Below are positions 1-64,000 of a stretch of DNA of 64,000 bases, one piece after another (the first letter of the stretch is position 1; each line of letters starts with the position of its first letter). The notes beneath the pieces are model-generated. The model searched no databases, was not told the origin of the DNA, and saw nothing but the letters and a program-made list of their open reading frames with translations. The position numbers and the translations under genes are program-made. This DNA is from Bugulina stolonifera (taxonomy: Eukaryota > Bryozoa > Gymnolaemata > Cheilostomatida > Bugulidae): positions 6,473,501-6,537,500 of the forward strand of contig OW285190.1 of the NCBI GenBank assembly GCA_935421135.1. Direction: 5' to 3'.

Positions 1-839
1 TGGTGACTCGATCAAGACGTGCTAATTGTAGTTGGCATAGTGGCTCAGTCAGTGAGACAACTATTGACTAAGTGCTATTACTTCCGTATATGAGGATTCT
101 TTCAATTTCCCTGTTACACTCCGTTATATATTCAGTGTATTCAATTATTCATCTCTTATTTACTTGAACAATGCGTTGCAAAGAATAACATTATTGTGTA
201 ATTCAATCACCATATAGCCCAATGTGTGTAGTGCTTTGTCTGTCAGTCCATTGGCATACATAGTCTCAGCTCCAAGTCTGACAAAAATAATGTTTCTTTT
301 GGATGGCTGGAGGCTGAGGCTAAGCTGTACTACATAATACATGTACATAATGTACAATGTATGTACACTAGACTTCTACTGACTGACTCTAACTATAATA
401 CATGTAGGCCTACAAGTGCCACTTTACAAAACTGAAGTTTTAATATTGACTAAATTGATCATTAATACTGTGTCTGCTGACACTTATATAATATTCCATG
501 TAGTACAAATATAACTCTATGAGGCTGTGAATAATAAACATGAGAAAATACCCAGAGCTGGGTCAAAGTCTGACTTGAAGTCAATAATACCTGTCATTTC
601 TAAAATTGGCGAAGTGACTCAAGCTACAGTCAAGTCTTTACTGCCTCAAGTCAAGTCAAGTCAAGGTACTGTACAGTACATATTTGAGGTCAAGTCAAAG
701 TGCCAGTCTGTGGGAAAACAACTCCAAAGACTTCACGTTTCCAAATTAATCCACAATTTTCTTTGAGAAGACATTACAAACCATGTAAAGCTAGTGTATG
801 ATACATGGTAAACATGCATTAGTATTACAAAACGAGAAT

Positions 840-1110
840 ACATTTAAGTGAAAAGGAAATGAGTCGAAAGTACGTAAGTTAAAAAGCACAGACTTGAGAC
901 TTAAACTCAAACAGGACTTTCCTCACAGCTAACTAAAAGCAAACTAAACTACACCTCATATGGTCACATTATGCCGATGGGCGATTGAAGAACTTGGCTT
1001 GGGTTTCAATTTTACCCTCATAACCCCTCATTTGGAATTATCATTCCAAATAGATGCAAGAGATGACAACTGCATAACATTCTACTTTAAACAATATGTT
1101 ACCATTTCGA
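840..1110. repeat. Diverged duplicated block (partner at 11,040-11,300)
   Basis: Both blocks contain a shared run reading 'acttgagact', then 'actcaaacagga', 'tttcctc', 'ctaacta', and further on a similar stretch around 'ttggagttgttattc' / 'ttggaattatcattc'. The spacing is comparable, so this is a diverged direct duplication about 10 kb apart. No coding potential is recognised in either copy. Confidence 0.5.
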
Positions 1111-1698
1111 TATGATTAGATGGATGTATGGGAGACTAAATGTTCTAATTATTTAGGGTATTGTAAGTTTCACTTTGCTTGACTAGAAGGAAGTATAATG
1201 AACATGAAAGAGCTAGAGCAGCTACCAATATTCACATGCCTGTTTGACCCAAATCATCATTATTTAGAAGAGTTCTCTTGTCTTAAATAGTTAAATGATC
1301 AGTGAAAAACACCTACATGTACTAATAGACAGTTGACCTCTCAACTGGAGGCTTGAGAAAGTCAACGGTGTTCTTTAAATATTATTTGTTTTTACTGCCA
1401 ACAAAAATAAAAGCAAAAATTAATGATTCAAATACAATAATTGAGCAGCTGTAAAAGTATAACTGGCTGAATTGAAATTTTGTCTTAGATTAGATATCTA
1501 CAACTAAACTTAACAATAAATAAATTCAGTTTATCTTTTGAAGTTCCCTTAAAAAATATATAATAGAAATGGACAGATATTTGCAAGCTTTCAGTGACAT
1601 AGAATTTAGCAGGCACGTGTAATGTGATTGATAGAAGCATCACCCAGCTAGTTTTATGTTGCTTTCTCACTCCAGTACATGTACTTTAAACGTACATA

Positions 1699-1768
1699 CG
1701 TGTAAGTACATACATGTACTTACACGGTGCATGTAGTATTCACATACATGTTTACATGTATGTGAATA
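1699..1768. repeat. Two adjacent short-loop hairpins
   Basis: CGTGTAAGTACAT (13 nt) is followed after 2 nt by its exact reverse complement. Then GTATTCACATACATGT (16 nt) is followed almost at once by its exact reverse complement. Both arms are built on ACATGT-type palindromes that recur across the window. No promoter or RNA gene is evident. Confidence 0.7.
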
Positions 1769-3035
1769 CTGCATGTATTCCACATACATGTACATGCTTA
1801 TTAAAATAATAATAAATGTAAATGAATAAGGGTTTAGGATAAAATACACAGTTGTATTTATAACAACCAATTTAAGTTTAGCTGTTTACTGCATTTGGCA
1901 TTCTTTCCTTTGTCTTATTATATTCTCTACTCCATCATCAATAGATCAGTTCTCACTATCAAGGAAGGCGTTTATCACATACGCTCCTCCTCTTCCTCCT
2001 CCTCCGGTAACGCTACAACATTTGACATCTAGTTTAGTTAGCCCATTGCTATTGCGCATCTTATTGCATGAAGCACTAACCTTTCACCAAGATAAAAAAG
2101 TACATCTCACAATTTTTTACCCATTTAGTGAAGGTGCTCATTTCTTCCCTTTATCTACATGTATTATAGAAAAGCAAGCAAAATATTGCAAACCAGTGTT
2201 TTTATTGACCAGCCTCAGCTATCACTGTGAGACTAGTCCAAAATTTTTTCCTATTACAGTAGTTGCATGAGTAAATATAGTTTTGATATATCATTAAAAC
2301 TCCAAGGCACCACCGTAATTGGTTTGAATTGGGCTTGAGTTTGAATTGTAGGACCACTTCACTTAATTTAAACCATTTATATGTGCTCAGCAGAGACCAA
2401 GACTAATAATTTGAACTAACCAAGTTTTTGAATTATCCGAGGCTAAATTAAGCAAGTTCCACTGTAATGTCTGTTGACTATGGGGTAGGGTCGCCTCTTG
2501 GCCCGAGGGATATTTTAACCTCAATCTCGTTCATGTAATCAGGATCAATTATGTGAAGAATTGAAACACTGTTAAATCATTTTGCAGTTTTTAAAGTTAC
2601 AGTTTTTTCTACAATAAGGAGCAATTGCTTTATGCAGTTATTGGTAACCAAAGATATTTTTGTTAACTTAAATTTATATAGACCTTAGTCTATTTAACAC
2701 AGTTACGCTGTATAATTTAGTCTTCTGAAACATAGCACAGCAGAGAGAATGTAGGGATACCATTCACAGTTTACATCTTTTGAGAAACGGCAGATGTAAG
2801 CAAAATACGTCATTTGCTGTAAACAACATTGCATTACGCAGTTCAAGATTTCCAACTAATATTACACCATAAAAAACTGAGCATGAACTAACAATTTATA
2901 ATCATGTCTCAGTGTATTACATAAGCCAAAAGCATTCAAGACCTATTAGTGAGTACAAACCTTGATTCAGTGCCTTCAGCATCGTTGTGATGTAATGATA
3001 GATTGATTTCGGACTGACTCGCCAGTCTGTTATTG

Positions 3036-6000
3036 CTAAAGCTTGTCGTAGCCTGCAGGTTGTGCAAGGTGGTTGGCCAGAGCTCATCTGTCAGAGGTTC
3101 TACCGCATAATTGCAGAGTGTAGTAAAGTGTGTAGAAATTCAACAGCATTGAAGCTTCTATTGTTAGCCTGCCTCAGAGGCATATATATGACGAGATGAA
3201 ATTACAATTTAATTGCTACTCACCGATATCTGCAATTTCATAATAGTGAGCGTCTTCTTCATACTCCGGAATGTAGGATAGAGATTCTCCCCTGTTAAAA
3301 TTATACAGTTCAAACTTATTACAATACGATATGTGTGTTAGCAGCGTTAACACACTTTCGAAAGTTTTGAAGACAAAAATTATCATAGAAATTAATGTCT
3401 AAAAGTGAGCTAGCCGACTAGTGTGGGCTATTAGTTTGGGATTTTTGAATGATTTTAAACTCTTTGGCAGGTAAAAACTCTTGACTAATAGGAAGTACTT
3501 CATATGTAGGTATAAAAACAAAACAATCTTGGTGAGAACATACATTGGCTATCAGTAGTAAATGTGGTTTTTCTTTATGCATATTTGGTTGTGTCATTTA
3601 TGTATACTATGTACATGTATACTCATATGTAATTCAAAATTATCAACAGTTAGGCATTAATGTTCTGGTACCTTTAACTGATTTTACATTAACCTTTGAC
3701 TAATTTCATGCATTATTGAGTGGGAGTTATTATTCTTTGTGATAGACAACATCGACTGATTGATTAAAGATGCTTTGATCAAAGATTAGTAGATTAAATA
3801 TTGGATTAGATTAACGAAAGGTTTAATCCAGTTCTACAAGATGTGATGTAAACATTGGCATGGGTATTATACTCAACTGGGTGTTCAATTAAAATCATTG
3901 CACCAGATTATAATTGCGTGTGCAACACACTCTAGCCCAACACAGAGACATTTACCTCGTCATCGGCAGTTCTCCATTACCGAATCTATTAGTATTACAA
4001 GAGAGTTTCTCCAGGTTGCGTGGTGATGGAAGTACAATCATGTAGATTTATTGAAGTGTTTGATCCTACAATAATAATTATCATGCGCATAAACAGAAAA
4101 TATTGTGAATGAGTGTGTCGGAACATTCATGCAAGTGACAGTAAATACTTTTACATAATATTATGCTATTCTTAGGAACACTATGGTTGTGTTATATGCT
4201 GTAATTCGAATTGCTGTAATGGCAGATTGTTAAACACTGCAATCCAGTAATGGAAATAATGCTTTCAGTTGGTGCTCTACTAACATTAACTTCTTGTTTA
4301 GAAAAATAGCGTAAAATATCACGGTTAATAATAATAAGTTTTATTTTATGTTTGAGCCCAAGGCGAGCTTCATTTTTCACAAAATATTCATTCATTCTGG
4401 TTGCACAAATGCTACTTGAAAAATTTAGACTATGCCTAATTTGTTTCGCATATGGATTGCCTGAAGATTAACCGTAGGAAAAAGACGTAGATTACATCTT
4501 CAAAATAAATGTTATGATGACCCTTTCCAAATACAATTAGCACATTATTTCAAAAAAATTTGGTTCAATGGAGAACTACTAACACATTGTACAGAACAAT
4601 TTGCAAATGACTTTGTGATGCTAATCATTGTTTTGATAGTTTACATTGTCTATGACAAATAATGTAGAATATATTACTATATAGCATTTTCATAGAGGAA
4701 TGTTTTAAACTACATGACAGGCATGTTGGTTTTTATCCATCAGCACACAATGGCAACCAGTAGATTATGCTCAATGCTATTTTGCAAAGTTAGAATTACC
4801 TGGAATCTCCACCTGTTCGTAAGGATTTTCTGAAATACAGCACTGATGGTATTGATTCCTACAACTTGAAGAACAGCATCATACAGAGAACAGATTTTAT
4901 GCGAAATCTGCGAGATTCTTTTGGATACAGTGAAGAATATTTATTGACCGCTCTAGACAAACACGCATGTTGTTGTATGTAAATTCAAATACTGCAAATT
5001 AGTACGAACTTTGTCAAGGTAGCTAATCATCACTGTGGCCAAATATTAACTAACTTGATATTAATGGTTTTAGATACCAGTAATGTTAAGAATTTGTCTA
5101 ACCATCTATCAATACCAGGTATTAGTTTTAGGCCTGCCCGTGCAGCCCGGCCTCTGAGTTGAAGCCACTTGTTAGGTTTGAGCAAAGTATATGCACATAA
5201 TATGTGCATATACTTTGCTCAAACCTAACAAGTGGCTTCAACTCAGAGGCCGGGCTGCACGGGCAGGCCTAAAACTAATACCTGGTATTGATAGATGGTT
5301 AGACAAATTCTTAACATTACTGGTATCTAAAACAATTAATATCAAGTTAGTTAATATTTGGCCACAGTGATGATTAGCTACCTTGACAAAGTTCGTACTA
5401 ATTTGCATATATTATATGTAAGTTGATATAAAAAAGTCAATAAGTCTAATAAGATTCAATGCTAGCCAGCAGGGAACCGACAAGATGAGTCTAGAAAACT
5501 AAACTATATATACACGTGAAACGATACAGTCATGTAACTTGAAGAGACACGTACTTCTTAAACAATTTTTTCCTGAAGACAAGAATGACCACAACAATAG
5601 CAGCGGCTAGGATTGGAGCAAGAAGTATTTCTAAAAGTGTCTTCTCCTCTGAAGGATACATGTAACTCTCTATAAAACAAAAGTAGCAATCTTTTAAATT
5701 TTTGTTACAAATGTTAATCCAAATGCAAGAGTCTTTTAAATTTCTAGTTGTGAAGCTGATGCCTACAAGCAGCAAAATAAGAAATTAAATCAAAAGAAAT
5801 CTAGGCTTAATGAGTGTGAAGGCACACCCACCACTATAATAATTGTGGACTCTTTGACAACAACACAATCCAGACTTGGGCACCTACTTGTTGTCATCAT
5901 AGTAGAGTTAGTAGAATTGAGCATCAACGTAGAGTTTATGCCGGAAGAGTGATGGAACTCTGTGATGGTAAAGTTGTCTGCATTAGTAGGGCTAGTTGAT

Positions 6001-8258
6001 AGATTAGATGAAGTGGTTAGTGGATCAGTTGTTTTGTGTGTCTGTATTGTGGTCGTCTGTGTAGTAGATGATAGGGACTCCGTCTCTAGGAAATGATAAC
6101 ACAGGTTGACAAATAGGTGTGAGTTCTTACTTCTATTCGAAATATTGTAGAAACAGTGCAGCATTCAATGTCTGTAATGCCATTTTGAGTTACCACAATG
6201 AGATTTGATCAATTCCAGCTATTTGTGGGCGGTCGGCCCCAGTTGCATAGGTATAAAAGAGTATAAGTGTACAGCAATTATAACCATATAATCAAAACAA
6301 TGCATAACAATAGAGATATGTGACTGATGTAGGTGAGTACAAGATGATTAGGACACTGATCAGATGAGCAATGACCACTACAGACACTTAAGGTGTGACA
6401 ATGTCCATCAGGTGGGCTGAGGTCATATTAGCTAATGTCCTGACCATTACAATATTATACTCGTACTTAAAGAAACAAGCACATGCTTTTAAGCCTGCAT
6501 CCAATAAATCCACTGACCTGTGCTAGATTTACCAGTATAAGTAGTACTAGTTTCAGTTGAAGTGATGGTAGTTGATGTAGAGTTTGAATTAGGTAAAGCA
6601 GTTGTTGTTGTCAGTTTATGTGAAGCAGGATGCCCAAGCACTACAAAATTTAGCAGTATGTAGCTTGAAATTGCTTTGTTGAAAAAAGTCAGGTGTGTGG
6701 CAGTGAAAAACAGATGCACTTTTTATTCCACATTTCCTATAAGTTGTAGATGATGTTATTTACACAGTGCATTATTAGTACAGGTAGTTAGCAGTACCAA
6801 ATAATAAGCTTTTTGATTTTACCAAGCATGTTCTTTTCACTGGAGCTGCTAGCATTTCCCAGTAGTATAACAGTAAATGGAAAATAAAACAATGTCACAG
6901 TGTTTATATGACTAGCCTGATGCCAATCCTGGAGTTTGTTTAGCTCATTTATTACTTAGTCAAAATATAATTAGTTGTCAGGTTTTATATTAAAACTGTC
7001 CTATTTACTGGCAATTGCATTTTTCAGGTGTTAGTTAGACTGCACATTCCGATACTACATGTAGACATACATGTAAGTATATTGCTCGCTTAAGCATTTC
7101 AACAACATGTACTTACATGAATATTGCAAGAGAAATCCATAAAAATCTATCAAACTGTCACCAGAAGTGAATTGAAAAATAATTGATGATGCCGATGGTG
7201 ATATTTTTATGGTTTCCTTATGTGGTTGAACAAGGTTGTACCGACCAGCACAAAAGTAAAGCTGATGACGCGCTCCAGAGATACTTTGATAGAGTCTGAA
7301 TGTGTCACCATCTCTTTCACAGGAAGCTGAAGTTCCTATCACCATGTATAGGAACTCCATTTTGATTTCTGTATATCCCTCTATGTTTGTCAGTATCAAT
7401 TCATTATTCAAATAGTGTCCGTATGGAGGATTGTTTTCTATGTCAGCTATGTTATGGCTTGTAATTAGTCCACTGGGGGAAGAAGGAGCAGATACTTCTG
7501 TAGGGACTGGTGTGAGAGGGTAGTAAGGTATTGCTGTAAAACACGCAATTGTTTCAAATTGGCACTGAGAACTAAATGCAAGTGAACTGTATAACTCTTA
7601 TTAGCAAATTTGATTTTATCTGGGAAAATATTAATAAAATACCAGTAAATCTGATGTTGAATCCAAAATCTGATCCAGCTTCCAGAGCTATCTTTATACC
7701 ATCTAGTCCAGGTGAGAGCAGCCCAACATTAAAGAACTGTGTGTCTAATGGGTAACAGAGTATCCTGTTATGTATTCCTTCACCGTCTAAACTGGATACT
7801 TTAAATTTGACATCACATAACGCAGAAACGTCAAAGAATACAGACTCTCTAATGACAAACCCAAACTTTTGGTGAGTCTTGAACTGAATGCTAATCACAC
7901 AATCTTTTTCAATTGTGTAACTTGACGGGTAGTTCGGAGTGGCAAAGGTGAGGTCATTTCCTACTGTGTACTTGACGCTTTGTCCAAGTTCAGCGCAAAA
8001 TTCTACAGCATAACCGGAAGCTACAAATGTAAAAGAAACACCAGACTGTATATTTTATCAGTAGGCTATATGGGCATACTGTTGAACAGTTGCTTGTATA
8101 ATTATACATGTATATGTAATTGTAATTAATTGTAGCTTCAACAATTGATTACTAAAAACACTCACGAGTATTTTGAATTGCAGCATTTATTATAGACCGA
8201 CAGTTTGCACTAAGAGTAAAATTGGCAATGTAGACAATTGACAAAATGACAGTATAAA
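3036..8258 (-). CDS. Two-CUB-domain type-I membrane protein, mucin-like stalk, tyrosine-rich tail (5' end incomplete)
   Basis: Nine exons join in frame on the minus strand: 8258-8166, 8020-7643, 7533-7117, 6640-6518, 6085-5888, 5669-5555, 3985-3956, 3291-3224, 3052-3036 (stop TAG). They total 478 codons plus two bases of a split codon. The first exon gives a hydrophobic signal-peptide-like stretch but has no ATG. The next two exons, both phase 1-1, each encode a CUB domain: TPNYPSSY with DC, later GSDFGFNIRFT; then CERDGDTFRLY, FCAGR and GDSLIDFYGFLLQYS. Two Thr/Ser-rich exons with N-x-S/T sites form a stalk. The 5669 exon has a transmembrane helix (LLAPILAAAIVVVILVF) and then a basic stop-transfer (RKKLFKK). 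The tail carries YIPE, YEED, YYEI and YDKL, suggesting tyrosine phosphorylation and SH2 binding. It is likely a cell-surface receptor; the ligand is unknown. Confidence 0.8.
4993..5407. repeat. Nearly perfect 415-bp inverted repeat (207-bp arms)
   Basis: The two arms are reverse complements around a single central base at 5200. I find one mismatch (a g/t difference inside 'gatattaat-gttttag'). There is no spacer. It lies in the intron between the transmembrane exon and the cytoplasmic-tail exons of the CUB gene. It has no recognisable element termini or target duplication. In RNA it would fold into a roughly 200-bp hairpin. Confidence 0.95.
5530..5669 (-). CDS. Alternative terminal exon of the CUB receptor (short tail)
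   Basis: The transmembrane exon stays open past its donor (AAGAA|GTACGT, exon end at 5555) and reaches a TGA at 5530-5532. An unspliced transcript would therefore end in KKYVSLQVT instead of the tyrosine-rich tail encoded between 3985 and 3036. Both versions keep the transmembrane helix. The donor is strong and the downstream exons keep frame exactly, so the long form is favoured; the short form would come from intron retention. Confidence 0.45.
6173..6451 (-). mobile_element. Shortened SL1 solo-LTR copy in a CUB-gene intron
   Basis: The right end 'aatgtcctgaccattaca' and the piece 'ggtcggccccagttgcataggtataaaag' scale with the outer part of full SL1 copies (compare 13.68-13.93 kb). The central TATA/poly(A)-signal section is missing. 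It lies between the two Ser/Thr-rich stalk exons (6085 and 6518). The left boundary is uncertain and no target duplication was found. Confidence 0.6.
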
Positions 8259-8265
8259 CTAAAAG

Positions 8266-8440
8266 GGAGCAGTCGTGGCCTAGTTGTCAGGGCTCTGGAC
8301 TTTCATTTGTCAGTCTCAGGTCCAATCCCCATATGGGTGTTAGGATGTTAGGTGAGACATCCAACCTTATAATGTTCCTGTGCTCCATCAGTCAACTTTG
8401 CCATTTGTGGTAAAAAGCCTTCTCCACCCCAAATTATAAA
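8266..8440 (+). mobile_element. tRNA-derived SINE
   Basis: It has an A-box-like GTGGCCTAGTTGTCAGGG near 8275-8292 and a B-box-like GGTCCAATCCCC near 8319-8330, spaced as in a tRNA gene. A non-tRNA body and A-rich tail follow (near 8405-8445). It cannot be a functional tRNA because the acceptor stem does not pair. It abuts the first exon of the CUB receptor and may have displaced its 5' end. Confidence 0.7.
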
Positions 8441-8545
8441 AAAGGCAGATCTCTTTAGATCAATGCTTTCTTACCTGGGATTAATATAGAGGGAAGCAAA
8501 TTGGTGATTAAGTACCATATACACTAAAACATTTCAACTAACTTA

Positions 8546-8802
8546 GTCACCCGTGTCTCAGTAGTTCACAGATACTCTAGCATTGTGCGATGCTTAACTT
8601 CCTCCTTTCCTGCATTTAAATGCATTTTGAATGAACTTTTTTCTACATGCAGATTGATCTGCTCATTGAAGCATTAGTTTAAGACTATTCTAATTGTGTA
8701 TTTATATAAGGACTCATTATTGTACATTTTGTATGGACTATAAGAAGAGTATTGTGTAACTAATGAACTCGTATAAAAGAAGTATGTTAGTTACCCTTAG
8801 CC
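8546..8802. repeat. About 250-bp direct repeat, left copy (partner 10,447-10,696)
   Basis: Both copies run from 'gtcacc-gtgtctc' to 'tatgttagttaccctt' with only scattered differences. Both contain 'ggactcattattgtacat' and 'ctcgtataaaagaag'. Two direct copies 1.9 kb apart with a TATA-like site could be the LTRs of a decayed element, but I see no coding sequence, primer-binding site or target duplication. An SL1 solo LTR lies between them. Confidence 0.7.
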
Positions 8803-8840
8803 TAGGAGAGGAACCTCTACATTCCTTATGTGGGTTATAC

Positions 8841-9505
8841 TGTAATGGTTTCTGTGATTTGGTGCGGTCGTCCTTGGACGACTATCGACCCAGAAATGAA
8901 GTGCCTATGAGTGGTAATAGGACTTCGCATTACATGAAAGATCGAGCGGTCTCAGTAGCCCAAATACTACCAAAGACGACCCATCTGATCCCAAGTCTGA
9001 CCTTCAGACTATACAATGAAAGAGAGTGATCCGACCTAGTAGGCGGTTCGCTAAGCGAATGACCTGGCAAAAGGAAGTGAAAGTCTCTGTATCAAGTATA
9101 GATGTGTCTTTATTGAAAGCCAAGTGAAGACTGAGACAATGAACAGTAAAACAATGCCCTTTATATAGTATAAGGACTTCTGGCCGACGTAAGGTCGGGA
9201 AAAGACGACGTGTGGTCGTCCGGAAGTTGCGCAACAAGATGGCCGCCGGAAGCCCGACGGCCGACCCAAAATAGGTCGGGTTTTACAAAAGTTGCTTATA
9301 ATGGTCCAATTCATGTACAAAATGAATATCAATGGATTCTGAGAGGTCGGGCCTCTGTACATGGGTATAAAAGGCATTAAAAGACTTAGATATAATCATG
9401 TAACTATATACAACAATATAGGAGTAAGGTACAAGCAGATATATACAATTATGTGCACACAAGAATGAGTGTCAGATGTAAGATACGATTTGGCGTACCA
9501 TTACA
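8841..9505 (-). mobile_element. SL1 solo LTR (665 bp)
   Basis: It begins TGTAATGGT and ends ACCATTACA, flanked by 4-bp ATAC duplications (8837-8840 and 9506-9509). On the minus strand a TATATAAAG box is followed by 'ttgtctcagt' and an AATAAA, the order U3-R-U5 of an LTR. No internal gag/pol adjoins it, so it is a solo LTR. Other copies are at 13.2, 21.0, 35.8 and 57.1 kb. Confidence 0.8.
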
Positions 9506-10446
9506 ATACATTATAGGCCTAGACATGTATCAATATGGGTATACATGTAATAGCCCTAGACATGTATGGATATATATGCGGGCTGCTACTACAACGAATA
9601 TTTATATGCCAACCGATTGTTAAATAGCGTACAGTAGGCATATTTGGATATTGCACATGCAGAATTTGTGACTGTTCGAAATAGGACGTTTTCGTTTGGA
9701 AAAATGCCATTTTGAAACCCTAAACCCCAAAATCCAACCCCCAGATTTCAACTAGCATTTATTTTGAATATTATAGTTTTTTGTTTCTTCTACTACTAAA
9801 TAATTATGTATGAGTTGTGTTCTTCTAAATGTAATCTACGCTGTTTCGAAATGGCAGTTTTCCAAATGTTTGTTTTCGAATTGTCTTTTTCGACATGTCC
9901 AAGCTAGGTAATAAGCAATAGGCAGCAGTAACTACTACTTTTATTCAGTATTACACAGCGGCCCATCAAACTCAGCCTGGTAATAATGTTTGGTGTGAAC
10001 AAAGGTATAGTAACATATATCCTGACGAAGTACAATATATCCAGACGTAAGAAAGAGAATGCATAATCACACAAATTACAGCAGGTGACTCTAGGAATAA
10101 CTATCGTGGTACAAGCATCTAGGTGTAGGTGTGCATGTAATTGCCAAGACATAAGTGTCGTAGCAGAGTAAAATCATACAAAATATACCAATATCAAGGC
10201 TAATGCTAAATGCATTGGTACAGGTTATACGGTGTACATGTACAAATAATATACATGTAACAATATCTGTTGGCACACTTACCAATAAACTTGTTGATAG
10301 CAATCAACTGTATTATAACAGTAGGCAGCAGGTGCTTGTCAACACCCATCATACATACACCTGCTATATATGCCATAGGTTTCTGGTGGTGCCTCTTTGG
10401 CATCTGATAAAGGTGTGCCTAAATGGTGTGAAACCACTATTAATAG

Positions 10447-10696
10447 TCACCTGTGTCTCGGCAGTTCACAGATACTCTAGCATTGTGTAACGCTCAACTT
10501 CCTCCTATCCTGCAATTAAATGTATTTTGGACTTTTATTTACATGAAAATTGATCTGCTCACTGAAGCATTAGTTCAAGACTATTCTAATTGTGTATTTA
10601 TTTAAGGACTCATTATTGTACATTTTGTATGGACTATAAGAAGAGTATTGCGTAACTAATGAACTCGTATAAAAGAAGTATGTTAGTTACCCTTTG
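10447..10696. repeat. About 250-bp direct repeat, right copy
   Basis: Direct copy of 8546-8802; see that entry. It ends at the same 'gttaccctt' junction, after which the two flanks diverge completely, so the right boundary is sharp. Confidence 0.7.
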
Positions 10697-11039
10697 CCAT
10701 GTACAAACTCATTTATTTCACTTAATTAAAGGTTGCTGTATGTGTTGTCTTGCTTGTGGTAGTCTGCCCACATCGTTAAATATGATAACTTAGTGTACAG
10801 TCTGACGTTCTAGTTATGCAGGAGAGCACAACTTTGCATTTTTGACCAACTCCAAAATATTTTCAGGTTTTCATCAACTTTTTCACATTTTACTTTTAGT
10901 AGACATTTCAATTCATATAAAACTGGTGTATACATGTACATGTATGTAGTAGATAGTTAACGGTGATACATGTGCATGTATGTAATAAATAGTAAACAAT
11001 GATAAATACAGTAGGTATTGGGTATAATAAAAAATCATA

Positions 11040-11300
11040 TAAAAAGTTAGAAGAAAACATAGACTTGAGACTCAATCAAACTCAAACAGGATTTTCCTCT
11101 CTGCTAACTAACTACAACTTGTACTGCATACTTGTTACCATTGTTACACAATGTTGATGGCTGGTCATGTATTAAGAACTCTACGGGTGTACAAAGAACT
11201 TGGAGGTGCATTAGTTTTTCCTTTATCTCCATTAATTTGGAGTTGTTATTCAAAGCACTCACAAGAAAAGACAACTTCCAGAACATGCAACCTGTAAAAT
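11040..11300. repeat. Diverged duplicated block (partner at 840-1110)
   Basis: Same orientation as the block at 840-1110, with shared 'actcaaacagga', 'ctaacta' and 'ttggagttgttattc'-like pieces. The minus-strand frame here (11,104-11,286) is not preserved in the other copy, so it is not treated as a gene. Confidence 0.5.
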
Positions 11301-12794
11301 TTAATTTGAGACGGCGGAGATTATTACCAGTGCATCAGGTGGGTCAAGACACATATTGCCAATTCTTGGTGCCTTGACCGCTTGATCATCTTCTCTTTCA
11401 ACATATAAATGTTAGATATTGGTGAGTTTGTCCACATAATCCTTTCTGAGATTATTAAATTCTTTCTCTTGAATCTATATCAACACATCATAATTCTTTC
11501 TAATTCATTTAGTATAAATACAATATTAATTTTAATTAATATTGCCTAGAGATTGCCAATGCATGATAAAAGACTTATGACAAAATTCAAATGTACACGT
11601 ATACATGTAGCATGATCCAAACTAGCATTGAGCAATCTGGGCATGATAAGACAAGTCCAAATGAGCACTAAATATAAATTCATATTGTTTTATTATGCAG
11701 GTATTTATACAGAAATTTGTTACAGTCTTTTGATATTTCGCTTATGAACATAATTACAAAAATTATAGAGTGAATTAGTATTTTTTCAAGTCAAAATTAT
11801 AATTAATTTTACATCCACAGTACAATTTACATGTGCATAGTATGTCTTGGAATATGGAGTCCCTTAAGATCAATGTATAATATACTTCTAGTAACCATAA
11901 TCCCTTATAAGACATCTAGTGTACATGTACATATATATGTACAATGTAATGTAGCCATGTATACAATAATTCATTCTAGGTAAAGGTCAAATATAGTGCT
12001 TTCTCAAAGACTAGACGACAATGCATCACTCACTTTACTAATTGGTAAAATGTAAGCAACTCCTTGGCTATAATTAATCTTGTTTTTTCTGTAGAGCTCA
12101 ATGAATCTTGTATTGTATAGAGCTCATTGTCTAACATAATAACCTTTGGTATATTGACAACAGCGTTATTTCCTCTTTATTTGGTTCCTTCATATCATCG
12201 GGTTCTCTGGAAATAAGATGCGGCAATGTTTATTTATGTATGCTACAGAAAATTATATTTTGTAGCTATTTAATTAAACTGTGCAGCTCTAATCACTGAT
12301 GATCGTCAGCATGTGCATGTCTCCGCACAGAGAAGTGAAAGTACCAGCAGGTGCCTGATATTATTTTCTGCATGCCTTTTATCTACTTGTGCATTGATAT
12401 CACAGGTAGTGTCACAGTCAGGGTCCTACAACACAGCATACTGTGGATCCTCTTCCTCACTTTATATGTAACCCATATTGGTATCAGTTTCATCTTGTAG
12501 TAGATGTACATCAGAGTATCTGTTACCTAAAAGTACATGTGTAGTCAATACAGTTTCTATATGGCTCTTCCATTCATGCACGTGATTAGATATCCTTATG
12601 TATGACAGGGCTGTAGCCGATGCTATGGGCTAACTAACCTGTATATGGACATGTAGAATTATCTTTCCTACTATTGAGGAATAAGTCTATTGCGAATTCC
12701 TGCATGCAGTTAAAACGCTCCCTACCTTCATGTGCAGTATATAGTGTATTGGTCGATCATTCTTCACTGTGTATAGTCGACAGTACATGTGTAA

Positions 12795-13172
12795 GATGCA
12801 TTGTGCATGCATAGTGCGCAGTGCACAGTGCACAGTGCACAGTACATGTATAGTGCATAGCGCATAGTGTGTAGTGCAAAACGCATAGTGTATAGTGCAT
12901 TAGTGTATTTAGTGCATTAGTGTATTAGTGTATAGTGCATTAGTGTGTTAGTGTATTAGTGTATCAGTACATTAGTGTATAGTGCATTAGTGTATTAGTG
13001 CATTAGTGTATTAGTACATTAGTGTATAGTGCATTAGTGTATTAGTGCATTAGTGTATTAGTGTATTAGTGTATTAGTGCATTAGTGCATTAGTGCATTA
13101 GTGCATTAGTGCATTAGTGGATTAGTGCATTAGTGTATAGTGCATAAGTGCATTAGTGTATTAGTATATTAG
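12795..13172. repeat. Minisatellite based on AGTGCATT / AGTGTATT
   Basis: Dozens of tandem units of about 9-13 bp: agtgcatt, agtgtatt and agtgtat in mixed order, preceded by three agtgcac units. The array ends just left of an SL1 LTR. There are no direct repeats with unique spacers, so it is not CRISPR-like. Confidence 0.9.
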
Positions 13173-13248
13173 TACAATGCTACATCTTCCTTTTACCGGA
13201 AGTTGTCACCTGAAACTTAAATAGTATAAAAGCATGTGCTTTTCTCAT

Positions 13249-13929
13249 TGTAAATCAGCTGATGTGCATGTCGTCCTAAGACGACCCATTGTCCAAAATG
13301 AATAACCTATGGGTGGTTTTAGGTCTTCTCATTAAATGAAAGTTCAACAGGTACTAGTAGTCCAATGACTACTCAAGACGACCCATGTGGTCCCGAGCCG
13401 ATGCTATTTTGCTATACTGAGAAATAGTATCAACTGAGACAACGAATACAAAAACAGTGCTCTTTATATACTATTAGAACTTCCGGAGGAAGTTCCGGTA
13501 AACGGCCAATAAGTGTCATAAAAGGCTGACATAGCGTCGTCCGGAAATTGCACAACAAGATGGTGGCTGGAAGCCCAAGGTCGACCCAAAACGTGTCGGG
13601 TACATTGAAAGATGTTTAAAATAGTCCAATTCATGTACAAAATAAGCATCAAGTACTTCTGAGAGGTCGGCCCTTTTTACATGTGTATAAAAAGGGCATA
13701 TAAAATATGTAATTGCTCAATAATGCACATTGTACATACAAGTACAGTATATAGGCATATAGTAATGTAATCATAGCAGTATGGTCAAAGCACGGATAAC
13801 AGCGTACTAATACAAGTCAAAATAATGTAGGCATAGATGAGTAGAGCTGTGACAACTAGCTGTACTTAAGGTACTGTATTGTCCATCAGGTAGGCTGAGG
13901 CCGTGTAGGCAAATGTCCTGACAATTACA
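13249..13929 (-). mobile_element. SL1 solo LTR
   Basis: It is collinear with the copy at 8841-9505: a gtcgtcc-rich left part, the TATATAAAG and AATAAA on the minus strand, the 'gaggtcgg-ccttttacatg-gtataaaa' block and the 'gtcctgacaattaca' end. The left end is approximate and no clean target duplication was seen. It sits about 0.8 kb upstream of the first conserved block of ZNF-A. Confidence 0.7.
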
Positions 13930-14759
13930 ATATCATATTAGTTGTAACTTTATAATCCAGACTTTCTAGGCTGGTAGCTCAGAGAGTTTTGACACAGCAT
14001 CTTGGCAATGGGCCATTTACTAACATGATTCAGATATGCAGGATCTGAGAAACACATGAAGAAGCTCTTTAAAATACATAAATAACCTAAGTCTAAATTG
14101 AGATTATTGTAGTCATACATAAAGCAGTTGTGATATGAAACACGTATCCAATATTTTATGAATGGGATAAGTCAATTGATACTGAGATATGCTCACACAA
14201 CACGCTGGCACTTGCTACCTCATGTTGACACACTAGGTTAACACATGTAAATACTACATTAACTCATAATCATTCTGTTTTTACATTTAAGACTTAGTGA
14301 TCTACGCATATACACATACAATGTACGTGTACGAGTACATATACACATATAACTCATTAAAGTGGTATTAATTAAACACTTTAATGAAGACTGACTTGTC
14401 ATAACACCAATCTACTAGTCCCAAGGTTTCCGCGCAAAGGGTTCATTCAAGCCAACACTGGAAGTTGATAAAGTTGCAGCATGCCAGTATTTAGAAGTTG
14501 TCTGAACATTCCACCAATAAAGTCAACAAGGATATACATGTATGTAGTAGTGCATGATGTTTCAGTTTCTTTCAGTTATTATAGAAGTTAAACTCTACAG
14601 TGTATGTAATTATTACATGTATGTGTATTACGTGTATTTAACAGAAATAAAACCACTTAATGTTGAATGGACTATGCCTTAAGGATTCCATGCATGTACC
14701 TCTGCATGTGATTGATGCAAACTGGCTTCATACATTTGCGAACAAGTAGAGTCACTTTA

Positions 14760-15027
14760 TTATTGTTTAATTTTAATCTGGCTTCAACGTCCATCTAGCG
14801 TATGAATCATGGCTAATAAAAATTCATGAAATCACAATAGCTTGGTGTAGCTTAAAGACTAACTCAAAAGGGTTGCTGCTTGGGCACAGCTTTATTCATA
14901 AAGTGGTTTGCACCTGTAGGAGCAAAGATTCTAGAAAAAAACTACAGAACCACACTTGGGGTATCAAACAATATCTACATGTTGTGAGCTGATGAAGAAT
15001 AATTGGAGTGGTCAGATTAAAGTACTG
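14760..15027 (+). promoter_or_regulatory. ZNF-A conserved promoter and 5'UTR exon
   Basis: This block is shared with the region upstream of ZNF-C (34,970-35,253), including 'gggttgctgcttgggcacag' and 'ctttatt'. Weaker forms occur before B, D and E. It ends in a conserved splice donor (AGTACTG|GTGAGT at 15,027/15,028), with the matching acceptor 'atcattgcag' at 15,731 just before coding exon 1. So this is most likely the promoter plus a non-coding first exon. Confidence 0.6.
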
Positions 15028-15254
15028 GTGAGTTGGTAAGTTAACATACGTTATTCAATGTGTATAAATGCTTCTGATAAAATTTGTTGATTGGTAGATG
15101 TTCATCCATGTTTGAGTTGATCACTTTGATTCTACATGTACATTTGGTCATGTTGAACAAGTGTCAATGACTGTTTCGCTGCTCTTTGGCATAGTTGTAT
15201 CTGTGTCTACATTGTATCTACGTGTTAGGGGGTTTGGCAATTTTCTATATATAT

Positions 15255-15536
15255 AATGTATTTTTAACAAGGAATTTATTTCTGCAAAGCGCAAGGTGGC
15301 GACAATAAAAGGGGTGCCTCGTGTGCAGTTCGTTCAGAGCATGTCCACTGCTCACCTGTGAAGCTTCCTTTTTTAAGGTTGCTGAGCTGGTGTAGTGGTA
15401 GCATGTTCTGTTCACTGTGCAAGGCGATTAGGTGCCGTAGAGGCCCCAGGTTCAAACCCCAGTCAGGGACTGGTACTTTCATGGATTTGAAACAAGTCTC
15501 TGACAGCTCAAAGATAAATTCCTTGCTAAAAATACA
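15255..15536 (+). mobile_element. tRNA-like SINE within inverted terminal sequences
   Basis: An A box (TGGTGTAGTGGTAGCA, 15,388-15,403) and B box (GGTTCAAACCC, about 15,449-15,459) mark a tRNA-derived promoter. The outer ends are inverted copies of each other: AATGTATTTTTAACAAGG at the left and its near reverse complement at the right, with one difference in about 25. It is either a foldback element with a tRNA-like centre or two SINEs in opposite orientation. It lies in the 5'UTR intron of ZNF-A and is absent from the paralogous ZNF-C intron. Confidence 0.65.
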
Positions 15537-15757
15537 TTATTGTATCTACATTATCAACATGATTGTATTATCTACATTATCTAAAGTGTACACGTATGTT
15601 AACAATTGTGTATATTATATGCTTGTACATGTACATGTAGTACATCCATCGTTCCAAAATATATAATATGTTGGTAACAATTGCCCGTAAATTGGTGATG
15701 TCACAATTGTCATAAATAATAATCATTGCAGAAAGGTGCTTATCATATTATACAAAC

Positions 15758-15839
15758 ATGCCCTTTTATTTGTGTCATCCGTGGACCCAGGCAAACCCTA
15801 CCCCACCAGAGAATGAATATAGCATCAGCCAAGACTCAG
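15758..15839 (+). CDS. ZNF-A coding exon 1 (shortened FWxPW module)
   Basis: ATG to a phase-1 donor (GACTCAG|GTATTT). It encodes 27 residues starting MPFYLCHPWTQANPT, homologous to exon 1 of ZNF-C (MSFNFWRPWTQANTT) but 18 bases shorter and with the FW pair changed to LC. Joining it to exon 2 (acceptor at 17,198 or 17,201) gives a TGA within about ten codons as I read the bases. The exon may therefore be upstream leader now, with translation beginning in exon 2. Confidence 0.6.
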
Positions 15840-17228
15840 GTATTTACAGTCTTATTTGGTAGTGTGGTCATTTCCTCGCTCTTTCTAATGTTAGTGGGTG
15901 TGCAGTTTGTCATTATACATATACAGCACATGTTCATTTATATCGGTTAGAACACTTTGATTCCTGAGCGCGTTCTTATGTGGCAGACCGTGGGGTCCTG
16001 GCCATTTTCTGTACTTTCCATCAAAATTTTAAACACATTAGTCTACGATGGACCTATACAAACTATATATCGAAATGAAGCTTAACACCTGTTAAATTAC
16101 TGACAAAAATCAGACTTGAGCTATCATGCATAGCCATTAGATGACAGTGAGATAGGTAAAACCCATTTTTATCATTCCACGAAAAACTGAAAACTAAAAA
16201 AATATATTTACCAAGTAAGTGCCCTGTTTCCTATCAAAATTTAGTTAACAGCATGCTCAAATACATGGTGTACTTGGATCAGTGTTTGAACCAAGTTCTA
16301 AGCCCTCATTACCAAAAATTTTATCAATCAAGCACCCAGTATCAAACCTACTGAAAGCGTCTGTTTTTACTTCAAACAGCAAGTGGCAGGCCAGAGGATA
16401 TAGTTGTTCCCAACAGCCAATTAACTCATTTGTATTAGCACTAGAAAGCCAGAGATTATGTATCAGCACAAAAAAGCCTGCTCTTTCTAAATATGGCTTT
16501 ATTTCTGTCATAGACTCAATAGTTTTCCTGTCATGAATAAAATACTGCAACTGCCAGTATACCCGTTCTCAGGGCTCAAAGATAATGCAATCATAACATG
16601 AGTTATAGTGGCACAACCCTCCAATAAACTGAGTAGGGGGTTAAGGGTGTAAACACAAGTTTTAGAGCAAATGTATATTCAACAAGTCTTAACTTTGTAA
16701 TCTTTTCATTCTTAAATTCCCAGAAGAGTACATTTTCAGTTTGGAGCTACAAAGTATATTTTGCAAAACATTCAGTATATAAAACAAAATTCTCAATTCC
16801 TGAGAAACTTAGCAGTAAATTCTCAGAGTAAACAAAATTCAAATCCATGCCAGCTCTGTTACATTTTTATTAGCTTCTTTGGTTTGTTTAACATTTAATA
16901 ATTACTAATCAGCAGAAACTCAACCCTAATCATATCACAGACTGATTTACTAGTCTGTGCTAAAAAGGGGAATTTCCTGAATAATCCAACCAGTGTTTAT
17001 ACTGAGGTGGTAGTTTTAGTTCACTCTGCCTCGTATTTCTTTTAAGTCATGTGTAACTATTGTGGGCTGATGTTGATAATATTGTCAAGCTGAGCTTCCA
17101 CGTAGGTACGCACATGTAAGTACTCATGTCTGAGTTGAATATGCTCTATGCAGATAAAGTGTAACTATTACTATACATAATTGTAATTACTGATAGTAGA
17201 CACAAGGAGTGACATAGAACACACTGAG

Positions 17229-18458
17229 ATGGAAACTGTTCAATCACTCATTCAATCAGCTAGTAACCACTCCATTAGCCAGTTATCATGCAGAGGTCAG
17301 TATGTTTATGTCTCTCAATCCAATGGTTTAATACTTATTTTGACAGAACAGTCATACAAACTTACAGGCACATCTACGATGTAGTAGTTCCACGTGCCGA
17401 GAGCCCATTGTTTAGATAAAGTGTAGAATTTGAAATGAATGAAGATGGTGCAGATTTTGCACACTGTGTCGTTTAGTCGTGGCGTTTGAAAAGTATATAT
17501 ATGACTATTTAGTCATTGCAGGATCAGTTGCCTTGTTGCTTTCAGCATCAATTTGATCTGGGTTATTTCATGCTTGATAGAGGCGATTTCAAACAAGTCA
17601 ACAGTAAAGGACATGAAAAAGCAGTCGTATGAGCAGACACCTACCTTTAATAACAGATACAACTATTACCAGTGTGACTTAACCTTTCCATCCTCCTCTG
17701 AACTTGGTGAACACTTGAAAACTTATGAAGGACTAAAAACCTGCCCATCCGATATTCGGTTGCATGAAAGAGAGGATGATGCTATATTATGCATGCAGAA
17801 GAGCACCGGTGCAAGACTGTTCAATTCCGCAGCACAAGTTGAAACAGATACAAATGAGAAAAAATACAAGTGCACAGAGTGTGAGCATAGTTTTACAACT
17901 AGAGGCAGTATGAAAAGGCACATGAGAACTCACAAGAGTGAAAGGTTATTCAAATGTTCACAGTGTGAGTATACTACTATGCAGCGAGTTCAGCTTAATA
18001 AGCACGTCAAAACACACACTAAAGATAAAATGTTTGACTGCACCTACTGTCGCTATAGTTCTACCAAAAGAGGGAATCTTGATACACACATTAGAACACA
18101 TACTGGTGAGAAACCATTCCAGTGTTCATATTGTGCCTATAGTTCTGCCAACAGCGGAGATCTAAAGAAGCATATTAGAACACATACTGGTGAGAGACCA
18201 TTCCAGTGTTCATATTGTGACTCTAACTTTGCTGAAAAAGGAGCACTGGATAGACATATTAAAATACATACTGGTGAGAGACCATTCCGATGTCATTATT
18301 GTGACTTTGCTTCTGCCAGAAAAGGAAACCTTGGTAAACATATTCGGACACACACTGGTGAGAGACCATTTCAGTGTTTGTATTGTGACTACAGCTCTGC
18401 CCAGAAGGGAACTCTTGATACACATACCAGAACACAGCATGGTATTGAGAGACAATAA
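17229..18458 (+). CDS. ZNF-A, C2H2 zinc-finger protein with seven fingers
   Basis: Two exons, 17,229-17,295 (METVQSLIQSAS...) and 17,581-18,458, phase 1 at the junction, 314 residues. After a degenerate finger (YYQCDLTF, lacking Cys1 and the last His) and a variable spacer come seven C2H2 fingers from about residue 120 to the end, joined by HTGEKP/HTGERP linkers. Fingers 1 and 2 (YKCTECEHSF..., FKCSQCEYTT...) have atypical HKSERL and HTKDKM linkers and are the most conserved across paralogues. It is a likely nuclear sequence-specific DNA-binding protein. The start was chosen because exon 1 does not join in frame. Its introns are nearly identical to those of ZNF-C in places. The family is recognised; the target is unknown. 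Confidence 0.85.
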
Positions 18459-19195
18459 TAAGACTTTAACTTTGCCCAAAATGGAAATTTTAACATTCAT
18501 GTTGTAACTCATACGTCATGTAGACTTACTCTGACTATGTTTCAGTATGAGGTGGAACTCCTAGCAAACATGACAATTCAATACGCTACTGAGATCAATC
18601 AATTCTACAGATCACGATTCTATAGCTCTATTGGCAGCAGCTATCTCAAAGTGGATGTAGCCAAGCACACATTTACTGGGAAAACCCATTTAACTGCACA
18701 CAATGTGACTTCTATTGTACTTTGACAAAGTACCTAGAGAGATGTTGAAGTTCAAACTGTAGGGAAATTCCTGGAGTTATACAGAACGAGGCCATAGTCA
18801 CAGTGCAAATGTATAATGCTGCACATACACATAAACATACATGTGTGCACATCTGATGTGCCAATAGTTTATGCTAGAACATACTACAGCATGTCTGTAT
18901 GTTGTAGGATTTACATGTACTATGTTTATGTCAACAATGTTTGATGGTCCCTGATATTAAATACAGATTTATATATGCATGTGCATTTTTAATGACTCAC
19001 AGAGTGCTATGTTATAGATTTTGTCATCAGATTCCAATAGTTTAGTTTTAATAACATGTAAATGTAACAGTGTAGATATATTAGTGATTTTCAACTAGAT
19101 TTGATATCAGGACTGCAGTAGTTACTCGCCTGCAAGTTGTCTTTTTTATTTCTGCATTTTCAAGGCTTTGTAAGTCACATTTTACATTTTCGTAA

Positions 19196-19201
19196 AATAA
19201 A
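19196..19201 (+). terminator. Poly(A) signal of ZNF-A
   Basis: AATAAA inside the block 'cgtaaaataaa' and 'tcgctcttta-aatactt', which is repeated behind ZNF-B and ZNF-C at the same relative place. The 3'UTR is about 740 bases. Confidence 0.7.
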
Positions 19202-20017
19202 TTCGCTCTTTAGAATACTTGTAAAGTGGTTATCTTTATTACATATATACACTATTATATTCATAGCATTGGCACTGGTATATGTACAGAAATAATGTAC
19301 AATATGGAAGAAAAGAATATTAGTTATTCATTGAAACCCAAATTATTATCTATATTATTTGTTCTGATAAGATGTGTTACCAAGAATAGTGATAGAAAGT
19401 TTAGTGAGTCAAGATAGCCATGAGTTCAAATGACAAAGTTGCATTACAATGTTTCCCCAACTGTATTTTGACCCCTGAACTCCTGCATGCTATTAATAGC
19501 ATAGAATTACCTACCTGATACCCTCTTCCAATATGTTGCATATTTTGTCAGCAGCTTTCCTTGTGACTGAATGTTTGTGGATGTATCAAACACAAAAATC
19601 ATATTGATCCAATAAGTTTCTATGTAAACAGTGAATCATTGAAGGCATGAGTGTAGTTATCACATGTACATGTACAAGTATATGTCGTATGTGGACAATG
19701 AGTCATTGAAAGCATGAGTTCGCTTATTTATACTGCTATACAGAAATACATTACAATGAGTAAACTATCATTGTGTATAACCTTCATTGCTGAGGTGAAG
19801 TGTATATATTGTACTTCTTCAGAAATTATACTGCAATTCTAAGACATTGCATGTTGACATAGTTAAGTTATACTAAAACACTATCCTTTTTGTTAACTTA
19901 AATCTACTAATAGAGCTCAATATTGTATAAATTGACCTGCATGCTTCAAAACCAGCACTGCCAGAATAAAGTTGGCACAAAAAGGCTACTTGCTCGGGCA
20001 TAAAAATTATCATTATT

Positions 20018-20180
20018 TATAAAGCAGATGGTGGAAACAGAAATTCCTAGAATCAATTGGTTAAATCTAGTTTACACTAATACAGTTGTAGAGCTAAAGT
20101 AGAGGTACATTGTATGTCAAACAATATCTACATTCTGTAAACTGTGAAGGTATTTTTGGAGTGGTTTAACTGAAGCACTG
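20018..20180 (+). promoter_or_regulatory. ZNF-B promoter (TATAAAG) and 5'UTR exon
   Basis: TATAAAG at 20,018-20,024 lies about 155 bases before a conserved donor (GCACTG|GTGAGT, exon end 20,180). The acceptor is at 20,478-20,479 ('atcattgtag'). The whole block is closely matched upstream of ZNF-E (44,702-44,864). Confidence 0.6.
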
Positions 20181-20508
20181 GTGAGTTGGTTAGTAAACAC
20201 ACACAATTCTACGGTGCACTGATACAGTAACTGTGTGCTCATATGCTTCTGATGAGTTCTTTGAGTCATCAATATTCTCCAGTGCTAGTGCTGCCATTGA
20301 CCATGATAATCCTGCTTCTACTTGTTGATTAAGTGCTGCTGGCTGTTCTCATGTTATGGGTGGTCAGCTTCGGCACAAGCAAATATCTGCATGAAGCTTT
20401 CTACATGTGTACTGCGTCTACCACATAGTATATATCCAAGTGAGATGAATGTAGATTATTCGTAGTGTGATCATTGTAGCAATGTACATGTATTCACTAG
20501 GCACAAAC

Positions 20509-20608
20509 ATGTCCTCTAGCTTTTGGCGTCCATGGATTCGGACTGACCCGGCCCAGGCGGAGTATAACCACAGCAGCAGAAATTCCATACAAGCCTGTCA
20601 TGATTTAG
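20509..20608 (+). CDS. ZNF-B coding exon 1 (FWxPW module)
   Basis: The exact 100-base coding exon shared by C, D and (before its insertion) E: 33 codons plus one base, starting MSSSFWRPWIRTDPAQ, with donor TTAG|GTATGG. The first exon is intact, but exon 2 (from 22,042) reads into TGA when joined in phase 1. This exon may be leader for a protein starting at 22,081, or it may splice elsewhere. Confidence 0.65.
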
Positions 20609-21010
20609 GTATGGCCAGTCTTACATTCTTGTTGTAATGCACAATGTATATTTGTAATTAGTTTATACAAAATAGAACCATCTGTTTGTCCGAAACTATG
20701 GATATGGATGTATTGCATACAACTGTAATACACTAGCTCTGCATGTGAGCCTGTAAATACATTTTTAGAGGCAAGCAACTACCCTAAGTTGCACATGCTA
20801 CATGTAGCTTCATGGACCGATGATCACTGTTTCACAGATATAGTTATACCATGGAAATTTATAAAGTCAAAACATTGTCACCTTTCTTTCTCAATGTATA
20901 TGAATAGTGTATACAAGCACTTTGTGCTTGGTCTGCGATGCAGGACCTCTGGTGGCACAGGCATGTTGCAATGACTCCAGTAATTTGTTCACGTATCAAC
21001 ATTGTAATAT

Positions 21011-21753
21011 TGTAATGTTTTTTGGTTTCTGGTGTGGTCGTCCTAAGACGACTCCCGAGTCCCAAGTGAAGTGCCTATTTGTGTAGTGCTAAGCCTTCTC
21101 ATTACATGAAAGATTGATCGGTGTCAGTAGTCAAAGAACTACTAAAGACGACCCATATGATCGCTAGTTATGCTTGTTTACTATACTGAGAAAGAGAGTG
21201 GTCCGACCTAGTAGGCAGTTGTGTTGTAAGGTCGAGGACCTTAGCAACTAGAATGACCTATCTACGAAGTGAGAGTCTCTATATGTAAGTATAGATGTGT
21301 CTTTATTGAGATCCAAGCAAGAACTGAGACAACAAACATAAAAACACTGCCCTTTATATAGTAAGAGAACTTCCGGACGAAGTTCTGGTTAAAAGGCCGA
21401 CATAGTGTCGGGAAAAGATGACATAGGGTCGTCCAAAACTTGCGCAACAACATGGCGCCGGAAGCCCGTTGCCCGGGTTATTACAAAAGATGCTTAGAAT
21501 CATCCAATTCATATACAGAATGAATATCAAGTAATTCTGAGAGGTCGGGCCTCTTTACATGGGTATAAAATAGTATAATGACTTAGTAATGCTATATACA
21601 AGTATGTAATTATCCAATGTATGGTTAGACATGTATTACAAGGCAAGTATGAGTATAGAAACAGCTAAGTGCAATGGGTACTAGCAGATATATATGCATG
21701 GATACGTATATAGTTAATGTCAGGTGGTTGGAAGACTGTGCGTAACCATCACA
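21011..21753 (-). mobile_element. SL1 solo LTR in ZNF-B intron 1
   Basis: It starts TGTAATG and ends ACCATCACA, with the 4-bp duplication ATAT on both sides (21,007-21,010 and 21,754-21,757). TATATAAAG and the AATAAA lie on the minus strand, antisense to ZNF-B. Confidence 0.8.
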
Positions 21754-22080
21754 ATATCACACATTATCTTGCATGTGGTTACACACCCATTTACTTCTTG
21801 CAATTATCTTTAGTACTCTAACCAATTATATTTATATTGAGCTGCTACTACCTGTACAATGTATATTATTAGCAATTCACAGTCATATGGCTTGACTCTC
21901 CACATACATGTAGCTGTGCTTTGCTGTGTATAATCATAATGCTAAGGTCTGCTACTAAGAAAGCATGAGTATCCTAAGGTGAACAGACTCTTTAGATATA
22001 GAGTATTATTACTAGCATATACATATGATTATTCAAGATAGACACAAGGAGTGATATTTGACTAAAATAGTAATACTGGG

Positions 22081-23532
22081 ATGGAAACTGTTGAAACACA
22101 CATTGAGGTAGCTAATAGCCACTGCATTAGTCAACCAACATGTGAAGGTAAGTACATGTGTATCTCTCAGCCCAATAGTTTAACTGTTATCTTAATAGTA
22201 CATGTATCACGATACAGACAAAAATGTTTACACCTAGACACTTGTATGTTACATTTACCTCGGCTATGACATACATGTGACTTGTACTTTATCCGTTACC
22301 AACAGAAGTACATTTTTTATGTGCAATGCATAACTTGAAATTATCGCAGACGGTAAAAAAATACACCTCATTGGCTTTTCTATGTTAGAGTTTCAAAAGC
22401 AGATGAATGAAAATGCATTACAAAATCTAGTTACCGTTGCTTTCATCATCAACCTGATCTCGTTGTTGTATGTTAAATAGATGGGAATTCCAACAAACAA
22501 GCGGTAGAAGGAGCTACTACAAAGACACAGTGGCTTATCTCTACATATGAGAACTTGTACAAGAGTGATCAGTTTGACGTCAACATTGCATTCTCTCCTG
22601 TACTTGGTGAACGCATGAGAATGCATGAAGGACTGAAAACATGCAAGTCTGGTCTTGATCTTCAGGAAGGAGAGGATACCTCCGTATGTAGCAAGCAAAC
22701 ACAGACTAGTCAAAAACACTTCAGTGTTACAGCGCAGGTTGAAACAGATACAAATAGGAAAGGATACATGTGCACCAACTGTGAGCATAGTTTTTCAACT
22801 AAAGATAATATGCAAAGACACATGGGAACGCATAAGAATGAAAAGTTAGTCAAATGCACGAAAGTAAATTATACAAGAGTGCAGTTAGCTCAGCTTAACG
22901 GACACATCAACAAACATACTGGTAAGAGACAATTTGAGTGTTCATATTGTGACTACAGCTCGGCCAATAGAGGACATCTTAAGATACATATAAGAACTCA
23001 CACTGGTGAGAGACCATTCCAGTGTTCATATTGTGACTCTAGCTTTGCCCAAAAAATAAATCTTAAGGAACATAGTAGAACACACACAGGTGAGAGACCA
23101 TTCCAATGTTCATATTGTGACTCCGCTTTTGCCCAAAAAGTAAATCTTAAGAAGCATATTAGAACGCACACTGGTGAGAGACCATTCCTATGCTCATATT
23201 GTGACTCTGCGTTTGCCCAAAGAGGAAGTCTTGATAGACATATTAGAACACATACTGGTGAGCGGCCGTTTAAGTGTTCCTATTGTGACTCCGCTTTTGC
23301 CCAAAAAGGAAGTCTTAATGAACATATTAGAACGCACACTGGTGAAAGACCATTCCGATGTCATTATTGTGACTTTACTTCTGCCAGAAAAAGAGACCTT
23401 AGAAAACATATTATTCAGACACACACTGGTGGGCAATCATTTCAGTGTTTGTATTGTGACTACAGCTCTGCCCAGAAGGGGCATCTTGATAGACATACTA
23501 GAAAACAGCATAATATTGAGAAACAATATTAA
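22081..23532 (+). CDS. ZNF-B, C2H2 zinc-finger protein with eight good fingers and one broken
   Basis: Exons 22,081-22,147 (METVETHIEVANSH...) and 22,481-23,532, 372 residues. The N-terminal relic finger is almost erased (YKSDQFDVNIAF). Finger 2 reads KCTKVNYT, so Cys2 is Val and it probably cannot bind zinc. The remaining fingers are canonical, several with the near-identical core CSYCDSAFAQK, joined by HTGERP linkers; finger 8 has an extra residue between the two His (HIIQTH). It is a likely nuclear DNA-binding protein. Exon 1 upstream does not join in frame, hence this start. The coding sequence is uninterrupted. Confidence 0.85.
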
Positions 23533-24354
23533 GCTTATAGCTTTGCCCAAATGAAAATCTTGGCAATCATATTGTAACACATACATGTAGATGTAGGCCT
23601 ACTGCTGAGAGGCCATTTAAATGCACATATTCGGGCATATACTAGCGAAAAATATTGAAAAACATGTACATCTGTAGCTGAGAGGCCCATGATGTGGACT
23701 TAATCTGACTATGTTTAAGTAACAGGGGGAACTCCCAGCAGATTACAATTCAGCACACAGCTGAGATCACTCAATTGTACAGATCATGATTCTATAGCTC
23801 TATAATTGACATCAGTTATCTCAAGGTGGGCATTGCAAAGCACACACTTACTGAGAAATCATATTTAACTGCACGCAATGTGAATTTCATTTCATGTTGA
23901 CAAAATACTTTGAGAGATATTGAAGTTCAAACTGTGGGAGAATTTTCCGAGATATTCAGAACAAGGCCATAGTCACAGTGCAAATAGTGTACAATGCTGC
24001 TCATACATGTAAACATACACGTGTGTACATCTTATGCTAGAACATACTACAGCATGTTCATTACGTTGTAGGATTTACACGTACTATGTTTATGTCAACA
24101 TTGTACGATGCTCCCTGATGTACAGATGTATGTATGTATGCACATTTTTAATGACTCACTGAATTCTATATTATAGATTTTGTCATCAGTTTCCAAGATT
24201 TTAGTTTGTAATAACATGTAGATGTCCAGTGTAGGTGTATTAGTAACTTTCAAAGAAGAGTGTTTAATATCAGGACTGCAGCAGTGATTCTCCTGGCAGT
24301 TCTCTTTATATTTCTGTATTTTCAAAGTTCTAAGTGCATTTTACATTTTCGTAA

Positions 24355-24360
24355 AATAAA
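24355..24360 (+). terminator. Poly(A) signal of ZNF-B
   Basis: AATAAA in the conserved 3'UTR end block shared with ZNF-A and ZNF-C ('gtaaaataaa', then 'cttgctctttacaatactt'). Confidence 0.7.
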
Positions 24361-25513
24361 CTTGCTCTTTACAATACTTGGCCAGCTGGTTATCTTCATT
24401 ACACACTATTATATTCATAGTATTGGTACACTGTAAGGACATCATGTACAGCTATACTGTATTATAATTATGCATTTAGCCATGGAAGAAGGAATAGTTC
24501 TAGTTCTTCATTGAAACTAATGCTTTTTCCTACTTTATTTGTTCTATAAGTTGCGTTACCAAGAGTAGTTATAATAGAAATCTTAGTAGGCCAAGATATG
24601 CATGAGTGCAAATGATGAAGTTTCATTACATTGTACCTCAAACTGTATTTTGACCCCGAACTGAACAACTGCAACTGAAATAATAATATAGAATATTGTA
24701 GTGTGTCGTTGTAGATCTGATCTATCGCACCACCCTCACTCCATCAACTAGGCCAGGGGGTTATCTGCGTGGATTCTCTAGGAGGTCCAAGCGGTCACAT
24801 AAGTCAGGATGTATATTAAACAATACTATTTGTATATGACAAGATGGGACAACGGAAGGACGACCAGCAACCTGGGTGACTAACTGAGTAACTCTAAATA
24901 ATATGATAACGGCTCACTGGCCCAACTAATAAGCTATTCTAGAATGTGCAACTATGATATGACTGTATGCTCTATTCACGTAAATCTCACTGTACTATTC
25001 CCCATGTATCATTAACCAATATATATATATTATATATCAAGACTATGACAATTGTACTCAATTCACAATTCGCTGTACGTAATTTATCCACTGAATTATC
25101 CACAATATCTTACACAATGCAACGTCACGTAATACCATTTATATCCAAGATTATCACAATTACTTCAACAAGTATCATACAATTTGTCTCTAAGAATTCC
25201 AAGTTCAATTACTAATTATCCACATGTATATCCACTTACTATAATATCAATATATCGCTAGCTCAAGCATCAATGTATTACTTCACGTTTCACGTTCATC
25301 TATACCTTATACATATATATATTCAATATAACTTCACTTTGATTTCCTTTCATATCCCTTGTTCTATTTACTTATTCAATCCACAATCTATTTAACGAGA
25401 GAACAGGGATTATACATAAAATACCCATATTAAAATACAAAGCTAACTAGATAAAATATTCATGACTTGCTGTACTAGAGAAAAATACTAAATCAGTGAA
25501 CAACTACATGTAT
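24361..25513. other. No supported gene; left flank of the LTR elements
   Basis: No exon, finger or element terminus is recognised. The base composition changes after about 24,700, where a low-ACATGT stretch with GATCTGATCTATCGC-like sequence begins. This may be part of a further, unidentified element. Confidence 0.4.
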
Positions 25514-25814
25514 TGTTATGGATTGTACTGTTCATTCAACTGTCATTCCATAAACCTTTTCTGGGTCGTCTAGACACTTGCAGATCTAACTTTTACTTTA
25601 TTAACACTTCAACTTCTCTTCCACTTTCTCTCTACTTACTCTACTCTTTCTCTTCTCTTTATATAAAAATCCCTTATATATAAGTATCTAAAATAGCTGC
25701 ATGCAGCTAGAGCTACATGTAGCTAACTCCTATTATATAGGTAAAAAAGCAACAGCTTCCCTAGCCTTACAATTACAATACCAGCTTGCAAAAACACTTC
25801 TAGAATCTACCACA
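25514..25814 (-). repeat. 3' LTR of the non-coding element
   Basis: Direct partner of 27,107-27,396, with shared 'cattccataaaccttttc', 'agctgcatgcagctag' and 'caaaaacacttctagaat'. It is about 11 bp longer, from a few small indels. It contains a TTTATATAAAA-type TATA-like stretch. Confidence 0.9.
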
Positions 25815-26059
25815 TTCTCCCCTCCTAGATGAGGTGTGGGTATTACCTACACCTACATCTATAAACACAATGGATAACCTGATCATAAAAAGTAGAAGAA
25901 AGTTTTAGTATATGTCCATTAGTTTTAAAACTTAGTTTCTATACAATTGTCTTGTCTGGTCTTTAGCATCAGCGGTAGCAGATACAAAGATATTCCTTTG
26001 CCTCCTCAATATTATGGACATCACACTTGTGCTCACTCCGATGTTAGTAGTACACGTCC

Positions 26060-26625
26060 CACAAATAGAAGGTTAGAGGCTCCTATAGGTTGCATTATAC
26101 CATTCTACAGTAGACACTGGATACACCATCTGAATATCACACCAGTGCTCTCTTCAATGCAAGCAGTATCAGTCCAACCAAGTAGAGGTTTAGAGGCTCC
26201 TATAGGTTGCATTAAACCATGTTAAGCTACAGTAGACCTTGGATATGCCAGCTGAACATCAATATATAGTAGGCAACAGACAAGTACTCCTTAGTTAGAA
26301 ATCTTCGTTTTTATACCATTGTCCTGTTTTGTCTTTAGCACCATTAGTAGATACAAGTAATTCTCGTGTCTCCTCAATCTGTTTCAACATCACACCTGTG
26401 CTCATTTCGATGTTAGTAGTATACGTCCCACAAATAGAAGGTTAGAGGCTCCTATAGGTTGCATTATACCATTCTACAGTAGACACTGGATACACCATCT
26501 GAACATCACACCTGTGCTCACTTCAATGTTAGTAGCATCGATTCCACAAATAGAAGGTTAGAGGCTCCTATAGGTTGCATTATACCATTCTACCGTAGAT
26601 TCTGGATACACCATCTGAACGACGA
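26060..26625. repeat. About 116-120-bp internal tandem repeats
   Basis: Four occurrences of 'ggctcctataggttgcatta' (about 26,082, 26,191, 26,449 and 26,569), each followed by a 'ccattctac-gtag'-like piece and a 'ggata-gcca/acacc' piece. Two pairs of neighbouring units are separated by about 250 bp. Confidence 0.8.
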
Positions 26626-26719
26626 GATATAACAGGCACCAACAAACAGTACTCATGAAATTAAAATGATTACAAAAACTAAAATAAATACATAACACAA
26701 TAATTTCTATCCAATTGTC

Positions 26720-27060
26720 ATTAGAGAGAAAGTATCCTCCAGCTTCCTGGTTCGCTACTCCTAGGTGTAGATCCTGATGAGCTATACACAGCTTGATAGG
26801 CTATGGCATAAACACCATGCTCACGCTGGACTCTTACAAGATAGTCTACCCTATCCATCTAAGCATGACTTTCCATACGAGTTGTAAGTGTTAGAGAGAA
26901 AGTATCCTCCAGCTTCCTGGCTCACTACTCCTAGGTGTAGATCCTGATGAGCTATACACAGCTTGATAGGCTATGGCATAAACACCATGCTCACGCTGGA
27001 CTCTTACAAGATAGTCTACCCTATCCATCTAAGCATGACTGTCCTAGTCAGTCGGAAGTG
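26720..27060. repeat. 170-bp tandem duplication
   Basis: Two almost identical units starting 'gttagagagaaagtatcctc' at about 26,722 and 26,892, differing at a few bases. They directly precede the primer-binding site of the element. Confidence 0.9.
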
Positions 27061-27106
27061 TTGAGCAGTTAGAGTGTTTAGACCGGAATCCCACTGCTGC
27101 CACCAA

Positions 27107-27396
27107 TGTTATGGATTTTTCATTCAACTGTCATTCCATAAACCTTTTCTGGGTTGTCTAGACACTTGCAGATCTAACTTTTATTAACACTTCAACTTCT
27201 CTTCCACTTTCTCTCTACTTAGCCTACTCTTCCCTTTTTTTTATATAAAAATCCCTTATATATAAGTATCTAAAATAGCTGCATGCAGCTAGAGCTACAT
27301 GTAGCTAACTCCTATTATATAGGTAAAAAAGCAACAGCTTCCCTAGCCTTACAATTACAATACCAGCTTGCAAAAACACTTCTAGAATCTACCACA
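27107..27396 (-). repeat. 5' LTR of the non-coding element
   Basis: See 25,514-25,814. Next to it, on the internal side, lies the tRNA-complementary primer-binding site at about 27,087-27,105. Confidence 0.9.
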
Positions 27397-27418
27397 GTAT
27401 AATAGTAAACACAGTAAG

Positions 27419-27617
27419 TGTCAAGTCATGATATAATATAATATGGATAGCTTTAACAACACGTCTAGACTCACCAGTAGTATGGATCGAAGTGCCTTGT
27501 GTTCGCTCCTGTATTCTATGCCTCAGTCTCGTATCTCGATCCTATTGGCTAGCGCTTGTCTCTGTATCTAATAGGCGGCTTCGTCATATGCGTTGACCTC
27601 TAGACTATAATCCCACA
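27419..27617 (-). repeat. 3' LTR of the Gypsy element
   Basis: 199 bp. It carries 15 bases near its end (catatgcgttgacct) that are absent in the 5' LTR. A polypurine tract (minus strand GAAGAAAAGGGCA) lies at 27,618-27,630, directly inside. Confidence 0.95.
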
Positions 27618-27961
27618 TGCCCTTTTCTTCGAAGAGCCTCCTCCTTGATTTCTGGTAATCCCTTCTCCAATAGTCTAGATTCCTACAACACTTATCATGT
27701 GTTATGTAACATGCTCTCCTCCTTGGAAGTCTCATGTCTAGATCATAAACAAGCAAATTTTTTATAGCGCTCTACATGCTCCCTTTTTTTTTTTTTCCAC
27801 AAGCTTTATATAAGTACAAGCTATTTTCAACTACTATTGTCTACGAGGCATGAATTACAGTGTCAATGTGTACAGTATATATATAATAAGTTGGACTCAC
27901 CTCGTTCTAGTTCTCTAATACTTTACCTAGTCTTCTAGTAACTTACTCACATGTTCAGGGT

Positions 27962-29018
27962 TTAGTCTACCTCTGGATCTGGACTTCGTCTACCTGGCAT
28001 CTCGGCCGCTGGTGTGCTATCACCCTTCGGACTCTCAGTCGTTCTAGTACCTGAAAGCCCTAAACTAGTATTTCTAGCTACCTCCGAGTAGAGGGGCCCA
28101 TGAAAAGCAACAATCTGAGACTCTGCGCCTTCAGACTTTACTTCCATACCCACACTGACTCGTTCACTAGAGCTCTGGTTTACTTGTATACTAGATTCTA
28201 CCGGAGTCACAGACTCCCCCTCTCCACCTGACGCCTCCATACCTACCATAGAGGTGGAAGCCACTGACAGCGGTGGTGCCACCACGGGACCAGCCGAGGT
28301 ACCTGTCGAGATCTTAGACCTCTTGCTGATAAAGTTAGCCCTTGCGAGCTCTAGCTGTTGAATAGCTTCTCTCATGGCCTCTCCTCCTTCATACTCGACC
28401 TTTAGGGCCTCTCTCTCTCTCTCTCTCGAGCTCCATGCGTTCTCTGGCATGCCTTCTCTCCATTTCTTGTTGTCTATCTGCCAATACTTCCATCCTAGAA
28501 TCAAAAACAGAAGCAGAGAGAAACTCGGTAGATTTGACCGTGTCTAGAAAACTGGATACCTCACCTACAACTGTGCGCTTCCCTGGAACTCTAGCGCTCT
28601 TACTGGGAGGGGCAGGTGTCTCCTCCTCCACTCGAGCTCTCTTGGTTGCTATAAAATCTTTACCACCATACGGGCAATCTGCTGTATCGTGATCTCCTCC
28701 TGTTTTTGCACACCAGGTACAAACTTTCTTTGGACAGATGGCTACCCAATGGCCTTTATCTCCACATTTGTGGCAAACATTACCAGGGCAATCACGTGCT
28801 GAATGGTCACGTAAGCATCCACAAATAAGGCATTTCATATTACCTGGTTTACCATAGATTTTTCTACTTCTACCTGACCTGATTTCTGGTGGGACTCCAC
28901 TGTCTCCATCCTCCTTGCTTGCACTCTCGGTCATGTCTGCTCTAGCTCTCCTCCTTCTCCTTCTTCCCTCTACCACCTGCCACGTTCCTTCCTCTCCACT
29001 GCTCCCTCCGCTTGGCAT
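27962..29018 (-). pseudogene. Gypsy ORF3: zinc-knuckle and coiled-coil protein, frameshifted
   Basis: Downstream of pol on the element strand. The first part (29,018-28,389 frame) is basic and has three CCHC-type knuckles: C-x2-C-x5-H-x4-C, C-x2-C-x4-H-x4-C (CHKCGDKGHWVAIC) and C-x2-C-x6-H-x4-C. An R/E-rich helix follows (MERRHARERMELERE). The frame then moves at a (CT)n tract (about 28,411-28,427), and the second part (28,504-27,962 frame) continues the helix (EALKVEYEGGEAMREAIQQL) and ends in a Ser/Pro-rich tail. Together they cover about 350 codons. The knuckles suggest nucleic-acid binding like a nucleocapsid. There is no signal peptide or membrane segment, so it is not an envelope. Its function is unknown. 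Confidence 0.75.
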
Positions 29019-29071
29019 TGTTAATGTTGAATGATTTGAATGATCTGAGTAGTCTGAATATTCTACAACAG

Positions 29072-29503
29072 TTAGTAATATGACATGTCCTGCTTGCTTG
29101 GTCGCTTGCTAACCCTTCCTGATCTAGTTACATACTCCTTGGACCTGGTTTTTCCAGACACAGAGGCGTTGGGGTTATCAGCTTGACACTCAGTTGCCGT
29201 GCCTTCATTTGGCTTGGCGGCCTCTCTAGTGTCCTGTATAATCTGGCTCTCTATAACCGTTTGTTCGGTCGACTGGGGTTCACTAAGATCATTAATGGTG
29301 GTATTACTAGCAGCCTTATTACTAGTGGTGTTAGTCTTAGCAGCATTATCATTAGAAGCATTGTCACTAGCAGTTGTTAAGGGTATTGAAGGCTCATCCA
29401 AGGGTATATGGTCTACCTCAGATAAGTCTTCCGTTTCTTCACCCCGAGACTCACCTAGCTGGAGTTCCGGATTAGAGGGTGATGGTAAAACATCACTCCC
29501 CAC
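29072..29503 (-). pseudogene. Gypsy pol C-terminal tail, out of frame
   Basis: An open frame of 143 codons in a different frame from pol: acidic, Ser/Thr/Asn-rich, ending with YVTRSGRVSKRPSKQD. R-S-G-R-x-x-K-P endings are typical of Gypsy integrase C-termini. The overlap with the preceding frame at 29,455-29,503 places a single frameshift there. It is therefore read as the displaced end of pol, not as an independent gene. Confidence 0.6.
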
Positions 29504-29841
29504 CCTGTCTCCGACCTGTATAACAGATACAAGTGTTTATGGTTGCGCCTAAGTTCTCTGGAATTCACTCTAACCCAAAAACTATCGGGGTATGTATCCT
29601 GTCTAAAGACAATACCTTCTCTACCTATATCACTGGGAGCTTTAACCCACACTTTGTCCCCGATTTTCAAATCCGGTAACCTACTTGCTCTATGTTTCCT
29701 ATCCCATTTGGCATTGGATTTACTTTTGTTATTCAACTCGATCTCTTCAAATTCGCTGTAATCAACTGGATCACCATGAGGGCACCCCAAGGGGGTTTCT
29801 ATGGGGCGTCCAAACAAGAGTTCTGCAGGTGAAAACCCTGA
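29455..29841 (-). pseudogene. Gypsy integrase C-terminal part, after an amber codon
   Basis: Same frame as pol, directly following the TAG at 29,844-29,842. It contains ELLFGRPIETPLG and the chromatin/nucleic-acid binding part LKIGDKVWVKAP with downstream RRNHKHLYLLYR, as expected for the integrase C-terminal domain. The TAG falls inside the conserved 'YRATPL-x-SGFSPAELLFGR' stretch, so it is a nonsense mutation and not the natural end. Confidence 0.75.
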
Positions 29842-32385
29842 CTATAACGGAGTAGCTCGATATGCTAACAGAGCCTCTGCCTTGTTTTCTGAGCTGAGCC
29901 ACAACCTTTTAACAATCCCTACGGCTCGTTCCGCGAGACCGTTCGATTGCGGATACCTAGGGCTACTCGTGGCGTGAGCAAATCCCCAACTATCCGCAAA
30001 GGACCGGAACTCCACGCAAGCAAAACAGCTACCATTATCGCTCCTAAGTTTCTTAAGAGTTCCCAGTCGTGAAAATATAGATTTCAACTCACTAATAACA
30101 TTGCTCGCTGTTTGCGAGTTCAGGAATGCAGTTTCTATCCATTTAGAATAGTAATCAATCACAATCAGATATAACTTTCCCTCAAACATAAATACATCAG
30201 TACCAAGTTCTACCCATGGTGCTGTAGGTAAGGTTATACCCACAGTAGGTTGGTGTTTTATGGCACTATTCTTTATACAAGTTTCACACGTAGAAATGTA
30301 GTTGTTAATATCACTACTAACACTGGGCCACCAAAATAATTGTCTCGCTCTTCTCTGGCATTTGACTATGCCCTGGTGACCTACATGGCACCTTTCTAAA
30401 TAAACTTGTCGTAATACTTTTGGAACATATAACCGTGAGTTACATAAAATCAACCCTCCATATTCGGTCAAACTATCACGGCAGCTATAGAGCCGTCGTA
30501 ATTCCCCATGTAGCGATGTACCATTTCTCGGCCATCCGTTACGCATATATAATATACAGCTACTAGCAATTTCATCTATTTTGATTGCATCTAGTAACTC
30601 TTGTTCTCTGACACTGCCTAAAAGCTTCTCTTCTACGATACTCGCTATGTAGCGTTCCACTAGAGCGCAATTATAAATAGCTTCATCAGTAATCCCTTCT
30701 GTGCAAGGCCTACTTAATGCATTGGCTAAGTACATTTCTCTACCTGGAGTATGAAATATTCTGTATTCAAATCTCATTAGCCTTAGCTTAAATCTCTGTA
30801 CCCTCAAAGGTAAATGATACAAATCTTTTTCCCCTAGGAGTGAGACTAATGGCTTATGATCTGTCTCAATCTCAAACTGTCTCCCCATTAAATAGAAATC
30901 AAATTTCTCGCATGCCCATGTTATAGCTAAAGATTCTTTCTCGATCATCGCATACCTTTTTTCCGCTTCTGTCATTTTGCGAGAAGCATACTCTACTGGT
31001 TGCCAGTCTCCCCTGTCAGTGTTTTGCAACAACACCGCTCCTATCGCTGATTTACTGGCATCTGCTGAAACCCTATGATTTTTATTCAAGTCAAAAGAAC
31101 ACAATACTGGTGTGCTTGACAGCTCTTGTTTTATATTATTAAAAGAGTTCTGCTGATCAATACCCCAATACCACGGACTTTTTCCTCCTATCACATCGTA
31201 AATGGGAACACTCAATTCAGCGAGCTTTTTACTAAATTTACCTAGGTAGTTAACTACTCCCATAAACCTGCGTGCCTCCTTTTTGTTATTAGGAGGTAAC
31301 ATCTCTGAAATAGCTTTAACTTTTTCTGGGTCTGGCTTAATGCCTTCTCCACTGACTACGTGTCCTAGAAATTTTACTGACGAGCATCCAAACTCGCACT
31401 TGCTCTTTTTTAGGGTTACTCCCGCACTTTGAATTCTACTCAACACTTTTTTTAATCTGGACCAATGTTGGTTGGCGTCTTTACCATAGACTAGGACATC
31501 GTCCATCAAACATACTACGCCGTCTAAGCCATGAAGAATTTTTTCCATGGCTCTCTGATAGAACTCAGGTGCAGAGCTAATTCCAAATGGCATTCTCTTA
31601 AAGCAAAACCTACCCCAAGGTGAAATAAAGGTAGTGAGCAGTTTGCACTTCTCATCCAATTTTACTTGCCAAAATCCGCTGTTTGCATCCAATTGGGAAA
31701 ATATTTTTCCTTCAGATAAACTAGACAACATATCACTAACCCTGGGAAGAGGATAATTTTCCCTTCTAACTCCCTTGTTTAATCTAGTTAAATCTACACA
31801 CATTCTAATTGCTCCATTTGGTTTAGGGGCAATGGTTAAGCCTGAACACCATTCTGTTGGTTGTTCCACCGGTTCAATTACCCCCATCTCTAACATTTTA
31901 TCTATTTCAGCCTTTGCTTTTTCTCTAAGACCTGCTGCTATTACCCTAGGTCTCGTTAGATGGTAGGGTTCTACATCCTTTTTCAATTTGACTGAAAATA
32001 TCCCAGGCAAAACTCCTAGTCCTTTGAAAAGCTCAGGAAACTTCACAAAGGGATCAAAAGCTTTGGCACACACCGATTCTACTATAGCTAACAAGTTAAG
32101 CTTTCTAATTTCTGAAATACCTAGTAGGTTTCTGTTAGCGCCCTTGACTACTGATATGCAAGTTGAGATAGATTTAAACCTATTCTTGATCTCTACATTC
32201 GCTTCTCCTAGGACTGACAACTTATGACCTCCAGCCCCCATCAAAATTTTAAACTGGGGCTGTAATTTCATACCAATATCCCTAGAAGAGTTATCTGTAA
32301 GGACTGTTACCTCGGCGCCCGTATCTAGTGTAAATCTTACATTATGACCATTTACTTTTAAGATAGCTCTATATTCCCCGCCTAG
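29842..32385 (-). CDS. Gypsy pol: protease, reverse transcriptase, RNase H, integrase (truncated)
   Basis: It follows gag in the same frame after UGA (32,388-32,386), so it would be made by stop-codon readthrough. Protease: D-T-G-A at about 32,325-32,314. In the frame counted from the Met at 32,271, RT has DLTRLNKGVR (~160), SQLDANSGFWQ (~193), and catalytic L-M-D-D at 255-258. RNase H has D404-A-S-K and TDHKPL (~470). Integrase has an H-x2-H (629, 632) and C-x2-C (662, 665) zinc site and D692, D745, E781 (D,D35E spacing). It ends early at TAG 29,844-29,842. The catalytic residues are all present. It acts in reverse transcription and integration of the element. Confidence 0.95.
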   Translation of the reverse strand, partial: LGGEYRAILKVNGHNVRFTLDTGAEVTVLTDNSSRDIGMKLQPQFKILMGAGGHKLSVLGEANVEIKNRFKSISTCISVVKGANRNLLGISEIRKLNLLAIVESVCAKAFDPFVKFPELFKGLGVLPGIFSVKLKKDVEPYHLTRPRVIAAGLREKAKAEIDKMLEMGVIEPVEQPTEWCSGLTIAPKPNGAIRMCVDLTRLNKGVRRENYPLPRVSDMLSSLSEGKIFSQLDANSGFWQVKLDEKCKLLTTFISPWGRFCFKRMPFGISSAPEFYQRAMEKILHGLDGVVCLMDDVLVYGKDANQHWSRLKKVLSRIQSAGVTLKKSKCEFGCSSVKFLGHVVSGEGIKPDPEKVKAISEMLPPNNKKEARRFMGVVNYLGKFSKKLAELSVPIYDVIGGKSPWYWGIDQQNSFNNIKQELSSTPVLCSFDLNKNHRVSADASKSAIGAVLLQNTDRGDWQPVEYASRKMTEAEKRYAMIEKESLAITWACEKFDFYLMGRQFEIETDHKPLVSLLGEKDLYHLPLRVQRFKLRLMRFEYRIFHTPGREMYLANALSRPCTEGITDEAIYNCALVERYIASIVEEKLLGSVREQELLDAIKIDEIASSCILYMRNGWPRNGTSLHGELRRLYSCRDSLTEYGGLILCNSRLYVPKVLRQVYLERCHVGHQGIVKCQRRARQLFWWPSVSSDINNYISTCETCIKNSAIKHQPTVGITLPTAPWVELGTDVFMFEGKLYLIVIDYYSKWIETAFLNSQTASNVISELKSIFSRLGTLKKLRSDNGSCFACVEFRSFADSWGFAHATSSPRYPQSNGLAERAVGIVKRLWLSSENKAEALLAYRATPL

Positions 32386-33555
32386 TCATTCATCACTATC
32401 ACTAGAACTGTGTTCCTTAACATGTCTCACGAATTTTACTCTTCGACTAGGACTTCTACTCTCCTCTCGAAGGTATTCTTCCCGGTGAGGAGTAGACCTT
32501 CTTTTATTTCTCTCTCTTGGACTCCTACTCTGTCTCCGATAGTAAGACCTACCATTGTTTTCAGGACTACTGCTATAATTCCTCGGCCAAGGCTTGGGTT
32601 CCGTCCTACAATCTCTAGCCTGATGGCCTTTCCCCTTGCATTTAAAGCAAATAATCCTAGGGCAAAACCTCGCAACATGGTTTTTCTCGTTGCATTCATA
32701 ACATCTCCCCTGGTCCTTCCTATCTGGAGTAATACTACGCCTGTAACTATTTCTAGAGTTAGACCTAGACCTATGTCTATTCCTCCTGTCATTATTTCTA
32801 CTATCTCTATACTCCCTAGGGCTTCTTTCTACCCTATTTATTCTTTTAGCGTAAGCACTACTCTCTACTTTAACTTCCCCCACTGGTTCAGTTTTAATGG
32901 TCAAAGAACTCAAGTCACTATTTAGCTTTGTCACCGACTCCTGTGCAGAAGATCGTGACTTCATAATAGTCTTTAGTTTATCCCAAGTCAAATCTTCCCT
33001 AGCTATAAGCTCTCTACACAAGTTATGATCTCTCAAACCTGTAACTGCTAGTACCAGAGCTAATTCCTTACGAGCCGTTTGTAAGGGTACTTTAGCGGCT
33101 TCAATTTCAGCATTAAAAAATTCTAAACTTCTACTTAAACGTTCGACCCTGTTTAAATAATCCCTAGGATCTTCACTAGCACACTGTTGCACTTTCACAA
33201 AACTTTGGGTTCTAACATACAAACTATCTTCTCTCTTATAGTGGTTAACCAAAACCTCCAAAGCTTCATCATACGTAGTATTGACCCCTTCTAACTCCAA
33301 ACCTGTGGACAGTAATGTCTCTCTACCCTCCGAGCCAATAGATTTCAATAATGCCAATAATTTACCTTCATCAGTGAATTTTGGAACCAAAGTTTCAACA
33401 CCATGTTCATCTGTAACTTTATTTTTACCCATTTCAAAGCTTTTCATTCTAATACATATTTTAAATTCTGTGAGCCATCTGTTCCATGACCCTGAAACAT
33501 CTTGTGGATCAATGCGAAGCTCAGGAAATCCCGAATAACTAAACCCAGTCGCCAT
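32386..33555 (-). CDS. Gypsy gag, capsid/nucleocapsid protein
   Basis: 389 residues from ATG 33,555 (a TTG further upstream is not needed) to UGA 32,388-32,386. The N-terminal two thirds is the helical retrotransposon Gag region (SGSWNRWLTEFKICIRMK, DPRDYLNRVERL...). Then comes an Arg/Ser-rich stretch and two zinc knuckles (CYECNEKNHVARFC and CFKCKGKGHQARDC), and a basic, Ser-rich end. It packages the element's RNA in cytoplasmic particles. The stop is followed by CUA-G, a known leaky context, and the frame continues into pol. Confidence 0.95.
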   Translation of the reverse strand: MATGFSYSGFPELRIDPQDVSGSWNRWLTEFKICIRMKSFEMGKNKVTDEHGVETLVPKFTDEGKLLALLKSIGSEGRETLLSTGLELEGVNTTYDEALEVLVNHYKREDSLYVRTQSFVKVQQCASEDPRDYLNRVERLSRSLEFFNAEIEAAKVPLQTARKELALVLAVTGLRDHNLCRELIAREDLTWDKLKTIMKSRSSAQESVTKLNSDLSSLTIKTEPVGEVKVESSAYAKRINRVERSPREYRDSRNNDRRNRHRSRSNSRNSYRRSITPDRKDQGRCYECNEKNHVARFCPRIICFKCKGKGHQARDCRTEPKPWPRNYSSSPENNGRSYYRRQSRSPRERNKRRSTPHREEYLREESRSPSRRVKFVRHVKEHSSSDSDE

Positions 33556-33832
33556 CGTTTGCAATTTATTTTAATTTTAAAGTATCTCCTTGTTTTCTCT
33601 CTTTTAATAAATAAATAAGTTAGTATAAGTATACAACCTCACTCCTCTTCTCTCTCCTCTATAATGATAATCTCTCTGAAACTCACTGTTCCCAATAACT
33701 ATTAATAATAACAATAAATAATGAAAATCTCTCTCTCTGTCCTCTCCTCTCTCTCCTCCTCTGTTGATCGCCTCTCTCCTCGAAAAAGTCTATCCAGTAG
33801 AACAGTATATCTATAACTTGAAAACACAGCTA

Positions 33833-33849
33833 CCCCACCCGTGGTACCA
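33833..33849 (-). other. Primer-binding site of the Gypsy element
   Basis: On the minus strand TGGTACCACGGGTGGGG directly follows the 5' LTR with no spacer. The leading TGG pairs with a tRNA CCA end. I do not assign the tRNA. Confidence 0.8.
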
Positions 33850-34033
33850 TGTCAAGTCAAGATATAATATAATATGGATAGCTTTAACAACACGTCTAGA
33901 CTCACCAGTAGTATGAATCGAAGTGCCTTGTGTTCGCTCCTGTATTCTATGCCTCAGTCTCGTATCTCGACCCTATTGGCTAGCGCTTGTCTCTGTATCC
34001 AATAGGCGGCTTCGTCTAGACTATAATCCCACA
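33850..34033 (-). repeat. 5' LTR of the Gypsy element
   Basis: 184 bp, partner of 27,419-27,617. The untranslated leader between it and gag (33,556-33,832) is GA-rich on the element strand, with long CT runs on the plus strand. Confidence 0.95.
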
Positions 34034-34038
34034 GTAAG

Positions 34039-34900
34039 TGACTCGCTAACCAAAGACAAGTAAGTAAGTTAGCGAGCTAGCGAGTGCTAATAATATGATG
34101 TCCATTCTTTTTATACTTTTTGTGATACTCTATTACAATATAAAGCCTTTCCTATTGGCTAAAATATTCATATACAATAGCTATATCAATCAGTCATAGG
34201 GAGCTCGGTTGTCTATTTAATTTCTATTGGCTAGCTAAGAAAACACTGAAGGATATTAGATAATTGTTACTGTTAGTTCTGGCTTATCTGTATGGGCTAT
34301 AATATAATGTAGGGGCGTGACTTGTGGTATATTATTCTGTAGTTATAGTCCTTTTTAACTCTCGTTGTACTGGTAGTTGAAGAGTGTGGCTTCTTGATAG
34401 TAACGTGTAGGAGTTGTTTCCACTTTTGAGGAGATAACTTCTGTTCTATAATGTTCATTCTTTTGGTTCGGAGTTGTCTGTTCTGGAGTGCTACTTTGGA
34501 GTTGTTCTATCCTGTAAGATAATGTTTATGAAGCTATGTTTGTCATTCTTTACACTTGTGCCAATGTTTTATTATTATGCATGAATCTTATACAATGCTC
34601 GACATTACAGTTATTATCTTATTATCATTGTTATCAACTACTGCATGCATGATGTGTATTGTACTATTATTAGCCAACCAGGCCCTTGCATTTATTCTGT
34701 AGTCAATTATACTACAGTGTGCAATTACTTCCATGCCTGGTTATTGTTCTAACTCTTTTTACCTGCATATATTTGGGGCTGATGTCACAGAACATGACCA
34801 TATTTAGATATTACCTGTTTTACCTTATTATAATGTAAGCACTTTTAGTGCAAGGCCGACCTTTTTGAGGGCCGAAGTATAAAATCTTTAAAGCATAGTC
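34039..34900. other. No supported gene; right flank of the Gypsy element
   Basis: It continues the sequence interrupted at 27,418 by the Gypsy insertion. A small inverted repeat (actcgctaac ... gttagcgag) lies at about 34,039-34,082. No exon is recognised. Confidence 0.4.
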
Positions 34901-34969
34901 CATTCAGCATAGAATGGTTTAATTTCTGTTACATACATGGACGTGTATATATACGACATTTAATAAAAG

Positions 34970-35253
34970 ACAATATTGTTTAATTTAAACCTGGCTTCAA
35001 CATTCATCCACCATAGAAATGATGACCATTAAAAGTTTATGAAATCACACTGGCTTTGCTTAGCTTAAAGGCTAACTCAAAGGGGTTGCTGCTTGGGCAC
35101 AGCTTTATTAACAAAGTGACTTGTCTGTGCAGAAGTAGACACTCTAGAAAGATAATTGAACTACATGTTGTATACTTGGAGTATCATATAATATCTACAT
35201 GTACATGTTGTGAGCTGATGAACAACTATTGGGTTGGTGAGATTTAAGCACTG
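34970..35253 (+). promoter_or_regulatory. ZNF-C conserved promoter and 5'UTR exon
   Basis: Close copy of 14,760-15,027 upstream of ZNF-A (ggcttcaac, 'ggggttgctgcttgggcaca'). It ends at donor GCACTG|GTAAGT (35,253/35,254); the acceptor is at 35,544-35,545 ('atcattgtag'). Confidence 0.6.
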
Positions 35254-35571
35254 GTAAGTTAACACATGTAATTCCATGGTGCATAGATGCTTCTGATAAA
35301 TTCTTTGAATGGTGGTAGATGTTCTCCCAGTGTTTAAGTTGATCATATTAATTCTGCTGATGGCTGTTTTGCTGCTCTCTGGATGACAGTCATTGGGATA
35401 GCGTTACTGCATCTATTCACATTAACTTTTCTGCTCATGCATGTACATGTACATGCATCTATGTTAAGGAGATATACACATAATATTGCTTGTGGCAATT
35501 GCATGTAAATTAGTAATATAATAGTTGTCAATGTAATCATTGTAGAAAGGTGCTCATCATATTATAGAAAC

Positions 35572-38335
35572 ATGTCATTTAACTTTTGGCGCCCATGGAC
35601 CCAGGCAAACACTACCCCACCAGAGTATGAATATAAAATCTGCAGTTCGATATGTGCAAGTCAAGCTACAGGTATTTTTCTGTCTTATTTTGTCGTTTAT
35701 TCATTCCTTTGGCGTTTATAATTGTAGTGGATGTGCATTTGGCCATTATATTGTATTGGTAAATGTAACTCTATACTCAGCTTCTCGAACTACATGTGCA
35801 TTGCATTTTTTATAAATAATTATTCTATAGTTCATGTATAGTGACTTGCCTATGTAGTAACCTGTCTCTTATATACTTGTTGTATGCATTACTGAGCATA
35901 TATACCCTTTTTAGATCTATGTAAAGAGGGCCGACCTCTCAGAATTGGCTGTAATTGATTTTGCACATGAATCTCACGATTTTCACCACTTTTTGTTACA
36001 CCCGACATGCTTTGGGTTGGCCTCGAGCTTCCGACCACCATCTTGTGGCGCGATTTCCGGTCGACACTACATTTACATTTATTGGGTTTTCTAAAAGTTT
36101 ACAGGTAACATTATGTTGTTAAAAGTAACTTGTTGACCACAAATAAATAAATATATATTATATACAACTCATGGGAAAGAATAAATAAATAGACAAAGAG
36201 AACAAAAAAAGGAGGCCTTTTACCTGAATTTTTGACCGGGAGTACTAGTAGTCTATAAAGCGCACTGTTTTTATTGTTATTGTCTCAGTTGATGCTTGAA
36301 TCTCAATAACGACACTTTGATACTACATAAGCAGAGTCTTCTCTCGTAGTATTGGTTGTTCCATTTGGTAAAGTCCTGACCTTGCTTCCTGAGCTTCCTA
36401 CTAAGACTGAACATACTTTTTCTCAGTATAGCAATATAGCATTGACTCGGGACCACATGGGTCGTCTTGAGTAGTCATTAAACTACTAGTGCTTGTGGAT
36501 CTTTCATGTAATGAACAGACCAAGCACCACTCATAGGTCTTTCACTTTGGCAAGAGGTCATGTTATGATGACACAGACGCTCAACCCCAAAAAACCATTA
36601 CAGTATTACATACACATATATGCACATGCATATGTGCGTGTTCATTTATTTGTTAGAGAAAATAATGCCTCTCTTGTATGCAATCATAACAAGATTCTAC
36701 ATGACTTGTGAAACATTGTGTAGGGACAAGTGAAGACAGGTTTTAAAGTAGATGTATCTGCACTGTATACTCAGCAAAACTAGTCTCAACATTGTCACTT
36801 TTCAACTCTTAAACTTCCAGAAAAGTACATTTTGTCAGTTTTAAGTTACAAAGTATATTTTGCAAAACTTTCAGTATATAAAACCATAATCTTAAATTGA
36901 AATTGTTGTCCTTCTGAGAAATTTACCAGTAGATTCTTACAGCAAACAAAATTTAATTTCTTGCAAGCTCTATTATGTTTTGCTAGTTTTTTTTTATTTA
37001 CTCATTATTAAATTTACTTATCAGTATCATATCTCAGATTGATTTACTAGTTTGTGCTAAAAGGGGGAAGTTCCTGAATAATCTAACCAATGTTTATACT
37101 GAGATGGTAGTTTTAGTTCACTCTGCCTCATATTTCTTTTACATGTAAGTCATGTGTAACTATTGTGGGCTGATGTTGATAATATTGTCAAGCTGAGCTT
37201 CCACGTAGGTACGCACATGTAAGTACTCATGTCTGAGTTGAAGATGCTCTATGCAGATAAAGTGTAACTATTACTAGAAGAGGTTAGACATGTAGTTACT
37301 GCTAACAATTTGTAGATACAATGAGGAACCGTGAATACCCTGAGATGGAAACTGTTCAGATGGAAAATGTTGTCTCAACTAGTAATCACCACATTTGCCA
37401 GCCATCATGTGAAGGTCAGTAAATTTATACCTCTCACTCCAATTAATGAGGATGGTTGAAAGTTGCATAATTTTTCGTTTAATTGTAGCATTTGAAAAAG
37501 AACGTAGAAAAATTACTATAGTCATTGCAAGATCGGTTGCCTTGTTGCTTTCAGCATCAATCCAATCTGGTTTATTCCATGTTTGATAGAGGCGATTTCA
37601 TGCAAGTCAGCAGTAAAGGACATGAAAAAGCTGTCGTATGAGGAGACACCTACCTTTAATGACAGATACAACTATTACCGGTGTGACTTAACCTTTCCAT
37701 TATCCTCTGAACTTGGTGAACACTTGAAAACTCATGAAAGATTAAAAACCTGCCCATCTGATATTCGGTTGCAAGAAAGAGAGGATAATACTATATTAAG
37801 CATGCAGAAAAGCACCGGTACAAGACTGTTCAATTCTGCAGCACAGACTCAAACAAATACAAATGAGAAAGGATACAAGTGCACAGAGTGTGAGCATAGT
37901 TTCACAAGTAGAGGCAGTATGAAAAGACACATGAGAACTCACAAGAGTGAAAGGTTATTCAAATGTTCACACTGTGAGTATACTACTGTGCAGCGAGCAC
38001 AGCTTAATAAGCACGTCAAAACACACACTAAGGATAAAGTGTTTGCTTGCACCTACTGTCGCTATAGCTCTACCAACAGAGGAAATTTTGAGAACCATAT
38101 AAGGACACACACAGGTGAGAAACCATTCCAGTGTTCATATTGTGACTACAGTTTTGCCCGAAAAGGACATCTCAGAAGGCATCTAAGAACACACACTGGT
38201 GAGAAACCATTCCAGTGTGCATATTGTGACTCTGCGTTTGCCCGGAAAGAAAGTCTTAATATACATATAAGGACACACACATGTGAAAGACTATTCCAGT
38301 GTTTATATTATGACTCAAGGTTTGCCCAGAAATGA
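35572..38335 (+). CDS. ZNF-C, C2H2 zinc-finger protein, five fingers, premature stop
   Basis: Exons 35,572-35,671 (100 bases, MSFNFWRPWTQANTTPP), 37,316-37,414 and 37,590-38,335 join in phase 1 throughout and give 314 residues. This is the only member whose full N-terminal module still reads through. It encodes FWRPW, then EYPEMETVQ, a relic finger (NYYRCDLTF...GEHLKTH) and five C2H2 fingers. Finger 6 has lost Cys2 (CLYYD) and is cut by TGA at 38,333-38,335, where paralogues have GGA. The same frame stays open beyond it for about 19 codons. It is a likely nuclear DNA-binding protein with a shortened array. An SL1 LTR sits in intron 1. Confidence 0.85.
35840..36602 (+). mobile_element. SL1 solo LTR in ZNF-C intron 1
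   Basis: The right end is AACCATTACA. GTAT flanks both ends (35,836-35,839 and 36,603-36,606). It contains the 'gagggccgacctctcagaat' block, TATAAAG near 36,255 and 'ttgtctcagt', in sense orientation to ZNF-C. The left end is diverged from other copies, so the start rests mainly on the duplication. Confidence 0.7.
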
Positions 38336-38937
38336 AATCTTGATAGACATGATAGAAAACACAATGTACACATACAAGACAATCAATATTAAGACTCTAG
38401 TTTTGCCCAAAATGGGAATCTTATTAGAACGCATACTGCTGAGATACCACATAAATACACATATCTGGGCATATGCTAGTGAGGAACATTACAACACATG
38501 TATGTGAGAGGCTTCTCTCGTGGACATACTTGCTGGGAAAACCCATTTGAGTGCACAAAATATAACTTTCATTGTATCTTTACAAATTACCTTGAGATAA
38601 TATTGATCAGTTTAAAATAGTATTGAAGTACATGTATATTATATTGATATCTACATTGTCTAATTATTAGACATTATAGTCATTATAGTCATACATTCCC
38701 ATTGCCTGGTTTACAGATTCATATAAACAAGTCTATTTCTACTACTTCACAGAACCCTATGTCATTGGTGTTGTCTTCTGTTACCAAAACGTTAGCTTTT
38801 AGTAACAGGTACATGTAGATGTATTAATCATTTTAAAGTAGATTTACTATCAGGACCACAGCAGTTATTCTTCTGCTAGTTGTTCTTTTATTTCTGTATT
38901 TTCAAAGTTCCAAGACACTTAACACACATTATTGTAA

Positions 38938-38943
38938 AATAAA
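38938..38943 (+). terminator. Poly(A) signal of ZNF-C
   Basis: AATAAA followed by 'cttgctctttacaatactta', as after ZNF-B. Confidence 0.7.
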
Positions 38944-39629
38944 CTTGCTCTTTACAATACTTACTCAGTTGGTTATGCTTCTTATACACTTGTATTAACA
39001 GTATTGGTACATTTTACAAATATTTTGTAGCTTGATCTGTTCAACAGATTGTTCATGAGATTTTTATTATGATTTAGTGTGTTTCCTCTGTTAGTCAATT
39101 TAGTCTCTCCCATTTTATTGTGATACATGTGTGTACACAGCATTGTTCAGTCCAAACTCATCAAAAGATATTCACATCGTTTAAATATACACTATAATAG
39201 TCTAGTATTATATCATTGCTGTAACAAGCGAGATCGTCATCATTCTACCATTCTAATTGTAAAACATACACGTATATATATTACATTATACACACATACA
39301 AGTCATGCATACCAACTGGAAATATCGCGAATGAGTGTGTGTGCAGCTTCATGCAATTGACAGTAAATACTCAATCTGAGTATAACATCTCATATAAAAT
39401 TGGACCAATGTAGAGCATTATTATAACATATACATGTACATGAAAACTTCTGCAAACTTCTGCTCATGTACTGCTATGTTTACGCTGATGAGTACACACA
39501 GGTGCCAAGTATGAGAGGTGTGATGACTAAGCTATGCTTCCAGCATTACATCACAATAGTAAGCAGTATGTAGTAGCTTATGCACCTATAAAGGCCATAG
39601 GCCCGATACTAGTGCTCATGAAATAATAT

Positions 39630-40170
39630 GTAGAATAGTAGCCTATGTTCTGTCAAGCTAGAGGATGAGTTCGGCGGATGGTTCAAAGGGATCAAGGCTT
39701 GAACTACCTCCCTTAGAGATACGACTCTGTAAGGCTGAGTTGAGAGATGTGATTTTATTAGAGCCTGATCAACAACTGATTTGTACAGAAAAATGCTATT
39801 GCTTTTATAATAAAACCAGTTCTGGTAGAAGTTCTGGTAAAATGCCCGATAGAGTATCAGGAGGGATGTGCAATAAAATAGCAACAAAAGGCCGAGGTCC
39901 AACCTAAAGGGGTTGGCCATTATAAAATATGCTTATAATCATGGTAAAGGTATCATATTTATGTAAAAATCAGCATAATATTCTGACACCTCGACCATAT
40001 TTACAATAGGCTCAAAGATGTAGAAAATACTAGCATAACAAAGTCTCACATGATTAAAACGATGTAAACAACAGTGGAAAAGTTCAGGCCAGCATAATTG
40101 ACGTAGACATATGCAACACATAGACAGTAGCCAAAGAGAGTAGTCAGGTTATTGTCCTGCAGTCATATGG
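39630..40170 (-). mobile_element. Diverged SL1-related LTR
   Basis: The order of pieces matches minus-strand SL1 copies: 'aaaccagttctggtagaagttctgg', 'gcccgatagagtatc', 'aggtccaacctaaaggggttggcc', 'ttctgacacctcgacc', and an end like 'attgtcctgcag-tcat'. Sequence identity is much lower and the ends are approximate. It may be an older subfamily. Confidence 0.5.
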
Positions 40171-40249
40171 AGTGTCTGCATGCATGGGTGGGTCTGGAAC
40201 ACCACAGTACATTGTCATGGTTGTTTTAGAATCTGCAATTTATCTTGAA

Positions 40250-40488
40250 GGCTAATGCAACATACATGTATTATATATACCTGCTTGCTTGGGCAAAGCT
40301 TTCATATAATACAGCTTGTGGAAAATGAACATTTAAACACCCCATTGGGTAAATTCAATTTACACCATTGCAGTTGTGCTGAGATTTACAATGTACAGTG
40401 TAGAGTGAAACAAGGGGTCTTCACTGACCTATACAACTATATTATTGAGCTGCTAAGGAGTTATCTTGGTGGTGTGATTAACCTGTGT
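40250..40488 (+). promoter_or_regulatory. ZNF-D promoter-like block and 5'UTR exon
   Basis: 'cctgcttgcttgggcaaagc' and 'tttcatata' match the conserved block of the other members. A donor (CTGTGT|GTGAGT) lies at about 40,488/40,489. It is diverged more than those of A, B, C and E. Confidence 0.45.
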
Positions 40489-40812
40489 GTGAGTTCTAAA
40501 GTTAACTCTAAACAGCATAAATGCAATTGTGTGATGACATGTTTCTGATGACTTCTTTGAATAATAAATATTACTCCAAAGTGTATGAGTTTATACATGT
40601 ATTATGAATTGTAAGCCTACATCTGTTTGCGATTTCTCGCTCTCTGGCTGGTATTACTTAGCCCAGCTAGTACCTACATGGATGATTCTACATGTATATT
40701 TATCATGGGTGAATATGAGAAGCAAATATAGCACATTGGTAATATTGGTATTGTTATAACACAATGTATAGTCAAAGTAGTCATTATACAAGATATTCAT
40801 CTAGTAGTCACC

Positions 40813-42084
40813 ATGACCTCCAGCTTCTGGCATCCATGGACCCAGGAAGACCTCACTGCAGAAGATTGTGACCATGAGAGTAGGAATTTTATACATAATT
40901 GTCGCATTAAAGGTATGTGCAGTTTTATTTGGTAATGACTTGTATTGTTTCTTTGCTGCCTATAATATTAGTGTACATGCTTCATGTCAGCATATACTGT
41001 ACCGTCTGTCAATGATTACAGATATAATACATGCATTGTAGAATCACAATACATGTAGTTCTATATTATGTTAACTGGTATGACGGGGCAGACAACTACA
41101 CCCAATTGCAGCATCTTTGAGTTGGTTTAAATCTTATTTTGACAGAATTGTCATACAAACTAAGCGATGCATACTTACATCTGGATGGATGGATGTGTGT
41201 TTTGTTTACATCATATACAATGGAACTTTTACACACACATGTATGTACATGTATGGAGCGTGCACAACCATACCGGCCCTAACCAATTTTAATTTTGCAG
41301 CACACATTCAAACAAATACAAATAAGAAAGGATACAAGTGTACAGAGTGTGAGCATAGTTTCACAACTAGAGGCAGTATGAAAAGACACATGAGAACTCA
41401 CAAGAGTGAAAGGTTATTCAAATGTTCACAGTGTGAGTATACTACTATGCAGCGAGCTCAGCTAAATAAGCATGTCAAAACACACACTAAGGATAAAATG
41501 TTTGCCTGCACCTATTGTCACTATAGTTCTACCAAAAGAGGGAATCTTGATACACACATTAGAACACATACTGGTGAGCGACCATTCCAGTGTTCCTATT
41601 GTGACTCTAGCTTTGCCAGAAAAGGAGATCTTGATAGACATGTTAGAACACATACTGGTGAGAGACTATTCCAGTGTTTATATTGTGACTATAGTTCTGC
41701 CAACAGCGGAGATCTAAAGAAGCATATTAGAACACATACTGGTGAGCGACCATTTAAATGTTCATATATTGTAAATCTGCCTTTGCCCAAAAAGGAAGTC
41801 TTAATAGACATAGTAGAACACATACTGGTGAGCGACCATTCCAGTGTTCGTATTGCGACTCAAGCTTTGCCAGAAAAGGAGATCTTGATATACATATTAG
41901 AACACATACTGGTGAAAGACCATTCCAGTGTTCCTATTGTGATTCTAGCTTTGTTCAAAAAGGAAGTCTTGACCAACATATTCGAACACATACTGGTGTG
42001 AGACCATTTAAATGTACAACATGTGAACATAGTTTCACAAGAAAAATTCACCTTACTGCACACATCCGGAGACATACTGGCTAA
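40813..42084 (+). pseudogene. ZNF-D, C2H2 zinc-finger gene with 2-bp frameshift
   Basis: Exon 1 40,813-40,912 (100 bases, MTSSFWHPWTQEDLTAE, donor AAAG|GTATGT) joins in phase 1 to 41,301-42,084 (acceptor ttttgcag). No exon 2 is visible, and the 5' third of the finger exon is gone: the acceptor now lies in what is coding FNSAAQ in ZNF-A and ZNF-C. Nine fingers are encoded. In finger 6 an additional AT (TCATATATTG at about 41,763) shifts the frame, and the array continues in the new frame to TAA 42,082-42,084. Exon lengths sum to 3n+2, confirming a 2-bp gain. Unless it is a sequencing error, only five fingers can be made. Confidence 0.8.
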
Positions 42085-44380
42085 GAAAAGTAAAACAAGT
42101 GTCGTGAGCAGCTTTTCATGTGTACATGTACTTATTGTGATGATCTTGCTGTGCAAAGTGGAAGTATGACTACACATATTATATGTAGAACACAACAGAC
42201 AGATCATGTTTCTAAATCTATTGAGGGCAGTGATCTCAAGATACACACCACCAAGCACATGTCTATGGGTGAAAAGACATAACTAGCAATAATATGTGTA
42301 CTACTCAAAGGAGATTGTGCTGCCTGGTTTCTTTGCTTACAAAACATGTAAGTTTGCACAATGTGAACAATAAAGATATGAACCGTACTGGTGGTTGTCT
42401 ATGGATAACTACCAGAAATAAGAATGAGATATATTACTCCATTTCACTTCCACATTTACTACACATCTCCTGTTCATAATCAGGATAGAAGACAATTGCA
42501 TCTCCAACCAAACTTCAATGGGTAATCACAACCCACTGCTTGAATTGCTCATATTTTTTTAAATTGTGTAGGCGATCCAGTATATTTTATTTACTAACTG
42601 CATGTACATTTTATATCTAAATAATAACATTATATTATATAACATTATATTATAAATGATAACATTTTTGACTGTTTGTTCTTCATCCAGTGAACTTAAC
42701 AGCAGTCCATAACACAAAGTATTCCCTATGAGCGTTAGTACATGTAAAGCTTAGAGATATCCTTCCTACAATGTACTGTACATGTACATGTACATTTGTA
42801 TTTCAGTAGACAACATGACATGATTTTATAAACATTTTTAAAGTCTCCAAAGTATATTAATTTGACTACATTGTTTTGGTCGAACACTGTGGAAATATTT
42901 ATCTCATTGCAATTATTATACTAATAAATCATGCAATTTAATGCTCTGTATTATACTAGATGCTTGTTCTATTTCTTTTAGTGAACCAATGTGTAGAGAA
43001 AGGCTATAGACTTTTATTGAGATGCCAATCATATGGTTTATGGCTATGTGACACTTTTTAAATACATGTATGAATGATGCACTAAGTTTATGACACAAAT
43101 TGTTCTCTGGGAGCTTTAGTATAGCCTTAGAAACGCTCTTCCTACATTGTACATGTATTTCAGTCAACAGAATGATCAGCAGCAATAATCATGACTTTTA
43201 AAATGTGTTTAGCTTCTCCTAGTATGTTATTTACATCAAAAATGTACATATCCTACTTACAAAGTATATAATTTATGTGGGGTTTAAAATACTGATGGAA
43301 GTTTAAAAACTGAGCGGGTTATAAAATATGTTTTATGGGTAAAATATATTATTGCTGTTACAATATTGTTTCATGGTAATGGTAATGGCACAGCCAGGAA
43401 TCATTCAAGCAACAATAGCATAGGAGAGGTTTTTAGATGTACATGTACATGTACATTATAATATACATTTACTATTTATATGTGCTGGCATAATCTTTTA
43501 GCTGTCTTTTTTTAAAGTCATTTCTACTGTTAAGAGAGTTGGTGGTGGACTCTTGCAGATCATATGAGATTTTTCAGATAGATTACAGATATTCGTATCT
43601 GGGCTGTATGATTCTACTCTAGTTAACACTTATCATTTTATGCCATATCTCATTTTAATTATAAATAATATTGTTTTGCAAGAACACTGTGGAAAGAGTT
43701 ATCTCATTGCAATTACTATGCTATTACATTATGCAATTATAAAACTTTATATGCATGCATACTGTATATTGTACATGCATAACTGTATACTTGTATAATA
43801 GGTGTACTTCTGTTACTGAGGCAATGTGTAGAAAAAGGCCATCAACTGTTACTAAGATGCCAATCATAGAATGGTTTATGACTTTGTGACACTTTGTAAA
43901 TACATGTATGAATGATGCTCTGTAGTCATATTCATGTATTAAGGATTAAGGAGTAGTCCTACTACTCACTGGGCGATTAAATAAGATAAATTGAAGGGCC
44001 AAGGAGCGATCAGTATTTATAAGCATGGGTGGGGGAGGGAGTCCCTTCCAACTGAAACCATTTTTATCTGCTGAGTTTTTTAAAGTTTTGCTTAACTGAC
44101 ATAACTTGGTTGATGTTTTCACATTTTTTGCCAGAAATGAGAATGAGGTTCACTACCACATTTACTAGTCCTCACTTTTCATTGATTTGATATTAATATA
44201 TAGTCAGGATAGAAGACAAATTAAATCAGCAATAAAATTGTTATGAGCAACCAAAACCCACTGTTTGATTTACTCATTTGAAATGTTATCTTTCTTAAAT
44301 TATGTAGGCAATATATTGTACATATTGTATTATATTTACTGTCAGTTTTTTCTTCAGCCAGTAAATATAGCAGCAGTGTC
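42085..44380. other. No supported gene; ZNF-D 3' region with internal duplication
   Basis: 3'UTR-like and intergenic sequence. A segment around 42,410-43,110 recurs around 43,680-44,280 with diverged order (see repeat entry). Short frames are not conserved between the copies. Confidence 0.5.
42890..43110. repeat. About 220-bp block repeated at 43,680-43,930
   Basis: Shared pieces include 'aacactgtgga', 'ttatctcattgcaatta', 'caatgtgtagagaaagg', 'atgccaatcata' and 'aaatacatgtatgaatgatg', in the same order and orientation about 790 bp apart. Confidence 0.75.
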
Positions 44381-44701
44381 TGCTATAGGCCTTAGTACAG
44401 TTATGTAGACAACGAATCATTGAAAGCATGAGTGCAATTATTTTTATTGCTATACAGAAATACAATGAGTAAGTTATCATTGTGTATAACCTTCATTGCT
44501 GGGTTGAAGCGTGCATATTGTACTTCTTCAGAAATTATACTGCAATTCTAAGGCATTTGGATACTGAAACACTGTCTTTTGTTGCTAACTTTATCTACTG
44601 ATAGAGTTCAATATTGCATAGATTGACCTGCATGCTTCAAATCCAGTACCGACAGAATAAAGCTAACACAGAAGGGCTACTTGCTTGAACATAGCGTTAT
44701 C

Positions 44702-44864
44702 TATATAAAGCAGCTGCTGGAAGCAGAAGTTCTAAGAATCAATTGCTTAAATTTAATTTACACCAACACAGTTGTACTAAGATATTGTAGAGCCAAAGTA
44801 GAGGTACATTGGTATATTGGTACATGTGTGAAGGTATTTTTAAAGTGGTTTGACTAAAGCACTG
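44702..44864 (+). promoter_or_regulatory. ZNF-E promoter (TATATAAAG) and 5'UTR exon
   Basis: TATATAAAG at 44,702-44,710, then an exon ending at GCACTG|GTGAGT (44,864/44,865); the acceptor is at 45,176-45,177. It closely matches the ZNF-B block at 20,018-20,180, and the match extends upstream to about 44,400 (19,690 in B). Confidence 0.6.
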
Positions 44865-45206
44865 GTGAGTAGTTTAGTAAACACAAACACTTCTATGGTG
44901 CATGAATACAGTTGTGTGCTTATATGCTTCTGATACCATGAAAAATTCTTCGAGTCATAAATATTCTACAGTAGCTTACATGTACAAGTGCTGCCATTGA
45001 CCATGATAATCCTGCTTCTACTTGATGATTAATTGCTGCTGACTGTTCTCATGTTATGGGTGGTCAGCTTCGGCTCAAGCAAATATCTGCATGAAGCTTT
45101 CTACATGTGTACTGCGTCTACCACATAGTATATCCAAGTGATATGAATGTAGATTATTCATAGTGTGATCATTGTAGCAATGTATGCATTTTCACTAGGC
45201 ACAAAC

Positions 45207-46614
45207 ATGTCCTCTAGCTTTTGGCGTCCATGGATTTGGACTGACCCAGCCCAGGCAGAGTATGACCATCATACTTGCCAAGTGTCCCGGGTTTCTCGGG
45301 ACACCCCCGGGATTTGAAAATTGTCCCTACACTGTCCCAATGTCCTGATTTATACCCCGGGAATTAGAAAATTGCTGCTACAAAAAATTTTTTATCATTT
45401 CCTTTGGATTTTCCAAAACATTGACTGAAAAAGGGTTGAGCGTCGCAAATCCTGGGGAATTTTTGCTAAATATAATATGCTACACACTGTTTATTTTTGA
45501 AGTAGTTCGATGTCTAGTGACCGTCGTGTCTATGCCAATTGCCACTAGTGATAGCCCAAACTCCGACTAATTCCTGAGCTATATTGGCAGTGTACCAAAG
45601 CCTCCCCAACAGTGAATAGCTATTTTATATAAACGCTCTAATGTCAATGACGACCACGGTGCAAATGAAAATTCACTCATTGATATTATAATTATTATTA
45701 TTTGCATGTACAAATAATGTTTCCATTATTTGTCTATTGGATGTTAATTTAGCTGTTAAGCCAAACAATTCTCACAGTACAGACAAGCAAAAGACTCGGC
45801 AATTTTCAAGTTTAAAATCGATGGGTCAAATTCATTTATTTTGTTTCTAAAAGTAAATTAGGTTTTTAATGTCAATATTATCATTATGCCTTCTGCACCC
45901 TCTAGTATTACTGATGGTGGTACCAATGACATAGCCAGGCACACCATGACCCAAAAGCTAATCAAAGCTGTTGTCTGAAAGCTGTCACGTCATCTAAAAG
46001 CTTAGAAGATTTGTTTATTCTCAATGATTCTGAAGTTCAAAAGACAGGCTTACATTATGACTATAGTTTTTAATATAATAATTATAAACTTAACTTATGA
46101 AAATACTGAATTATTATTATTATTATTATAATTCAGTGTTTTCATAAATAGAGCTATTTATATGTTTATAATTTAATAAAATGAAACAAAAATTTGGTTT
46201 CTAATAAATTTTTATGTTGTAGCAAGTTTTATAGGTCTTCTTTAGATAATCCAACCTAAAGCACTCTTTGCAATTTCATTCCTATTCTAATTCTTCCCAC
46301 CATTTTAAAACCATTCCAATATGCACGTAATATGAACATATTTTTGACCACTAGAGCAGCATACAAATATGAGAGAAACTGTCCTAACTACTGTCATTTT
46401 AGTGGCTCACAAAAAATATTTTGAATGCGGGAGGGCGCTCCTCTGCCCCTCCCACACCCTTTCTGGCAGCCCACTACGCGGGCTGGCATGGCCTGCGGCC
46501 ATGTCGTCCGTCCTCCCACTGGTCCGCGCATGTGTCCAGATTTTTTACCCAGGTTACTTGGCAAGTATGATGACCATAGCAGCAGAAATTCTATAGAAGC
46601 ATGTCATGATTCAG
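45207..46614 (+). pseudogene. ZNF-E coding exon 1 split by a transposon
   Basis: MSSSFWRPWIWTDPAQ... is intact for 63 bases (45,207-45,269). It then runs into the element and a stop about 17 codons on. The remaining 37 bases of the exon lie at 46,578-46,614, ending CAG|GTATAG. 63 + 37 equals the 100-base exon of ZNF-B, C and D, so the break is entirely due to the insertion. Confidence 0.9.
45270..46569. mobile_element. hAT-like non-autonomous DNA transposon, 1300 bp
   Basis: The 14-bp terminal inverted repeats CATACTTGCCAAGT are flanked by the 8-bp duplication ATGACCAT (45,262-45,269 and 46,570-46,577). Eight-base duplications and this kind of terminus point to the hAT superfamily. The subterminal region is rich in CCCGGG hairpins, and a GC-rich stretch lies at 46,430-46,540. 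No transposase frame is present. Confidence 0.85.
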
Positions 46615-47491
46615 GTATAGCCAGTCTTATGTCGAGTTGTATCATATTCAAGCTGTTACATTGTATGTTTATTCATAATTAATTTTTACGAAATAGAATC
46701 ATTTGTTTGTCTGAAACTACGGATATGGATGTGCATTGTACATGTACTTTATGCAATTGTAATGTTCGTAGCTCTCCACGTAGAACTGTATATTACATGT
46801 ATATTACATGTATATTATAGAGGCAAGCTGCTACCCCAAGTTGCGCATGCATTAGGCGTAGCTTCATGACCTAATGAACCCTGTAGATAAGTCTAAAGGA
46901 TTATAAATACACGTTTCACAGTTATAGTTGTATATTTATAAATTCACAACATTGTCACCTTTTTATTCTCAATGTCTTAGTATAGTGTATCTTACATCTT
47001 CAGTTTTAATATGCAATGTAACTGAGCTACTGAGTATATTTTGAGGAAAATTCTTGCATACATTTGCATCAGTTGAAAATAGTATCAACCTGAAAATTTC
47101 ACCACTAAATTCTGACACCTGCAGTACCTAGAACAGTAACATAAGTTGAACTCTGACATGTATTTATTAGGTTTGTTAGGTTTCAAGGTTGGGTTGGTTG
47201 ACAGATTTAACCCAATGGCAATCACACATGTAATCATATTATTACCCGCTGATGTACTGATTTGTGTTAAAAAAGGATTCTCTTCAGTACTGTAGCTAAG
47301 AGTTATACTGAGCTGTCAGCAATTTGGGACTCTGACCCATGTAATTGCATACTTAATTTAACTACACTTTGCTGCTGTAAATCATTCTTCCAAGATACTT
47401 TCTACATGTACTAGGGATGAATTATAATCTTCCTAGAGAGGTAACAAAGTGTTCCTACTATACATGTAATATATAATTGATGATAGATACA

Positions 47492-48685
47492 ATGAGTAAT
47501 ATTGGATATGGTGAGATGGGAAATGTTCAAACACACATTGGATCAGCTAGTAGCCACTACATTAGCCAGCCATCATCGGAAGGTAAGTATATTCAAGCAT
47601 CTCCACCCAAGGTATAACATCTCTCTTGATACAATGGTCATGGGGAGCAATAAACTTTATACTTTATACACATTTTGAAATTACTGTAATTAAGATAGTC
47701 ATGCATTTTTCTATGATGGAATTTCAAAAATCGACAAAGAAAAATTCATCGCTAGGTCATATTCTTAATTGCTTTCAGCATCAATATGATCCCAGCAGTT
47801 ATGTTTATTGACCTAATACATGTAGATTGGAATTCAGGCAAAAAAGCTGTAGAGGAAGTTAACACACAGTCATATGAGGAGACACCTACTTTTGGGAACC
47901 TGCACACTTGTGATCAGCATGACTCAAAATTTTCATTTTTCTCTAAACGTGGTGAACACATGAGAACTCATGGAGGACTGAAGACCACCCAGTCTGATTT
48001 GAGGTTTCATGAAAGAGAAGATACTACTGTATGTAGCAGTCTACAAATATCCAATATTCCAGAAAAGGATCATGCAAATACAAATGAAAAATTCTACAAG
48101 TGTACAGAGTGCGAGCATAGTTTTAAAACTAAAAGGAATATGAAAAAACACAAGAGAGCTCATAAGTGTGGAAGCTCATTCAAAACCTCAATATGTAACT
48201 TTAATAGCGTGTGGGAGGCTCAGCTTAGCAGGCAAATCAGAGGACAAACTAGAGAAAGACACTTCTGTTGTACATACTGTGACTATAGCTCTGCTCAAAG
48301 ACAAAATCTTGAGAGACATATTAGAACACATACTGGTGAGCGACCATTTAAATGTACATACTGTGACTCTAGCTTTGTCCAAAAAGGACATCTTGATATA
48401 CATATTAGAACACATACTGGTGAGAGACCATTTAAGTGTTCATACTGTGACTCTAGCTTTGCTCAAAAAGGACGTCTTAATATACATATTAGAACACATA
48501 CTGGTGAGCGACCATTTAAATGTTCATATTGTGACTCTGCTTTTACCAGAAAAGAAAGTCTGGATATACATATTATTAAAACACATACTGGTGAGAGCCC
48601 ATTCAAATGTAAAAGATGTCCACAGAGTTTTACAAGAAAACGCTATCTCGCTGCACATATCCTGACACATACCGGTGAAGAATAG
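47492..48685 (+). CDS. ZNF-E, C2H2 zinc-finger protein (exons 2-3)
   Basis: Exon 2 is 47,487-47,582 and exon 3 47,826-48,685, phase 1; an ATG at 47,492 would give 316 residues without the FWxPW exon. It has YGEMGNVQ, a relic finger with Cys2 changed to His (TCDQHDSKF...HMRTH), a good first finger (YKCTECEHSF), and a second finger that is lost (FKTSICNFNS...QIRGQ, lacking Cys1 and both His). Five canonical fingers with HTGERP linkers follow, ending with FKCKRCPQSF. The frame is clean to TAG. It is a likely nuclear DNA-binding protein; the intact exon 1 can no longer be included because of the hAT insertion. Confidence 0.8.
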
Positions 48686-51555
48686 TAAAGCACACAATGC
48701 TAAAAGGTCCTACAATGTACATGTGGACTTGTTGTGACTATGTTTCAGTATTAGGTGGAAGTGTTGGTACACATAGTAACAGAACATAACAATCAGCTAA
48801 GAATCATTCAGTTGTGCAGTTCATGATTCTTGTCTATTGAGAGAAGCAAAGACATTGTGTGTATAGGTGTAGATATGAGCTACACATGCGTTATACAATA
48901 TGAACACTAAGAATAATATGAACTGATGTTCTGGATGCCACATATCAGTACCATATCTAAGAATAATATATGTAGTATTTCCATTTCACTGATGCATTTA
49001 CTGAACCAGTCATATTTTTTAAAAATGAAGTAGTATAAAATCATATGTCTACTAAGTGATTACAGTTCAGAACTTGATTGCCGCATTCCTTTTGCTAGAA
49101 TGATTTTACATGTATACATCTCTGAAGTTAAAAATACTTATAACTGTCTCTAGTACAAGGTACAAATTTTATTGAAGGTTTGAGTTTATGTTTATTCAAT
49201 AGATACATTTGTATCACATTTGTGTGAGACACAGAGTATCACCATGACTGTGATTTATAGTATAGACCTGGGAACATTATTTGTGGTAGAGCCATAAGAC
49301 TTTTTAGAGATGCAATGGCAATAACTCAAATGTTCCTACATGTTGTGAACTTTTGTTTGCTGGAATTTTAATTTCTGTCAGTAGGCTACAGCAACTAATA
49401 AAATTGGAATATTTGTGAGCTCAAAACCAAGCTCTCTATGACCTTATCAGCTCAAATCAATTTTATTAGTGAAGTTTTGTGGTGTGATTTAATATTATAG
49501 TGCTTTAATTTTGATTAATTAAAAATACATGTGCATTAGAGCTGAATAATCTTATTTGTGTTGTCTCTAAAATTGTGTCTGTCGTAATAATCTGTAGTTA
49601 TCAATGTATGAATGCACAAAAAACAATGATATAGGTGTACACACCAGCATAACAAACTAATGTGAGTGTTTTATTTATAATGAAAGTCAATGTCCAATAC
49701 CTACCTGATAGCATCAGTCTGATGTTTTACTGATGTGTCACAGCTTCTTTGTGATCTAAATGCTTATAGATGTACTGAAAACAAATTTATATTGATATAT
49801 TGATGCAATACCCTTCCCTGAAAGGTATGAGCAAATTAAAAGTAAGTTGATTGCAGTTACATGTATTTACATGTACACTGATAGCAATGATGCCATAATC
49901 TAGAAGCTAGACTGAGTGCTGCTACTGCTGCAAGTATTATAGACATAGTTTATGTCATATATTGTACTCTCTTGCAATGTATTTGCTCGGCTGAGCCTTT
50001 TTTTCTGATCAAAGACTGGTGGATGAAACCAAAACAATGAATGGATTTAATTATTGTTTTTATATCTTATGGTTAAAGGTGCAATTAGATAGTTTCACTG
50101 TAATGGTACAACCTTTTTTACAACACAGGTGGAAGACAGAGTTTGTTAATATTAAAGAAGTATTAGTTGCTATCTGCATGATTATATATACTATTCTTAG
50201 TTTAGTAAGAAGATCCATGGTTAAAACGGAAATGAGCAGTTAACTAATAATTTTTAACGTAAACTTATTACTATTCCATCATTTCAGAAGAAGTCTAGCA
50301 TTGTGGAGAATATATTTTTCTGTCAGGGCTGGGTATGCAATGCAATAATGTATGGCTGAACCACATATAATCAGGTAACCAGAATGTGTCTTGTACTCTG
50401 CTCACCATCAAGAAATACATGGTGGATAATATATTGTAATCTGAATGAAGTAGTTAAAAAGAAATAAATTTAAATTATAGCTGTAAATTAAAAATCCTGG
50501 ATAAAATGCAAATGGCAATAGAAATGCCCATGTGTGCATGCACTTGGGATAAGGTACACTATTTTGCTCTTGTATTTAATAAGCTACGTGTAACATCAAT
50601 TATTCTGCTTGATTGAACTAAGCTTTGCTTTCAGAAAAGCTCAGAATGTACAAAGTGTTTTTAATGCTTTGAAAAACAGCTAGACTACAAATAGGAGGAA
50701 CAGTAAATTGTTGATATTTAGACATGTTTATAATATAATACATGTCTAGCTCTGCAACTTTGTGAACTTCTGTCAGCAATATATACATGTACATGTATGC
50801 TTGAGTAGATGACTACATTGTTTTAACATTGCATAGTGTAGTTGTATGCATTCTCACGTCCCTGATTACTTCAAAACCTTAACTGGATCTCTAATACTGT
50901 ATTTGATAGAGTGCTGATCTGGTTGTGTTATTCAGCTGTGTTATGCAATGTAGTTTCCATATGGCAGCCCTCTGTCTATTATTAGCATGTGACCAGCTAT
51001 GGTAGCCATGTTATTAATGTACCAAAGTACTAGCTTTTTGGTAGTCAACCCTGTGTTGTTTTAGCATTTCCCTTTGTAATGTATCAAACACTTAATAAGA
51101 ATCTAAACTGTTTCTATTGTAATATTACTCAGAAGTGTCTTCAGTGGTACAATCTAAATCCAACAGCCAATTGTAATACAGTCATGTAGTTCAGTACAAT
51201 GTTATTTCAAAAGTTAGAAGAAGGATATTTTAAGCAGATCTATAATGGGTATATTATTATGTTCACTCATTGTTCACATAACAGCTAAAAACTTAGGCCT
51301 ACTTCAACACTATTTTAATGCTATGCCTAGTATGTACATGTACATGTACATGTAGTTAACTCATGCTTGTGGAAGAAAACCAAAGATACAGTCATGTTGT
51401 AACAACAGTGCAAGTGAACTTTTGACCTTTTCCATTGGTTTGTGTTTCCGTAGTTTTCTATTTGCAACGTCTGCACATATAACAGCTGAAATATAACATG
51501 GCAATCTTGCTATTTCAATGAAACGTCATAGATTTTAAAAAATCAATTATTGCAG
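48686..51555. other. No supported gene
   Basis: ZNF-E 3'UTR-like sequence followed by AT-rich sequence with a few TACATGTA tracts. The short frame at 50,019-50,243 has no signature. No fingers or element termini are recognised. Confidence 0.5.
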
Positions 51556-51579
51556 TCCCGGTGGTTATCTAATAGCAGA

Positions 51580-52815
51580 ATGGCATTTAATTTCTGGAGC
51601 CCTTGGATTCAGAATGAGCCTACTGCCACAGAGCATGTCCGCAATAGTAAAGATTCTTTAGATTCATATCATCAGACAGAAGGTAGGTAAAGTTTACTAT
51701 TTAGTGGTAGATTTGATGGGCATGGCCTCAACACCTTGGTGTAACCCAAAATCGGAGAAGGAAATTTGAAAAATGAAGTTTTTAGGTAAATTTTTAAGTA
51801 GGGTGGAGACTTTCAAGATTCTCCCTTCTATTCATGCCGCCAGAGTAATATGAGAAAAATGTAACATAGGCTCGTTGTTATTCACCTGACCTTTTCATCA
51901 AACAGAGACAATTGTTAAACTAATGTTATTGTAAGGGATAGTCGAAAAGAAGAAATTAATTAACAGGAGCCACTAGCATGACAAAGGTTATAGTATTCTT
52001 AGGACCTGGTTGTTTGCATATTATAAATACTTTGGATCTGCATTGTATACAATTATTATTCTTTGAAAGTCAGCGTGGCAGTACATGTTGCATTCTATGC
52101 ACACTTCCAATGGGTACAATCATGTACGTCCCATTGGGAATTGTACATAGAATAATGCTAGGTTGTACAATATGTACATGCACATGTACAGTGTAGCTGA
52201 TGGCTGGAGCAGCTCTGCCTTGATGCAAATTCTTGTATTACTTGACACAGTTCAGTTGTGTATTGCTCTGGCACGGTGCATTCCTGACAGACTTCGACAT
52301 AATCCGGCTTATTCATGTCAAAGTCTTTCTAGACCTACATGACATTTGAAAGTTTACTATAATTATAAGGTACTCCTTCCTGTAGGACTCTTCACTCTCT
52401 TGTGAGCTTCGAATGCAGTAATTTCTCTAACTATGCATAAATTGAGTCTTAATACTGTTTGCTGCATCAATCACAAAAATTTACCTGCTGGATCTGCCCT
52501 AGTCCAGCCTTAGAGTTTCCCAAGACTGCTATTTATAATAAGGGCCTACGATTTGAATGCATAGTCACTGTCATAGTCTAGCTTTCATCTTGACAATATC
52601 TTGATAAAGGCACGGTAGATCTGTTTGTACATTGATTTTTGAGCTCACCCGAGGCTGCAAAATCGCATGTCTTAAATACGGACTGGATCATGTTTTCTTC
52701 AAAGACTTGCTTTTTAAATTTTCAGACAACGGTGTTGTATATGCTGAAATGCAACCAGTTCAATCTAATATTGAATCAGAAAGCAATGGCTACAACAACC
52801 CCCTGTCGTCTCCAG
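51580..52815 (+). CDS. ZNF-F, N-terminal module only (no fingers in view)
   Basis: Exon 1 51,580-51,682 (MAFNFWSPWIQNEPTATEHV, donor GAAG|GTAGGT) and exon 2 52,726-52,815 (DNGVVYAEMQPVQSNIES, donor CCAG|GTCAGT) share phase 1 and the FWxPW and YxEMxxVQ motifs with the other members. Both exons are clean. No finger exon follows before the window end; the next possible exon (53,013) has a different phase. It is either a gene fragment, a gene whose last exon lies beyond the window, or a protein that keeps the module without DNA-binding fingers. Confidence 0.65.
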
Positions 52816-53012
52816 GTCAGTATATTTTGTGCCAAGTATTAGCATCATCTATGACACATTTAGATAGAGTTGCCATAGCAATGAAGACAGCTATTCTGAT
52901 GTTTAACGTACAGTGTACATATTTACGTAAACTGTCCATTGTCCATTTTTACTGTCTTCCTTTATGAAGTGAAATAATGCGACCTTGTATTGGAACAAAT
53001 CTGACGCTGCAG

Positions 53013-53178
53013 ACGTCAAAGCAATATAAATGAGGCTGGTCATAGCTGTGTGATTTCTATGGTTTACCATAATGCACTAAACACCCCCAGCCCTTGCACA
53101 GTATCATATGCAATATATGTCAGCGATGTGGATAATTTCCCAAATGGAAGTTTCTATGCTGGTCCTTATCTGATGTAA
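53013..53178 (+). CDS. Tyrosine-rich terminal exon, possible receptor tail (copy 1)
   Basis: From acceptor ctgcag at 53,011-53,012 one base plus 55 codons to TAA: ...CVISMVYHNALNTPSP...YVSDVDN...NGSFYAGPYLM. The copy at 59,301-59,466 has exactly the same length and stays open despite about ten differences. Inverted relatives lie at 53.85 and 61.1 kb. YHNA and YLM-type tyrosines suggest a cytoplasmic signalling tail, but no upstream membrane exon was found and the phase does not fit ZNF-F exon 2. The family is not recognised. Confidence 0.4.
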
Positions 53179-53827
53179 ATGTTCACCAAATATCAGTTAT
53201 TTTCCCCTACAAAAAGTTATCATATTATATCAATCCAGACGTTCACATTCTCAGTGAAAACAATTGAGATGGAAATCATCTTATTGGTTAAAGGACGTTT
53301 TACAACAAAATTTGGTTTTTCTTATACATGCTTAAACCTATACAATATGTAAATATGAGTTGTAGGGAATTATCTGGTGCAATCTCGGTACATCCTAAAA
53401 ATTGCTGACCAGACCAGAGTTCAATTCCATTGTAGTACTGGCATTGATTATTTTTGAAGTTTGCAGTGTACGTATATTATATGTATCGATAGACCACCTC
53501 TAGATTGTATGTGTCAGTCTGAATGACATCATCTTAATATTTGTTATTTTCTCCAAACCAGGTTTTCTCTAGAACCTTGCTAATTCTGAACCAATCCCTG
53601 ATTCTTCTTTCCAATAAACATGTACATGTCCATAATATACAATGTCTATCAGAAAGTGAAATTCATGAGTGAACGGTGATTTCTTTAAGATGACAAGAAA
53701 CTCAGAGTCACCCCTCACTTGACCAGATGATTTTCAAGTAATCGATTTACCACACTTGGTGTACATGTAGAAGAATGTGTTTGCATGACTGTGATATAAC
53801 AGAATGCAATGTAATATGGGAAAAGAA

Positions 53828-54013
53828 CTAAAGTTTGGTTCGGAATCTGGATAGGCCGCAATCAGCATAGGAAACTTCATTAGAATCATTATCCACATTG
53901 CTGACATATCTTGCAGATGAACCTGTGTTACTGCTGGTAGTGCTTAGTACATTATGGTAAACCTCAGAAATCCCACAGTTATCACCAGCAGTGATTGCAT
54001 TACATTGATACAT
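53828..54013 (-). pseudogene. Inverted copy of the tyrosine-rich exon
   Basis: Minus-strand frame with CGISEVYHNVLSTTSS, SARYVSNVDND and VSYADCG, homologous to 53,013-53,178 in the opposite orientation. Open here; the equivalent at 61.1 kb has a stop after YVSNVDN. The C-terminal YAGPYLM is replaced. It could be an exon of a minus-strand relative or a decaying copy. Confidence 0.4.
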
Positions 54014-54104
54014 GCAGTGTCAGATTTGTTTCAACACAAAGTTACTTTATTTCAGCTTCACACTATCCCAGAGATTCTAAACAATCTACTATCTACTTAC
54101 TAGT

Positions 54105-54490
54105 GATGTTCACACTGTTTAATATAATAACGATAGATCCCGAATTAACATATTTCTAGTAATGACTTTTAAGTTCCTCCTTGAAGTAAATTAAATAGTC
54201 TTCACTGCATATTTGTTAATCTTTGAGCCATCATGATTATACTGAACAGTGAGCACTACATATAATCCACACTGCTTGTGATAATAGTAGAATAATTATG
54301 TTGGAAAGTAAATGTTCACTGTTCAAGATAATAACGATAGATCCTGAATTAACGTTTTTATTTCTAGTGATGACTTTTAGTTTCCTCCACGAAGTAATTA
54401 AAAGTCTTCATTACATATTAGTTAATCCTTCAGTTATCATGATTATACTGAACAGTGAGCACTACATATAACTAGCATTCAGAATGTCTG
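54105..54490. repeat. About 206-bp tandem duplication
   Basis: 'ataacgatagatcc' at about 54,126 and 54,332, and 'gattatactgaacagtgagc' at about 54,234 and 54,442, with diverged sequence between. The second segmental copy (63,071-63,230) has a single unit, so the tandem arose or was lost after the segmental duplication. Confidence 0.8.
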
Positions 54491-55643
54491 TTCGGAAGAG
54501 AATCCAAACTGTTCTTGAAAATATAACAATTATGTTGGAAAGTAAACGAGAAACTGAGATATTCACAATACTGAGGTTTAAACTTATTTTCAGATTAGAG
54601 ATGTTCTTCTATCAAAGTCATGCAGCAGCTTTAGAATCATATATGTTCATTAGGTGAGTTGTGGCAGCTGGCCACTGCCATGGTAGAAACTATGTCCTCT
54701 GGGGATTAACATTTTGCCTTCCACTGGATGTTTCAGGAATTCCCTTGTTTTGACAGCATGATCACAGCTACCTAAATGAAATTAACCATAAAGCTGTTTA
54801 TCTCATCAAGTGAAGCTCACCTGATCATTTAAACACCTTATTAAATGCTGTTTCTGATGATTTATTGCCATGTTAAGTACCAGAAATATAGAGTTCATCT
54901 CAGACTAGCTTAGCATTCTGTCATCTGCTGCACATTACATTTGACTATGAAACAGCAACATGGCAATATTATGAGTACATATTCTAGTTTTGGAAGATAT
55001 TTCAGATAATAATATACATACTATGATTACAAGGATGATAACAGGTATAAAGCTTAAGTTATTACCTGCAACTCAGTATTGAAATGATGGCTGTAGCCCT
55101 ACCACATACAGAGCAACTAAGTAAGATATTCACCTCATTGTCACATTTAATAAGATTAACATGGATATTAGGAGCATAAACTACCTGAAGATCTAAAGGT
55201 TAAAGTGTTTCCTAGTATGGAGGCACCATAACAGTTTCAACTAATTTTTTACCTCTTATCAATATCTATGATAAAGAGAGACCATTACAGCAGGATCCCA
55301 GCAATACCATTTTAATGATAGTTCATGAATGATTTATTTCAATGAAATGGTCCCAATTAACCAAACATTGTCTTTTTGCTCCATGAAGCAGATAATAATG
55401 AAGTGCAATGGTACAGATTCTGCTGAACTAAAAACTTAGTGCATTGTAGAAGTTATATTATCCTATATCTAATAATTTCAAATATGATCAACCACGCACT
55501 GATATTTAATCCATGATGGTAAAGGATGACATTATACCAGCATCTGTTCTACTCAATAACACACCACATCATGTACTAGCCTTCATCTTCATGATTGAGT
55601 GTTGAGTACTGCGTTTTGGCAAATGGCCCAGTTTAGAATTTAG

Positions 55644-55723
55644 TATAAAAGTGTAGGAAGTCTCAGAGACAATTAGATGCACCTGAAGCTCGTTTGTTGA
55701 GAGTGATAACACGCTTCTATCAG
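55644..55723 (+). promoter_or_regulatory. TATA box and 5'UTR exon of the cysteine-rich peptide gene
   Basis: TATAAAAG at 55,644-55,651. A transcript starting about 30 bases on gives a non-coding exon ending TCAG|GTAAGT at 55,723/55,724. The acceptor 'catttttcag' is at 55,979-55,980, 13 bases before the ATG. Confidence 0.75.
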
Positions 55724-55993
55724 GTAAGTTATACTGTAGAGTCTAGTAAAAAAATTTAAACCTGTCATACACGTGAACTCAGTATGATATCCATGCTATC
55801 GAGTTGGCATAATGCTGAACAATTGATGTGACATTGATCTTGTTTTTAGCTACACTGTTGGCAGTAATTTAGCTTGAACCTTCTAATAGATAGAAAGATG
55901 TTCGCTATCCCCATTTCAAACAATTATGAAGGGAAATCTCCAGCCAGGTAACTTATTGTTTAAAATTTCTCATTTTTCAGAAAATTGGAAATT

Positions 55994-56480
55994 ATGAAGG
56001 TCTTCTTTTTTGCTATGCTGGTGGTTGTCATGCTAGGACTGGTTGCAGCACAATTTGGTAAGTGAAATTTATGCCCATATTTAATAAACTAAAAGATTGT
56101 GAAGCCAAACGAGAATATTATTTTCACTGTATTGTTTAATAAACAACTTCAAAGCTAGCATTATTCCATACGACTTTGTACCATCAGTGTCCAATATAGG
56201 GCAAGCATTCGACAATGTGTGTTCAGCAGCGCTAAAAATTCACTCAAAACCGAAACCTCGTGGTACATTGATGAAACAAATTGACTTGTGGCCCGTTTAC
56301 ATATTACATGATGGAAATAAGCTTGTTTCAGTTCAGATTATTGGACTAATATACTGTAGATGATATATGTTTCATCTGCTTATAGATTGTGTGCAGGAGT
56401 GCTTGGACAGCAGATGTGGTGGAGATTGGGACTGCCGGCAATATATGAAGTCATTTTGCGAGCAAGACTGCAGTTGGTGA
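55994..56480 (+). CDS. Secreted six-cysteine peptide (52 aa precursor)
   Basis: Exons 55,994-56,057 and 56,386-56,480, phase 1 (donor TTTG|GTAAGT, acceptor ttatag), stop TGA. Residues 1-19 (MKVFFFAMLVVVMLGLVAA) are a clear signal peptide; the mature part of about 33 residues starts QFDCVQEC. Cysteine spacing is C-x3-C-x4-C-x5-C-x7-C-x3-C, giving three disulfides, acidic overall, with two Trp. Paired C-x3-C motifs are known in helical-hairpin peptides, both defence and venom types, but I do not recognise this family. The gene is complete: TATA box, 5'UTR intron, poly(A) signal. It may be an antimicrobial, toxin-like or signalling peptide; the sequence does not decide. Confidence 0.85.
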
Positions 56481-56548
56481 ATCAAAATCTGACAGAAATA
56501 TTCAGTAACTTAATGTGATGCATATTTCTACAACCCTTGCTTGAAATC

Positions 56549-56554
56549 AATAAA
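56549..56554 (+). terminator. Poly(A) signal of the peptide gene
   Basis: AATAAA 69 bases after the stop codon, giving a short 3'UTR. Confidence 0.8.
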
Positions 56555-57060
56555 TATGTGGCTATTAGTCACAGATGCATAGAATGAAACATTAGTTCTT
56601 CTTACATACATGTGCAACTCGCTGCTATTTCCTAATTATGGGAGCAAAGATTTAAATCAGTCAGAAGAATTCTTCAACAGTTCTGGCTTAGTTCTTTTCC
56701 TCTTTGACACTGCATTATATTACTTTTCGAGTCTACTTCCTCTTCATGATACTGTTGAAACAATTAATTTGAAACATATCTTGTTATCTGAGGGACAGTT
56801 TAAGAAACGTTTGTCTTTTACTTCAATTTTGATTCCGAACATTAAGGGGACTGTTTCCAGTTACTTCAAATCAGAAAGTGTTTTCCAAATAATCTTACTG
56901 CTTGCGACATGTACATACACAAATTATTTTTTATAAACCTGGTTCAGGGATCACTGCACAGCTGACATAGTTGTAGAGCAGACCTGCATGGTAGAAGGAA
57001 ATAAATTTAAAGATGTTCTAGAGTCACACTTAGAAATCTAGAGGTGGGCCATTGATATAT

Positions 57061-57736
57061 TGTGATGGTACGCACAGTCGTCTCTTATCACCTGACACTC
57101 ATTATTATGTGTGTCTATATGTATATATCTGCTTGTGTACTGTACTACTTAACTATATACCATTGTACATTCATGTATGGCAATTACTAAGTCTTTTGGT
57201 ACCTTTTATACCCATGTAAAGAGGCCCGACCTCTCAGAATCACTTGATATTCATTTTGTACATGAATTGGATGATTATAAGCGACTTTTGTATAACCCGA
57301 CCTATTTTGGGTCGGCCGTCGGGCTTCCGGCGGCCATGTTGTTGCGCAACTTCCGGACGACCCTATGTCGTCTTTTCTCAACACTACCTCGGGCGGAAGT
57401 CCTTATACTATATAAAGGGACGTGTTTTATTATTCATTGTCTCAGTCTTTGCTTGGCTTTCAATAAAGACACATCTATACTTGATACAGAGACTTTCACT
57501 TCCTTTTGCCAGGTCATTCGCACTAGCGAACCGCCTACTAGGTCGGGTCACTCTCTTTCAAGGTATAGTCTGAAGGTCAGACTTGGGACCAGATGGGTCG
57601 TCTCTGATAGTACTTTGACTACTGAGACCGCTCGATCTTTCATGTAATGAGAAGGCCTAGCACCACTCATAGGCACTTCAGTTTTGGGTCGGTAGTCGTC
57701 CAAGGGCGACCGCACGAAATACCACAAACCATTACA
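57061..57736 (+). mobile_element. SL1 solo LTR
   Basis: It starts TGTGATGGT and ends ACCATTACA, with ATAT on both sides (57,057-57,060 and 57,737-57,740). TATATAAAGG is at about 57,411, 'ttgtctcagt' follows within 40 bases and AATAAA at about 57,463. This is the best-preserved plus-strand copy. The 156-codon frame inside it is not a gene: it crosses promoter and poly(A) signal and is not conserved in other copies. Confidence 0.85.
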
Positions 57737-58492
57737 ATATTTCTAAAAGAACCACAGCATATTGGACCAACTCAAATCGCAGTTACAAATAGTCACATTC
57801 CTTCTCAATTACCTTACCTTTGATATAGAATATCTTCTAAGATATAATAAACAATGATAGACACTATTGGTGTAATTGATAAATAGACGGAGCATTTTCT
57901 TTACTAAAACTGATGTTGGCAGCTACCACAATAATATTGAGTTCTGATAGATATATTTGATTAAAAATAACTATTAGTCTATTGATCATGGTATGGTGTG
58001 GTAATTGCCACAACTTTCTCAACTAACTATATAATATATTATAATCATAATATGATGCAGTTCATGATTTTCATCACTATACAAGTTTTATGTACAGTTG
58101 TACTATGTTGTTCACATACATTATAAGGAAGAAGGAAGAAATGACCGAGTACTGAGCTTACAACCTACATGCAGATTGGGCTGCTTTGACTGCACTGATT
58201 ATGCTATGCAGCCACTCTTTCTGCTCCTGGAGACACAGATTAAGTGTTGATCTTAATAGTTACAATGTAGTTACCATGAATACATGTAGAGCTTCAAACT
58301 ATCTTTGTTCAAATCGTTGTCACAGATTTTCCGTTGTCAACTCCGTAACATCTAAATGGTGTAAATAGAGCATTTAAATCCAATCTCAGCTTACTTTTCT
58401 ATTATTTTTGCCTGCACAAATTTATCAGAGAAATCTTCAATTGTCATCTATGGTCTTCTGGAAATTCAATATCATATGATGGTGTTATTCTG

Positions 58493-58561
58493 TTCTAGAA
58501 CATTCCTTTTTTACCATAAATATGATATTATGATTCTTGATATCCCAGGAATGTTCTAGAA
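58493..58561. promoter_or_regulatory. Pair of heat-shock-element-like sites in inverted orientation
   Basis: TTCTAGAACATTC (58,493-58,505) and GAATGTTCTAGAA (58,549-58,561) each contain three alternating nGAAn/nTTCn units, the HSF consensus. The two are reverse complements of each other, with 16-bp arms, so they may also simply be ends of a small hairpin element. No heat-shock gene is visible nearby. Confidence 0.5.
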
Positions 58562-58704
58562 CTTTAAGCTGTACTAAATAAACAGAGGCTGAGAGAGCCC
58601 AATAGTAATTAGTTCAAGCTTCACTTCCAATGAAATTATTGCAGCGAATTGGTCGACCTTCGGCCTTCCAGTCAAGTGTTTCACATTGTGTCTAAGATTC
58701 CGTA

Positions 58705-58800
58705 CTCTTTCTTGTACTAAAATTTAGTATCGGCTGTTTGCCAAAACACAGTGCTAACCACTCAATCATGAAGGTAAAGACTAGTACATAACGTGGTGAA
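58705..58800 (-). repeat. Inverted copy of the peptide-gene promoter region
   Basis: The reverse complement matches 55,555-55,670: 'atgtactag', 'ttcatgattgagtg', 'gttttggcaaa', 'ttagta' and a weaker 'gacacaat' copy of the start region. The TATA is degraded (TAGTACAAG). I do not find the peptide exons on the minus strand behind it. Confidence 0.65.
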
Positions 58801-59300
58801 ACACAAGCTGGTCTATGTCGTCTCCTACAAACATTACACTATTTTATATTATATTGGGTGCTTATATTTTTACGAAGGAAGCATCTAAACAACAGAAATG
58901 ATTTCACGACATGCCAGTAGCCTTGCGCCATCGCTAGGTAAAGGCAGACCGTTACTTACATTCAGGATTGAATCCAGACGTTATGTTAGCACAATGTGGT
59001 CAATCGGCCATTGGGCATATTCACAGCATGATCGCTTATATCACTGCATATATACATGGAGTGTCAGTTGACTGGAGATTTACAGAGCTTTTCCTGTTCT
59101 TGGTTCCTCTGTTGCGGATGCCAATACGGAATCTGCACTATTGCGCAAATCACCTCATTTTTGCAGCAGTAAAATTCATTTTCCTTAAGTCATTCAATAT
59201 TCATCTTCGTTAAGAAGGTCAATGCTGAAATAAAGCTTTAACTGTTCCTTTATGAACTGAAATTATGCGAACTTGTATTAGAACAAATCTGACACTGCAG

Positions 59301-59466
59301 ACGTCAATGCAATATAAATGATGCTGGTCATAGCTGTGTGATTTCTATGGTTTACCATATTGCACTAAACACTCCCAGCCCTGACACAGTATCATCTGCA
59401 ATATATGTCAGCAATGTGGATAATTGCTCAAATGGAAGTTTCTATGCTGGTCCTTATCTGATGTAA
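59301..59466 (+). CDS. Tyrosine-rich terminal exon, possible receptor tail (copy 2)
   Basis: Same length and frame as 53,013-53,178, same acceptor (ctgcag) and same end (YAGPYLM, TAA). The differences from copy 1 include several that change residues but none that breaks the frame. The upstream exon is not identified. Confidence 0.4.
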
Positions 59467-61380
59467 ATTTTCCACCAAATATCAGTTATTTTCCCCTGTT
59501 ACAGGTTGTCATATTATATCAATCCAGGCGTTCACATTCTCTGCTTGATACAGTGAAAACCATTGAGATGGAAATCATCTTATTAGCAAAATTGTGTCTT
59601 AACCCATTAGGTCCTATTGTGTTCTAATGCAATGGGCATTTCTGTCCTAAGAGAATTCATTGTTTAGCAGGCTTATGGACATAGCTTCATTGTTATGCAA
59701 TTTGTGTTAAAAATATCAACATTTTCATATACACATATGCATATATTCCGAATCAGCAGAGAATTCCCTACATTTTGACATGTATACAACTTTGTGCTAC
59801 CTATATTGAACATACAAGAGGGCAATGAACTTTAGCTATATTATTTTTATCATTTCCCTCAATGCACAAGGCTAAGGGCTCACATATCATATCCTCTAAG
59901 TTGAATTCTCTCTTAGATGTATTCTATTTTCTTACTCATTCTGAATCTGCAGAAAATTCTCTACAACTTGATATATATAATAGCTCTCCAAGTTTTATGT
60001 GTAATGCTCAACAGAGGAAGAGTTTCTGGGTATGTCGACTTGAAAATTACCATGAATACATTTTATGCATGTACATGTACATTGTATAATAGAACTGTTT
60101 TATGTCATATAATGTTAGAGGTGCTACCTTATAAAACCAATACTACATCACAATGTTTACATGACTGTGATCTATTTATGGTTATACAAAACCAAGAAAT
60201 TAGTATGTGCAATGTAGATAAAAATAATATGGTATTATATAAAATATGTCATACAGTTGAGAAGATGGTACGTAGCTACTGTGCATATTATAATATGTAC
60301 ATAAATAATAGAAACAGAATAATATAACAGGTGAATATGCATGTGGCCAATGACACGGAAAAGTAATGTCACAAGCAAAACCTGCTAATGATTGGATCAA
60401 TGTTCATGGCTTGTTACTGTTAGTTCCTCTACCTTTGCCTGTGCAAATAAATAATTATAATTTACACAAAATGTTAGGTAAAAAACAATCTTATGAATTG
60501 GAAACTATTGGCCAGGAAGTGAATTCTTAGTCTGTGTTTTAAGTACACGCTTAAACATACATGCAAATATTGATTGTAAGAAATCTTTTGGTACAATCTT
60601 CGTACATCTTAAAAGTCACCAGTTTTTCCAATATGCGTGTAACTGTCTACGCTGGTCCTGACCAGAGTTCAATTCCAGTGCACTGACATTGATTATTTCT
60701 GAAGTTTGAAGTGTACATATACATGCATCAATTGTAGCCCACCTCTAGATTCTATGGGTCAGTCTAAAATATCTTAATATTTGCTATCTTCTCAAAACCA
60801 GGTTTGCTCTATAACTTAGCTAATTTTGAACTAATTCCTGATCCTTTACTCTAATAAACATTTGACCGTCCATAATATATATTTCATGTACGATGTACAT
60901 ATCTATGTCTATCAGAAAGTGAAATTAATGAGTGAACTGTGCTTGCTTTTAAATGACAAGAAACTCGGAGTCACCCCTCATTTAACCAGATGATTTTCAA
61001 GTAACCGATTTACTACACTTAGTGTATATGTAGAAGAATGTGTTCACGTGTGATATAACAGGATGCAATGTAATATGGGAAGAGAACTAAAGTTTGGTGC
61101 GGTATTTTCATCAGTTAGGAACCAGCATAGAAAACTTCATTAGATTAATTATCCACGTTGCTGACATATCTTGCAGACGAACCTGTGTTATCACTGGTAG
61201 TGTTTAGTACATTATGGTAAACCTGAGAAATCCCACAGTTATGACCAGCAGTGATTGCATTGCATGGACACGTGCAGTGTCAGATTTGTTCCAATACAAG
61301 GTTACTTTATTTCAGCTTCTCAGTTTCCCAGAGATACTAAACAATCTACTTTCTACTTACTAGTGATGCTCACTGTTTAA

Positions 61381-63070
61381 GGTTATGTAACTGGGGTCTG
61401 AATTTTCTTTCGAAACTTTTCCCACATATTTAACCATGTCTGAAAGAGCCTGGACAGCTTTCAGTGTTAGCATTAAGTCACATGACGCAACGTTACAGGG
61501 GGTCAAAGACCGAAAACAGCGCTATGAAGTTTGCCTGCTGTTACTAGAATAATGTATTTTTCATTTAAATTATTGCATAATATTGTTAAATGTGCATGAA
61601 TGTTTACCTAAGCTGGTGTTATGAAGAGATAAAATAAAATAATGGCCTCCTAGAACTTTTTCTTATGCTGGCTTTTTGCCTGTAAAACCTTATCCAAGTT
61701 TTGTCTTATTTGTAGAATAAATTCTTTTCCATAAGGTAAACTAGCATGTGCAGGTGTTTCTATAAATGTTTAGGAACAGGTAGGATAGTATTAGATTGCA
61801 GGACACGTATATCATGTGAAGTTATCCCCTCTTGATTTTGAGCAATTTACGTTGTGTTATTGACATTACTTTGGCGTCAACTATCTCACTTCACTTTGCA
61901 GTAGTAGCCAATTTATTAATAGTTTTCGCTCAATTGAAGCATGAAGAAGCGGGCTTGTCTTTGATTAGTTATTTGGCTTTGTGGATGCTTCAAAAACTCT
62001 GGGAAATCCCATTTTTGAACCACAATCAAAATTAAAATTGGCAACTTTTGGCGTCAACTACAGCGAAATAGAGCAGCATTTGCTCAGATATCTAACCAAA
62101 TTCATTTTCAGCAAGCTTTCATCATGGGGGCTAGTTATAAACAAACCCTTAATAATTCAAATAAAGCTCTTAATAAAGTAGATTTAAAATACTTGTTCAA
62201 ATTTGAGAAAATAAAATATTAATTTGCTAATTTAATTTGACATGCAGCTATTCAAAAGAAGCTCTACAGTTTAAAAGGTTTTATAGTACTGGTGGAATGA
62301 TATTCCATTGCAATATTACTAAATATTGAACATCCACTCATCCTAATGCTGCTAACTGGCTTAAAAACGATCAACTTTTCTATCACTTATAGCCATTTTG
62401 TTTTTATGAATGAAGGTAGGCGGAGCTTCCGGAACCTGTCAGTTGCTTAGCAGCAAGGTTTTTCCTTAATTGAAAGGTGGGACAACTCTTTGTAAACTGC
62501 GCATATACAAGCCATTTAGACCACCACAGAGCTGCACACTGTACATGTAATTATTCAAATATATGAGACCTAGGATCAAATCATTGTTTTTTTTGCATAT
62601 TTTGTTTTGTGTTGGCTTTTAGACTGCCACTAGCGGCTGCTAAACAACCCAAAAAACATATCTAGCAGAATAACTGCCCTTATTCTTTCCTAGAACAGTG
62701 GATATATGTATTTTATAAGAATATACACCACACATATGTTTTGCATGGAATATTACATATACAAAAACAGAAAAAAGCTTGTTAAAACATGCATTATATG
62801 TTAGCCATACACCATGTAGTACTATGTCAATGAGATTGATTATTCTTCTGCATCTGTAACATTGTGTCATGCCTTCACGACGGAGTTCCCTGTCTAGCCA
62901 TTTAATTCATAAAATTGGAGCTGTAGTAAACGAACCCCAAAATTACTATGGGCCTTAACTTGAAAAATATTTCTTAGGCCTTCCCAATTTTTTTCTTATG
63001 CCTTTCCAGGTAGTAATGCCTATATAGTGTTAAAAGGAATTTTATTTTTGAGAACCCCAGTTACATAACC
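61381..63070. mobile_element. piggyBac-like non-autonomous transposon, 1690 bp
   Basis: 17-bp terminal inverted repeats (GGTTATGTAACTGGGGT) with TTAA on both sides (61,377-61,380 and 63,071-63,074). The other segmental copy has the unoccupied site 'cactgtttaatataataa' (54,111-54,128), proving insertion with TTAA duplication. TTAA targeting is the mark of piggyBac elements. Interior frames (61,832-62,181) show no transposase signature. Termini do not start CCC as in classical piggyBac, so the family is provisional. Confidence 0.85.
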
Positions 63071-64000
63071 TTAATATAATAATGATAGATCCTGAATTAA
63101 CATATTTCTAGTAATGACTTTTAATTTCCTCCATGAAGTAAATTAAATAGTCTTCACTACATATTTGTTAATCCTTGAGTTATAATGATTATACTGAACA
63201 GTGAGCACTACATATAACTAGCATTCAAAATGTCTGTTGGGAAGAAAACCCACACTGCTTGTGATAATAGTAGAATAACTATGCTGGAAAGTAAACGAGG
63301 AACTGAAATATTCACCATACTGAGGTTTAAACTTATATTCAGATTGGAGATGTTTTTTTATCAAATCTGGCCAGTCATGCAGCAGCTTTGGAATCCTATA
63401 TGTTCATTGGGTGAGTTGTAACAGCTGGCCGGTGCCATGCCAGAAACTATGTCCTCTGGGCATTAACCTTTTACCTTCCACTGGAGTTCCAGGAATGCCC
63501 TTGTTTTAACAGCATGATTACAGCTAACTAAATGAAATTAACCATAAAGCTGTTTATCTCATCAAGTGAAGCTCACCTGATCATTTCAACAGCTGCTTAA
63601 ATGCTGTTTCTGATGATTTTATTGCCTTGTTGAGTGCTAGAAATATAGAGTTCATCTCAGACTAGCTTACCATGCAGTCAGCTGCTGCACATTACATTTG
63701 ACTATGAAACACCAACATGGCAACATTATGAGTACATATTCTAGTTTTTGAAGATATTTCAGATAATGATACATACTATGATTACAAGGATGATAAGAGG
63801 TACATGTAGATAAAGCTGAAAATATTACCTGCAACTCAGTATTGAAATGATGGCTGTAGCCCTACCACATACAGAGCAACTAAGTAAGATATTTGCCTCA
63901 TTGTCACACTTAGTAAGATTAACATGGATATTAGGAGCATAAACTACCGGGAGGGTAAAATGTTTCCTAGTATTGAAATACCAGTGTAGTGATTTAAACT

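Follow-up and report, generated by a model that had tools for sequence, protein, structure and literature searches.

A tandem C2H2 zinc-finger gene family in the bryozoan Bugulina stolonifera with short N-terminal exons that include the Groucho-binding tetrapeptide WRPW

We analyzed a 64,000-nucleotide stretch of the Bugulina stolonifera genome (GCA_935421135.1; contig OW285190.1, positions 6,473,501 to 6,537,500; referred to here as the window). Six copies of a short coding exon (exon 1) start at positions 15758, 20509, 35572, 40813, 45207, and 51580, all on the + strand, as are the other gene features given below (genes G1 to G6). G1 has a conserved 5' block (14761 to 15133; best conserved part, 14964 to 15049), a putative promoter or 5' untranslated exon that resembles sequences at G3 (34974 to 35355; 76% identity), G2 (20117 to 20202; 79% over 87 nt), and G5 (44844 to 44883; 80% over 40 nt). 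A 5' exon common to all six genes had been proposed; the block, with the donor CTG/GTRAGT (slashes mark exon boundaries), was common to these four. Next in G1 are exon 1 (15758 to 15839; 82 bases of coding part; MPFYLCHPW...), exon 2 (17200 to 17295; 96 bases; HTEMETVQ; phase 1 at both ends), and a finger exon with seven matched C2H2 fingers (17581 to 18458).

The other five genes vary in completeness. G2 has a 100-base exon 1 with an exact WRPW (20509 to 20608; MSSSFWRPW...), a relic of exon 2 with a frameshift and a stop (22040 to 22150, approximate limits), and a finger exon with eight matched fingers (22481 to 23532), to which exon 1 is predicted to join in frame even without exon 2. G3 consists of exon 1 (35572 to 35671; 100 bases; MSFNFWRPW..., again with exact WRPW), exon 2 (37316 to 37414; 99 bases; YPEMETVQ), and a finger exon with five matched fingers and then a stop (37590 to 38335). 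In G4, exon 1 (40813 to 40912; 100 bases; MTSSFWHPW...) would join directly, through a phase-1 acceptor predicted by eye (TTTTGCAG/CA), to a finger exon with five matched fingers, whose open frame then departs from the finger frame (41301 to 42001); no exon 2 of this gene was found in the window. Exon 1 of G5 (45207 to 46614; MSSSFWRPW..., exact WRPW) is split by an insertion and is followed by exon 2 (47487 to 47582; 96 bases; YGEMGNVQ) and a finger exon with six matched fingers (47826 to 48685). G6 has exon 1 (51580 to 51682; 103 bases; MAFNFWSPW...) and exon 2 (52726 to 52815; 90 bases; YAEMQPVQ), and, among open frames with at least 45 codons on the same strand, the following 5 kb showed no finger exon.

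A profile built without G6 scored exon 1 of that gene at 37.9 bits, versus 7.5 bits for the top nonmember among 46,522 peptides (window and three loci, six frames) and 7.9 bits for the best match in the reversed window. Exon 2 of G6 was not distinct by profile (5.8 bits; best nonmember, 11.1; reversed control, 11.9) and was called from its core motif, position, and phase. All copies of exon 1 have a length of 1 mod 3 (82, 100, 100, 100, and 103 bases; G5, 100 without its insertion), and the four intact exons 2 are all 0 mod 3 (96, 99, 96, and 90 bases); thus, the predicted joins stay in frame. The initial annotation had described a C2H2 array in five of the six genes, behind a module placed as KRAB, SCAN, or ZAD are elsewhere, and the sequence bears out both points. 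Its description of the module itself was too uniform: exon 1 is exactly 100 bases in three of the six genes as they stand (four with G5), FWxPW is present in five (G1 reads LCHPW), and the YxEMxxVQ exon is intact in G1 (with H for Y), G3, G5, and G6 but broken in G2 and not found in G4.

The initial annotation had further suggested a genome search for the module, and three additional genes (G7 to G9) were found approximately 128 to 145 kb past G6, one of which (G7) is broken by a frameshift and a stop. However, searches of the genome with single proteins and degenerate patterns placed the two-exon form in only nine genes, all within approximately 180 kb of one chromosome (C4); the protein searches missed exon 1 of G4 and G6, so more diverged copies elsewhere may have escaped. 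The exact pattern MxxxFWxPW occurs at eight sites in the genome, five of them in the window (control, 1). The pattern YxEMxxVQ occurs at 25 sites, three in the window, versus 29 in the control, so this core by itself is at chance level. Tandem genes with C2H2 arrays, one hallmark of a lineage-specific poly-C2H2 family, are present here, and the window contains part of a tandem family that is young and partly decayed. Exon 2 of G1 is 94% identical to that of G8, while the adjoining intron 1 of G1 is instead 92 to 95% identical to G3; gene conversion of this exon is probable from these identities.

Transposon-like elements lie in and between the genes, as had been noted. An LTR-type element, its family read from gag/pol-like open frames on the - strand, occupies 27419 to 34016 between G2 and G3; its terminal direct repeats extend over at least 167 nt and are 98% identical. 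The insertion in exon 1 of G5 is a 1,300-base element with terminal inverted repeats (45270 to 46569), flanked by an 8-base target duplication (45262 to 45269 and 46570 to 46577). Insertion into the cluster genes is not evidence that the genes target transposons.

Among the 40 matched fingers, positions -1, 2, 3, 5, and 6 were the most variable. Nonsynonymous differences (pN) were 0.47 at contact positions versus 0.38 elsewhere, and the synonymous values (pS) were 0.53 and 0.54; the change at contact residues thus shows no excess over synonymous change.

No Pfam family matched the module in three N termini at E values up to 10, and these N termini, unlike those of KRAB, ZAD, and SCAN zinc-finger proteins, had no match to KRAB, ZAD, or SCAN (G8, finger families; G3, TGF_beta at 0.15, below the cutoff; G6, none). 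Neither NCBIfam (two N termini) nor PDB (one N terminus) provided a match, and there was none in Rfam. Searches of 5.8 billion proteins, in which exact 5-residue words were needed, returned 41 candidates for residues 1 to 190 of G1, none with an E value up to 1, and 39 for residues 1 to 100 of a C8 protein (see below), none up to 10. The whole G9 protein, used as a control, matched zinc-finger proteins of many animals among the 120 matches listed (7,885 of 7,936 scored candidates), so animals are represented in the database.

The initial annotation had overlooked that FWxPW reads exactly WRPW in G2, G3, and G5, i.e., the known Groucho/TLE-binding tetrapeptide, which is described as a repression motif of HES proteins (PMC7341146, PMC9890238). 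The other six copies of the nine-gene family read WHPW, CHPW, WSPW, WRLW, RRLW, and RHLW. A phase-1 exon with F-K-x-W-R-P-W also precedes C2H2 arrays on two other chromosomes, with 10 exons on C8 (nine with WRPW) and two on C2. The 11 that we read (10 WRPW, one of them beginning YKL rather than FKx, and one WQPW) are all 0 mod 3 with phase-1 ends, and 10 are open; the remaining C8 exon, at 3665518, was identified solely by its pattern match. All 10 C8 exons sit approximately 1.0 to 3.3 kb ahead of a same-strand listed finger match, and both C2 exons also precede fingers. Exact WRPW thus stands before arrays in 14 exons (nine on C8, two on C2, and three on C4), in addition to the one WQPW. Known variants of the tetrapeptide include WQPW, YRPW, and FRPW. 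An annelid Hes protein is reported to carry WQPW (PMC4172395). The "undescribed domain" of the initial annotation matches no named family in the N termini tried, but its core is a named motif in three window genes and 11 exons elsewhere. Given this recurrence on two other chromosomes, a short linear motif seems a better description of the module than a folded domain.

The pattern FxxW[R/S]PW, which was composed after the C8 exons had been seen, occurs at 19 sites in the genome, i.e., 12 in the three clusters, versus 0.02 expected from their span, and seven elsewhere (control, 7). The pattern FxPWxPW (63 sites; control, 1) matched mostly a few recurring repeat-like sequences; it was used to locate the C8 and C2 exons but kept out of the counts. 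FWRPW/FWSPW occurs at 14 sites, four in the window and 10 elsewhere. The 10 sites outside the window equal the control (10), and for this reason FWRPW by itself was not accepted as evidence. Around other finger arrays (24 loci, 1.5 kb on each side), a W[RKHS]P[WY]- or [FY][RK]P[WY]-type motif was present in two loci, both on C8, where the motif exon of one further gene falls outside its locus.

The C8 tetrapeptide is much more constrained than the remainder of its exon. With all pairs of the eight open C8 copies pooled, pN was 0.037 at the WRPW codons versus 0.326 at the other codons of the exon, and pS was 0.252 versus 0.521. All 10 rows keep K, both W residues, and P, and nine keep R, while the residue before W varies (P, L, V, or A). 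On C4, exon 1 dN/dS was defined for 26 pairs, of which 25 had values below 1, but the interval lay entirely below 1 for just 7 of 28. The finger exons of G5, G8, G9, and one C8 gene start in phase 1 with AG/ATTGGAATTC (DWNS), and those of another C8 gene, G2, and G7 do so with one change; this start was not found in G1, G3, or the loci L063 (C8) and L100 (C2). Because C4 and C8 genes have it in common, the two clusters look homologous.

A Groucho-type exon is present in the genome as one TLE_N match (34.4 bits; Pfam cutoff, 32; model positions 1 to 25 of 118). This match and a Hairy_orange match both point to an animal genome, the Orange domain being described from Metazoa only (PMC3396596). 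The sole Hairy/Orange gene found has an open frame that ends without WRPW, so the classical WRPW partner of Groucho in this animal was not seen. The WRPW-bearing proteins have the tetrapeptide in common with HES/Hairy, with Groucho/TLE as the expected partner, but HES proteins are bHLH-Orange proteins with a C-terminal WRPW, while here WRPW lies ahead of C2H2 fingers. Huckebein, Brinker, and Znf703 are not known to form tandem-expanded poly-finger clusters. They are DNA-binding repressors with a Groucho-like motif outside the HES family (FRPW in Huckebein, FKPY in Brinker and Znf703; PMC6547707, PMC3698143), and the FKPY of Znf703 is reported as dispensable for repression (PMC6547707).

We consider it probable that these genes encode C2H2 repressors particular to this lineage, with a linear motif at the N-terminal side, WRPW, as the means of recruiting Groucho. 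The C2, C4, and C8 clusters would form one wider set, in which a short, probably unstructured WRPW exon precedes the finger exon through phase-1 introns. The fingers would bind DNA, and WRPW would recruit Groucho/TLE by its WD40 domain, most likely making the proteins sequence-specific repressors. The exons, their phases and distribution, the open predicted joins, the constraint on WRPW on C8, and the Groucho-type exon come directly from the sequence; splicing, Groucho binding, repression, and finger targets are inferred. The family of the window would have added a second phase-1-1 exon (YxEMxxVQ), and G1, G4, and G6 to G9 would have drifted from exact WRPW, which six of the nine copies now do not contain.

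It is considerably less likely that the module is a passive leader, a disordered N terminus without a partner that the genes retain because they descend from a recent ancestor within a decaying tandem family. Damage is indeed common (exon 2 broken in G2 and missing in G4, exon 1 interrupted in G5, no fingers found for G6, and a frameshift and stop in G7), the motif drifts in C4, and dN/dS of exon 2 ranges from 0.22 to 1.32 with wide intervals (12 defined of 15 pairs). However, undamaged copies keep the frame by exon length, the exons of G1 and G8 align while their introns do not, and WRPW is nearly fixed on C8. The original proposal, a new folded effector domain formed by two exons in the manner of KRAB or ZAD and with a partner other than Groucho, now appears improbable. 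It is consistent with the position ahead of the fingers, the symmetric phases, and the lack of a named family in the N termini tried, but it was set back when WRPW appeared before fingers on other chromosomes, which repeat the tetrapeptide exon and not the two-exon module. Moreover, the full module was found only in the nine genes of one stretch, its short exons abound in S, N, Q, and T, and exon 2 can be lost without a frame break (G2 and G4). Least plausible is a DNA element within the exon (TGGCGYCCATGG; ATGGCG core in C8) with an incidental peptide: the codon before W ends in A in all nine C8 copies read, though the residue varies, and all 11 C8/C2 copies encode P by CCA, but C2 has CCT/CCC and C4 has TTT/TTC before TGG, so the ATG core is not common to the clusters, the arginine codon varies synonymously (CGT/CGC), and 10 of 11 copies preserve an open reading frame.

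Like KRAB, ZAD, and FiNZ zinc-finger proteins, of which the last are described as a parallel case in fish (PMC10547256), the proteins of these clusters have tandem C2H2 arrays behind a short conserved N-terminal module, and their DNA-contact residues vary, albeit without an excess over synonymous change; unlike in those families, the core is a four-residue linear motif and far fewer genes were found. No description of WRPW in poly-zinc-finger clusters was found among the listed titles and opening lines of abstracts. The three WRPW finger clusters on different chromosomes hint that this animal may have an equivalent, built on Groucho, of the KRAB zinc-finger repressors that land vertebrates use. 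In its full form, such an equivalent would comprise fast-changing tandem C2H2 arrays, spread over three or more chromosomes, with a WRPW exon ahead of the fingers to bring in Groucho, and would silence transposons or other targets that change quickly; we raise this possibility tentatively. Poly-zinc-finger families of different animals have each combined fast-changing fingers with another N-terminal tag (KRAB, ZAD, or FiNZ). A four-residue Groucho tag, if true, would show how little it takes to establish a system of this kind, would link that system to a co-repressor widespread in animals, and would make a direct test feasible with one peptide and one known partner.

The genome measures 235 Mb, and the window occupies C4:6473501-6537500 (C2, C3, C4, and C8 are contigs of this genome). 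The forward strand of the window holds all six coding exons with an F-W-x-P-W-like motif (exon 1 of genes G1 to G6), as the initial annotation had claimed. At predicted splice sites, exon 1 measures 82, 100, 100, 100, and 103 bases, and the annotated length of 100 bases applies to G5 only without its 1,300-base insertion; so counted, all six lengths equal 1 mod 3. A phase-1 exon 2 (YxEMxxVQ) had been described for each gene; four are intact (96, 99, 96, and 90 bases, each a multiple of three, with phase-1 ends), while that of G2 is lost through a frameshift and a stop and a search in G4 found none. Because of this length and these phases, and because the finger exon is predicted to start in phase 1, skipping or loss of exon 2 would leave the frame intact; G4 exon 1 can join a predicted acceptor, read by eye, directly 5' of the fingers. 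C2H2 arrays are present in five of the six genes, as annotated; the exception is G6, where the following 5 kb showed none on the gene's own strand.

With an exon-1 profile built without it, G6 exon 1 scored 37.9 bits (best nonmember among 46,522 scored peptides, 7.5; reversed window, 7.9). Its exon 2 was not recovered by profile (5.8 bits versus 11.1 for the best nonmember and 11.9 for the reversed control) and was assigned on core motif, place, and phase. Genome-wide, exact M3xFWxPW occurs at 8 sites (5 inside the window; control, 1), and YxEMxxVQ by itself is no commoner than in the control (25 versus 29 sites). At C3 locus L029 (1480-1578), an apparent tandem repeat contains two YREMATVQ copies at a 54-base spacing; their likeness to the exon-2 motif is a coincidence.

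The proposed genome search for further module genes yielded three, G7, G8, and G9, located ~128-145 kb past G6 on C4 with both exons and the linker. All matches of the exon-1 and exon-2 peptides (7/7 and 11/11) fell within C4:6.489-6.671 Mb, in protein searches whose reach was limited, since exon 1 escaped them in both G4 and G6. The exon-1 motif reads FWRLW in G7, FRRLW in G8, and FRHLW in G9; in G7, moreover, exon 1 is frameshifted and exon 2 is interrupted by a stop. G1 exon 2 shares 94% identity with its G8 counterpart (90/96) and 70% with its G3 counterpart (67/96), and the adjoining intron 1 is 92-95% identical to intron 1 of G3. The match to G8, about 175 kb distant, spans exon 2 and its immediate flanks (17186-17341). 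An exon-sized tract was probably exchanged between these paralogues in a gene-conversion-like manner.

The reading of the module changed with WRPW exons before fingers on other chromosomes. An exon-1 profile with G6 added, run over 53 other fetched loci, gave one clear match, KAFKPWRPWISEE (18.3 bits), and a weaker one, KEFKPWRPWVSEE (8.8 bits; next best, 6.3), both 5' of fingers in one C8 cluster. In pattern and protein searches, C8 proved to hold ten F-K-x-W-R-P-W-type exons and C2 another two. Eleven were read (two in the scanned loci, nine from further sequence): the tetrapeptide is WRPW in ten and WQPW in one; phase-1 ends and a length of 0 mod 3 are common to all, and an internal stop occurs in one. 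Fingers lie downstream of both C2 exons and, on the same strand ~1.0-3.3 kb away, of all ten C8 exons. The WRPW-type exon is absent from some finger clusters: among those found, none belongs to the C8 finger group at ~3693.4 kb or perhaps to that at 3711.8-3712.8 kb, and the motif occurred in only 2 of 24 fetched loci with other finger arrays (1.5-kb flanks), both on C8. The pattern FxxW[R/S]PW, devised post hoc once the C8 exons were known, has 19 sites genome-wide (control, 7), with 12 in the three clusters on C8, C2, and C4 (11 WRPW and the WSPW of G6; 0.02 of 19 expected from their span) and 7 elsewhere. Tandem copies are not independent, and therefore the fair count is three clusters.

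The finger-exon start AG|ATTGGAATTC (D-W-N-S) is identical in G5, G8, G9, and one C8 gene, and differs by one change in another C8 gene, G2, and G7. It was not found in L063 (a third C8 locus) or L100 (C2), and the G1 and G3 finger exons begin differently. With these gaps, the shared start apparently ties the C4 and C8 clusters by descent.

Across eight open C8 copies (all pairs pooled), pN and pS were 0.037 and 0.252 for the WRPW codons and 0.326 and 0.521 for the remainder of the exon. In the C8/C2 rows, K, W, P, and W are invariant (10/10) and R nearly so (9/10); the position just ahead of the first W is occupied by P, L, V, or A. In the window's family, 25 of the 26 exon-1 pairs with a defined dN/dS had a value below 1 (interval below 1 in 7/28), and exon-2 values were 0.22 to 1.32 (12 defined of 15 pairs). 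As judged from sequence comparison, selection is weaker on this family than on the C8 exons. In matched fingers, variability peaked at the DNA-contact positions and position 5, and nonsynonymous change at the contact positions did not exceed synonymous change.

Between G2 and G3 sits an LTR-type element whose terminal repeats share 98% identity, adjoined by a 170-base unit in two tandem copies (26721-27060; 94% identical). An inverted-repeat element of 1,300 bases (45270-46569; 8-base target duplication), which we take to be hAT-like, splits G5 exon 1. Both elements show insertion at the cluster, not targeting by the fingers. At the window's left end, the reverse strand carries two open frames of 180 and 160 codons (7055-8054), possibly exons of an unrelated gene. 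A full KRAB-like system with transposon silencing would seem rather unlikely.

The module had been called unrecognized and compared with KRAB, SCAN, and ZAD. The comparison holds for layout, and Pfam gave no KRAB, ZAD, or SCAN membership for the N-termini tried, but in three of the six window genes the core is a known motif: WRPW is the HES tetrapeptide that binds Groucho/TLE (excerpts of PMC7341146 and PMC9890238). In layout the genes most resemble the KRAB, ZAD, and FiNZ families (FiNZ as excerpted from PMC10547256), and in the presumed partner HES and Huckebein. Among the titles and abstract openings found in literature searches, none described WRPW-bearing poly-zinc-finger clusters. The genome has a Groucho-type exon (TLE_N match). 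Against Groucho recruitment, exact WRPW is missing in 6 of 9 copies of the window's family; the sole Hairy/Orange match found sits in an open frame (locus L090) that terminates without WRPW; the motif is C-terminal in HES, whereas here it precedes the fingers; and a look-alike motif in Znf703 is dispensable (excerpt of PMC6547707). On balance, the simplest account, which we hold to be somewhat probable, is that these C2H2 proteins would act as repressors, recruiting Groucho via a linear motif before the fingers.
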